Assembly (NCBI RefSeq): GCF_035083965.1 | Contig: NC_089727.1 | Coordinates: 16,196,769-16,260,768 of the forward strand | Direction: 5' to 3' | DNA from: Branchiostoma lanceolatum | Lineage: Eukaryota; Chordata; Leptocardii; Amphioxiformes; Branchiostomatidae | Length of the DNA: 64,000 bases | Part shown: one piece after another, positions 1-64,000 of the stretch | Layout of the letters: the number at the start of each line of letters is the position of its first letter | Numbering within the stretch: the first letter of the stretch is position 1 | Program-made: the position numbers and the translations under genes | The notes under the pieces: model-generated | Database searches by the model: none | What the model was told of the DNA's origin: nothing | What the model saw: only the letters and a program-made list of their open reading frames with translations

Positions 1-200
1 ACATTTTGCGAAAACACATTTGATAGATCCTACCTTGTCAAATACCATAATGTCTTTCTGGTTCAAAGGCTATATAACAAAGTGTACTAATTTTGCCTGG
101 TGTATTGTTTTTAGAACTATCATTGTGTCCACGATGTTTAGTCAAGAAAACACATGTGCACCAGATAAAACACGATGACAATACATCACGTATTCGGTTA
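1..200 (+). repeat. Diverged copy of 11075-11230
   Basis: This stretch resembles the segment at about 11075-11230 in the same orientation: both carry a block reading roughly 'cctacctt-g-caaatac' followed by 'gttcaaagg'. It lies outside the main inverted repeat. No intact coding region is visible. The rest of 200-575 shows nothing I recognise. Confidence 0.45.
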
Positions 201-763
201 TGAATTCAACTGGCTCTGATATCATACCTTGCTCTATACTAGCGGCTGTAACAGAAGAACTGTGGAGAGTTAAGTAATCAAATTTGGCATGTAAGTTGTA
301 GAGACATGTGTCATCATATAGGTGTATAGGTGTAATTTAACATTTCTAAAGTGATTGTATACAGGTCATATCTGACTTATCTTTGGTTCTGACAATCTTC
401 CAAGGGTGTGGTCAACTTGATGTCAACTCAGTCGCTGGTTAAAATGTAAAAAACACATTGAGGTTGATCAGTCTCTAGAAGAGATGTTTCTTTACACTTG
501 TGCCAAGTTTGAATTCATTTCATACAAAAATGAACCTGCTTTGATAAAAAATGCGTTTGTTTTTGTACCACCCTCGTACCTTGCAAGCAGTCAAGTGTTT
601 GATATGTGACGACGTTATATCCACTTAACACCCAATCTACATTTATTTGCATCACGCCGGTCTGCCATGCAGCTTGATAAGAGAACACAAAATCATATTC
701 ATCTGGGGATCAATGTCTTTAATTCCGCGATATTCACATTGTACATTGACTGTTTTAACTTGC

Positions 764-1108
764 TACGCATGTGCCTCAATGTGTCATGGCAGCAAAAGCT
801 GACAAACCAGCAGTTGTACCAAGATCTACCATCTGTTGCCAAGAAAGTCCAACAGCGCAGAATGAAACTGGCTGGTCACTGAATTAGACATCCCGAAATC
901 CCTGCACACTTGTTCTCTTGGAGCCTACTACTAAAGGAAAAAGAAGTAGGGGTAGACCCAGAGTCACCTACTTAGACAATCTACGTAGTGACACAAACTT
1001 ACAAGATACTAAGGAACTACGAAGGGCCATGGATGATAAAGTGCTGTGGAGGAAGCTCTCTGGATTGGTTCGAGCGGGAGCTAGAACTAAGTAAGTAAGT
1101 ACTGAAGT
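764..1108 (+). mobile_element. 3' fragment of non-LTR retrotransposon (LINE)
   Basis: Frames of the plus strand read like the C-terminal tail of a LINE reverse-transcriptase ORF: an R-M-K-L-A-G-H segment, then a R-G-R-P-R-V-T segment, then M-D-D-K-V-L-W-R-K-L, with frame changes between them. The element ends in an AAGT-type simple tail near 1085-1100. It is flanked by the 12-bp direct repeat gttttaacttgc at 752-763 and 1109-1120, a target-site duplication. The right arm of the inverted repeat is uninterrupted here, so the insertion post-dates the duplication or was lost from the other arm. A related fragment lies at 27500-27830. Confidence 0.75.
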
Positions 1109-1481
1109 GTTTTAACTTGCAAAAGGCAGCAGGCAGCATTGCATTTCACATACACAGTACATGATATCGTGAGCTAAATTCATCCAACACAGCTAGTGTC
1201 TTTTAAAACAAATTGCCCAAAAGTAAGCTAATAATCAGATCGCGACATGATTATATTTCACTCCCCGTATGGGTGGAGTGAAATATATTGTTTTTATCAT
1301 GTTCTTCTCGTCCTGCCAAATTTTCAAATGGATTTTTGGGCCAAATGACCTGAAATTTGGCATAAAGGTGGACAAATACCCCAAGTTTTGTTTTTCCCAT
1401 TTTGGACGTTTTTTGGCCATTTTTAGACAAAAATGTATATTTTGGGTTCCTGTACCCCGGTATTTCAACCGAATGACAAAC

Positions 1482-3827
1482 TCATAATTTCGTGTTAGGC
1501 ATCTCCCCAACAGTCTTCAGCGGCATCTCGGCAAACTCATTGGCGATGACGAGGTCTTTGGAACCGGCCAATTCGGGACTCTGCGGAAACATGTGAGAAC
1601 AGTAAGTGTGCATGTAATGCCATGGCCATCTACCTTTAGGGTGATAAAGTTTGATTTCTAACCAAATCTTCCTCATTCCCTTTGGCTGGGAACCCTTCGG
1701 TACGAACCTTATCATTGACGTTGGGTTCTCCCCTAGCCCAGGGTTGGATGTCAGTGCGCATGAACACCGCGGTGAAAATCCCTCCCACACCCTGGATAGC
1801 CGCTCCTATGTAGAAGATTGTGGACCAGGCGGCAGGGGTCGGCTGAAAGAGTCCATGGGTATTGTACATATTACTGACTCGGGAAGGTATCCCAAAAAAG
1901 TATGGAATTCATTGACTCACCAAAGCTAGGATAAAAACTATTGGTAAATGCGTAAGATATGTTGCTGTCATGTGTATGTGAAAGAAGAGTTTATGGCGAG
2001 TTATTAAAACATCGTTGTACTCACATAATTATCCGTGACAAGTCCGACCAACAGAGGAGCGAAGATGCCAGAAACGGTCCCTCCCGTGTTGGCCAGAGCG
2101 AAGGTCACACCGCTGAACCTGGGCGCGAATTCAACATGGACGGCGCGGAAACCTGCCACTGTCAGTCCGTTAAAACCCTGTGTGAGGCACAGCAGGGCCA
2201 CAGCGGTGAAAGGGTTACATCCGGTCAGGTTCGCCAGGATCACTCCGCAGATCACCATGCCGGAATACCCTGGGAGACATTAACAATAAAAAAACATTAG
2301 TCTATATCATACAGACCAGGCTTGCTCCTATGTCGTTTGAGCAGACTGCAGTTTTAGAAACTTGAGTTTGAGTTGCCATTAATCTTACCTGTGATGACGA
2401 ATCCCCTTCTTATCCACACCTTGGGGATTTTCCCGTCTTGAATCAAGCGGTCAGCTGCAGCACCTGACGCTAACGTGGAAATCATGGCAAGGGCGAACGG
2501 AAGAGCAGACAACAAGCCGTTGTAGACAATAGAAAAGAGGTGTTATGCCTTATGGCTTTAGTAAAATTATGAGAGCTAGACTAAACCATGTTAGTCCAAA
2601 CATGGCGAGCCAGGTGGCCTTCATGTCGGTGGTCCAAAGGTTGAAATAATAGCACAATGAAGTCACGTGAAACCTCAGTCGGTGACTGGTACTAACAGTT
2701 AAATCTCTGATTTGTCATTTTTCACAACAACATTGCTGCCAGGCTCGCGCACTTTCTTGCGCTGATCGATCTGAGACTGTGAATGTAAAGGTAAGCCTGT
2801 CAACGATATGATCCCGTGTTTGCCTCCACTTGTTTTAGACATGCTGACCTGATTTTACTTATTATTAAAGTTGCTGTGAGTTTTCTGAACGTATTGTGAT
2901 CTTGAAATGCATGTATTTGGCAGAGTTTACCCTGGGAGACATTAACAATAAAAAAAACATTAGTCTACATCACACAGACCAGGTTTGCTCCTATGTCGTC
3001 TTAGCAGACTGCAGTTTTCGAAACTTGAGTTTGAGTTGCCATTAATCTTTATCTTAGTGTCATAAGAGACTTGGAGGAACTGGGCTTCACTTGGGAAGGA
3101 GTGAGAAGGCAGGCACTGGACAGAAGTGCGTGGAAAGCAGTGGTGGCCCGCATCGTCGACAGATGAAAGCGGCGACGATGATGATGATGATTAATCTTAC
3201 CTGTGATTACGAATCCCCTTCTTATCCACACCTTGGGGATTTTCTCGCCTTGAATCAAGCGGTCAGCTGCTACACCTGACGCTAACGTGGAGACCATGGC
3301 AAGAACGAACGGAAGAGCCGACAGCAAGCCGTTCTAGACAATAGAAAAGAGGTGTTACGGGCCTAGTAAAATTATGAGAGCTAAACTAAACCGGCCATAC
3401 CAATTCTTCAACAGAAAGCAAACCACTCTACATACTATAAGTGTACAAATAGGCTTTAATGGTACGCGTTAGGTAAGAATACAGGATGTTCTGTATCGTC
3501 ACTGCCCTGACGTTGACTTTTGTCATATTCCGTGGATAGACCCATTAGTTAGGCAGGAAGGTCTTTGGGTGAATTTTTTTCCACAACCAAACGTCTCACT
3601 CTGCTGTCTTCATCAGATTATCTCTACTACGTCCTGTGTAAAGCAAGGTGTCTTCTCTTGTCATATTCTTTGCAAAGAAATGACATGTAACGTAGGGATC
3701 CCTTGGAAATCAGTTACTTGTTAACTGAAGGGACTACCCTAAAGATTAATGAATAAATGAATAAATAGATAAATAAATGAATAAATAGATAGATGGATGG
3801 ATAGATAGATAGATAGATAGATGGATG

Positions 3828-3908
<81 letters not shown>

Positions 3909-6900
3909 ATAAATAAACGGATGTTCTTCAGTGCGATACGAGAACATTTGTCTGGTATTTGTCGTATCGACTGAGCAGCTTTTTTCCAAAGGGTGTCATT
4001 TTGGAACCCATATCCTCGCGTACAACGTCTAATTTCTGTACCACAAACTAGCACAGCAAAGGACAATAACATATAAGTATATGTAATGGGGAACATAAAA
4101 ACACACCGTTTGGATGTTGAATCCCAACACATTCTGCATGTAGTTCGGCAGTTGGGTAGTCAGAAAGAAGACTCCCCAATTCGAACTGAACTGTCCAATG
4201 ATGAGTGCCCAAACAGCAGGCGATAGGAGTATTTTCAGCCAAGGAACCGTTGGTTTCTGTATATATAATTTTGTGACCATTAGTTTCTTATTTATCATAT
4301 ATCATGATATGTCATCGGCTCAAATCTGCATACGGTATGTATTGTGTAGTAAATGCCGAGTACTTCCACCAGATAATTTCATACCAATAAAAAGGCATGC
4401 GTAACACGTAATTACACAGACTGCATGTAAAAGATATCTTTTTATAAACTTTTGAAATAGATTCATACCTGTCGACCCCTTATCCCGATACCCTCTTCGA
4501 TATACTTCTGTTCTTCCTCCAGGATCCGTGGATGTTTCGCAGGAGAGTCGTAAGCCAGGAGGAGCCATGTCACGAGCCAGGCTGCTACGAAAGCTCCTAT
4601 GAACAAAATGCCGTCGAAATTAACTAAAACATTTTTAACGACTGAGATATGTTGGTTAGCTTAACGGTTGCAATTCCCCAAGAAAACCTATACTGGGCTT
4701 AAATCTTACACACCTTTATCCGAAACAAAAGTCTGTCCACCAATGTAAAAGTTAGTCTGTATGATATTCTCCACCAAAGAAATCAACAACTACAGCAAAG
4801 GAAGAACCTGCAAGTGTAAGGGGCCCAACGATTTGGTGATGGTACCTGAAAGCTACTCACATACACAGAATCATAAAGAATTTCTTATGACTTCGTATTT
4901 GTGAAAACACATTCAACCTCATCGACGGAGGTGATTACGTTTTTTTACACTTGTTCTTACCAGGAATATAGAAGATGTACTCCCAGCCCAACTCAGCAGC
5001 CAGGAAGGACGCCAGTGGGTAGTTGATGATGTTACCAAGGGGTAACCCTACATTGACGTGACGATTGAAACAAATTGAACACATTGATAGAAAAGCTAGC
5101 CCAAAGATTTAACCAAATCGTGCATATTCATTCTTCTTCTTCTTCTTTATTCCTCCCATAGGAGAGCATGGCACATTTAAAATACAACAGTATTGATACA
5201 TATTTAGAAGACCAAAACATATTTACAAATCTCACGGTACATGCCCTCCGTCACATCTATATGTCTAAGCCTGTGGCACTCGTTGTTCTACTGTAGTGTT
5301 CGATTTCACTTAAGTCTCTACTCCCCTCCATGGGAATAATTTTTCGACGGCTTATAACTATAAGTTGTCATCACAAATAATTACATGGTCGATAGTGTAG
5401 TCCAATTGAGGAATAAAAGATACAAGTAAGTTATTACCCATGTAGCAAATTGCAAGCAGTCTTGTCCTTTCGGTAGGAGGAGCCCATCGGCCCCAGATTC
5501 CGTACAGGGAGGGGAACAGAACTCCCTGGAGTAAAAGGGTGCTGAGTTAGGGTAAGTAACGTCTGTGTTAACAAAACACATGCTCAAGACGATGAAAGGT
5601 CTTCTTGCACACTATACACCAATAACATAAATTTTGATATTTTTTTCATGAAATCGCCCGTACACCCAAATTTGGTTAAAACACTTTTTTTTAGTGTTGA
5701 TTCAGCACATACAATATAGCTGGCTTATCGTGAGCTAGCCACCGAGTCTGCATCTTGCTCTCATTAAAAACATTTTTCTTGCCTACTGGTTAGTCTGAAA
5801 TAAGGATGGGGCCAAAATGTACATGTGTATACTTACAGACACCAATCCCATGCTGAACCTGACAGCGAAGATCGCCCAAGGACTCGTCCGTGCGGCCACG
5901 GGGCAAAGAACGTTCAGGACCGCTCCTAACAACATGCTCGTCCCGTACACAATCCTACCGCCAAGCCTCTGCTCCAACATGCCACCTACCACCTAGTCGA
6001 AGAGAAATACTTTCCAAACAAAGTGGCAAAAGAATCAACCATTGTTAAGCCACGCTTGTATGGAATACACAATGTATATCCCCAAAAAATACTTCCTGAG
6101 AAAAATAGTTATCGGTCCCCATATCTCACCTGCGTAAAGATATAGCCGTAAAAGTTGGCACCAAGGATGACTCCCTTTAGGCTCTCGCTCCAGTCCAGTT
6201 CCCCTTGATCATTCTGCATATGCAAGAGCATAGATCATCACAATGTGACAACTAGTGTTCCCCCAACACATACAATCAAATGTATAATGTGATGATCTAT
6301 CAGTGCATGCTCAGTAGACATCTTACTACCCACTTATAGACAGGATGTCTCTGGGCCTATGTTCATGATTGTCTTACAAAAGATTCTCTGAATCCTTAAG
6401 TATAACGGTATAGTCTCTCTGTGTTGAAGACTATGCTGTGTTGTTCAAAACTAAGTAGATTGTACACATAGAATATGCCCCCACCTGTGAGGACGTATTT
6501 CCTCGCCCACTGCTCGGACAGAGCTGGTAGGAGTCAGTTTGATTGGCAGGTGTCACTCTTGATGAACTGTTCACCATGACAACAACAGCTAAAGCGAATC
6601 CTCCCCTTGATATGGTCAATGAGATGTGGCCAACGAAAAACAAGGCGGCTAAGATGTACCGAGCCGGGATTTTGTCGGCCAACTGCAGACCGAATAGTAA
6701 AAAGTAAGTAGAATCATTCAATCATGTGAGAGGAAAATTGTCAATCATTGGACGGGGATGAATCCATTCTAGCACTGTTGTAGTTGTTCACATACTTCAT
6801 TTAGTAAGTACGTATGCTCAACGCCAATAAACTTTTAGTGTGTGATCAGGTACATGTCGTACCATTATAATACACCTTAAGTTATTTTAGATTAATTTGG

Positions 6901-7390
6901 TCTACAAAGCAACATAGACCTGCATACTCTGACACAAAACTGCAAACTACATGTGTGATTCTATACAAACTGATGTGAGTAGGTCCTGGGTCCTGGATGG
7001 AGGTACATTTTTTCTTTGAAAAAGACTTATCTTAAATGAATGATACTATTTATTTCTCAGGTGTCTAATGTATCAGTAGAATGGTACACACATGTATGCA
7101 ACTCTCAGGGCAACAAATGGGAGGGTTCATAATGGACTCAATCCAGCTGAGATGTGAAGAACAGATATTTCATACAAATTACGCTGTTCACCAATCGTAG
7201 CGTAGCATGGTAACATGATGAACTGACACACACAAAAAAGTTATCAGAGTCTAAATTAGGCACACATAAAAAAAACAAAGTGCGTTCTACATACCAGACA
7301 ACAGCTTCCTTTCTCAGAGTGCTGGTCTGAACTTGTCTCAGCTTTGCCAACAGCATCCGCTGCCGCCATGTCCTTGCCTGTAGCATCCAT
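1482..7390 (-). CDS. SLC17 sialin-like transporter, copy A
   Basis: This is a complete minus-strand gene, 12 coding exons, 532 aa. Exons (plus coordinates, in gene order): 7295-7390, 6485-6682, 6130-6213, 5837-5992, 5438-5525, 4961-5047, 4469-4596, 4107-4256, 3201-3333, 2025-2269, 1708-1842, 1482-1580. All have GT-AG borders; junction phases are 0,0,0,0,1,1,0,0,1,0,0. The protein follows sialin: TM1 with R58, a luminal loop with N-glycosylation sequons (NSS, NQT, NTS), the FYGYI segment of TM2, the W-A-P-P segment after TM4, and the D-V/I-Q-P-W end after TM12. Family members move organic anions or phosphate across lysosomal, vesicular or plasma membranes; the substrate here cannot be inferred. 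TM4 has R171 but M174 and S178 where sialin has E171 and E175. The start at 7390 is the first ATG after the leader splice. A second exon 9 at 2389-2521 has no AG acceptor and is excluded. The leader exon lies 2 kb upstream beyond the LTR element. Confidence 0.88.
2389..2521 (-). pseudogene. Duplicate exon 9 of copy A with dead acceptor
   Basis: The 133-nt frame is intact and encodes the same TM8 segment as exon 9 at 3201-3333, with a good GT donor. The acceptor reads 'tctac' immediately before 'aacggc' where every working copy has 'ag', so AG has become AC. The central fragment at 9694-9826 shares this AC. Because 133 is not a multiple of three, including both exons would break the frame. I infer the upstream exon (3201-3333) is used. 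Confidence 0.8.
2600..2930 (+). promoter_or_regulatory. Ectopic copy of promoter and leader exon inside intron 9 of copy A
   Basis: In plus orientation, opposite to the host gene, this block repeats the upstream region of copy B (11220-11550): the 'ggtggtccaaaggttg' box at about 2630, the leader-exon end 'gtgaatgtaaag' with donor 'gtaagc' near 2790, and the exon 1 acceptor 'tttggcag' near 2922. It breaks off a few bases before the ATG and joins intron 9 sequence at about 2930. The reverse complement of 9418-9690 carries the same promoter-to-exon-9 junction. Confidence 0.7.
3050..3189 (+). mobile_element. 140-bp LINE 3' end with 9-bp target duplication
   Basis: The plus strand encodes the last 30 or so residues of a LINE ORF2-type protein (R-D-L-E-E-L-G-F-T-W-E-G-V, ending A-R-I-V-D-R-stop), followed by a GATGAT tail. 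It is flanked by attaatctt at 3041-3049 and 3190-3198. It sits just inside intron 9 of copy A, a few bases after the donor of exon 3201-3333, which remains intact. Copy B lacks it. Confidence 0.8.
3752..3917. repeat. GATA/ATAG microsatellite in intron 8 of copy A
   Basis: About 165 bp of near-perfect tandem tetranucleotide (GATA, with GATG and AATA variants at the 5' end). It accounts for open frames rich in I-Y-L-S on the minus strand, which are not genes. Copy B has no comparable tract in its intron 8. Confidence 0.95.
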
Positions 7391-7531
7391 TTTCAAAAAC
7401 TCTGCCAAATACATGCATTTCAAGATCACAATACGTTCAGAAAACTCACAGCAACTTTAATAATAAGTAAAATCAGGTCAGCATGTCTAAAACAAGTGGA
7501 GGCAAACACGGGATCATATCGTTGACAGGCT

Positions 7532-7744
7532 TGTAGTAGACATTTACTGTGCAAGATGTTAGTTATAACCACAGGAAGATCTATCCGCTGGGGGTCTCCA
7601 CAGAGACCCCAGCCGGACATCTGTAACTGATTGATATCAATAAAGCAGGCAGACACCCGTCTGTCTAGATCAGTTCTCACAGGCAAGCACTGAGTCAAGA
7701 CCTCATTCCTTGCTCTCCTAGCTAGCACCAATATCTACTCAACA
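7532..7744. repeat. Left LTR
   Basis: 213 bp, starts TG and ends CA, same as 9205-9417. It contains an 'aataaa' hexamer at about 7639 that could serve as a polyadenylation signal in plus orientation. Confidence 0.88.
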
Positions 7745-9204
7745 CTGGTGGCAAGCGGTGTGTTGCCGCTTCCGAGCGGCCGAACCTGCGCTAAGACGCC
7801 ATCTTAAAGCCTTGGCCCGCTACCATGCCTCCTGTATCGCCCGGTGATGAGACCATCGGCTCCCCGAGCGATCACCGCCCGTGCTGTGATGGTACGCCTG
7901 CAGCCGTGCCACGTCGACCGCCGACCCCAGCCTGCCGCCTCGCCCGGCCGTCCGTTTAGATGTAGTCTGCCTGCCTACCGCCGTCTCGCACCGCCAACAG
8001 ACCCAGCTAGACCGTACAACACGCCCGCATGCTGTCCTCTAAACCAGCTGGCCAGCCGTCCACGCCTGCCATGTTCCCAGCCATCTCTGCCTGCCGTCGC
8101 TGAAGCCAGAGCCGCCGGCCGCCACGTGTGCAGACCACGCTGCCGTCTCCCTGCCCCACCATGCCGTCTGTCAAGCAGTCAACCCACCCGCCCGGACTGA
8201 GGAGCCATCGACGCTGCCACCCCGTGCCGCAAATGCCTGCAACCTTCCACGGCCACCCTGCCTGCCTGCGACCGTCAGCCGGCCACGCTGCAGCCTCGCC
8301 GACCCGTCACAGACCCCGGACCGTGGAAGCCTCGCTGAGCCTCGCGCCGCCGATCGTCGACTGCCGACCCCGACATGAGAACCCCGCTACGCCATATCAC
8401 CGAAGCTTGCCGCTAAGACTCCGCTGTTCATGACAACATCTGAACTTTGCGACCTGACGTGACCCGTGCGATCCTCACTGCGAACTTTAAAGAAATTCTC
8501 CCTTGCTCCAGGAAGACCACTGAACTTTTGCCGCGTAAGATAAGACCTACGAACTTTTGTGGTTCTGAGTAAGGTACGGTGCACGAATTGTATGTAACAG
8601 TTAGGTGTTGACCTGGTCCATTTTCGTACGCCTACGGGTAACGATTATGCCTTATCAAACCTTTTTTGTTTTGTATGTTGATGTTGAACTTGTATGTGCT
8701 TGCCTAACTAGATAGAACGATTGCCTACGGGCCTACCCTATTTTTGCTGGAAGTACAAATTCTTTGATGCCTTGAGACGTTCATGTTGTAGCTACATGGC
8801 CTCGGATCAATCTGCCCTGCTTGGGAAATGTTACTGTGCTATGTAACGTGTAAAAATACAATTGTTCTCCATCTGTTTGTGCTCCCGACGGTTTTCTATG
8901 CAGTGGTCTGTCAAATATATTCCCACCAGCTTGTCGCTAGAGCAGCAATGGCAAACACATGTAAAAATAGTGACCCGCTGTTTTCCCACCATATCATCAT
9001 TGTTTAGCTGTAATGACAGGAAGAAGTCCATTATTTGTCGCACCCGCGCCCGTTTATGGCCTTGCAATGTTTATCTTACCATCTCTGCTTATATTATTGT
9101 GTCCGCCCTCTCTGTTTTCAACTGTTTTACTTGTCATACTTAGAGCATACATCAATAGTTATTTTAAAGAAGTGGGGACCACTTCTAAGTGTACGGGGGA
9201 GTAT

Positions 9205-9417
9205 TGTAGTAGACATTTACTGTGCAAGATGTTAGTTATAACCACAGGAAGATCTATCCGCTGGGGGTCTCCACAGAGACCCCAGCCGGACATCTGTAAC
9301 TGATTGATATCAATAAAGCAGGCAGACACCCGTCTGTCTAGATCAGTTCTCACAGGCAAGCACTGAGTCAAGACCTCATTCCTTGCTCTCCTAGCTAGCA
9401 CCAATATCTACTCAACA
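9205..9417. repeat. Right LTR
   Basis: 213 bp, same as 7532-7744, followed at once by the second ggct. Confidence 0.88.
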
Positions 9418-9600
9418 GGCTTACCTTTACATTCACAGTCTCAGATCGATCAGCGCAAGAAAGTGCGCGAGCCTGGCAGCAATGTTGTTGTGAAAAATGA
9501 CAAATCAGAGATTTAACTGTTAGTACCAGTCACCGACTGAGGTTTCACGTGACTTCATTGTGCTATTATTTCAACCTTTGGACCACCGACATGAAGGCCA
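9418..9600 (-). promoter_or_regulatory. Leader exon and promoter block of copy A
   Basis: On the minus strand the leader exon ends at 9425 (gaatgtaaag) with donor gtaagcc at 9424-9418. Upstream lie the 'ctgagcgat/ctgatcgat-ctgagactgtg' block shared with copies B and C and, at about 9570-9590, the complement of the 'ggtggtccaaagg' box. The LTR element has inserted exactly at the end of the donor, whose last bases belong to the target duplication. No transcription start can be fixed from sequence alone. Confidence 0.6.
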
Positions 9601-9693
9601 CCTGGCTCGCCATGTTTGGATTAACATGGTTTAGTCTAGCTCTCATAATTTTACTAAAGCCATAAGGCATAACACCTCTTTTCTATTGTCTAC

Positions 9694-10404
9694 AACGGCT
9701 TATTGTCTGCTCTTCCGTTCGCCCTTGCCATGATTTCCACGTTAGCGTCAGGTGCTGCAGCTGACCGCTTGATTCAAGACGAGAAAATCCCCAAGGTGTG
9801 GATAAGAAGGGGATTCGTCATCACAGGTAAGATTAATGGCAACTCAAACTCAAGTTTCTAAAACTGCAGTCTGCTCAAACGACATAGGAGCAAGCCTGGT
9901 CTGTATGATATAGACTAATGTTTTTTTATTGTTAATGTCTCCCAGGGTATTCCGGCATGGCGATCTGCGGATTAGTCCCGGCGAACCTGACCGGATGTAA
10001 CCCTGTCGCCGCTGTGGCCCTGCTGTGCATCACACAGGGTTTTAACGGGATGACGGTTCTGCGCTGTGACCTAAGCATTGGTCAACACGGGAGGAACCGT
10101 CGCTGGCATCTTCGCTCCTCTGTTGGTCGGACTTGTCACGGATAACGATGTGAGTACAACGATGTTTTATACATTTACCAATCGATTTTATCCTAGCTTT
10201 GGTGAATTAACGTTGCATAACACTATTGGCATTCCTACCTAGGTTTATGAATATGAACTGATGAACAATACATGTGGACTCTTTCAGCCGACAATTACTT
10301 CCTGGTCCTCAATCTTCCACTTAGGAGCGGCTATCCAGGGTGTGGGAGGGACTTTCACCGCGGTGTTCATGCGCACTGACGTCCAGCCCTGGGCTCGGGG
10401 ATAG
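9694..10404 (+). pseudogene. SLC17 fragment, exons 9 to 11
   Basis: Exon 9 lies at 9694-9826 with AC instead of AG before it. Exon 10 lies at about 9946-10149, with its middle (the [10 protein letters not shown] segment) replaced by unrelated bases, so it is out of frame. Exon 11 lies at 10288-10404 and runs into a stop (TAG at 10402) where working copies continue to a splice donor. No exons 1-8 or 12 accompany it. It lies head-to-head with the leader of copy A and is closest to the 3' part of copy A. Confidence 0.88.
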
Positions 10405-11220
10405 ACAAACATTCAAAACATAGTTGCACCTAAGAATTGAAGATGCCCTTTTGATAACACAGCAGAGTGAGACGGATAGAGGCGCTCAACTTCGGTTCCT
10501 GATTAGAAAAAAACATGGTGCATTTGTAAATCTAAGAATTGCTCTATATCCATATGGAAATGATAGTCTGGTTATCACACATACATATGACATATTTAAT
10601 GTCCATCTAATCTAATGATTAGAATGGCAATAACTCGCGTTAACAATTCAATAAACTTTATATCAGAAGTTCGATAGCTGTCGATCTTGATGGAATCTTG
10701 TATATATAGATATCTTTGCCTTCCTTTCTTGGGAGATGGTCGTAATAGACATCTAAGAGAAAGGAGATGAAGATAAATGATTTTTATATAGCAGCTTCTG
10801 CTAATTTCGTAAATTACGTAAAGTTATTCCTGGTAGAATCCTAATGTAAGCTCATCTGTCAACATTTAATAAATGAAGCGCAATTTCCTACATAACATTT
10901 TTATTGAGTGAAAAGATATCAGATGTGAACACCAAGGGCCACATCTTCTCTGGCTCAGATCTCCATAATGGTAACTCCAGTAGCTATGACGTCATCACCA
11001 AAACTGCTGAGGAAACTCCATTGGTTTTTGTCGCTGCACAATGCGGTAACAATGCCAATGATGTCAATGTGAACAATATATATGACCGACCCTACCTTGC
11101 CAAATACGAAATGCTTCTCTAGTTCAAAGGTTATGACAATATGTACCCATTAAGCCTGATTTGATGTTTTTAAACGTGTCAACAATGTTAATCCAAACAA
11201 ATGTAGTCCATTTGCACAAC
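10405..11220. other. Spacer between inverted-repeat arms, no recognised gene
   Basis: An open frame at about 10907-11122 (72 codons, no convincing ATG) contains a Y-D-R-P-Y-L-A-K-Y stretch; a diverged version appears at about 30-75. No splice context or family is recognisable. The remainder is AT-rich without clear structure. Confidence 0.4.
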
Positions 11221-11244
11221 ATAAAAAAGGCGAGGCAGGCGGCC

Positions 11245-11415
11245 TTCATGTCGGTGGTCCAAAGGTTGGAATAATAGCACAATGAAGTCACGTGAACATC
11301 AGTCGGTGACTGGTACTAACAGTTAGATCTCTGATTTGCCAGCCTTTCACAACAACATTGCTGCCAGGCTCGCGCACTTTCTTTAGCTGATCGATCTGAG
11401 ACTGTGAATGTAAAG
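11245..11415 (+). promoter_or_regulatory. Upstream block and leader exon of copy B
   Basis: It contains 'ggtggtccaaaggttg' at about 11252, then the block shared with copies A and C, ending in gaatgtaaag at 11415 with donor gtaagc. The matching acceptor, 'tttggcag', lies at about 11541-11548, giving a short 5' UTR intron and a start codon 12 bases into the next exon. Confidence 0.6.
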
Positions 11416-11559
11416 GTAAGCCTGTCAACGATATGATCCCGTGTTTGCTTCCACCTGTTGTAGACATGCTGGTCTGATTTTACTTATTATTAAAGTTGCT
11501 GTGAGTTTTCTGAACGTATTTGATCTTGAGATGTCATGTATTTGGCAGAGCGTTGGAAA

Positions 11560-14500
11560 ATGGATGCTACAGGCAAGGACATGGCAGCAGCAGATGCTGA
11601 TGGCAAAGTTGAGACAAGTTCAGACCAGCACTCTGAGAAAAGAAGCTGTTGTCTGGTATGTTGAACACACTAGTTTTTATGCGTGCCTAAAATAGACTCT
11701 GATAGCTTTATGTGTGTGTCAGTTCACCATGTAACTATGCTTCGAGACGATTGCTGAACAGCGTAATTTGTATGAAATATCTGTTTCTTTCACATCTCAG
11801 CTGGATTGAGTCCATTATGAACCCTCCCGTTTGTTACTCTGCGAGTTGCATACATGTGTGTACCATTCTACTGATACATTAGACATCTGAGAAATGAATA
11901 GTATCATTCCTTTAAGAAGTCTTTTTCAAAGAAAAAATGTACCTCCATCCAGGACCCAGGACCTACTCACATCAGTTTGTATAGAATCACACATGTAGTT
12001 TGCAGCTTTGTGTTAGAGTATGCAGGTCTATGTTGCGTTGTAGACCAAATAAATCTAAAATAAGTTAAGGTGCATCATAATGGCACGACATGTACCTGAT
12101 CACACACTAAAAGTTTATTGGCGTTGACCATACGTACTTACTAAATAAAGTATGTGAACAACTACAACAGTGCTAGAATGGATTCATCCCCGTCCAATGA
12201 TTGACCATTTTCCTCTCACATGATTGAATGATTCTACTTACTTTTTACTATTCGGTCTGCAGTTGGCCGACAAAATCCCGGCTCGATACGTCTTAGCCGC
12301 CTTGTTTTTCGTTGGCCACGTCTCAATGATCATATCCAGGGGAGGATTCGCTTTAGCCGTTGTTGTCATGGTGAACAGTTCATCAAGAGTGACACCTGCC
12401 AATCAAACTGACACCTACCAGCTCTGTCCGAGCAGTGGGCGAGGAAATACGTCCTCACAGGTGGGGACATATTCTATGTGTACAATCTACTCAGTATGAG
12501 TTTTGCACAACAACATATTCTTTATGTCAATAGTCAATTTAGCACAGAGGGACTATACCGTTATACTTAAGGATTCAGAGAAGCTTTTGTAAGGCAATCA
12601 TGAACATAGGCCAAGAGACATCCTGTTTATAAGTGGGTAGTAGGATGTCTACTGAGCATGGACTGATAGATCATCTCATGATACATTTGATTGTATGTGT
12701 TAGGGGAACACTAGTTGTCACATTCTGATGATCTATGCTCTTGCATATGCAGAATGATCAAGGGGAACTGGACTGGAGCGAGAGCGTAAAGGGAGTCGTC
12801 CTTGGTGCCTACTTTTACGGCTACATCTTTACACAGGTGAGAAATGGGGACCGATAACTACTTTTCTCAGGAAGTATTTTTGGGGACATTCATTGTGTAT
12901 TCCATCCAAGCGTGGCTTAAACATGGTTGATTCTTTTGTCACTTGGTTTGGAAAGTATTTCTGGTCTCTCCGACTAGGTGGTAGGTGGCATGTTGGAGCA
13001 GAGGCTTGGCGGTAGGATTGTGTACGGGACGAGCATGTTGTTAGGAGCGGTCCTGAACGTTCTTTGCCCCGTAGCCGCACGGACGAGTCCTTGGGCGATC
13101 TTCGCTGTCAGGTTCAGCATAGGACTTGTGTCGGTAAGTAATACACATGCACATCCTGATTCTTTCCTTATTTCAGACTAACAATTTAATCTAATAGGCA
13201 AGAAAATGTTTCAAAGGGGAGAAAGATGCAGACTTGGTGGCTAGCTCACGATAAGCCAGCTATATTGTATATGCTGAATCAACAGTAAAAGTGGTTTAAC
13301 CAAATTTGAGTGAACAGGCGATTTCATGAAAAAAGATTGTGACATTTTTTTATTCACATTGATCTTATTGGTGGATAGTGTGCAAGAAGACCTTTCATCG
13401 TTGTGAGCACCCGTTTTGTTAACACAGACGTTACATACCATAACCCCTTTTCCTCCAGGGAGTTCTTTTCCCCTCCCTGTACGGAATCTGGGGCCGATGG
13501 GCTCCTCCTACCGAAAGGACAAGACTGCTTGCAATTTGCTACATGGGTAATAACTTACTTGTATCTTTTATTCCTCAATTGGACTACACTATCGAATTCA
13601 TGAATGGTAAAGGTGCTGGGGCTGGCCTGGATAGTATTTAGATAAAAAAAGCACATTAGCTTGCTTTTCGCGATATATGAATGAATGAATGAATATTTAT
13701 GATTTGTTTAAATCTTTGGGCTAGTTTCTTTATTAAGGCCACAGTAAGTAAATTTTATGAATGGCATCCTCCGCAGACTCCAAAATTAATGAGATAAGGC
13801 GAAAAAAAACAAGGCGGGCCCAAAAAAAAACAAGATTCCTATATTTTCAAATTTTGAGATCACAAATCTGTTAAACAAGAATTAAGGCGACGAAATATGA
13901 TGTCATGACCAACAAGTATTTTATTCCTGTATTCTACCAATGAGGTTTCATATATAATATAAAACCTCCTTGATTCAACAGTAAACATGTCCATGTAGAT
14001 GTGTTTACATCTCAATAGACTAACTACAACAAATGCAGAAAAGAGCTTGTTGTACCATCATCTGAAGCAACTACACTGGGTATTGATATGCAATGAAACA
14101 CCTTGTGTATACAGCTCAATTAACTAGACCCCCACATTATCTATATAATGTCCTTGCTAGAACAAATGCAGAAAACAGCTTGTTATCATACCATCATGGG
14201 CAGGAACTGCACTGGGTATTCATTTGCAATGAAACACCTTAGACTGTCAACGTTTACGACATATTTGCCAATTTTTGGCATGTTGACCACCGTCGGAGGG
14301 CAATGAAATTTCTTGTTCTTTATTTCGAAATCAGGCGAAAATTAATGAGCGCGCTGATGTCATCCATAAAAATTACTTGCTGTGACCTAATGTGGTATTT
14401 TTTTCAATCGCCACGTCAATGTAGGGTTACCCCTTGGAAGTATCATCAACTACCCGCTGGCGTCTTTCCTAGCTGCTGAGTTGGGCTGGGAGTACATCTT

Positions 14501-17122
14501 CTATATTCCTGGTAAGAACAAGTGTGAAAAATGTAATCACCTCCGTCGATAAGGTTGAATGTGTTTTCACAAATATGAAGTCATAAGATATTCTTAATGA
14601 TTCTGTGTATGTGAGTAGCTTTTAGGTACCACCACCAAATCGTTGGGCCCCTTGTACTGGTAGGTTCTTCCTTTGCTGTAGTTGTTTGAATCTTTGGTGT
14701 AAACATCATACAGACTAACTTTTATATTGGTGGACAGACTTTTGTTTCGGATGAAGGTGTGTAAAATTTTAGCCCAGTATCGTTTTTTTTTGGAATTGCA
14801 GCTGTTTAATAGCTAATCAAAATATCTCAGTCGTTAAAAATGTTTCAGATAATTTCTACGGCTTTTTGTTCATAGGAGCTACACAAGTAGCCTGGCTCTT
14901 GGCATGGCTCCTCCTGGCTTACGACTCTCCTGAAAAACACCCACGGATCCTGAAGGAAGAACAGAAGTACATAGAAGAGGGTATCGGGATAAGGGGTCGA
15001 CAGGTATGAATCTATTTCAAACGTTTATAAAAAGATATCTTTAACATGCAGTCTGTGTAATTACGTGTTACGCATACCTTTTTATTGGTATGAAATTATC
15101 TGATGGAAGTACTCGGCATTTACTACACAATACATACCGTATACAGATTTGAGCATGACATATCATGATATATGATAAATAAGAAACTAATAGTCACAAA
15201 ATTATGTCTAACAGAAACCAACGGTTCCTTGGCTGAAAATACTCGCATCGCCTGCAGTTTGGGCACTCATCATTGGACAGTTCAGTTCGAATTGGGGAGT
15301 CTTCTTTCTGACTACCCAACTGCCGAACTACATGCAGAATGTGTTGGGATTCAACATCCAAACGGTGTGTTTTTATGTTCCCCATGTCGTGTACTTATAT
15401 GTTATTGCCCTTTGCTGTGTTAGTTTGTGGGGCACAAACTAGACGTTGTACGTAAGGATATGGGTTCCTCAAGGATTCCCCTTTGGACCAAAGCAGCTCA
15501 GTCGATAGACAAATACCAGACAATTGTTCCCGTATCGTTCCGCCCGTTTGGTCAATCGTTTGCAAAGAATATGACAAGAGAAGACACCTTGCCACACGCA
15601 GGACGTAGTAGAGATAATCTGATGAAGACAGCAGAGTGGCTGCGGAGTTGGCAGGTGTGAGACGTTTGGCTGTGAAGAAAACTTTATCCACGTAATATGA
15701 CAAAATTTGACGTCAGGGAAGCCTATTTCTACACTTATAGTATGTAGAGTGGTCTGCTTTCTGTTGAAGGATTGGCATGGTTTAGTCTAGCTCTCATAAT
15801 TTTACTAAAGCCATAAGGCTTAATACCTCCCTTCTATCCTCCAGAACGGCTTGCTGTCTGCTCTTCCGTTCGTCCTTGCCATGGTCTCCATGTTAGCGTC
15901 AGGTGCAGCAGCTGACCGCTTGATTCAAGGCGAGAAAATCCCCAAGGTGTGGATAAGAAGGGGATTCGTCATCACAGGTAAGATTAATGGCAACTCAAAC
16001 TCAAGTTTCTAAAACTGCAGTCTGCTAAGACGACATAGGAGCAAACCTGGTCTGTATGATATAGACTAATGTGTTTTTTTTTCATTGTTAATGTCTCCCA
16101 GGGTATTCCGGCATGGTGATCTGCGGAGTGATCCTGGCGAACCTTAGCGGATGTAACCCTTTCACCGCTGTGGCCCTCCTGTGCATCACACAGGGTTTTA
16201 ACGGACTGACAGTGGCAGGTTTCCGTGCCGTCCATGTTGAATTCGCGCCCAGGTTCAGCGGAGTGACCTTCGCTCTGGCCAACACGGGAGGAACCGTTTC
16301 TGGCATCTTTGCTCCCCTGTTGGTCGGACTTGTCACGGATAACTATGTGAGTACAATGACGTTTTGATAACTCGCCATAAACTCTTCTCACACATATACA
16401 AAAGACTGGAACAGATCTTACACATTCACCAATTGTTTTTATCCTAGCTTTGGTGAGTCAATGAGTTCCACAATTTTATTAGGATACCTACGTCAGTCAA
16501 TAATATGAACTGATGAACAATACCCGTGTGGACTGTTTCAGCCGACAACTGCTGCCTGGTCCACAATCTTCTACATAGGAGCGGCTATCCAGGGTGTGGG
16601 AGGGATTTTCACCGCGGTGTTCATGCGCACTGACGTCCAGCCCTGGGCTCAGGGAGAGCCCAACGTCAATGATAAGGTTCGTACCGAAGGATTCTCAGCC
16701 AGGGAGTGAGGGAGATTTGGATAGAAATCAAACTTTATCATCCTTAAGTTAGGTGGCATTACGTCCAATACTGTAAATGCAGAAATGCTCGCGGTGGTTT
16801 TATGTTTGCGGTTTTCGCGGTGAACTTTCAGCGTGGACTTAAAACTAGCGCGAAACTTTTTGCCCACCTATGACTGTAGCGCTACTATTGTTTCAAACGC
16901 GAACTTAAAACCATTGCGAACACTCCATTTTTTCCGTACAGCGAAATAAAACCACGCGACCTTAAATGCATTTACAGTAACGCCTGGATACCGCAGACTA
17001 ACTGTTCTCACTTGTTCCAGCAGAGTCCCGAACTGGCCGGCTCGAAGGACCTCGTCATCGCCAACGAACATGCGGAGATGCCGATGAAGGCTGTGGGGGA
17101 GATGCCTAACACGAAATTATGA
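11560..17122 (+). CDS. SLC17 sialin-like transporter, copy B
   Basis: Complete 12-exon gene, 532 aa, the plus-strand mirror of copy A. Exons: 11560-11655, 12263-12460, 12753-12836, 12978-13133, 13459-13546, 14425-14511, 14876-15003, 15215-15364, 15845-15977, 16102-16346, 16542-16676, 17024-17122. All frames are open and all borders GT-AG. Features match copy A: TM1 arginine, three sequons in the first luminal loop, W-A-P-P after TM4, R kept but both TM4 glutamates of sialin absent, C-terminal T-K-L. Exon 7 has E-K-H-P where the other copies have A-K-H-P. The last acceptor is a CAGCAG tandem, so exon 12 may start at 17021 or 17024, adding or omitting one glutamine. It has a single intact exon 9, which makes it the cleanest representative of the A/B pair. 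Vesicular or lysosomal anion transport is inferred from the family only. Confidence 0.9.
13640..14390 (+). repeat. Intron 5 insertion in copy B with direct repeats
   Basis: Intron 5 is 878 bp here but 390 bp in copy A. The extra sequence holds two imperfect direct repeats, about 14027-14108 and 14160-14240, both containing 'aacaaatgcagaaaa-agcttgtt' and 'gcaatgaaacacctt'. One frame (M-Q-K-R-A) faintly recalls LINE reverse-transcriptase C-terminal segments. An A-rich block lies at 13800-13840. Assignment is uncertain. Confidence 0.45.
16769..16980. mobile_element. Mariner-type MITE in intron 11 of copy B
   Basis: The element begins CTGTAAATGCA and ends TGCATTTACAG, flanked by TA on both sides. 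Its interior is largely self-complementary (aaaccac / gtggttt blocks). Copies A and C read through this site without it. The same family is at 53547-53758. Confidence 0.85.
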
Positions 17123-17725
17123 GTAAACAGGTCATTCGGTTGAAATACCAGGGTACAGGAACCCAAAATATACATTTTTGTCTAAAAATGGCCAAAAAAC
17201 GTCCATAAGATAACTGTAAAGGCCTATACAACAAACATGAAAAAAACAAAACTTGGGGTATTTGTCCACCTTCATGCCAAATTTCAGGTCATTTGGCCCC
17301 AAAATCCATTTGAAGATTTGGCAGGACGAGAAGAACATGACAAAAACAATATATTTCACTCTTCCCATACGGGGAGTGAAATATAATCATGGCGCGATCT
17401 GATTATTAGCTTACTTTTGGGCAATTTGTTTTAAAATACGCTAGCTGTGTTGGATGAATTTAGCTCGCGATTTTATGTGCTGTGACTGGCAATGCTGTTT
17501 GCTGCCTTTCACAAGTTAAAAGAGTTCGTGTCAATATACAATGTGAACAAAAAATTATGATGTGGTTGCGTCGCAGAATTAAAGACATTGTTCTCCAGAT
17601 TAATATAATTTTGTGTTCTCTTATCAAGCTTAAGCAAGCAGATCGGTGTGGTGCAAGTAAATATAGATTGGATGTTAAATAATGTAACGTCGTCACATAT
17701 CAAACACTTGACTGCTTGCAAGGTT
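17123..17725 (+). other. 3' flank of copy B
   Basis: Mirrors 575-1480 beyond copy A, without the LINE fragment found there. A block at 17330-17395 contains a short inverted motif (atttcactc / gagtgaaat) also seen at 1255-1290. No coding region is visible. Confidence 0.6.
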
Positions 17726-18225
17726 GTTCCTTAACTACTTAAGTTTGACATAAAGCTTGCTGGACAGGCGTTGTCATGGCTACGACCTCCATTAGGTCAA
17801 ACAAATACAACCGTACATGTGTATACACTGTATGACGCAAGCTCAAAGTCTTGTGAAGTCTTGCCTTACTTGTAACGGTCCAAAGGTGAGAGTAGTAATG
17901 CCTAGTCATTCAGTACACGCACACGATACATGTGGAAGTCTCTTACATTTTAAATCTCTCTCTTATCTATCAATACCCTTTTAGATAAAAAGGTTTCATA
18001 GAGAAAGACCAACAATGCAATTGTCATGGCTGTCAATATCAACATTGTAACGTACAAATGTCTTTTTAAGTATTCTAGAGCCTACGTTTTAAGAAAATGT
18101 TGAGACTCTGTGTCTGACAACGTGTTTGGACGTAGATGATACTGCAGATGACCTTTTTCGAGAGTCCTATCAATGAAACCGAACGGATACAGGCCTACAT
18201 TGCTTGTAATTCAGGACGGTATAGG
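17726..18225 (+). other. Shared 5' flank of tandem copies, C version
   Basis: The sequence 'tgtatgacgcaagctcaa' near 17830 and the neighbouring 'gacataaagcttg-tggaca' block recur before copies D (about 26180-26280), E (about 33255-33355) and F (about 39385). This marks the outer edge of the tandemly duplicated unit. No gene is seen. Confidence 0.6.
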
Positions 18226-18227
18226 TT

Positions 18228-18876
18228 GTCTGTACCTGTAGCTAGTGGTCCGAAGCTTACGGTGAGGGTAATAATGCAAAGTCATTCTGTTCATATATTA
18301 CGTGAAAGGTAGGAGTAATAGTACGATAAAGTGAAGCAAGCGGCAGGGCAAACATAGTGACTTTACTATCATTTGTCTGTAGACTACTTTGGACAGTTAC
18401 TGTGCATTTTTCTATGTTCTTCAAGTATCGCGCTAGAAGGAGACAGACTGATGTGGACGATAAAGGGTAACCCTAGCACAATTCTTCATCATAGACCTCA
18501 GTATAAATACATGCTCGCACGGCTTTAAACAGGCGGAGAAACATTTACAGACTATGCATTTTCTTTTTAGAAGAGCTGATATTTCTTTCCTTGGGTTTAA
18601 CATTTGGCTCTGTCCGTGCGGTCTGAAGATAAATACGTTTTTGATAAATTGGACGATAATTGGTAAGATTACGTTACCTGTAGCTAGTGGTCCGAAGCTG
18701 AAGGTAATAATGCAAAGTCATTCTGTATATATATATTACGTGAAAGGTGGGAGTAATAGTACGATTAAGTCACGTGAGACATGCATGCGTCGGTGACTGG
18801 TACATACTGGTACAGCGACATTGCTCTCAAGGGACGACGTTCTTTAGCTGAGCGATCTGAGACTGTGAAAGGAAAG
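18228..18876 (+). promoter_or_regulatory. Duplicated upstream block and leader exon of copy C
   Basis: An approximately 100-bp block ('tgtagctagtggtccgaagct' to 'agtaatagtacgat-aagt') occurs twice, at 18236-18334 and 18680-18768. The second is followed by the leader exon ending at 18876 (ggaaag, donor gtaagt). The acceptor, 'attaagcag', lies at about 19010-19018, just before the exon with the ATG. Confidence 0.6.
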
Positions 18877-20634
18877 GTAAGTCTCTCAACAATAGTACAG
18901 GCGATATGTTCGAACCCCTCGTTTGCTTCCATTTTATTTTCGATACACTGCCCTGAGAGTACTTTTGTCACTGTGATACTTTTCTGATCACACTGTGATA
19001 CCGTGTATTAAGCAGAACTTTGAAAAAAATGGATGCGACAGGCAAGGAGATGACGTCATCATATGTTGGTGGCAAAACTGAGACAAAGTCTGACCGGGAC
19101 TCTGAGAAAGGAAGCTGTTGTCTGGTAGGTAGAACATGCTAGTTCTTACGTTTACTTCCAGGTAGAACTTTTTAAGAGAAAAAAAGGCACCTCTACCCAT
19201 GACCTATTCAAATCTGTTTGCATAAAGAACCACATGTTTTATAACACTGAAAACTCATTTATGTGTACATGGAGTCTGCAGTTTTGTGTCTTTATCTTTA
19301 TGTCACTTTATGGACACAAGCTATCTAAAATGATATGAAAGATGCATTCAGTCTGTATGTTACGCCGAAAGGCGGTTGTATCAGCTAGATAGATATAGAT
19401 ACAAAAACTATCTGGTACGACTTGAAGGTGCCATTAAAGTAAAACTTTTATTGTTGTCTAAAAATTTCATTCGCGTTGACCATCGCCGTCCAGTAACGGT
19501 CTATTTATTTGTTTTTCTTGGTGTGTGCTCAAGTTTATTCCCGTTAGCTTGGACCTTTTCGATTTCTTGTCACTGTACGTTTTTGTATATGTTGGCGCTG
19601 CAGTTGGCCGACAAAATCCCGGCTCGGTACGTCTTGGCAGTCCTGTTTTTCTTTGGCCACGTCTCAATAATGACAACCAGGGGAGGGTTCTCTGTAGCCA
19701 TTGTTGTCATGGTGAACAGTTCAACAAGAGCGACACCTGCCAATCAAAGTGACACCTACCAGCTCTGCCCCAGCACTGGGTCTGGAAATACATCCGTACA
19801 GGTAGGAAAACATTCAGGTTATCATTCCATGGGTAAAATCACACATACACGCACTCTTCAAGTCACAGAATTACAATATCATACTTTAGGACATCCCGTT
19901 TATCAACGGGAAGTGGGAATATTTCATAAACATGCCATGTGCTGCGCCATGCAATCAACTAACATATTTCGACAATATGTGTTAATAAGGGGAACACCAC
20001 TTGCCATATCATAATGATTTCTACTGTTGTACGCACAGAACGATCAAGGGGAACTGGACTGGAGCGAGAGCCTGAAGGGAGTTCTACTTGGTGCCTACTT
20101 TTACGGCTACATCATCACGCAGGTGAGCGACTGAGACTAATAACATCATTTTCCAGCTAATATTTTTTTGAGGGGGGGGGGGATATATCTCGTGTATATC
20201 ATACCATACCAGGCCGGCTACACAACATAATTGATTTTTCTGGCGCTGGGTTTACAAAGTATTTCTTTAACATCTCTCCGAGTAGGTGGTTGTGTATGAT
20301 CTTATTTTTTGCGTGTGTCAAACTCACAGACTTAGTCACAGTACATTTGTTTTGCCCACACAGGTAGTAGGTGGCGTATTGGAGCAAAAGTTTGGCGGCA
20401 AGGTCGTGTACGGGACGGCCATGTTGGTCGCAACGGTTCTGAACGCTCTTAGTCCCGTGGCCTCACGGTCGAGTCCTTGGGCGATGTTTGCCGTCAGATT
20501 CAGCATCGGACTTGTGTCGGTAAGTTATATATCGCGACCCTTTCCAGACAGACGATTTGCAAGCTTTGGGAAAAAATGTATATTTGAAGATTAAATCGTA
20601 GATTGTCATTCATTTATTTATTTATTGGTTCGGC

Positions 20635-20790
20635 ATGTAGATACCAGGGTTACCCAACTAGACTAAGGGCGAACCCATGTGCGGCCGAATGTAGATTTTT
20701 GGACCATCGCACTCCGGGGCATGCCCCTACTCTTTTTCGAAAGGTGTGGTGGGTTATTCTAAGTGCGCGGGGTGTGTCTCTTGTATCTAG
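20635..20790 (-). mobile_element. SINE 3' part, reverse orientation
   Basis: The 'ggaccatcgcac' to 'gcatgcccctactctttttcgaaaggtg' stretch is the complement of the 3' part of the SINE at 38935-39270. It lies in intron 4 of copy C. Confidence 0.65.
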
Positions 20791-21429
20791 TGTAGATTTT
20801 GTGTCTAGACCGTAATTTATGATATCATCATATACTAGCTATTTGTCTTGTTTATGATTATCTAAATCAGCCCAAAGCGGTTCAATCAAATTTGAATGCA
20901 AGCGTGTTTTCATGAAAATGATTCTGACATTTTTCAAAAATGCAAATTGACTGGCGAGCCGGGTAGTCTGAACGAAGGCCTTTCATGCTCTTGAACACCT
21001 GTGCTTCACAACTAACGTTACTTACAATTACCATACCTCAACACTCTTTTACTCCAGGGATCGGAGTTCTGTTGCCCGCACTGTACGGAATCTGGGGCCG
21101 ATGGGCTCCTACTGCCGAAAAGACAAAACTGCTGGCAATTTGCTACATAGGTAATGACTTGTACGTGTGCCCTGTGTACCTTTATTGGACCACACTTTGT
21201 CTTATTCACGAATTGTGCTGGAGCCAGCCTGGATAGTGTTGAAGTGTTTATGGCATTTAAAGATCGCTTCAAATTCTTATGCCAGCCTTTGTATTGATAT
21301 GGTCTATTTTTTTCAATCGTCAATGTAGGGTTTCCCCTTGGTAACATCATCAACTACCCACTGGCGTCCTTCCTAGCTGCTGAGTTGGGCTGGGAGTACA
21401 CATTCTATATTCCTGGTAAGAAACGGGTT

Positions 21430-23200
21430 GAAAATGTAAAATGTAATAATCTCAATGAGGTCGTTTGATAAACAAAAAGGTATAAAATCGTTGTTCTTAA
21501 TGTAAATAGGAACTAGGTACCGATATCGAAGTAAAACGTTTGCGCCCCTTGCGATTTCTTCTAGTACCACAGCATACGCATTTTGGTTGAGAATATAACA
21601 TTGTCATACGCTTGTACTCAGTCTGGGAGCTTTCAGATAGACTTAGATGAGTTTGCAGCTCCTTTTGATGGGACTGCAGTTGTTTATCGGTTAGTCAACC
21701 AACATGTTTCAATGGTTTAAAGTGCTTCAATTTTTTGCGTTTCGGCGCCTTCGCACCGGAACGCAATGTCCTGGCTTTTACCTTCGATGCATGCATATCG
21801 CATGCAGGATGCTTCGATGCATGCTGTTTGGTTCAACACTGTGTCGCACACCAGAAGACCTTATATGGCAATACGTTCCCAAATCCTTGTATAGCCGTTG
21901 CCTTATATGGCAAGGGAGCACGAAAAGGCAGGCAGGCTACATTTGCATGACACACAGGAGGGCGACCGCATGTAACTGCTACAACTGTTCGGAAATATCA
22001 TTGCATTGTGGTTTCGGACTTTGATATCCTGAAAAATGACCATATTACATCTATTCCACAAGATTGCAGAAGAAAAAAAATGATTTCGTCAAGAAAACGA
22101 CCAAAAATCGACATAAATGATACCATATAGTGAGGTTATAGCATTACGTACAGAGAGATGGGTTACGTACCGCAGCTTAGCCCATCTGGCAACGCGAAGC
22201 ACTTCGGACCCAGAAGATCCGGGTTCGTGTCCGTGCATGGATTTTTTTTTCTTTTTAGATATTGAATATCAAAAATATATATTGATATTATATTAATCTA
22301 TCAATATCATATTTATGAATATCATTTTTTCATTTTTTCATTAATAAATAAAGAAATATTTTATATTTGTTATTTTTAAATATTCATTTAATATATACAA
22401 GGCCTTTGTCTTATGAACAGGACTTCATAGATTCCAAACCCGGCATTCGAATTTTTCTGTTCATTGTAATGGAAAATACCGTGCAGCGGCTCCTATGCGC
22501 GGTAAGATGATTCTTGCAAAACACTCGCCACTAAACTTCTATCCCCGATGTAAACAGAGGCTCTTGATGTTGTTTGCTAATCAGCGATCCTTTGTTACAG
22601 TAGCAAATGCTCCATTGTTCAGTATCGACTTCATTCAGACAACACGGACGTGGAAAGTGGCGCCGCTCGGCACAAAACTATGGGAATTTTCATGAATTTT
22701 AGCAAAATTACCCAGGAAAATAAGGAAGAAATGTTGTAAATGCGGAAACCAGAATAATACGGATGAGGTAGCTGTTGATTTGTTTGACATTTGGTAGTCA
22801 TTTTAGATAGAACCTTAGCTGTTATGAACTTATATTTCACTTAATTACCATAGTGCTGATGATTCAATGGTGCTTTTTCAAATTTTATGTTTTATTGCGT
22901 GCCATGTACATAATTACATTGATAGCTTTTATAATGAGCCTATTGTACATTTTACAAATAAGTACAAGTTGTAGGCCAAGACCAGCTTTTTCAAAAGCAC
23001 TTAAGTTAAGTGACGTAACTTCAAAATTGCTTTCCCCAATCTGCCTTTCTCTATTAAAACAGTGCTCATTTCCCAAAATGACAATTTTTCTTATAGACTG
23101 AACAGCCCTTGAGTGACTTCCTCTGGCAGATTTTACTTCAAGTAAAGGGAAAAGACAATTCACACTCATAAACGTAGCCGAAACGCCAGCTTTTTTGAAA
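21430..23200. other. Large intron 6 of copy C
   Basis: About 1.8 kb, against roughly 250-370 bp in most paralogues. It contains a region with repeated 'ttcgatgcatgc' motifs (21780-21830), a tRNA-like unit (22160-22251), a strongly AT-rich block (22250-22400) and unassigned sequence. No exon with a family match is seen. Confidence 0.6.
22160..22251 (+). mobile_element. tRNA-derived SINE head or tRNA pseudogene
   Basis: It has an A-box-like sequence (tagcccatctgg, 22178-22189), a B-box-like sequence (ggttcgtgtcc, 22222-22232, one mismatch to the consensus) and a run of nine T at 22242-22250 that would stop RNA polymerase III. A clean cloverleaf cannot be drawn, so a SINE or degenerate tRNA is more likely than a working tRNA gene. 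Confidence 0.5.
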
Positions 23201-25543
23201 AGCTCTTGTTTTATTACTTATGTTCATAGGAGCTTTCGTAGCAGCTTGGCTCTTGGCATGGCTCCTCCTGGCTTACGACTCTCCTGCAAAACATCCACGG
23301 ATCTTGGAGGAAGAACAGAAGTACATAGAAGACAGTACCGGGATGAGGGAACAACAGGTTAAAAACTTTCCATACCTACGGTCTGTCTAATTACATGCAG
23401 CTCATGATGTTGTTGGTGCCGTGTTATGGGTCTGGCTAGACTAGCGATAGAAGCATTTGGCGGTTAGTACACAGTACATGTAGTGCGGAGCCTTGAGTTT
23501 TGAAAATTATGATATAACGTTATGATAGATAAGAAACTGAATGTCACAAAATTCTTCATGACAGAAACCAACGGTTCCTTGGCTGAAAATACTCACATCG
23601 CCTGCAGTTTGGGCACTCGTCATTGGACAGTTCAGTTCGAATTGGGGAGTCTACTTTCTGACTACCCAACTGCCGAACTACATGCAGAATGTGTTGGGGT
23701 TCAACATCAGAACGGTACGTTACAATATACCCAAGTAATTATGACATTTATTTGAATGGGAATGGATGCTACAGATCATCTTGTAGTCTTACCTGAAATA
23801 CCATTAAACCCTCGCTCTACACCCCAGAAGGTTTTGCTGTCTGGTGAAGGATGTCCATGGTTTATTCGAGCTCTCACAATTCTACCAGACCATATCACTT
23901 CCTTTCTATCCTCCAGAACGGTTTGCTGTCTGCTCTTCCGTTCGTCCTTACCATGATTTCCATGATGGCGTCAAGCGTTGCAGCTGACCGCTTGATTCAA
24001 GGCGGAAAAATCACCACGGTGTGGATAAGAAGGGGATTCGTCATCACAGGTAAGATTCTAAAACTATTTCTAAAGCTGCAGTCTACCTAAATGGCATATG
24101 AACACACCAGGCCTGTATGATGTGGACTAATGTTTTGCATTGTTGATGCTCTCGCAACCCATGGTTTACCGGAACGGTGATCTGCGGAGTGATCCTGGCG
24201 AACCTGAGGGAATGTAACCCCGTGGCTGCTGTGGCCCTCCTGTGTATCACAGAAGGTTTCAACGGGATGACGGTAGCAGGTTTTCGTGCCGTCCATGTTG
24301 AATTCGCGCCCAGGTTCAGCGGTGTGACCTTCGCTCTGGCCAACATGGGAGGAACCGTCGCTGGCATCTTCGCTCCGCTGTTGGTCGGACTTGTCACAGA
24401 TAATGATGTTAGTACACAAATGATTTTGAAAACTAATCATAAATAAACTCGCCCTACACTTACACAAAAGACTGGACCGGATCTTATACATTTAATAATC
24501 GTTTTTATCGTGGCTTCGGTGAGTTAGAAAAATAACGTTGCGAAGTTCTATTAGGGTAGTTGTCAATACTTACAATAGTATGGACATATTTACAGTACTT
24601 GTGGACTCTTTCAGCCAACGCTTGCTGGCTGGTCCACAGTCTTCTACATAGGAGCAGCTATCCAGGGTGTGGGAGGGATCTTTACCGTGGTGTTCATGCG
24701 CACTGACGTCCAGCCCTGGGCTCTTGAAAAGGGCGACGGAGAACCCAGCATTGATGATCAGGTTCGTAACAAGGGAAAATAACATTTAACATCTATTTAT
24801 TAACAAAAGTTATGTTGTGATGACGAGACCCAAAGTCGATGGGGCAATCATTTACTTTACCTAGCGGAGATGTGTAGTTAGCTCATCAGCCAATGGGAAT
24901 GAAGGAGGATTGGATTTGGTCTCAAATAGAACTTTTCCACCTGAAAGGTAGATGACATTACATCCGATAACGGTGGGATGCCACAGACTAACTTTTCTGA
25001 CTTGTTTTCAGAGTCCCGAACTGGCCGGATCGAAGGACCTCATCATCGCCAATGAATTTGCTGAGGTGCCGACGAAGGTTGTGGAGATGACTAACACGAA
25101 ATTATGAGCAATCTTTCTATGATTCGGTTATTTGTTTACTGTGAGGCAACTTCTTTCAAAAAGCTGGAGGAAATCATAAGCTCGTGATTTTATGGAACAG
25201 GACTGCAATAGGGGCTGTACGAGAAACCTCGGGCTCCATGGAGAAGCTCTGGAGAATTCCTCAATGGAGGTTGCTCGTACAGTTCGCAGCAGTACTTCAG
25301 CAGAGCCACAAATTAAGCCAATTTGATAGTCGGCGTCACCATGCAAAAAAACAACAACTATTAACTATCTAACTGAACAATCATACTGCTTACCTGGCGG
25401 TGAAGTTAAGTTAGTCAATTTAGCTAATGGGAACGATAAAGATGTCGAGTTGATTACAAACTTGTCCATTCTACTTTTAGATCGGCATTTCATCCGATAA
25501 CAATTGGATTGAGTCGACAGGCTGTTCTCCTGTGCTTTCACAG

Positions 25544-25609
25544 GACGTAGTCATCACCAATGCCGAGATGACAATTAAGGTTGTAAAGATGTCTAAAGCG
25601 ATATTATGA
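25544..25609 (+). other. Duplicate terminal exon downstream of copy C
   Basis: After 'tttcacag', an open 22-codon exon encodes D-V-V-I-T-N-A-E-M and ends TGA, resembling exon 12 of copy D, which likewise starts directly at the Asp codon. The preceding 150 bp repeat the intron 11 end of copy C. It could give an alternative C-terminus. Its C-terminal residues (K-A-I-L) lack the T-K-L shared by other copies. Confidence 0.6.
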
Positions 25610-25849
25610 GTAATCTAACCGTGCTTTGATTATTTGTCTTCAGCGGGGTAACGAATTTACAAAGTTGTGTTGGACTGAAGATACCATGAATGACAATGTT
25701 CCTCGATGTCAATTACAAAGCAATTACAATGCGAACAAGCATGTGAAATATTTGTTTTTATTGTCCTATAGAGGAAGACAATGCTGTGTCCTGTGTAATC
25801 AAGCTACATGGAAAGAGGGCGTAGATGCATGTCATCGCTGCTAAAATGT

Positions 25850-26130
25850 ATGGGTAGCTTAACCACCAAAGATTCAAGATCATAGCACGTCCAGGCCAAA
25901 ATATTTAAAAAACGGAAGTTCTGCTGCAGTACCAAGGTCACATACCAGGGGACCCAAAACCGACCTTGACCTTTGTCTTCCCAACACCTACCCACATACC
26001 AAATAACATCATAATCTATCCAGAGGTTCTTGAGTTCTGCTGACTACAAAAATAAGGAAACACAAACAAAGAAACAAACACACAGACAGGCACACCCAAA
26101 ACAATATTTCTATTTTTCATGGAGATATTT
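25850..26130 (-). repeat. Interspersed repeat, member 1
   Basis: The complement of this block matches 44455-44760 ('actcaagaacctct-gat', 'gtatgtgacctt', 'ctgcagcagaacttcc', 'gacctggacgtgct'). A third, diverged member lies at 42310-42610. No coding capacity or termini were identified. Confidence 0.7.
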
Positions 26131-26179
26131 ATCACGTCACATATCAAACATATCACTGGTGACGAGGTTCCCACTTAAG

Positions 26180-27050
26180 TTTGACATATAGCTTGTTGGA
26201 CAGCTGTTGCCATAGCTTCGACCTTCAATTACTAAAGAAATACAATCCAACATGTGTATACCCTGTATGACGCAAGCTCAACGGCGGTGAAGCCTTGATA
26301 TACTAATGGTCCAAAGGCGAGAGTAGCAATGCCTATAGTCATGCTAGCCTGACTAGATCGAGCTCCTATAGCTAGCGGCAGTCCGACGTTTACCACTCTC
26401 GGGGAGGGAGTCAGTAACCTCCGCCAGCGAGAGATTGTATAAACACGGGCTATAGTCATACCAGGCACATAAAATTTGTGGCCATGGAAGTATTGTACAT
26501 CTCAAACATATCTCTTCTGTATCAATATCACAAATGTTGCCAAGAGAAAAATAAAAAAATGCAATAGCTGTCGGCATAAACATAAGACACAGATGCCTCT
26601 TTGACACTGCGGTCAGGGATCTAACAATAGTTGTAAATGTATGGTAAGTCCAGAAAACATCCGTTAGAGATTCACCTTCCTAGAAGGTTATGACAACTTG
26701 TGTAGGCGCAACCGTAATGGGTGGCAGTTGAGCTTGTTGGATAGCTCTCTCAGTACAACATAAACATTCCTGCATTGTTTGTAATCAAGAGTGGTATAGA
26801 TTGTCTGTATATGTAAGTAGTGGTCCAAAGGTGAAAATAATAACGAACGGTCTGTCTGTTTATATAAGTGAAAGGTCGTGCGTAGTTTTCAACAGCCTGA
26901 CAGCGTGTACCACCCCGTGACTGCCCTGGTGCACACGCAGAGGTTATAGTTGCATATTTAGGTCTCCCATAGCAACTTTCTTTACCCTCTGAGAAGAAGT
27001 CAATACGGCACTAGTGCCAACGTTCAGTTGGAAGATCTGATACCGTGAAG
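26180..27050 (+). promoter_or_regulatory. 5' flank and leader exon of copy D
   Basis: 'tggtccaaaggcgagagtag' occurs near 26310 and 'tggtccaaaggtgaaaataa' near 26822, each part of a block shared with other copies. The leader exon ends in 'ctgataccgtgaag' at 27050 with donor gtaggt. The acceptor is 'tatgacacag' at about 27969-27978. Confidence 0.55.
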
Positions 27051-27499
27051 GTAGGTCTTTACACGATACTGCTAATGGCCAGAATACGATAACATCGATG
27101 TTGTCCAAGGCCGTAGTTGTAATCATTTGTAGACGAGACTGTTGCTATGCATCAGATAGCTCACTATAGGACGAGTCTGTGTAACGAGTCAGTGCAGTGA
27201 TAAATTACACAGCAGAGTCCAGTACATAAATGACGGTGTAAGTCTTGGCATCTTAACCCTAACGTTAACGTTACGAACCCGAGTCACTTTGCGCGTAGAA
27301 GGGTTTAGGTACAGAACACACCACACTCGGGTTTCGCGAAGCGGAGAGAAGAAGGGCGAGCCTGGAGCCCTGAATTACAGTCTATAGGGGGTGGGTATTG
27401 CTGAAAAAAGGGACGACAAGGGCGTACGCGCAGACCAAACATGGTAAATTTGCCACTTATCGGGCCTTGGCCTCGACCTATGGCCCATATCTTAACCCG

Positions 27500-27830
27500 A
27501 CTTACTTACTTTACTTTGGTCGAGCTCCCGCTCGAACCAAGCTTGAAAACTTCCTCCATTCCACTCTATCCTCCATCGGGGACTTGATTTCCTTCACTTC
27601 AGTAAGGTTAGTGTCGGCTCTTAGCATGTCGATAAAGGTGCCTTTTGGTCTTCCACGGCCTCTTTTCTCTTTTGTGGGCTCCCATAGCACAAGTCTGGAG
27701 GCTATTATATCAGGATGTCTGGTGCAGTGAGCAGCCAATCTCAATCTTCTTGTTTTTGTTTTCTCTGAAACTGGTGGCAGGTCTTGACAGTGAGCAAAGC
27801 CGAACAGTGAGCAAAGTGACAAGGGATTGG
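27500..27830 (-). mobile_element. LINE 3' fragment in 5' UTR intron of copy D
   Basis: The minus strand encodes about 100 residues of a LINE reverse-transcriptase C-terminus (segments R-R-L-R-L-A-A-H, W-E-P-T-K-E-K-R-G-R-G-R-P-K, M-E-D-R-V-E-W-R-K), followed by an AAGT-type tail near 27505-27525. It is the same family as 764-1108 but retains a longer open frame. Confidence 0.78.
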
Positions 27831-27993
27831 GTAATGTTCATGGTAATCATCTTTGTCTGTGTCCTGTACATGTTAAGTCCACTTCTAAGTGTATTGTAGC
27901 GTCATTGTAGCGTCCTTGTCAAAGATATTGTGACTTATATATGATGTGTGCTATAATGTTCCTACCTGTATGACACAGCACTTGGTACGAAAA

Positions 27994-30900
27994 ATGGGTA
28001 CGGAAAGCAAGAATATGACGTCATCAAACGTTGTTGAGACAAAACCAGACCAGGACTCCAAGAAGGGAAGCAGTTGTCGCGTATGTAGACATCCATTTCC
28101 TCATTTATCTATCAGATATTCTTTGCTAACACTTTATTTTCTTCAACATACTGTCTCTACTATAGGCTGTACGGGAGTACAATCATATAAAACAGTCTTA
28201 TATAACACCCTGTCGATGCTATGGTTTTATGGCATGTGAATGCAGAAATTCGCATTTTTCCTGATCATCTCCGACCAATTTCTACTTTGATTGCAGTTAG
28301 CTGACAAAACCCCGGCTCGATATGTTTTGTCGGGCTTATTCTTCTTGGGGATAATTTCGTTAGTCACAACCAGAAACGGATTCAGCGTCGCCGTCGTTGT
28401 CATGGTGAACAGTTCATCGTCTGCTACATCTGTCAATCAAAGTGCCCCCTACCAACTCTGTCCGAGCAGCGGTTCAGGTAATACTTCCACACAGGTAGGA
28501 AAATTACCCTATTTCATAATTTGTTACAGAATATCATATTTGCAAGGGAAAATCAAATGAATATAATCATATTCTATTAAGTGATCAAGATAGCAAGTAT
28601 GGAAGAGGCCATGCTGATTGGAAGCATGATGGGGTGACCGGTGGGTGATCTCTTTCCTACTATGTACTACGGGTGAACTGGTTGCCATGACGATGTTGTA
28701 CGGATTTATTCGTCTGTGATTATAGATTGAGGAAGGAGAACTGGAGTGGAGTAAGAGTCTGAGGGGAACTCTACTGGGGGCGTACTACTATGGCTACATC
28801 ATCACTCAGGTGGGCGGTTTAGATACTTTTCTATTATGAGGTTAATGTATAGGGAAATGTAAATAAACCATACTGTGCATTGCATCTAGCACGAAATTAT
28901 CAAAGAAGATATCAAGTCATTCTCGTCGCTTCACGTTTGCTGACTGAACTTATTCAATTCAAACGCTGTGCTTCCTGGTTGAACAGCAATCTTGAAAGAT
29001 GGGGCTTCAACACAGGGACAACCTACATCCCATCTTTGTCGTGGTGTATTTCTTATCATTTCCGCCTGTCAAACTCACAGTACATCTTTTTTGCCTACAC
29101 AGGTCGTAGGTGGTGTGTTGGAGCAGAAGTTGGGTGGCAAAGTCGTGTACGGGACGGGCATGTTGGCGATAGTCGCCCTGAACGCTCTTGGCCCCGTCGC
29201 TTCCAAGGCGAGCCCTTGGGCGATGTTTGCTGTCAGGTTCAGCATGGGCCTGGTGTCTGTAAGTCTCATCATACACAGCTTGGATTTTCATTTTCATCAT
29301 AGGTTCTGAGTTGAAGGAGAAATCCTATCCTAAGCACTTGTCATCACATTTTGATATTAAATGTACTGTAGTAATAACTTTGAATTTATGCAATCACTCT
29401 GCAGGGAGTTCTGTTCCCCACCCTATACGGAGTCTTAGGCCGATGGTCTCCTCCTACTGAAAGGACAAGACTTCTGGCGTTTTGCTACATAGGTAACCAT
29501 GTTGTATAAAGTACATTTCGTCCCATTTGAAAGTCACCTTTCCTTCTGCCCATAGAGAGTATCAAAGGTACATTAGTTTGCTTTTACGCTTTAGTCATAA
29601 ATTGCACTACGAAACCCTTCTGAATTGAAGTCGTAGCTATAGTTTAGATCTTACCCTGCATATGAACATGATGTTTTTCTTCACATTAATGTAGGGTTGC
29701 CTGTTGGTAACGCCATCAACTACCCACTGGCGTCCTTCCTAGCCGCTGAGTTGGGCTGGGAGACTATCTTCTACATTCCTGGTGAGCAAATTTAAGAATA
29801 TCATCTTCCTCATACTAATCCTGAAAAGCCATAGCACAGTGTGATCGTCTACAAAGTACGGTCCATTTAAACACTGATGAGTAAATCTTTGTAGTTTTTT
29901 TTTTAGATACCCCTACACTCACCATTTTGAATCCTGCGTGACTACCAAGAAAACTGTTATTTATGTACAAACTTACAAAAATACGTGATGATATATTTAC
30001 TACAGCTTTGTCAATCAATTGTCAATAGGAGGTTTTGTAGCAGCCTGGCTCGTGGCTTGGCTCCTCCTGGCTTACGACTCTCCTGCGAAACATCCACGGA
30101 TCCTGGAGGAAGAACAGAAGTACATCGAGGACAGTATCGGTGTTAAAGTGCAACAGGTAGGTAGCAAGCAAAGATGCGATCTTTTACTTCAGAAGCTGGA
30201 TATGTCATACACTATGTCTTATTATAGATATTATAGTTGATATAACATGCGTACTTGTGAGCTTAAAACATATCATATGGTGGGATAACATTTACAAAAC
30301 ACCCTTCCTTCTCTCTGACAGAAACCAAGAGTCCCCTGGCTGAAAGTGTTCACCTCACTTCCTGCCTGGGCTCTCATCGTTGGACAATTCTATTCCAACT
30401 GGGCCAAGTACTTTTTGCTTACCCAACTGCCAAACTACATGAAGAATGTGCTGGGGTTCGACATCAAAACGGTATGCTATGATGCGTCATAACTCTTTTG
30501 TTACTATTTGTTGTTGTGTCATGTTCTGGTGGGAGGGGGTCCCTGTGGTGTAGTGGTCTGCGCTTCTGTTACTATGGAAGTATGGAAGTTAAACACACTC
30601 CACTGCCAGTGAATTAGCCCCCTGCTGCAGTGATTGCACCACAGTGTGGTCCAGGGATATGAAACGGAGATGGGCATCGCCCTATACACCTTATGGTGTG
30701 GAAGGATTTTAATTTTTAACATGTTCTGGTGGACCGTTTTCATGTATAGAAATCGATGTTCCTCAAGGATCCCTCTTAGGACCAGCCTCCATTGATTCGA
30801 CAGATATTGTACAAATCTTCTCTCATCATCTTGTACAGGTCTAAATTGATGACTCAGTTGCAACCATATCATATTATTCTACAATAACTCAATTTTAATC

Positions 30901-32769
30901 AAGGAAGGGGGAACTGTTCTGTAGTCCTGCTTCTAAGTAAGTCTTATGACTCAATCAGGCACATGACACCTCTTCTCTATTACTACACTAGAACGGCTTG
31001 CTGTCAGCTCTTCCGTTCGTCCTCGAGATGATCTCCATGTTGGCGTCAAGCATTGCAGCTGACCGCTTGATTGCAAGAGGGAAAATCCCCAAGCTGTGGA
31101 TAAGAAGGGGAATCGTCATCACAGGTGATGAAGCTTTCTCTTACCAACCTTACCGTAGACCTTGCATCCTTCCACAACTCTTACTTACTGTTGCTTAACA
31201 GCAATTTTGATACCTGTTGAACAGTTATCAAAATTGCTGTTAAGCAACATGATTGTGGAACTCGTTACAACCAAGTACAGTGGAAGCATCCTCATTAGAT
31301 AGCTTTAAACAATGCATGCAGTTAGATATGCGAAGGTAAGACGTGACAGGTCATTCGGTGTAATATAACCAGCTGCTGCTGACGCGCCGAATGGTGGTTA
31401 TGCCGGCTATATAGATACAGATACGGCTTGTGTTGACCAATGGTGTCGAGTCTGTCGACGTTATCGTTTATGATTGTCTCAACACAGGATGTTGCGGGAT
31501 GGTGACCTGCGGATTGGTTCTGGCGAACCTGAGCGGATGTAACCCCGCCGTCGCTGTCGCCTTGTTGTGTCTCCTAGAGGCCTTCTACGCCCTGACGGTA
31601 GCAGGTATGCGTGCTGTCCATGTTGAATTCGCGCCCAGGTTCAGCGGAGTGACCTTCGCTCTGGCCAACACGGCGGGAACTCTTCCCGGCATCTTCGCTC
31701 CTCTGTTGGTCGGATTCATAACAGAGAATGATGTGAGTTCACAAAACAAAACAAAACAAAACAAAACAAAACAACACAACACAGCACAATAGCTATATAG
31801 AGTAGAGCACAACATAACACGACATAACAAAACACGGTGCGACATGGTGCCACACGACACCAGACAGCATTTTTTTCGGGGGCGATTTTGGAATCGTCCT
31901 CGAAAATATCTAGAATAGTTCTTTTCCGTTTCAGTACACGTAATAAGCAAGGGAAACGAAATATCATAGATTTGCTTGGAAACGCTGGCTGTCCTGTTGA
32001 CAATCATATTTACTTCGGTTTCTAGGCACCTTCAGTCTTTCTTTGATGAGCCATTGTTGCACAGCTCCGGTATGGTGTTGAGTCAATAATGTGAAATGTA
32101 TTTTGTACCCTTCCAGCCAACCCTTGGTGCCTGGATGAAGATCTTCTACATAGGAGCGGCTATCCAGGGTGTGGGAGGGATCTTCACCGTGGTGTTCATG
32201 CGCACTGACGTCCAGCCCTGGGCTCGGGGAGAGGGCGACGAAGAACCCAACATTGATGATCAGGTTTGTAATGAAGAGTTTCCTTGGGTGACCTTTGAAC
32301 TTAAGTTACTAAGGGTGAATATGGTATCTAAAAAGGGTTAATATGATATCTAAAAGTTATCTTGTAATGACGAGACTCAAATTTCAAATACAATCGTACT
32401 GGTCACTTATGCTAGAGTCACATTTCCTAACCGGGGCCCGGCCGGGCTGTTTGCGGAAAGGACAAAATCAAAGTGTGTGTCAATAGATTTGCACAAGCTA
32501 TGCTCGTTTTGTGTTTTTGTCGTCTTTTATATTATACTTTTCGTTCCCAAAGACTGCCCGGCCGGGCCCCGGATTGGAAATGTGACCCTAGCATTAGGGG
32601 GGAGGTTTTGTTAGTCAATGGGATGGACAGAGATTTCGACATTACACCCGATAACGACTGGATACTGTCTAAAAACTGTTCTCACGTGTTTTCACAGGAC
32701 CTCGTCATCGCCAATGAACATGCCGAGATGTCGATGAAGGTTGAGGAGATGCCTAGCACGAAATTATGA
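27994..32769 (+). CDS. SLC17 sialin-like transporter, copy D
   Basis: Complete 12-exon gene, 524 aa. Exons: 27994-28080, 28297-28494, 28726-28809, 29103-29258, 29405-29492, 29695-29781, 30029-30156, 30322-30471, 30992-31124, 31488-31732, 32117-32263, 32698-32769. All borders are GT-AG with open frames. With E and F it forms a subgroup: the first luminal segment has T-S-V-N-Q-S, exon 3 begins I-E-E-G-E-L-E-W, exon 7 ends V-K-V-Q-Q, and exon 9 has I-A-R-G-K. It departs from neighbours with G-V-L-G-R-W-S-P-P after TM4 (L and S where others have W and A). TM4 keeps the arginine but has Met and Ser in place of the sialin glutamates. The last exon is short, lacking the S-P-E-L-A-G-S-K opening of A, B and C. 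A SINE, an A-rich satellite and a Harbinger-type MITE sit in introns 8, 10 and 11. Confidence 0.9.
30533..30719 (+). mobile_element. tRNA-derived SINE with 13-bp target duplication
   Basis: The body begins with an A-box-like tggtgtagtgg at 30546-30556; no clear B box is seen. It is flanked by catgttctggtgg at 30520-30532 and 30720-30732. Copy E has the same intron 8 sequence without the insert. Confidence 0.82.
31741..31800. repeat. AAACA tandem repeat in intron 10 of copy D
   Basis: AAACA pentamers grade into AACAC and AGCAC variants directly after the exon 10 donor. Related but much longer repeats occupy the same site in copy E. Confidence 0.9.
32410..32593. mobile_element. Harbinger-type MITE with GC-rich inverted ends
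   Basis: Terminal inverted repeats of about 45 bp begin tgctag-gtcacatttcc and include ggggcccggccgggc. The flanks are TTA at 32407-32409 and 32594-32596, the 3-bp target typical of PIF/Harbinger. It lies in intron 11 of copy D. Confidence 0.72.
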
Positions 32770-33850
32770 GCAATCTTGCTATGATTTCATTATTCACCGA
32801 TTGCTGGCAATCAATTCACAAAGTTGTAAAGGATGAAAAGTTAAGCTCATAATGTTTTATGCCATAAATGTCAATGTTGCTTGCTGCCTGTCACAAAACA
32901 GTTGCAATGCGAATAGGCACTTTGAAAATGGTTTAAAGAAGTCAAGTCATTGTCCTACAGAAGAGAATAATGATGTGTCCTTTGATCAAGCTACATGGCA
33001 GACCGGGCGTGGACGCCTTTCATAACTTTTTGAATACTGAAATGTACGGGTAAATTTACTGGTGATCAGCATGTATTTATAGTGCTATCAATACTGGTAC
33101 TGAAAGAATAGGTCTTCTGTCGGATGATGTGCAAAAGATCTATGCTGAGTCTTAAAAGTACAAACAAACTACAGTGTTTATTTCCATGACAGCTATTACC
33201 GTGATACATGTACATATCAACCACCACACTACCTATTCGAACGTTAATTTTTAAGTTTGATATAAAGCTTTTTGAACAGCCGTTGTCATAGCTTCGACCT
33301 TCAGTCAACCAAACAAAATCATACATGTGTATGCCCTGTATGACGCAAGCTCAATTGTGGGAGCTCTACTTGGAGTTGTCAAAAGATGAGAATAGCAATT
33401 CTTTAGTAATTTTAAGCACAATAAACAGCAGTCACACAGTACAAGTCCAATGTGTGGAAGTCTTTTACATCATTTTATATCAATGTCCTTTTTCACAAAA
33501 GATTGTTAAGAAAGACCGACAAGAAATCATGGTTTTCAACATAAACATTACAAGGCACAAGAGTCTCTTTAAGCAATCTGATGCCTACGTTTTAAGAAAA
33601 TGTAACTCATACATTAGATAGACATTCTGCGTCTTAGAAGATTATGACAAGGCGCGTAACATGGGTAGCAGTTGAGCTTAGACTGTCTCAAGTAGTGGGC
33701 TAATAGTGATAGTAACAATTAACAGTCATTCTGTTTATACAAGTGCGATATCGGGCGCCACAGTGTCTCCAACAGATAGCGTGTCCCGCCTTGTGATTGG
33801 TGTACGTGCAAAGGTTATATATAGTCACATTTTTAGGTCTCCAGAAGCAA
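32770..33850 (+). other. 3' flank of copy D and shared 5' flank of copy E
   Basis: It contains the shared 'tgtatgacgcaagctcaa' block near 33337 and sequence resembling other unit boundaries. No gene is evident. Confidence 0.6.
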
Positions 33851-33928
33851 CTTCGCCTACCCCCTCTCGAGGATTTGACAGGTAGCCAGTGCGATACAAT
33901 CACCATAGTTGAGTTGGAAGATCTGAAG
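33851..33928 (+). promoter_or_regulatory. Leader exon of copy E
   Basis: It ends 'gttggaagatctgaag' at 33928 with donor gtaggt; D and F share the block. The acceptor is 'tatgacacag' at about 34437-34446. The upstream 'tggtccaaaggt' box is degraded in this copy ('gggctaatagtgatag'). Confidence 0.55.
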
Positions 33929-34262
33929 GTAGGTCTTTACACGATACTCTTAATGGGGGGAATACGATTACGTCGCTGTTGTACACAAAAGAAAGACCAC
34001 AGTAGTAATAACTAGTAGACGAGGCAGTTGGTTTGTCTAGATTAGTTCATTATATATAGAACGATTGATCGTGAAATCTGTTGTACTGATTTATGTAACG
34101 AGTCACTGACTGATTACACAGCACAGCCCAGCACATAAATCAATGTGTAAGTCTTGACATCTTATCCCTATTTATTAAGCGTAATCATCTTCGTTTGGGT
34201 CCAGCAGCGCTTTCTGTTAATTCCATTTCTGAATGTATTGTATTGTCATTGTGCCATCCTCC

Positions 34263-34397
34263 TATTCTCCAAGCGATCGAGAGGGGTAGTTTTGTCCGGG
34301 ATTTTTTACGTCCCTCTTCTCTCACGTGAGAGAAGAGGGGCGTAAAAAATCCCGGACAAAACTACCCCTCTCGATCGAAGCCTCTGCTTGGAGAATA
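34263..34397. mobile_element. Foldback MITE, near-perfect 104-bp palindrome
   Basis: Bases 34274-34325 and 34326-34377 are reverse complements with one mismatch, centred on CACGTG. Outer ends tattctccaagc and gcttggagaata also pair, with a short bulge. It is flanked by ccatcctcc at 34254-34262 and 34398-34406. A 9-bp target duplication with long inverted repeats fits a Mutator-like element. It lies in the leader intron of copy E, about 60 bp before the exon 1 acceptor region. Confidence 0.85.
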
Positions 34398-34455
34398 CCA
34401 TCCTCCAAGATATTGTAACTTACGTGCTATAATGTGTATGACACAGAACGTGGAA

Positions 34456-37400
34456 ATGGATATGAAGTCATCGAACGTTGGTGATAAAAATGAGACAAAA
34501 CCAGGCGAGCACTTCAAAAAGGGAAGCTGCTGTCCGGTATGTAGGGCATTTTGTTAGCTGTATCTGATAAACATTCCTTGCTGACCTTTGTATCATTGAT
34601 GGACATATTGTCTTAAGTATGGTGTTACGAAATTACAAAGACTCTAGTACAATACTGTACTTTTAGAAATACACTCCAAACAATGCCATAGGATGTAGTT
34701 GATGCCCTGATTTCATAAATCTGAATGCAGAAATTCGTATTTTTCCTGATCAAATTCGAGCACTTTTTGCGTCGATTTCAGCTGGCCGACAGAGTCCCGG
34801 CTCGGTATCTTCTGTCGGGCCTGTTTTTCTTTGGCATCGCTTCGTTAGTCCCAATCAGAAACGGATTCAGCGTCGCCATCGTTGTCATGGTGAACAGTTC
34901 ATCGTCTGCTACATCTGTCAATCAAAGTACCCCCTACCAATTCTGTCCGAGCAGCGGTTCAGGTAATACTTCCACACAGGTAAGAAAGTTATCCTTATTC
35001 ATATCTGTAATTAGTACAGCACGTCCATTTTCTCGTGATCATATTCTTCAAGATAGAGAACTGTGATATCATATCAAGACGTTGGAACAAAAATCAAATA
35101 AACACTGATTAGGTCACCAAGATACAAAGTATGGAAGAGGCCATGCTGATGATAGACATATTGGGGTCAATGATCTCTTTCACTGTACCGTTATGTATAA
35201 CATGCATGAAATAGTTGCTCCATGTTTAAATCACGTTGCTCTATGTTCACAGATCGAGGAAGGAGAACTGGAGTGGAGTAAGAGTCTGAGGGGAACTCTA
35301 CTGGGGGCGTACTACTATGGATACATCATTACCCAGGTGAGCGGTTTAGACAAATACCTTTATATCATAGTATAAATGTAGAGATAATGTAGAGAGGTTT
35401 TTGTGGGCATTGTATGTAGACCAAAATCATAGATTATGATATGAATTCATCCTCGTCGCTAACCTCTTACTCATTCGATGTACAATTTGTAATTGTGCTT
35501 CTTATATGGCTTGGTCGAGCATCAATCTTGAAAGATGGGGCTTCATCACCTACGTAGCCCATCTTTGTCGTGATGTATTTCTTATCCTTTGCGTCTGCCA
35601 AACTCAGTACATTTTGCTTACACAGGTCGTAGGTGGTGTGTTGGAGCAGAAGTTGGGCGGCAAAGTGGTGTACGGGACGGGCATGTTGGCGATTGCCGTC
35701 CTGGACGCGCTTGGCCCCGTTGCTTCCAGGGCGAGCCCTTGGGCGATGTTTGCTGTCAGATTCAGCATGGGCCTGGTGTCAGTAAGTCATCTTTATACAT
35801 AGCTTGGATTTCTACATAGAAATGATAGTCTGATGGTGACTTTACGAAGACCTTCGATCATGAGCAATATATATCCCCTTTCAAACCCTCACTGTAGTGA
35901 TAACTTTGAATTGATAACCCTACCCTCCAGGGAGTTCTGTTCCCCACTATGATCGGAGTCTGGGGCCGATGGGCTCCTCCCACTGAAAGGACGAGACTTC
36001 TGGCAATTTCCTACATAGGTAACAGCATATCTTGATTACCCGTTATTCCAGTTTTGGAGTCACCCTTCCTTCTGCCCACAGAAAGTAGAGAAGGTACATT
36101 TAGTTTTCTTTGAGCCTTTAGTCGTAAATTCTACTGCGTAGAATCTAGATTGGTTGAAATCAGTATTTTAGATTCTTAGTTTTCATATGAACATCGTCTT
36201 TTTCTTGACATCGATGTAGGGTTGCCCGTTGGTAACATCATCAACTACCCGCTGGCGTCCTTTCTGGCTGCTGAGTTGGGCTGGGAGACTATCTTCTACA
36301 TTCCTGGTGAGCAAATTTAAGAATAAGAATTCTGCATGCCAATCCTTAAAAGCCATATCGCTGTATGTAGCGGGTATATCTTTGTTTATAGTTTATCAGA
36401 TCAGACACCATTAAGCCCATTACATCAAATCCAGTACAACGCCGAAACTTGTCATTTCTTCAACGGGATGATAGAATAACTACCGTTTCTTCATCAACTT
36501 ACGATAGGAGCTTCCGTAGCAGCCTGGCTTTTGGTTTGGCTCCTCCTGGCTTACGACTCTCCTGCGAAACATCCACGGATCCTGGAGGAAGAACAGAAGT
36601 ACATCGAGGACAGTATCGGTGTTAAAGTGCAACAGGTAGCAAGCAAAGATGTGATTTGTTATTTCAAAAGCAGGACATTTCATAAGCTGTGTTTAAGTTG
36701 ATACATAACTGCTCACTTACATATCCTATAGTGAGATAACAAAATACCCTTCATTCTCTCTTACAGAAACAAAGGGTTCCTTGGCTGAAAGTGTTTTCGT
36801 CTCTTCCGGCCTGGGCTCTCATCGTTGGACAATTCAACTCCAATTGGGCCAAGTACTTTTTGCTTACCCAACTGCCGAACTACATGAAGAATGTGCTGGG
36901 GTTCGACATCAAAACGGTATGCTACATTACATGATGTGTCATACTAGTAACTCTTTCGTTGCCAGTTGTTGTTGTGTCATGTTGCCTAGTGGACCGTCTT
37001 CGTTTGAATGATTTGGACCAAAGCTGCCTCGATTGATACGACAATGTACAGATCTTTTCGCATTGTCTTGTAGAGTGCTAAATTGATACCCCAGTTGTAA
37101 ACCACATCGAGTGGTTCTGCAAGAGATCAAATCTGATCAAAGAAGGGGGGGGGGGTCATTTCTGTAGTCTTGCCTGTGATTCAAATAAACACACTTACAC
37201 CTCCATTGTGTCCTCTAGAACGGCTTGCTGTCTGCTCTTCCGTACGTCCTTGAGATGATCTCCATGTTGACGTCAAGCATTGCAGCTGACCGCTTGATTG
37301 CAAGAGGGAAAATCCCCAAGGTGTGGATACGAAGGGGGTTCGCCATTACAGGTGATCGTTATAGTTCTCTTACCAACCTTACTTTACACCTTCGATCCTC

Positions 37401-38385
37401 CCACAAGAGTCATCAAAATTGCTGTTAAGCAACATGATTATGTTCATTTTATTGTTGATGGTTCTCAACGCAGGATTTTCCGGCATGGTGATCTGCGGAG
37501 TGATCCTGGCGAACCTGAGCGGATGTAATCCTGTCGCCGCTGTTGCCTTGCTGTGTCTCTTACAGACCTTTAACGCCCTGACAACAGCAGGCATGCGTGC
37601 TGTCCATGTTGAATTCGCGCCCAGGTTCAGCGGAGTGACCTACGCGTTGGCCAACACGGCAGGAACTCTTCCCGGCATCTTCGCTCCTCTGTTGGTCGGA
37701 TTCATAACAGAGAATGATGTGAGTTAACAGCACAATACAGCATAGCACAACACAATACAGCACAGCACAGCTCAAAGAAGCACAACGCAAAACAACCTGA
37801 CAACACAACACAACACAACACAACACAACACAGCACAGCACAGTACAACGCATTACAACACAACACAACACAGTACAGCACAGTACAACGCATTACAACA
37901 CAACACAACACAGCACAGCACAGCACAGTACAACGCATTACAACACAACACAGCACAACGCAGCACAACGCAGCACAACACAACACAGCACAGCACAGCA
38001 CAACACAACACAACACAACAAAATGCAACACATCATATCGCATTGTATGATTGATGCCCTGTTTTACAATAACTTTTACTTCAACTTCTACGCATCTTTC
38101 GTCTTTCTTTGATGAGCCATTGTTCCGTAATGGTACCTACATGATCTTGAGTTAATAATGTGAAATATTATCGATGTGTCATTTCAGCCAACCCTTGGTG
38201 CCTGGATGAAGATCTTCTACATAGGAGCGGCTATCCAGGGTGTGGGAGGGATCTTCACCGTGGTGTTCATGCGCACTGACGTCCAGCCTTGGGCTCGGGG
38301 TGATGAAGAACGGGACCTCGTCATCGCCAATGAACATGCCGAGATGCCGATGAAGTTTGTTGAGATGCCTAGCACGAAATTATGA
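34456..38385 (+). CDS. SLC17 sialin-like transporter, copy E
   Basis: Complete gene, 515 aa, with only 11 coding exons: 34456-34536, 34782-34979, 35253-35336, 35626-35781, 35931-36018, 36220-36306, 36508-36635, 36767-36916, 37219-37351, 37474-37718, 38188-38385. The last exon equals exons 11 and 12 joined in frame through a R-G-D-E-E-R-D segment; intron 11 and about eight neighbouring codons are gone. The N-terminus is short because the ATG used by D and F is changed and translation would begin at 34456. TM4 keeps the arginine, lacks both sialin glutamates, and the sialin histidine position is isoleucine (T-M-I-G-V-W). The C-terminal T-K-L is retained. Transport role is inferred from family only. 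Confidence 0.9.
37726..38030. repeat. CAACA/CAGCA minisatellite in intron 10 of copy E
   Basis: About 300 bp of pentamer units (acaac, acagc) with higher-order repeats containing 'gtacaacgcatta'. Cys-rich minus-strand frames over it are repeat translations, not genes. Confidence 0.92.
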
Positions 38386-38934
38386 GCAATCGTATCATAA
38401 TTGATTATCCGACTACTGCGGGGCAATCAATTTACCAAGATGTGTTAGATTGAAAGTTAAACTCATGATGCTATATACCAAGGCGTTAGATTTCGCTTGC
38501 GCTGCTGGCTATTACAATACAACTACAATGTAAATGATAATCATTCAGAAAATGGTTACATTAAAGAAAGTGAAGACATCGTCTTACAGAGGAAAATAAT
38601 GGTGTGTTCTCTAGTCAAGCTACATGAAAGAGCGAGCGTAGACGGGTGTCATAACTTTTTATATGATTAAATGCTCAAACGTTCGGGTAAATTTACTTGT
38701 GATCAACGTGAATCTATAGTGCTATCAATACATGTGCTGAGAGGATAGTTCTTCTGTTGGATGATGTGCAAAAAATCTATGTTGAGTGTAAAAGTACAAA
38801 ATGTGACAGATATTACCGCAACGCCAAGCAAACACCACACTAGCTGTTCCTGGGTTACCATGTACGTTTGACGTCAATCTTCTCGAAAAGCCGTTGTCAT
38901 CGCTTTGACCTTAAATGAACCACATATGCATGTG

Positions 38935-39345
38935 GCGTCGTGTGGCGTAATGGATAGAACATCCGACTGTCAAACAAGGGGACCCGAGTTCGAACCCGGC
39001 CTGCCCCCAAGACATGTCTGGACATGCGCCCCGACGTTGTGCCCTTGGGAAAGGCACTTAACACGACTTTCCTCACTTCACTCAGGTGTAAATGAGTACC
39101 TAGCTCATCGAGGGTTAGGGACGTCCCTCGGATAGGACGTTAAATGGAGGTCCCGTGTTTGGGGAGAGCCACACACCGTGAACATAAAAGAACCCACTAC
39201 ACCTTTCGAAAAAGAGTAGGGGCATGCCCCGCTGTGCGATGGTCCAAAAACCTTACATAGGCAAAAAATCTTCAGCAAGTTGAATTTGGTAGCCTCTTGG
39301 TGCTTTACTCCAACAAAGGGGATGTTGCCCAGTACCCGATCAAGA
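38935..39345 (+). mobile_element. tRNA-derived SINE
   Basis: It has an A box (tggcgtaatgg, 38942-38952) and a B box (gagttcgaacc, 38986-38996), then a central block with 'cccttgggaaaggcactta', as in many deuterostome and fish SINEs, then 'cctttcgaaaaagagtaggggcatgcc', ending near a 'gatcaagatcaag' tail at about 39340. It interrupts the 5' flank shared with D and E, between 'aatgaacc' and 'aaccaaacaaatac'. The 3' boundary is approximate. Confidence 0.75.
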
Positions 39346-39384
39346 TCAAGAACCAAACAAATACAATCCTACATGTATATACTC

Positions 39385-40075
39385 TGTATGACGCAAGCAA
39401 ACAATGGCGGTGAAGTCTTGATCTACTTGGAGTGGTCCAAAGGTGCAAGTAACAACTGCCTAGTCATTCTGCCCACATGTAACGTGTGGAAGTGCCTAGT
39501 CATTCTGCCCACATGTAGCTGTGTGGAAGTCACAAACCTATCTCTTATACGTATATATCACTGCATTTATTAAACAAAAAGTTGCCAAGAGAGGCACCGG
39601 CCACCAATGCAATTTTCATACCTGCTAATACTATCATTATAAGGCAAAATGTCTATTTAAGCAACCTAGAGTCTACTTTTAAAAGAAAAGGTAACCAATG
39701 CATTAGATAGAGGTTATGGCAACGTCTATGTGCAAAGCATAGATTGATTTTGAGCTGTTTGGATAGTCTTATCGGTAAAACATGTACAGTCTTACATTAA
39801 CTTGTAATTAAGGGCGGCATTGCCTCCACCTGTAAGTAGTGGTCCAAAGGTAAGGTAATAGTGAACAGTCATGCTGTTTGTACAAGCGAAAGGTCGGGCG
39901 TAGACTCTAACAGACAGCGTGTTCCACCTCGTGGCTGGTACATGGTACACGCAGAGGTTATAGTTACATTTTTAGGTTTCCCGTAGCAACTTTGCTTGCC
40001 CTTTGTCGAGGCCTTGACAGGTAGCCAGTGCGGCACAAGCACCAAAGTTTAGTTGGAAGGTCTGATACCGCGAAG
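39385..40075 (+). promoter_or_regulatory. 5' flank and leader exon of copy F
   Basis: 'tggtccaaaggtgcaagtaa' near 39432 and 'tggtccaaaggtaaggtaat' near 39841 are two related boxes. The leader exon ends 'ctgataccgcgaag' at 40075 with donor gtaggt. The acceptor, 'tatgacacag', is at about 40444-40453. Confidence 0.55.
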
Positions 40076-40464
40076 GTAGGTCTTTGCACTATGTTGCTAA
40101 TGGCCAGAAAACGAGGGCACTGATGCTGTTCAAGGCCGTAGTTGTAATTATTCATGTATAAGGCTGTTACTATGCCTCGATTCGTTCACTATCAAACGAT
40201 TGATCGTAAAATCTCCGGCGCTGACATGTGTTTGAAGAGCCAGTCAGCACTTATACAGCACGGCCAAGCACATATTTTTTTACATGAATTTGTAATAACT
40301 TAAACCTATACATGAACGTAATAATCGTCGCTTGTGTCCAGCACCCTTTATGTTAATTCAATTTCTAAATGTGTAGCATTGACATTGTGGCGTCCCTGTC
40401 TTTGTCAAATATATTGAGACTCATGTACATGTGCTATAGTGTGTATGACACAGAACTTGGAAAA

Positions 40465-43400
40465 ATGGGTACGGAAGGCAAGGATATGACGTCCTCTAAC
40501 GTTGATGAGACCAAACCGGACCAGGACTCCAAAAAAGGAAGCTGTTGTTTGGTATGTAGAACTTTTATTTTGGGTGTGCCTGCCAAACACAGACTTTTTG
40601 TACTATACAACGTATTGTCTTCAGTATTTTGGTGCGAAATTACAATGTCTTCAGTGCAATATTTGTAAAAATGCACCCAAATGATCCTATAAAATGTAGT
40701 TGATGCCCTGATTTCATAACTCTGAATACAGAAATTCGTCTTTTTCCTGATCATATTCGACCAACTTTTCCTTCAATTACAGCTGGCCGACAAAGCTCCC
40801 GCTCGATATATTCTGTCGGGCTTGTTCTTCTTGGGCATAATTTCGTTAGTCCCAACAAGAAACGGATTCAGCGTCGCCATCGTTGTCATGGTGAACAGTT
40901 CATCGTCTGCTACATCTGTCAATCAAAGTGACCCCTACCAATTCTGTCCGAGCAGCAGTTCAGGTAATACTTCCACACAGGTAAGAAAGTTATCCTTATT
41001 CATAACTCCGGGAAGGAGGGTGACCTCCTGAATAAGTATTATGAATAGAGTTGCGCACATTTTCTCAGCTACAAATCACTATCTCATTGCTGTATTGGTA
41101 TGTAACTTGGCATATCGTCTGCTAGGTTTCCCGAGATGATGCACGTTTGTCTTTTTTTTACCACCGTAACGGCTTTAATTTATCGTTGATAAGATATTTT
41201 AAAAGCAGACCATTAATTCGTAACGTTTTGTGGATATGCGCTGGGAGTATGTATTCGTATAGCACATTCATTTTCTTCTGATAATATTATTAGTATGTCT
41301 CTCATCTGGACACTTCCCCCAACAATGGTGTGAAAGCCACATCGTCTCTCTACATAAAATTCATGTATGTCAAAAGCGGTGGAAGACGAAATACAGTTGA
41401 TCTCAAACTGCCCCTTCAATGATCAGGAAAGAAAAGAGCTTTTTAAAGAAATCACCAAAACTTACCACAATTTCCAAACGTTTGCTGACGAAAAGAAAAC
41501 TAGAACCCTGTTAACCTCTCAAAACCCACTCATTACAAAAAAGTGTGACACTTCGTCTTCCACTGCTTCCAAAAAACAGGTCAAACCCCAAAAGCGTAGA
41601 TTGTATTCCGTAGTAGTTTTTAGAATAGTCATGTCTGTCCTGTGCTATTAGGTCACACAAAAAAAGGAAGTGTCGAGGGGGCTATGCTTGACAGACATGA
41701 TATGGATGGGTGATCTCTTTCACTATATTATTAGGTATGAACTGGTTGCCATGTTGTCGTGTTGTTATGTGATTACAGAGCGTGGAAGGAGAACTGGAAT
41801 GGAGTGAGAGTCTGAGGGGAACTCTACTGGGGGCGTACTATTATGGCTACATCATCACTCAGGTGAGCGGTTTAGACAGATACTTTAGTCTGTATTACAT
41901 TGTATAAGATTATGTATGGGGAAACGTCAAGAAGCAATTTTGTGCACTGTATCTAGAAAAACGGTTGGTTATATGCCGCCCTCTTCCTCATGCTTTAACT
42001 GAAATTATTTCTATCTTGAAAGACGGAGCTTCATCAGTGAGATAGCCTACAGCCCACCTGTACTTGTGTATTTCATATCCTTTGCGTCTGCCAAATCACA
42101 GTACATCTGTTTTGCCCACACAGGTCGTAGGTGGTGTGTTGGAGCAGAAGTTGGGCGGCAAAGTGGTGTACGGGACGGGCATGTTGGCGATAGCCGTCCT
42201 GGACGCCCTTGGTCCCGTCGCCTCCAGGGCGAGCCCTTGGGCGATGTTTGCTGTCAGATTCATCATGGGCCTGGTATCTGTAAGTTGTAATTTTACAAAC
42301 GTTATATAAACAATACAGAAAGAGCCGCTAGGGGGCCAAAACCTATACCACTTACTCTCTGTCCAAAGAGCTATCTACCACTCAAAAATCAGGACCATAG
42401 CATGTCCAGAACACGAGATATCAAAACAGGAAGTTCCGCTGCAGTACTATAACAAGCCGCTAGGGGACCCAAAATCTAATCATTTCAATTTCTCATCAAG
42501 ACCTACCCACCTACCAAATATCAAGACAAGCCATCCAAGCCTTCTTGAGTTATGCTGCTCTTTACACGCAGACGCTACCCTCTGCATAACCTTCTCGGCG
42601 AAGGTAATTATAGTTTAGTTGTGATTTGAGGAAGAAGTCCTATCCTGAGCACTTGTCTCCATTATATCGATACCTACAATGAAGTTATTGATGTATCTAT
42701 CCTGCAGGGAGTTCTGTTCCCCACCATGTACGGAGTATGGGGCCGATGGGCTCCTCCTACTGAACGATCAAAACTTCTGGCAATTTCCTACACGGGTAAG
42801 TACATCTTTATTTACTAAATTACCCTTTATCCCATTTCACAGTCATCCTTCCTTCTATCTCCAGAAATAGAATGGTATATTAGTTTGCTTTTAGTCTTTA
42901 GTCATAGATTCTACTGCATAGCCCTAAGGATCTAGGTTTGCTGAAATGGTCTTTTAGGTCTGAGTCTGCATCTTAACCAGATTTTTCACACCACTATAGG
43001 ATTACCCCTTGGTAGCATCATCAACTACCCACTGGCGTCCTTCCTGGCTGCTGAGTTGGGCTGGGAGTACATCTTCTATATTCCTGGTAAACAAACTTGA
43101 AATGTCATCTTCATCCTGAAGCCAATCCGTAGAGTCGTGTGTCGATTGAATAAATGATCCTAGTGTGGAGATTTTGACTTCCTTTGTGTAGAGAAAAGTT
43201 TTGTGATACATGAGTAATGGTGCATCTTAAACCCTTAGGTGTCCAATGGGACGCTCAACACTGTAGCGAAACGTAATCGTCTACACTGATCGTTTGGGTT
43301 TCTATAAATAATGACTAATGGATACTAGTGGTTCGTTCTGGTTCTTTTCCGTAAGCCTTTAAAACCAGCACTACCGAGAGAACTGTAATCCAATTTCTTT

Positions 43401-46318
43401 CTACATAATCATGAAAATACGACATAATAGATTGAATGCTCACTGATTTATTCATTAACTTTCGATAGGAGGTTTTGTAGCAGTCTGGCTTTTGGTTTGG
43501 CTCCTCCTGGCTTACGACTCTCCTGCGAAACATCCACGGATCCTGGAGGAAGAACAGATGTACATCGAAGATACCATCGGTGTCAAAGTGCAACAGGTAG
43601 CAAGCAAAGATGCGATCCGTTACTTCAAAAGCTGCATGGATACGTTATATCATGTGTTTTCTGACAGATATTTTGATTGATATTACATGGTTTTGAGCTT
43701 CAAACGTTTCTTATGAATAGACCCTTCCTTGTCTCTGACAGAAACCAAGAGTTCCTTGGCTGAAGGTGTTCACGTCACTTCCGGCCTGGGCTCTCATCAT
43801 TGGACAACTCTCTTCAAATTGGGGCAACTACTTTTTGCTTACCCAACTGCCGAACTACATGAAGAATGTACTGAGGTTCGACATCAGAACGGTATGCTGC
43901 GATGTTTCAGTTGTTGCCAGTTGTTTTGTTGCCAGTTGTTTTGTGGGATGATGTCCGGTGGACCGTTTTCAATGTGTAGAAATCGATGTTCCACAAGGAT
44001 CCCCCTTTCGACCAACTCTACCTCGCTGTATTATATATACAGTAAATATTGTACAAATCTGTTTGCACCATCTTACAATTCTCAATTTATGATTTGATCA
44101 AAAATAACCTCACGAACTCTTATGGCAATAAGCGGCATGGCATAGTGTATTTCTTACAATCTTACTAGACGCATACAAAATTATAACACCGCCTCCCTAT
44201 TCTCCAGAACGGCTTGCTGTCTGCTCTTCCGTTCGTCTGTGCCATGTTCTCTATGTTGGCATCAAGCGCTGCAGCTGACCGCTTGATTCAAGACGGGAAA
44301 ATCCCCAAGGTGTGGATAAGAAGGGGATTCGTTATAACAGGTAAGATTTGGGGTAGCTCAAGATCAAGTTTCTAAAACCGCAGCCTATCTATACGACATA
44401 TCAGCACACCAGGCCTGTATGATGTGGACTAATGTACTCTTATTATCTCCATGAAAAAATGGAGATATTGTTTTTGACGTGTTTGTGTGTGTGTGTGTGT
44501 GTCTGTGTTTCTGGACTATTGTAGTCAGCATAACTCAAGAACCTCTTGATGGATTACGATGATATTTGGTATGTGGGCGGGTGTTGTGAAGCCGGAATTC
44601 AAGGTTGATTTTGGGCCCCCTGGTATGTGACCTTGGTACTGCAGCAGAACTTCCGTTTTCGTATCTTTTGACCTGGACGTGCTGTGGTCTTGATTTTTGG
44701 GTGGCAGGTAGCTTGTGATGTAATAAAAAAGTGGCGTAGGTTTGGGCCCCCTAGCAGCTTGTTGTTGATGGTTCTTTTTCTACACAGGATTTTCCGGCAT
44801 GGTGGCCTGCGGATTGGTCCTGGCGAACCTGAGCGGATGTAACCCTGTCGCCGCTGTTGCCCTCCTGTGCCTCATCCAGGCATTCAACTCCCTGACGACG
44901 GCAGGCATGCGAGCTGTTCATGTTGAATTCGCGCCCAGGTTCGCCGGAGTGACCTTCGCACTGGCCAACACGGCGGGAACTCTTTCCGGCATCTTCGCTC
45001 CTCTCTTGGTCGGATTCATAACAGAGAATGATGTGAGTACACAACATAACAAAACACAAAATAGTACCGTTGAACTAGCCTGGTATTCAAACCTATTATA
45101 GGTGTCTAGACTCTTCGTCCTCTTAGGCTTATAGCTATTATAGGTTTGGATTCCAGGCTGCCTTTGAACATGACTAAGCACAAAACAAGACAATGCAACA
45201 CGACACTAGGCGACACGATACACTTTGCACGGAGGTAATGTTTGAATAGTCCGTTTGTGTACGGGGTATATGGAATGAAATATCCTGAATTGTTTCTTTG
45301 ATGGGCCATTGTTGCACCTGCGTTTTCTTGACATATTTGATGGGCCATTGTTGACACCTGCATTTTCTTAACATATTCGTGCACCCTTCCAGCCAACCCT
45401 TGGTGCCTGGTCTAAAATCTTCTACATAGGAGCGGCTATCCAGGGTGTGGGAGGGATTTTCACCGTGGTGTTCATGCGCACTGACGTCCAGCCCTGGGCT
45501 CGGGCAGAGGGCGACGGAGAACTCAACATTGGGGATAAGGTTTGTGATGAATTATAAGCGAGGTCAAGTACAGTAGAATGAAACTATAGTTCTGACAAAA
45601 TTTACCATCCCTCGTGTGATAACAGGTTCTATACACATGTACATATACATGTGGATGATGTGTTTTCATCATTAACATTCATTACAATTTTTTATGAACT
45701 TATGACGTCAAGCTATGGGAGTGAGTGATAACGTTAAGTCAGGAAAAAGTCAATATAAACAGGGAGATCAGCATTTGACAGCAAAACAAAGCAGATAATA
45801 TATATTCGATATTCATTATAGGGGTCTAGAGGTTCATAGTGTATCATACCTATAGATAATGATAACTTTATTGCACAACAATTGTACAAGGTACAAAGTA
45901 TGGCATTCACTGGTACATAGATAACACTCTATTAGGCTAACCAATCTATCTAATACAATATGGTGAAGTAGTCTATCTTATACAATATGATGAAATAGTC
46001 TATCTTATACAATATGGTGTAGTAGTATGGGATGACAATGGGATTTTACAAACATTGGAGGAGTTTCTTACGTCTAGGCATTCTTTGATATATTTCCCAA
46101 TGTATACCATACATGGGTTGTCACATGTCATTATGTACTTGAATTTGCTGTTCAAGTCCATTGAGATAAATGATATAAGTCCTATGGATACTATAACTGT
46201 ATGTTGTCACATGTTTCCACAGGGGACAGTACTGACTGGTTCCAAAGACCTCATCATCGCCAATGAACACGCCGAGATGCCCACACAGAATATCGAGATG
46301 TTCATAACGAAGTTATAG
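40465..46318 (+). CDS. SLC17 sialin-like transporter, copy F
   Basis: Complete 12-exon gene, 532 aa. Exons: 40465-40551, 40783-40980, 41779-41862, 42124-42279, 42708-42795, 43000-43086, 43469-43596, 43742-43891, 44208-44340, 44788-45032, 45393-45539, 46223-46318. All frames are open. TM4 reads R-F-I-M-G-L-V-S, so the conserved Ser after the Arg is Ile here, and both sialin glutamates are missing. Exon 5 ends S-Y-T-G rather than C-Y-I/M-G. Exon 3 starts S-V-E-G-E-L-E-W. The last exon begins G-T-V-L-T-G-S-K and ends I-T-K-L with TAG instead of TGA. Introns 2, 4, 9, 10 and 11 are expanded by repeats. A likely polyadenylation signal (aataaa) lies at about 46969. This is the last SLC17 copy before the OCA2 gene. 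Confidence 0.9.
40995..41165 (-). mobile_element. MITE end, related to the foldback element in OCA2
   Basis: 'ccgggaaggagg', 'gcattggtatgtaacttggcatatcg-tgc' and 'gatgatgcacg' match the complement of the 3' half of the element at 59310-59760. It lies in intron 2 of copy F. Confidence 0.65.
41340..41654 (+). mobile_element. LINE C-terminal remnant in intron 2 of copy F
   Basis: The open frame at 41367-41651 has a V-E-D-E segment followed by [12 protein letters not shown], resembling the conserved C-terminal region of LINE reverse-transcriptase proteins (E-D-E-x-H and CP motifs). No start context or splice sites suggest a host gene. Moderate confidence because only the tail is present. Confidence 0.55.
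42310..42610 (-). repeat. Interspersed repeat, member 3 (intron 4 of F)
   Basis: A diverged relative of 25850-26130 in the same orientation, with 'gcatgtccag', 'aggaagttccgctgcagtac' and 'cttcttgagttatgctgc'. Confidence 0.65.
44455..44760 (+). repeat. Interspersed repeat, member 2 (intron 9 of F)
   Basis: Reverse-orientation relative of 25850-26130, starting at an 'atctccat-atggagat' inverted motif followed by a GT run (about 44485-44505). Confidence 0.7.
45077..45161. repeat. Small hairpin in intron 10 of F
   Basis: Arms of about 25 bp (agcctggtattcaaaccta / taggtttggattccaggct) flank a 30-bp loop. Copies D and E lack it. Confidence 0.75.
45950..46025. repeat. Tandem repeat, about 29-bp unit, three copies
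   Basis: The unit 'ctatcttatacaatatg-tg-a-tagt' is repeated in intron 11 of F, next to a LINE-like 3' tail ('ataactttattgcacaac', about 45860). Confidence 0.8.
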
Positions 46319-49300
46319 ATAACCCACTACGTTATGTGGACGTTTGATCAACGAGTTTGTTTGTTTGTTTGTTGTTATCAAGTATTCACTATCTGCAGAA
46401 ATGTAGATGACCTTACGGAAGTCCCTGTACTTTTGCTATGTCAGAGAAGCTAGCAGAATTTTGCAGCTTTATCCACATTGTTACTGTAACGGCTTCTTGC
46501 GCGTGACTAGCTTAGATATATGTTTTGTAGTTTACACTGACGTTGTTAATGTGAATGTGCACAGGAAATATGGATTACTTTGCCACATGTCAAGAGATAC
46601 GTTATTCTGATTCGCCGTCGAAGTACTACACACTAATGAAAAGCAACGTTATGAACATTTAACAGTTTCATCGCATTTGTTGTGTGCACTAATATAACGT
46701 TAAAATTTGGCCCAACAGTAAAATGTTCTTCTTGTATGGTTGCGAGCTTAGACAGCGTTTTGTACTAAGATACTGTTTTACAACTAGTTACTACGAAATT
46801 GTGGACGTAAACATCGTATCTACAGAGTGAATGTTGTCACTTTCTTAGCATTGCAGATTTTGTGACGAAACTTTGTGTAGTTAAATCGTTATAGCCACAT
46901 ACTTGTTAGACAGCTGTTGTGGATACGACGAAATGATCATACGTGTTCCCCCGCTTATTTTGTGTGTGCAATAAAGTTGAGTAACTGGTAGATTCATTGG
47001 TAGTATTTTTTAAAGTCCACATTAGGCTGACTGGGCACGTCTTCGTTTTATTGATAAAGCCTATTCATATTGTGAAATCAAACTCTGTTTTGCTGAATCT
47101 GCAATGACAGCATCGTGCCACAGAAATTACCATGACCGAACTGAGCGCCAAGAAAGTAACAGGTGTTTACATGAAGACATCGTAACGTAACAAATGCAAC
47201 TGCAAGAAAGATCACATGGCAGAGCATTGAAGATACAAATGAATGAAAAATTCTCACAACTGATATATGGGAAAATTAATAATGACTCAACATGATGACA
47301 TATTCTTTCTATAATGATTCGGGTGGCATTGCGTCATTCTTTGCGTTTGGGGATCCCATCGGACGGTCAAAGGTCAGTAATGGTTTCGTCACATGATGTT
47401 TTCTTTGCGCCAGGTGTGAACGGGTACAGGTACGACTTTGGACCAGGTATATTGACACTAAAAGCAATGTTTGCAGGTAGAGGCACCGGAATGACAAGTC
47501 CTGAGACAAGCAGGAGGACGTCTACGTCGTTTCTAGCATAGAAACACATATATTTTACTAGTGCCAACTTGATCAGAAAGCGGGGCTTGCGTTCTTGTTT
47601 AAGGGCCATGTCTAGATGTATGTAGGAGTCGTGTCAACGTGACGATCTTTTAAGGTAAGATGACTTCTGTTGCTCTTTTGCCCCTGTCACAAATCTTTCA
47701 AATCTTCAAATCTTTATTTGTTTGAACCAACTTCACAGAAGTACATATAATTCATTCAGATACATGCACTTCTGAATTGCGTTGATCTTACATATAACAT
47801 ACCTATGTACACAATATAACATAACAACAAACTACGACGCAGACTGCAATTGTCGTACAACAGGTTTAGGACGGAAAATCAATGACATTCTTCGAACAAA
47901 GCGGGTGAATGTGTTCAACTTCAATGCAACTGTTAAACGTTTAACGTTATAATTCTGACGGGAAAAGGGTTGCTGTTTTAAGTTTCTTGTCAAAGGTCTG
48001 TTCCGTCGACGTTTGTGATTGTACCACAGCTAGTTTAGTTCTGACACTTTGGTGCTATGCACTGGCTGACACAGGGGTCAACGACCTTTGTTATATGTCA
48101 TATGACAACCACAACTTGTGGCGTATTGAATGATGTAATGCTATTCATTTTGTATTACGCTTCAAGTTCATAATTGGAAACTATTTCATTTGGTTTCTTA
48201 AAGATGTGTAACTCAGACATAACATGATTCCGCCAGGGTACATAATTCCGCCACCCTGTAAAGATATGACCAAACAGATTTCCAACCAAACGTCCCCCAG
48301 TATATGCTGTATATCTATTCCGCATTGCGCTACCTGGGGATACTGCACTAGAGATCTCTCAAACCCACTGTTTTTCAAAGTGGCGGATTTATGCAACCTG
48401 GCAAATAAATGTTAATGGAGTTTAACATAATGTACAACGAGAAAAGCTTAAGGTTGCATCAAGGAGGTTAAATTTTAACCTCCTTGCTTGCATCATGTTT
48501 CCTCTTTCATTTTCCTCCTCCTCTTATTGCTACTGTACCCCATTAAAGCCTCAATAATCCCTCAATTTTTATATTGTAAAAGTAAGATATTTTGGTGAAT
48601 TGTCCTTGATGGGAACTTTGTACAGTACAGTATAGAATAGAATATTGTCAGCCCACTCGGATAGTTTATTCATTTGGGGGAATAGGTGTGCTGACGGTGC
48701 ACGTAACCTACAAAATGGACCCACATTCCATGGCTAACTTCAAAATTCTAAACAAGTGGTACAACACAGGTTTCCTGAATTTTTTTTTTATGACTCTTGA
48801 ATGTCAAGAATATTCTGTATATATACTAGTGTATGATAGTGCATAAATGTATGCTACCATACACAAACATCTAGTAGGTGCACCTGAGTGCATCCACAGT
48901 CAAAAACTAGGTGCATACCGGCCCAATTTTAGGTGCACAAAAGTGCACTTGCACCCAGTATTTCGAGCCTTGGCTAGCCTGAATAGCGGGCCAAGCCTGA
49001 CAATGATACAATCTAAGCAAGTGAGCCAATTACCTCAGCTGCAAATTTCACATTTTGTTTGTCCATTGGTGAGATCAAAGACATTATATATAATCTCCTT
49101 GGTGAGCAGCAGTTACTAGTTTTGTGGGGTATTATGAATTTATGACAAGGATACAATCCAAGCAAGTTAGCCATCCCTCTCCTGCAAATTTCACATTTTG
49201 TTTGTCCCTTGGTGAGATGCACTTACTAATAGCCTTTTGTCCAGGTGATTACTGCATTAGTCACAGTTCAATTCATCTGGCACTTTCAGGGTAATCTCAA

Positions 49301-51280
49301 ATGACATATTATATACATATCTGTCTACTTCTGAATAACTGCCCTGCAGCATTTCATGCCCCATTAAGTCTTAAATGGGTCTTAAATACCTATTAATGTA
49401 TGAATGTGGTTGCTAAAAGAGTAGAATCAAAGGATGTCAATCTAAAAATGTTTGCCAAACTTATGAATTTTCAGTGGTAGAAGTTCTAATAGTATAATAT
49501 AGAAGGCCAGAAGTCAATTTGCTCTTACTTGGAAACTTTGTCTAAGTTTCTATTCATTACAACAATTTTTGCTTTTTACAGACTACCTACCTACCTATTA
49601 ACTACCTAGTCCTTTGATCCCCATGGGGGACAAGTTAGACTACAAGACAAGACAAATTGTTTGGTTTTGATGAAAAACTTTGATTTGAAAGACAATAGTA
49701 TTGACACAACACAAAGGCATTATTCCGCTTGTCTTCAGGCACAAGGCATGTGACTAGTCACATGTGGAGGGATTCCCAGGAATGTGGTTAGTCTGGTTGG
49801 ATAGACGGTAGCACTTTTAAACAGGGATGTTTTTTTTTTTTCTTATAGATATGTGTCTGAATTAAACAAAAATTGTATGTTTTGGCATTGCTGGCAAGAT
49901 ATATATGTGTTTGTAAGTTATAGACATATAGCACGTAACAAATGTAAATCTACAAAATGTGTTAAAAAAAGAAAGTCTGATTTCTTGTGGTTTCAGTCAC
50001 CCCTGTGTATGAAAATGGTTTCAGCCAATTGAATTGTCTTGCATGCTCCCTAAAACATCTGACAGTCTAGAGGATACTGCCTTGCAGTTTGGTTAGGTTG
50101 ATCACAGCTTCCGATAGAGAGCATCTTATCTTTGAGATCTGATTCTGTAAGGACAATTGTGACATTTATCAACAATTCTATACTTTCTTGGAGTCGTCTT
50201 TGATGTTGCGTCATGATGGAATTCTTGAAAAGGTAAGTTTTCTGAGAGAAAGTTGATGTTAATTTATGGGACAATTGGAACCAAATTGTCTGAGTATCTG
50301 TGCCCAAGTCCAGCTGTCTGTAATGGTTTGTAGACTTTTTTTCTCAAAGTAGAACACATAAATTGCTCAAAAGATGTAAGAATAATATACCCCAGGTATC
50401 AATTTGCATGAAGAGTTATTTTTGAAAAAAAGAAATGAATTGAAGGAGAATGACTTGAAGTCACCACAGTTAGATTTGTAATGGGCTGAATTACTGAATG
50501 TTATTTGATGAGCAAAACTCCAATTTTGTCTGTCAGGATTAATGATAATTAGGGTGTTTTTGCAGTTTTATCTTTGGCATTCTGAGCTGTACCTTTGATG
50601 TTTAACTAATTGTCTCCATTTCATTGAAAGAATTGGCAAGGTTGCAGGTTTTGCTTTAACACGGTAAAACGTCTGAGTTGGGAAACTTAAAAGTCCTATC
50701 AAAATGTTGAAGACTGATGGACCCATGGGATATGATGGTTTAATGTCGGCACAAATCGTAACAATTATCACCAATGATTCCTTCGTGATTTGGTCTCTGT
50801 AATGGACTTAAGACTTTTTTTCTCGAAGTAGAACAAATTTCTTTAATGATGGAAGAATAGTGCCATCCAGGTATCTCACTCACACCTGTCAGGTGAACTG
50901 ATTATAAGACGAAGGTATATTGAAGTCACAAGACTTCCATGTGACGGTAATTAGAAACTGATACAATGCTCAAGCTGTCCCAGTTGCCCTAAGGCTATAC
51001 GAATTCTTGGTGGGGGTTCCCTTGAGGAATCTTTAACACTATTTATAGGGACCAATCTTTGTAACATAGACTAAGTTGAGATTTGAATGTGACATGATAT
51101 ATCTGCCATTGAGATTAAGGATTATGGCACTCATAAATTGTTTGCAAAATATAGTTTGAAATGTATTTTGATGATTTCCACTTCAAACTTCTTTATTTCA
51201 AAGTAATGAACTGATTCATTCTTTACAGACTTTTCAAGCACACTTTCTTTCGGAATCATGAATTTTCTGATTTCTTCCAG
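46319..51280. other. Intergenic region between the SLC17 array and OCA2
   Basis: No coding exon is supported. A possible polyadenylation signal of copy F lies near 46969. Two imperfect direct repeats occupy about 49008-49085 and 49150-49220 ('ctgcaaatttcacattttg'). Another pair lies at about 50325-50400 and 50795-50875 ('gactttttttctc-aagtagaaca'). A poly-T run lies at 49829-49841. Short open frames here have no family resemblance. OCA2 5' UTR exons may be hidden in the right part. Confidence 0.6.
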
Positions 51281-51294
51281 AGCCTGTTACTGTG

Positions 51295-54200
51295 ATGAGT
51301 GGAGGTGTGATCGCCATGAATCCTGTGAGCTACGGAACGTATCGCAGTCTTGAGGACACCACCGTGGACAGGAGGAGACACGTACCTTTCGTTCCGAACC
51401 GATCACAGACGCCGTCAATTCCCGAGGAAAACGCTACGGGCAAAGAAGACAGAGAAGTTGAATCTGCTTTTGACAACAATACAGACAATATGGAGAGAAA
51501 CCCACTACTATCAGAAGCAAGAGAGCCTTGCCCAAATGATCAGAATGGAAACAGAAGTAACCAAAGAAACAAAACAGTGAGGCCGAGGCCTGCCAGACCA
51601 CAATCAGCACCAAACGGGTATGATTTTATATTCTAGTAATTAACAATATCACCATCAATTTTTCTTTCTAGTTATTATCATGAACAATAATTTACTGTCA
51701 ATTATGAAGAGAGTACAGATATATATCTAAAGTATTGTATCAAATATTTCTTGGCCAAACAAAAGTGAGGAAAGATTAGTGACGTTTTAGTTTTAGCCTT
51801 TTTTTTAATAGAATGATGTAATTGACAATTTGCCTTTCTACTTTATGACAAGTTTACCGCCAGGAGCACTGCATAGCTACAGCAACATGCAAGCGCTGGA
51901 TGCCGACCTGGAAGCACAGTTGGGGGAGAGAAGGCGCAGTGCAAGCTCCCTGTCTCTGACCTCCCAAATGGAACTCCATGCCAGTGGCGAACATTTCTTC
52001 TCAATGTCCAAGGGTACAAGGTCAGACATACCTTTGATTGCCTCCACCTTGTAGTTTAGGTGCTTTGATGTTTTTACATTGTCTATAAGATCTAAGAGGA
52101 ATATCGTAATTCTGTCACTTAAAAACTGATTTCTCATGCAGGACATTTTGAGTCTGATTTGGAAACATTCAAGGTGTCATTTAATCATTGTTTATCACTT
52201 CAAAGCATAACTATTGAGTAATGAATTGATTCAAGGATGTGTCTTTTGCTTTGCTAAACTAGTGCTTTAAGGGCGTTTCTTTCAGAATCATGATTGATTT
52301 TATCTTTTACGTATTCAGGAAGTTCTTCAGACAGATGAAGATAGGAATCCTGTTCCTTATTGTCATAGCCTGCTCGGTAAGTTCTCTCTACTTTAATACT
52401 CATTGTTTGCAAAGTCTATAAGTTCTATGCTTTCATTTTGCCCTGAAGTCAAGTATTGATAAGTATTATTGTCATTATGATCTAAGACATTGTCTATAGA
52501 TGTGATGTTAAGTAATACAAAAATGATTGCTTTTTTTACAAATTCTTCTTTATTGTACTGTATCTTTGGTGTGCATATTTTAATGTAATGTTTTTTTTTT
52601 CCCTCAGATAATGTTTGGCAGTATTCCAGAGGGCAATAAGCATCCTGAGACCATTGCAGTTTCTAGTTCACAACCATACCGTATCCTTTGAACATCCAGT
52701 ATTGATGATGACATGGCTGTATGTGATAATCTATCAGAATGTGTATTTCATTTTCAGTTATTTCTTTGGTGAAAGTTTGGATGTCATTTTAAGGATTATC
52801 CTATCTATTCAGTTGGCAGAAGTGTGCAATATCAATTGGAAAAATACATTTCAGAATAATAACATTTTGCAAGCTATATACATGTATGAGTGGCACAATC
52901 CTTGACATATACTTAAGATAAGAATGTAGAGGTTGACATGTTGCACGGACAGGTAAAACTAGGTTTTGACGGGCCATTCGACCTACTAACCAGTATAGAT
53001 GCCACGCCTAACAACTCCATCAACGTGATATTGCGGTGCAACGTTACTGGAAATGCAACATTAAGGGTATGTATTATTCTATATGCATTATTTTTACCTC
53101 GAGACATTTATGTGTCTAGATATCATTTCTCTGATTTCCCAAATGCAACTATGACATTTCAAAGTCTGCACATTATTGGTTGATATTATATTCTGTTAAG
53201 AGAGAGGGTAGAACATTTGAGCTAAATCTTAAAATATCCCTTTTTGCTGACTTCAAACAATTGATGCATCATAACTTTGTCTTTTTAATTATTTCTTGTC
53301 ACTTGCAGATCCTGGCCAATTACACGCTAGTCGTTAAGCACCCCACAGACATCCCAAAATCAGACTGGGTCATGCAGACACAGAGAGTGCTCGTGGAGAG
53401 AAAGTAAGACATTTTTATCTAGTTTGTGAGTTGTTACCATACATTCTACTGTGCAATAAAGTTCTTCTTTCTATGAAAAAAAGTTAAGGTGTAACAGTAA
53501 CTGACAGTTGGAATTCCTTTGTGTCTTCATTTAAACTTCTATATTACTGTAAATGCAGAAATGTTCGCAGTGGTTTTATGTTTGCGGTTTTCGCAGCGAC
53601 CGCTTCACTGCGAACTTAGAACCACTGCAAACGTTTTAATTTGTCCAATACTGTAGCAGTATGTAACTATAGTGCTGTCGCGAACTTAAAACCACCATGA
53701 ACACTCCATTTTTGCTTAGCGTGAAATAAAAACCACGCGAACTTAAATGCATTTACAGTATTCAAATATCACAAATTACATTGTCAGTGTTCTGTTCTGA
53801 GAGTTCCTTCTTATAAAAGGACTGATGAAACAATTTTTCTTGCCCCCCCCCCCCCCAGGAATGAGAATGACCTGATAATGGTGGACATCACCACCGGAAT
53901 GGACGAGGCCACAGCGCTCACCCTGTCGTACATCGAGCTGCCGCCGGCCGTTGACTACAGCGTGCTGATCGCTGCCATCATCCTTGGATTTGTCTACGTC
54001 CTCATCACCTTTGACGTATGTTTGGTAGACATTGATGACATGTTTTGCTTGGTTACATGGTTTTCTGGAATTTCTGTGCTTGACTTTAGTACATTGTACT
54101 GGGAAACTTTGCAATTCTTCACTCATTTACTAGTATCTCATTAGATATTAGTGCTTTGTTTTATTTCACACACTCTAATTTATGTCCACAGATGTACATA

Positions 54201-57200
54201 GACTTTAAAGAAGGCAACATATTTTGTATTCAAGAAAAGTTTGAATATGGTTTTTGCTTCGTTGACAAATTTCCCCCAAGTTCCTGTAGCCCTCCCCCTA
54301 AAGTCAGCCATGGTTGTTGTTGCCACCCCCTAAAGAGCTAATGGTAACCGTTACACCTGTTTCCATGGTTACAGCTGGTGCACAGGACGATTGCTGCCAT
54401 CATCGGTGCCCTTGCCGCCCTCGCCGCGCTTGCCATGCTGAACGAGAGACCCAGCCTGGATCACATCATGGAGTGGATCGACTTCGAAACACTGTCACTC
54501 CTGTTTGGAATGGTGTGTATAGCACCCTTTTTACATTAGGCCATACTGCACAACAGTTACCTTTTTGCATGATTCATATTGTGTAGTTTTGAATGAAGTT
54601 GATATCATAGTCTCACAGATAACACTTTGTGTGCTACGCGTATTCCATAAAGAGAAATCACTAGTGATAATCCGAATTGTAATGTTATGCTCATCATTGT
54701 AAAATGAATGGTTTTCTCACACATAATGATTCATACATGTGTATGTTGCTTACCTCTTTTACAGATGATACTAGTGGCAATTTTCATGGAGACAGGATTC
54801 TTTGACTATGTTGCAATCAAGGTAAGATCAGTCACAGATCAGAAATGTTATCCTTTGTTTATGTCGCTTTTACAGTCCTCTCTGCATCTTTATACATTTA
54901 ATACTGTTTTTCATTATGGTTGTCTCTGCATCTTTATAAACTGTTTTCCATTATAATCAACCATTAAAGTATCTGTCCAGATCATTTCAAGGGGTACTAG
55001 GATTTGTTTTTGTCCTTAGCACCAAGGACAGTTCACCGCACAAAATGACCATCCCTGTCCTTGGTGCTGAACTCGATATCTGTTAGAAACCTCAACATCC
55101 AATTCAAAATCTATGCTTTCAAAGACTAAAGATGTATAAAATACTGTAAATTCATGTATAAACAACTTTTGTAATGTTTTCACCATATTCAAGTGTTACA
55201 AGTTGTCCCGAGGTCGTGTCTGGGTGCTCATCTTTATCCTGTGCCTGCTGGCCGGGGTGGTGTCAGCATTCCTGGACAATGTCACAACTATTCTTCTCAT
55301 GGTGCCAGTCACTATAAGGTTAGGAATACTGTTGTGAACTCTGATTTGATAAGATCTTTGAAAATGTAAGATACATGCATTACATTTCTAGCTTAGATTC
55401 CATACTCAAGATTGCACTTTCACAGTCAAATTCCATATTTTTCTAACTTTCAAGAAATTTTGAATGAGAACCAAATCATGATAGCATGTAACGAGCATAT
55501 TAAACTTCTTCTTTGCAGGTTGTGTGAGGTCATGAACCTTGACCCTAAGTATGTCCTGATTGCCATTGTCATGTTCTCCAATATCGGAGGGACCAGCACA
55601 GCTGTCGGGGATCCTCCTAACGTTATCATCATCTCCAATGCTAGATTCCAGGCTGAGGTAGGAATTTTTGGTATTCTGACAATAAATGATGTATTATGAA
55701 GTATGCAGTAAAACCATGAAAAAGGTCTGCATATGTATATATATCATTATTCAATATTTACCAGTTTGGCTTTGAGAGAGATACAGCAAAATCTGTCCAA
55801 CTAGCCAATGCTGACATATTCATCTCTGATTAAAAAAAAAAAGTATTTCATGGACACTTAATAATTGTGAATGATCAACTTTTTGAAATGATGGACTGAC
55901 TGAAGGGCTTTCTGTAACTGTTTTGTGTATTTTTTTCCATAGGGAATCGACTTTGCCACGTTCACGCTCCACTTGTTTCTGGGCATCATTCCTGTCTACA
56001 TTGTGGGTTTCATTCTCATCAGAATCATGTACATGTGTAAACAACTCTTCAACAAGGAACACCCAGAAATTGTTGGTAAGTACACAGTATTAGACTCTAT
56101 ATTGTGGCTTCTAGATATCGGATTCCTCTTAACCCTCAGAGAAATGTACAAACACATATTTTTGATTTTTGTCAAATAGCTGACAAAGACCGAGTGATTC
56201 GATTGAAATTTTTTAACAGTTTATTTCTCATTACATATTTTTGATATTCAACTTGTATTTTGTATTCAACACCATTTTAATTTCTTGGTTAACGGAATTT
56301 AAAAAAAAGCTATTTGTTGGTTGGGAAATCAACAGGAAAACAGAATCTCAGAGGAAAGTTTGTACTTTGGTGCACACAATTTCAGGGAGTGAACAGGGTC
56401 AGGTGCAAGTTTTTACCCCAGCCTTCCGATTTCATGATTGTTTTTTCTAAAATTTAAAAGAAAAATCCGTTAACCAAGAAATTAAATTGGTGTGGCCTAA
56501 TGTACAGTCATGTATTATTGTGATATTCAACTAAAAACTCTGGGAAATGAAAAAAATGTATTGATGTTTGACTAAGACATGTACATGTAGTTCTTCATTT
56601 ATTTGTTAAGTATGATTTTGATATTCCAGATTTGTTGTGACAATAAATGTTTTCTGTTCCAGAACTCAAGCATGAGATTAAAATCTGGAGGCAGACGGCC
56701 CAGAGGGTCACTCCTGCGAGTCGCGAGGAGAACACAGTGAAGGCACTACTCACACAGAAAGTCCTCACACTAGAAAACACACTCAAGAAGAAACTCTACA
56801 ACCTCAATAGGTGAGAAAAATATGGCTGCCACAATTTGATTTCTCATGCTTGTATCTAAAAGAAAGTACTTAACTGGAAAGTCAACTTGAAAAAAGAGCG
56901 TTAGGGTTAAAGAGCAGTGCATTCAGTTTTAGGGTGAATGCAGTCAAACCCAAGTTTTTCCCAAATTGATAAAGGTAACATTGTAAAAGAATGTGTATTG
57001 TGTTCAAACGATAAGAAGCTCAAAATAATTGTCACTTTCATACAGTCATACCTGATTACAAGGAATGTTATGATTGCTTTTCTAGCAGCAATTCTTTGAC
57101 TGTCAGAGTGTTATGTTCTTGCTAAATGTTATCCTGAATGTTTTCAGGCAAAGGCCAGAAGATACAAATTGGCAAGCAAGCCTTGCTGAGCTGGAAGGCA

Positions 57201-60200
57201 AGGTAAGAGAAGAAACCTTTCTTGTACATAAAAAAATGATGCACAATGATTTAATACATGTACAGTACAATACAATACAATGCAAACAATTGGTATGCTT
57301 AGTAAATTTGGGTGAATTGTTTTAGAATGATAATTTCATGTACTTGCCCAAAGGCCTAATGCTTAGTAATACGTATGTGTCTGAATCCCCCCACCCCCTC
57401 CCACAGTACAAGATACAAGACACATGGCTGCTGATGAAGTCAGGATTGGTCATGATGGCTGTTATCCTTCTCTTCTTCCTGCATTCCTTCGTTCCCAGCC
57501 TGCATCTCAATTTGGGTAAGTCAACATTTCTCTCATATTCTTCATTTTCCTCTTCTTGTAATATCTTTGGTTTTGATTATGAGAATTGTGATTGTGTGGT
57601 CAAGAGCTAACATAGCCAAAAAGTCACAGTTTCTGTTCCACTAACTGCATGGATTGTATAATAATTTGTGAACTGGGATTTTGTGGAAGGACTTTTGTTT
57701 GAACGGCCATCATCTAAGATCATAGATCTACAACAAGGTCATGTAGCCTTTTTAGAAATTCTCCACAAACTTTCTGAGCAATGTTGCCCAAATCAAATAT
57801 ATGTGTTAAATTGAAAAACCTCTCGCTAAAAGTTATAATCTTGCATTTGTAGGTTGGATTGCCATACTTGGTGCCATCTGGTTGATGGTTCTGGCTGACT
57901 ACAAGGATCTGGAGATGATCATGCACAGAGTGGAGTGGTCCACCCTACTTTTCTTTGCCGCACTCTTTGTACTTATGGAGGTAATTCAAAACAAATTCTA
58001 AGCTAGTTAATCCCCAGCATCTTAAAAGTTGAATTAGTAACCTTCAAAGTAGTCATAGTGTTATTTGATTTATAATGACATAATCAATGTAGACAGATAC
58101 TTTGTAGCACAGAAGATTTAGATGTACTGGTATTGTCTCAAAATTAAATTGTCTCAACATTTGAACGTCCAATATCAACTCCTTCCTTTATTTCAATCAG
58201 GCTTTACATGAACTTGGCCTTTTGGACTGGATTGGAGAAAGGACGGCAGAACTTATTCAGGTAAGAGTATATAAAGTCACATAAATTGAGCATAACATTC
58301 ACAAAAAAACGGTACTTCCTGTGGAATGTATATGTCATTTAGGAAGAGTCTTTCACAATCGAGTTTTCAACAATTGCACCATTATAGTAAACCATATCAT
58401 ATACAATTTGTAGATTTGACTAACCTTCTCCCTGCTGGCCTGCTGATGTAGTACATGTTGCTGTCAAAGCATTGACAGTTGGTCATAGTATGCATGTAGA
58501 ATTGGGGTAAGTAGAATACACAGGGATGGGCTCAAGCTGAGTTATTGGGGCCCCGATTTGGTTTATTTGGAACAACCTTTTCTATAACCCTATCATACCC
58601 TATCATGATCAAATTGAACCAGGAGCAAAATTCAAAACAAGAGTCCGTAGGACACAATTCTCCGTGAAGTATTTATAGTATGTACAAGTATTGACCCACA
58701 CAAATTGCATCTCTGCACAGTCCAAGTAGTGTTTTAGAGCAAGTAAAGAAAAAGTTTTTGTTTATCTTTTTCTTTCAATACAGGAGTGGTCAACCTGCTG
58801 AAAAGTATGTTTTTACAGCATGGCACAGATGGGATCCAGAAATTCCGGGAAAAGTCACAAAGTTAGATCTAGATGGCCCCTTTATCAACGAACCATTCAG
58901 CCTTACAACTAAGATGTATCAGAAATAACAAATATGCAGTAAATCCTCTTTCCACAAGTATTGCAGGCCGGTCTGATCTATAGCTATCAAGCTATTTGAA
59001 ATAAAAAAGGCTAATTTATATTATCGTAACATTTCACGAAGCTCGAAGGTCAAAGGTCACCAGATCTAACCACCCGGAAGTGACACTGGCGCGCGCACTT
59101 TTCTGAGAGATATTTCTCAACAATCTTTCATCCCCTGCGTAAGCTTTTTACATTGTCACAGCCTCCGTATTATAAACTACAAGTGTGGTAAGTTTAAAAG
59201 TCCAGAGATTTGCCATTTTCACACTGTGCGTAAAAGTGCATCGTCCGTCCCGTGCGCACATACTGTATGCGAGTTTCGAGTGGACACGGCATACTTAATA
59301 CACAGACTGGAGGTCACTGTGCACATGTTCGCAGCTAAAACTCACAATTCCCGTTGCCGCATTGGTATGTAACTTGGTATATCGTTTGCTAGGTTGCGTG
59401 TGGTGATGCACGTTGTCTATATTTCAATGTAACAGTGACTACACGATCTCAGCAAGTAAGGAAGATTTATACCCCGTATCTGCCTGAAGTATTCCAGTCA
59501 TGCATGACGGATTATAACATGGTCCCTATGGTAGGGTTGTGGGACATAGCATTAATTATAGGGGTGCAATTACGATATTGGATTGACGTTTAAAGTAGTT
59601 ATGGTGTAACAAAGCTATTGTGCATCACCACGCCGAACCAGGCAAACGATATGCCAAGTTACACACCAATGCGACAACGGGATCGTGAGTTATAGCTGCG
59701 AACGCGCAAACAAATGCATTCCCAATACTCCCAGAAGGAGGTATTCCTCCTTCCCGGAGTAATAACACTTTCAGTTAACAAAAAAGCAACGATTGTTCTC
59801 TTTAGAGCGTACCTGAACAAAACCAGCTGGCTGTTGCCATCATCCTCATCCTGTGGGTGTCGGCCGTGGCCTCATCCTTCATCGACAACATCCCCTTCAC
59901 CACGGCAATGATCCCCATCATCATCAGTCTCGCAGACGACCCAAACCTCAACCTGCCTCTCAGGCCGCTGGTCTGGTCCCTCGCCTTTGGAGCTTGTCTG
60001 GGAGGTACTGTAACTGTAAATGCCTTTAAGTTTTAGTAGTAGTAGTAGTAGTAGTAGTATCCAGTCTTAGATTATACTGCTGCAGGGTTCCCTGACGCAG
60101 AGGTAGGCAGCAGTCGGCCAGTCTTCACACAGCGCCTCCAAGCAGCTTTGTCCAGCGGGTCCACGTTGGTGAGGCCGCACTGATTTAATTTTGTGGTAAG

Positions 60201-61165
60201 AAGGAAAATGAGAGTTTGCAGTGGTTTTAAGTTTGCGATAACACTGTAGTCACATATACTAGTACTGTACAGTGATGGGATAGCTGCAAACGTAATTATG
60301 TAACTATCACAGAAATTTCAAGAATTACAGTTACTGTAGTGCACTTGTTTTCATCATAAACATGTCTGATAGCTATTAGATCTTCAATGATTACTGCTTG
60401 ACATGGCGGCATGCTTTAATGTACGACAAGCCTGATTGGTACTAAATGGAATTGTGTGTTTTACCATTTGTAGTCCAACATCAATGCAAGTGTCACCTTA
60501 TGCAGTCTGTAAAGGATAAAATTTTCTCTAGATTTACATGACTTCGCAATCAGAGGAAATTGCACAAGAATCTAGTTGATGTGACTGTGATTGAATGAGG
60601 ACAACCAACATGCCTGAAGTAAAGATGTCAGAAGAGTTATTAAATGTGTTTCACATTTTTTCCAGGAAATGGTACATTGATCGGAGCATCAGCCAATGTT
60701 GTGTGTGCAGGTCTGGCTGAGCAGAGAGGCTATGGCTTTTCTTTTGTGGAGTTTTTCAAGTAAGTTATTTACCCTATTGTTTTGTCTGTAAGCTCACCTT
60801 GTCCTATTGTAGTCTATTGTCATATCAAATATATTTAAGGCATCAACTCTTTTCAATTTTGGTTCTTTCTGTAACTGGTTCATTTATTTCATGGAAAGCC
60901 AACAGATCTGTTTATGTTCTTTTGCATTTCAGGATACTATAGCTTAAGTGCATTGAAATTTACATTCTAAAATGTTATTGTGGGTATCCTAGGAAATTTT
61001 CATTTGTAAAACTCCCATTTTTTCTCCCGTAGGGTTGGTTTTCCCATGATGATTGTCACCACGTTGGTGGCCATGATCTACCTCTTGATCTGCCATGGCG
61101 TGATCGGCTGGGACGTACCGACAAACAGCACGATGCCACTGTTCCCCTCACACTCAGTGTTGTAG
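51295..61165 (+). CDS. OCA2 (P protein) melanosomal membrane transporter
   Basis: Complete gene, 842 aa, 20 coding exons: 51295-51617, 51853-52020, 52319-52376, 52608-52680, 52930-53066, 53309-53403, 53859-54015, 54375-54512, 54765-54821, 55194-55318, 55519-55657, 55943-56075, 56663-56810, 57148-57202, 57407-57515, 57853-57980, 58201-58260, 59806-60004, 60666-60759, 61033-61165. All are GT-AG and phase-consistent. The cytosolic N-terminus has an acidic dileucine signal (E67 to L71-L72), equivalent to the sorting signal of human OCA2. TM1 is in exon 3. A luminal loop with four N-glycosylation sequons follows (exons 5-6). Two ArsB/NhaD-like repeats carry the F-L-D-N-V-T-T / G-D-P-P-N-V and I-D-N-I-P-F / [12 protein letters not shown] signatures. 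Human OCA2 (838 aa) is near-identical in length and supports anion conductance and pH control in melanosomes. The start is the first ATG after a likely 5' UTR acceptor at 51280. Confidence 0.95.
53547..53758. mobile_element. Mariner-type MITE in an OCA2 intron
   Basis: Same family as 16769-16980: CTGTAAATGCA at one end, TGCATTTACAG at the other, TA at 53545-53546 and 53759-53760. It lies in the intron before the 53859 exon. Confidence 0.85.
55018..55068. repeat. Short inverted repeat in an OCA2 intron
   Basis: agcaccaaggacag (55018-55031) pairs with ctgtccttggtgct (55055-55068) around a 23-bp loop. Confidence 0.8.
59310..59760. mobile_element. Foldback element in the 1.5-kb OCA2 intron
   Basis: About 59320-59425 ('ttcgcagctaaaactcac' to 'ggtgatgcacgttgt') is the imperfect reverse complement of about 59615-59715, around a 190-bp loop. 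The right end continues to 'aggaggtattcctccttcccgg'. The end of a related element lies in intron 2 of copy F. Exact termini and target duplication are not resolved. Confidence 0.7.
60008..60340. mobile_element. Disrupted mariner-type MITE with nested sequence
   Basis: 'actgtaaatgc' at about 60012 and 'aattacagtta' at about 60324 resemble the ends of the 53547 family, with 'gcagtggttttaagtttgcg' inside. The middle is interrupted by a TAG triplet run (60033-60059) and unrelated sequence. Tentative. Confidence 0.5.
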
Positions 61166-64000
61166 GATCGGCTGGGACATATACCAACCAACCAACAACA
61201 CAATGACACTGTTCCACACTTTGTGGACTGTAGCTAAACAGCACAGTACCACTATACACAATGAGACAGGCTGTGGTGTAGCCGTTACAAATTTAGAGGA
61301 AGATCAGCCGCAATCATGCCTTTCAAACAACATTCCTACCTAGACCTTCCAGTTCCTATAGGAACATCAGGCAGTGCATTAGGAAAAAACAACATCACAA
61401 GGCAAAAATCCTTTCTCATAGAGTACATGTATAACAGGCTTTATCTCTACTAGAGAATTGCAATAAGCCCAAGTAATGTGATGGGGGCTGTTTCAAATAA
61501 CCACTATCATGGAGAACGAAGTCAACTCAACATCAGGTCCAAATTGAAACTGGGTTCCGGATGGCTCAGTGTTGGAAGATAATCTACTTTGCCAAAGCAG
61601 ATTATATGAGCAGCATGAACTAATACTCACAATATCACTGGTACTATTGACCACTGTGCTGCTATTGAAATGTAGGTTTTATATTCTAGGGACCAAGTTT
61701 AATACCCAAGATGGCAAAAGTCGATTGATTGTCTTTTAAAGAGAATGTAATGGACTCTTAGCAAGAATGCTGTTGTGTATCAGAATAATATTTCTTCTAA
61801 AAAGTCTGTTACATATGTCTGTCATATGTTACAGTAAAATATCTGTGAAAATATCTGTAAATAATGTTGTAATTCTGTGATCACTATTTTACCACCATGC
61901 CACTATGTACTTTTATCTGCATCTTCCAACAAATATCGGTGCCACTTGTGGAAGAACAAATCAGGAACCACAACTATTGACTGTTAGAGAGAATGTGACC
62001 ATATCATGATACAAAAAAGTTGTAAATCTGTGAAATTAACCATTATATGATGTATATGATTACATTATACATATCAGCAGAGCAGTTACATTAATCTTAT
62101 CATGACCAAGACATTCATAATCAAGATAAAGGGAGAATCATTTTAGGGAAGAGCTGAAATTATAGTTTTTTTTAATGTAGTTTTAAAATGTGAGGTTAAC
62201 AAATACATATGATATAAAAATGCAGAATTGTGTGTGGGCAGCTATAATAAGGCATAAAGGTGGCACTGGACAACTGCAATGTTAAGGGGATTAAAATGTT
62301 GGTGCCTGTTTGAAACTCAGATGTTGCTAACAAAAGAAATTATGAAGTTATGTCATCTGGAAGGTTAGATGGGTGTTGCTGCTTTGCAGAAACTTTCTCA
62401 GAAACACATCTTTTGATTCATCTGAGTATGTGACGGTATCTGTACAATTGGCATCAGACCACATATCAATACAGAACTGTTGTGTTACAGAAGAATTTGT
62501 CTTTGGTGTCAACACAGGCAGGACATATTTTTGACACAGAAGTTACAGGTCTGTTCTTAAAGGCACCCAGAGCATTTTATGAGGGTTGAGAACTGGAAAT
62601 ATTCTAGTTGCTGTAATCTTTATGAAATCGACATTTAATGCCACTGTTTACCACATTTGCGTGCAGATTTCATATCAAAAGTGCTCAAAAGCGGCACAAA
62701 AATAAGCTACATGCCATTGGTGATCTTTTAGTTTCACACGCCTAGTGTAAATAGACCGATACCATAGCCCCGCCCACCTCCGACAAAACGTAGAAATGCA
62801 AAATTAAAACATAAAAATGCAAATATTTGACGGATATGCAGTCACTCTCTTATTGGTCGAACCGCTAGCGCTAATTGTGATGGACAGTCAGGATCAGTCT
62901 ATTAGCGCTCGGATTTTCTATCAGTTCTCACCACACAACGACATTGTATCTTTGCTTATTTAATATCGATATGTAATGGTATAGTGTTATTGAAACTTAC
63001 AATGTGTAGGAATGACTAGAAATTAGAGTTATTTTATTCAAGTTTCAAGCCTCATAAAATGCTCTGGGTGCCTTTAAAAGTAAGAGAAAGTCTGAGGTGA
63101 AGTGGGACACATCACAGAACATAAACGAGAATCCAGAAACTAGTTTCTTTCGTCTGATATGTTTTTTTAATAATACCAGTACCACAGAAATTTATTATAC
63201 TGTAATTTTGCTATTTTTACACCCCAAATCATCTCACTGTAATTATCTACAACATCATCATCATAACACTATAATCATAATGACAGGATTATGTGGAAAT
63301 TAGCTTCACAAAATGGCTAAACATCCATAATAATTTTTACAACCAAATCACCATTTATGAGTAAGACAAGACTAAGAGACCCCATCAAGGTGCATAATAT
63401 ATCATTACCTTTTTTGGGAATTGAAGCCTTATGATTGTTACAATTAACTATGCAAATAACTACTCAAAGATATAGCAAGTATGGGCTTTAAAGCAGTAAA
63501 AGAAGGTTTAAACATCTAGATAACTCCAAAATGGACATAATCCTAATCAAATTTATTTCAGAATCTATGAATTTTGCTAGTTCTGAAACACAAAGTTCAA
63601 AACATATTGTCTTAACTTCTGTGATATCTAAATATATACTGAGATTACTAAATAAAGAATCAGTGTTTTAGGTAATGACAAAACAGACAGGACTTTGCAC
63701 AGGACTTAAGTGCTTACTTAAACCAATTATACCGGTATTGCAGACTGAGGAAGTTATATTGACTGTGATGTAACCCTGTCTCTAAGAAAGTTCAAAGCAA
63801 ATAAATCTTACACATCACAGGTTGACTTGAACTGAGTAATAATCCGACAATACCACCTCCAGATGATCATGATAATATTCCCATTCAAAGTCTTCAAAGA
63901 TATCTACATCATACGTCTCATAATTAGCCACTTTGTGGCAAATATGCTATCAATACTACACATCTTAATTTATATTTCCTTATAAACACAAATTTACAAA
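61166..64000 (+). other. OCA2 3' UTR and downstream flank
   Basis: No further coding exon is recognised. Candidate polyadenylation hexamers (aataaa) occur at about 63650 and 63800. The start of this stretch (61165-61190) repeats 'ggatcggctgggac' from the end of the last coding exon (about 61103), a short local duplication. It is otherwise AT-rich and unique-looking. Confidence 0.55.

Follow-up and report, generated by a model that had tools for sequence, protein, structure and literature searches.

An SLC17 gene array in amphioxus with the TM4 glutamates of sialin replaced and a possible shift away from proton coupling

The window analyzed here, a 64,000-nucleotide stretch of the Branchiostoma lanceolatum genome (NC_089727.1), contains six SLC17 genes, five of them intact (A, B, D, E and F) and one broken (C), together with a three-exon relic. 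The gene models were assembled manually, by matching the copies to one another in translation and by locating splice sites, and were afterwards recounted. An earlier note on this DNA had described a six-member SLC17 array with five intact copies, which the models and their five open frames bear out, and the limits it set, positions 1482 and 46318, are the exact stop codons of copies A and F. Copy A lies on the minus strand (1482..7390, running from 7390 to 1482); its 12 exons encode 532 residues, the gene is intact when exon 8 is placed at 3333-3201, and all 11 introns are GT-AG. The other genes are on the plus strand. Copy B (11560..17122; 12 exons, 532 residues) is 94% identical to A at the protein level. 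Copies D (27994..32769; 12 exons, 524 residues) and F (40465..46318; 12 exons, 532 residues) are likewise intact, as is copy E (34456..38385; 515 residues), which is without the last intron and has 11 exons. Across the five intact models, 54 of 54 introns are GT..AG, splice sites having already been weighed when the models were chosen.

Copy C (19029..25107, plus strand) is broken: an insertion of five bases where exon 4 begins throws it out of frame, and the intron preceding exon 9 ends in TG, not AG. The relic, on the plus strand at 9694..10401, consists of exons 8, 9 and 10, with an internal loss in exon 9 and a broken frame; it is a seventh, partial member of the array and was absent from the earlier description. 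Intron 8 of copy A is disordered and holds both an exon duplicate and a decoy acceptor. The extra copy of exon 8 within it (2387..2521, minus strand) is probably skipped, because its acceptor is TAC instead of TAG; TAC is also found at the exon 8 acceptor of the relic. Within the window, no Rfam family is matched at its gathering score.

Residues are numbered here as in sialin (SLC17A5). The arginines found across SLC17 in TM1 and TM4, Arg57 and Arg168, are encoded in all six genes. Position 171 is Met or Ile (ATG in A, D, E and F, ATA in B, ATC in C), and position 175 is Ser in every gene (TCT, TCG, TCG, TCT, TCA and TCT from A to F), invariant across three synonymous codons. Position 183 is Tyr in A, B, D and F and Ile in E; C, having lost its frame, is unscored. 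Ser175 is the last codon of exon 3; in all six copies that exon ends in R-F-S/I-M/I-G-L-V-S and runs into a GTAAGT donor. In the five intact ones, exon 4 opens with CAG|G-V-L-F-P. In copy F, for example, exon 3 (42124..42279, plus strand) covers TM3 and the first half of TM4 and encodes D150 at 42202, R168 at 42256, M171 at 42265 and S175 at 42277, after which GTAAGT follows. In human, too, an intron presumably separates codon 175 from codon 176. An earlier donor in exon 3, a GT two codons upstream (GTGTCN) whose use would remove Val174-Ser175, was also considered and is ruled out, because GTAAGT follows Ser175 in all copies and exon 4 joins there in frame. When a profile built from the five proteins is aligned to sialin (chain 8dwi_A; E 6.4e-103), no gap falls in TM4, and the residue pairing is therefore sound. 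The residues previously reported, namely the retained R57 and Arg168, Met or Ile at 171 and Ser at 175, are thus present in all six copies, and the replacement of His183 by Tyr or Ile is true of the five intact ones.

All five proteins contain an MFS_1 domain (PF07690; best E 8.4e-56). The top-ranked solved structures are chains of sialin, VGLUT2 and VGLUT3 (E 5.5e-103 to 4.2e-81), with DgoT next after the SLC17 structures (E 5.6e-22). The sialin-subfamily proton sensors E171 and E175 are missing from the array, and the second of these, a TM4 glutamate widespread in SLC17 (E175 in sialin, E133 in DgoT), is Ser in all six genes. That glutamate does not strictly define SLC17, since NPT1-4 (SLC17A1-A4) are described as being without it, as the array is (PMC6532931). 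Placement within the family is less definite. Against TIGR00894, an NPT-type model, the best E of the five proteins is 8.9e-108, and copy A scores 352.5 bits, below the curated cut-off of 626.45, which counts against an NPT-type reading; the NPT1 sequence used for comparison scores 718.9 bits. The tree comprises nine sequences, including four references (sialin, NPT1, VNUT and VGLUT2), of which NPT1 and VNUT are provisional sequences with long branches, and in its best form NPT1 groups with sialin (73%). With these same references, placing the array beside sialin, NPT1, VNUT or VGLUT2 gives AU p values of 0.309, 0.192, 0.741 and 0.409, all in the 95% set; the VNUT value arises where long branches meet, and the VNUT sequence is less well validated than that of NPT1. 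A scan for relatives in collections of bacteria, archaea and viruses gave 198 pattern matches in genome contigs and 78 in viral contigs, none of which is a relative by tblastn; this result applies to those groups and has no bearing on animals.

Sialin shares the fold of the five intact copies and is 34.1-36.9% identical to them over 452 columns. R57, R168, Y119, N302 and N430 are kept in all five, and E171, E175, H183, Y54, H298, Y301, F305 and S411 are altered in all five; only D, E and F keep Y306, and A and B carry Ala in place of S61. Four of the ten residues of the sialin pocket (Y54, R57, Y119, H298, Y301, N302, F305, Y306, S411 and N430) are consequently common to all five copies, and Y306 to three of them. 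VGLUT2 is 34.0-35.1% identical to the five copies, and position 171 is neutral in both; unlike the array, it retains the glutamate at the second position, and its C-domain Arg (Arg322) is located in TM7, not in TM10. NPT1 would have Gln/Gln at 171/175 and Phe at 411, as opposed to Met or Ile/Ser and Arg411 in the array (27.4-29.7% identity). VNUT (SLC17A9) presumably has Met171, Gln175 and Ser411; it resembles the array in the absence of both glutamates and in Met171, but differs from it in having neither Ser175 nor Arg411 (25.6-27.1% identity). It had been suggested that a whole clade with these changes would be a functionally distinct SLC17 group. The array as a whole is indeed without E171 and E175, but given the glutamate loss in VGLUT2 (at 171 only, where it has Gln) and in the NPT1 and VNUT sequences, a group of this kind is already known. 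The VGLUT2 residue at the sialin E171 position is Gln187 (PMC11116495).

A clade without TM4 glutamates is likewise not new, because NPT1-4 are known for it, and the array is a fresh variation on an SLC17 theme, since some relatives that no longer have such residues function without needing acidic conditions. An amphioxus expansion has also been reported, with eight A-group and two B-group members in the SLC17A1-A5 clade and another local group near the VGLUTs (Sreedharan 2010, PMC2824716); its passages on the expansion do not mention the TM4 residues or the pocket. Apart from that report, searches of one collection of open-licence papers gave no recognised prior mention of these residues, whether for amphioxus or for any other invertebrate.

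Several details go beyond the earlier note. Ser411, a listed residue of the sialin substrate pocket (PMC13207226), is Arg in all six genes and is kept through synonymous codon change; in copy F the codon is CGA at 44910, within exon 9 (44788..45032, plus strand), which encodes the end of TM9, TM10 and TM11. Position 150, in TM3, is Asp in E and F and Asn in A, B, C and D, Asn being the VGLUT2 residue; in simulations of sialin, T150 interacts with E171 (PMC13207226). The C terminus reads T-K-L in six of six genes and resembles a PDZ ligand. Other charged or titratable positions are K305 together with E338 (TM7-TM8) in D and E, His50 in A and B only, and His414/Glu416 in TM10 of all five intact copies. 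The array shares His414 with sialin and VGLUT2, whereas all four references have Asp at 416.

The model we favor, with roughly even confidence, is that these proteins carry out H+-uncoupled, potential-driven organic-anion transport of the NPT/VNUT type, perhaps at the plasma membrane with the T-K-L tail on a PDZ scaffold. The array would then represent major facilitator organic-anion transporters from which the TM4 proton-coupling centre has been removed. In sialin, protonation is reported to break the salt bridges R57-E175 and R168-E171 (PMC13207226). In the array, the anion-binding arginines of TM1 and TM4 stay, with Met/Ile and Ser for their partners, and since no carboxylate is left to protonate at the TM4 site, they are expected to be available to substrate or chloride whatever the pH. 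R411, in TM10, would make the cavity more basic. The membrane potential would then drive organic-anion transport with no coupling to H+, in line with what is described for relatives: NPT1-4, without the TM4 glutamate, are said not to need low pH (PMC6532931), urate transport by NPT1 is described as chloride-dependent and potential-driven (PMC8317579), and VNUT as driven by membrane potential (PMC10149257). Against the model, removing the acids is not in itself enough to yield a potential-driven uniporter: sialin with both glutamates replaced kept some activity in one assay but was inactive in a second (PMC11116495), and DgoT E133Q exchanges galactonate robustly but has lost net transport (PMC10149257, PMC11649914).

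The DgoT result raises the possibility that the array encodes obligate or preferential anion exchangers, in which the empty carrier cannot return without a TM4 carboxylate and there is little net flux; S175 is at the position equivalent to E133. This seems improbable, as NPT1-4 also do without this glutamate yet are described as giving net transport driven by the potential, so that the family tolerates its loss without turning into pure exchangers, and the array differs at many further pocket positions. Proton coupling or pH sensing could instead be kept through other residues: Asp150 in E and F, His50 in A and B, or His414/Glu416 in all five intact copies. Position 150 is beside the R168-E171 bridge in the sialin simulations (PMC13207226), and DgoT without its TM4 acid is reported to be still somewhat pH-sensitive (PMC10149257). 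Nevertheless, we consider such retention unlikely. Position 150 is Asn in A, B, C and D, as in VGLUT2; His414 does not take over the role of the glutamates in sialin and VGLUT2; and an acid at 416 is already present in the references. Altered coupling, as put forward in the earlier note, is a fair inference from the loss of E171, E175 and H183 in selectively maintained copies, although in E and F an acid is found near the lost site. Asp150 in these two may keep a titratable site, which counts against the potential-driven model. A channel or proton channel mode was also considered, and nothing here favors it.

It is far less probable that the array is simply decaying and that its altered residues reflect loss-of-function drift. 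Among the six genes one is broken, a relic is present and intron 8 of copy A is disordered, as such decay might produce. However, over 423 codons each of the 10 pairs that the intact copies form has an omega within 0.241-0.306, and these copies are under purifying selection; moreover, their frames are open, their introns are uniformly GT-AG, and Ser175 and Arg411 are preserved despite synonymous codon change.

The switch between proton-coupled and potential-driven transport in SLC17 is an open mechanistic question, for which five apparently functional neighboring paralogues, with the TM4 acids absent, a new pocket Arg and a variable position 150, offer a compact natural comparison. Tentatively, and with little confidence, the copies might be viewed as a natural charge-swap series, in which the TM4 centre is gone, R411 is a third pocket Arg and the functional counterpart of the VGLUT TM7 Arg, D150 in TM3 restores the lost counter-charge in E and F, and a TM7-TM8 pair, K305 with E338, balances charge locally in D and E. 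If so, the copies would differ in proton coupling and in mono- versus dianion preference, and comparing them would test directly which carboxylates make the difference between an SLC17 proton symporter and an anion transporter driven by potential.

Sialin carries an N-terminal dileucine lysosome signal. None of the five proteins has such a signal, searched as [DE]xxxL[LIVM], within its first 45 residues, and this, together with the T-K-L ends, supports an NPT-like reading. Matches to [DE]xxxL[LIVM] with an acidic start do occur near the C terminus of D and E (DDQDLV and EERDLV), and count against the potential-driven, plasma-membrane model. The T-K-L motif is short, and a chance occurrence is possible. 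It resembles the C-terminal end of NPT1, which reads T-R-L. The C terminus of NPT1 is said to bind PDZK1 (PMC8317579).

The SLC17 array is real and selectively maintained. Its exons were located by copy-against-copy translated matches, and the gene models were assembled by hand; in these models the six genes share a 12-exon plan. Copy A (7390-1482) lies on the minus strand, and copies B (11560-17122), C (19029-25107), D (27994-32769), E (34456-38385) and F (40465-46318) lie on the plus strand. A relic of exons 8-10 (9694-10401) is also part of the array. An earlier note bounded it at 1482 and 46318, which coincide with the stop codons of copies A and F. The reading frame is open in five of the six genes, in which all 54 introns are GT-AG; in copy C, a 5-base insertion starting exon 4 shifts the frame, and the AG before exon 9 is missing. 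Across exons 1-9 (423 codons), dN/dS is 0.241 to 0.306 in all 10 pairs of intact copies, which argues that these copies are, on average, maintained as working proteins.

Copies A and B, the youngest pair, are inverted copies ~85-91% alike across exons, introns and flanks (1104-7532 and 11418-17527). Copy A contains two copies of exon 8 (2387-3333, minus strand), the second with its acceptor lost; a decoy exon 9 acceptor lies between them, followed by unrelated sequence. Because the relic at 9694 has the same lost exon 8 acceptor, it and this part of A are related pieces, inverted in order. In copy E, exon 10 runs into the C-terminal exon without the intron present in the other five genes (38188-38385, plus strand). 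Exon 5 of A (4961-5047) is 98% identical to that of F (43000-43086), compared to 69-87% for the other A/F exons compared, a contrast pointing to gene conversion across the array. Low-complexity tandem arrays occupy introns of E (37727-38032, unit ACAAC/40 bases) and A (3761-3915, unit ATAG).

In all six copies, exon 3 ends in R168-F-(S/I)-(M/I)171-G-L-V-S175 (human sialin numbering) followed by the donor GTAAGT, and exon 4 begins with G176. Ser175 is encoded by TCT, TCG or TCA, and with three codons in use it has been retained despite silent changes. At position 183, Tyr occurs in A, B, D and F and Ile in E; R57 and R168 are present in all six genes. A five-protein profile aligns with sialin (8dwi_A; E 6.4e-103) without gaps in TM4. 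Given these residues, codons and alignment, the report of an array lacking both TM4 glutamates of sialin is correct at every scorable position.

Sialin forms the pairs R57-E175 and R168-E171, from which the arginines are released on protonation (PMC13207226). When both glutamates were replaced, one assay recorded a >60% drop in sialin transport and a second recorded no transport at all (PMC11116495), and DgoT E133Q, at the position equivalent to E175, kept exchange and lost net flux (PMC10149257, PMC11649914). The pairing and the mutants make sialin-like working unlikely for a clade without these acids; on this analysis it should not function like sialin. The proposal of a distinct SLC17 group is partly supported, but the acid loss as such is not new, since loss of TM4 glutamates in SLC17 is already known. 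In the sequences used for comparison, human NPT1 has Gln/Gln and VNUT Met/Gln at 171/175; to our knowledge, the Met/Ser pair has no earlier example. In VGLUT2 the residue matching 171 is Gln187 (PMC11116495). The best explanation of the array, to which we give even chances, is that it carries organic anions uncoupled from H+, as NPT1-4 and VNUT do; what drives this transport, which anions it moves and where in the cell it acts are inferred.

The domain, nearest structures and two arginines place the proteins in SLC17. They do not fit the sialin subfamily: both glutamates and H183 of sialin differ, and of the 10 sialin pocket residues no more than four are shared by all five intact copies, the other six being changed in one copy or more. 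An N-terminal dileucine motif is absent from the first 45 residues of the five intact proteins. Against the curated NPT-type model TIGR00894 (cut-off 626.45 bits), copy A falls short at 352.5 bits, and the human NPT1 sequence used for comparison passes at 718.9. In a nine-sequence tree, where NPT1 and VNUT sit on long branches, the array stays together on a long stem, and AU p values for its placement are 0.309 beside sialin, 0.192 beside NPT1, 0.741 beside VNUT and 0.409 beside VGLUT2, so that all four placements stay in the 95% set. In amphioxus, the SLC17A1-A5 clade is reported to be expanded, its A group counting eight members and its B group two, and another local group lies near the VGLUTs (Sreedharan 2010, PMC2824716); the array described here may belong to these genes.

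Within the best explanation above, the new element is a pocket arginine together with copy-specific counter-charges; the transmembrane limits used here are approximate. TM10 position 411 is Arg in A, B, D, E and F (CGC, CGT, CGT, CGT and CGA) and in C, whereas it is Ser in sialin and Asn in VGLUT2, and Phe and Ser in the NPT1 and VNUT sequences used for comparison. This position is counted among the sialin pocket residues, and simulations of sialin have Thr150 interacting with E171 (PMC13207226). At this TM3 position 150, copies E and F carry Asp and the other four carry Asn. In D and E, Lys305 (TM7) is paired with Glu338 (TM8), and neither occurs in A, B or F. At the sialin S61 position A and B have Ala, and in human sialin this substitution keeps the protein open to the lumen (PMC11116495).

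The predicted proteins of all six genes have T-K-L as their last residues, a tail that fits a class I PDZ ligand. For NPT1, binding to PDZK1 via the C terminus is reported (PMC8317579).

Downstream of the array, exon-sized frames at 54300-60100 (plus strand) match Pfam CitMHS (PF03600). They probably belong to an OCA2/P-protein-like gene; all five peptides tried match CitMHS at E <=0.00055, and four exceed its cut-off.
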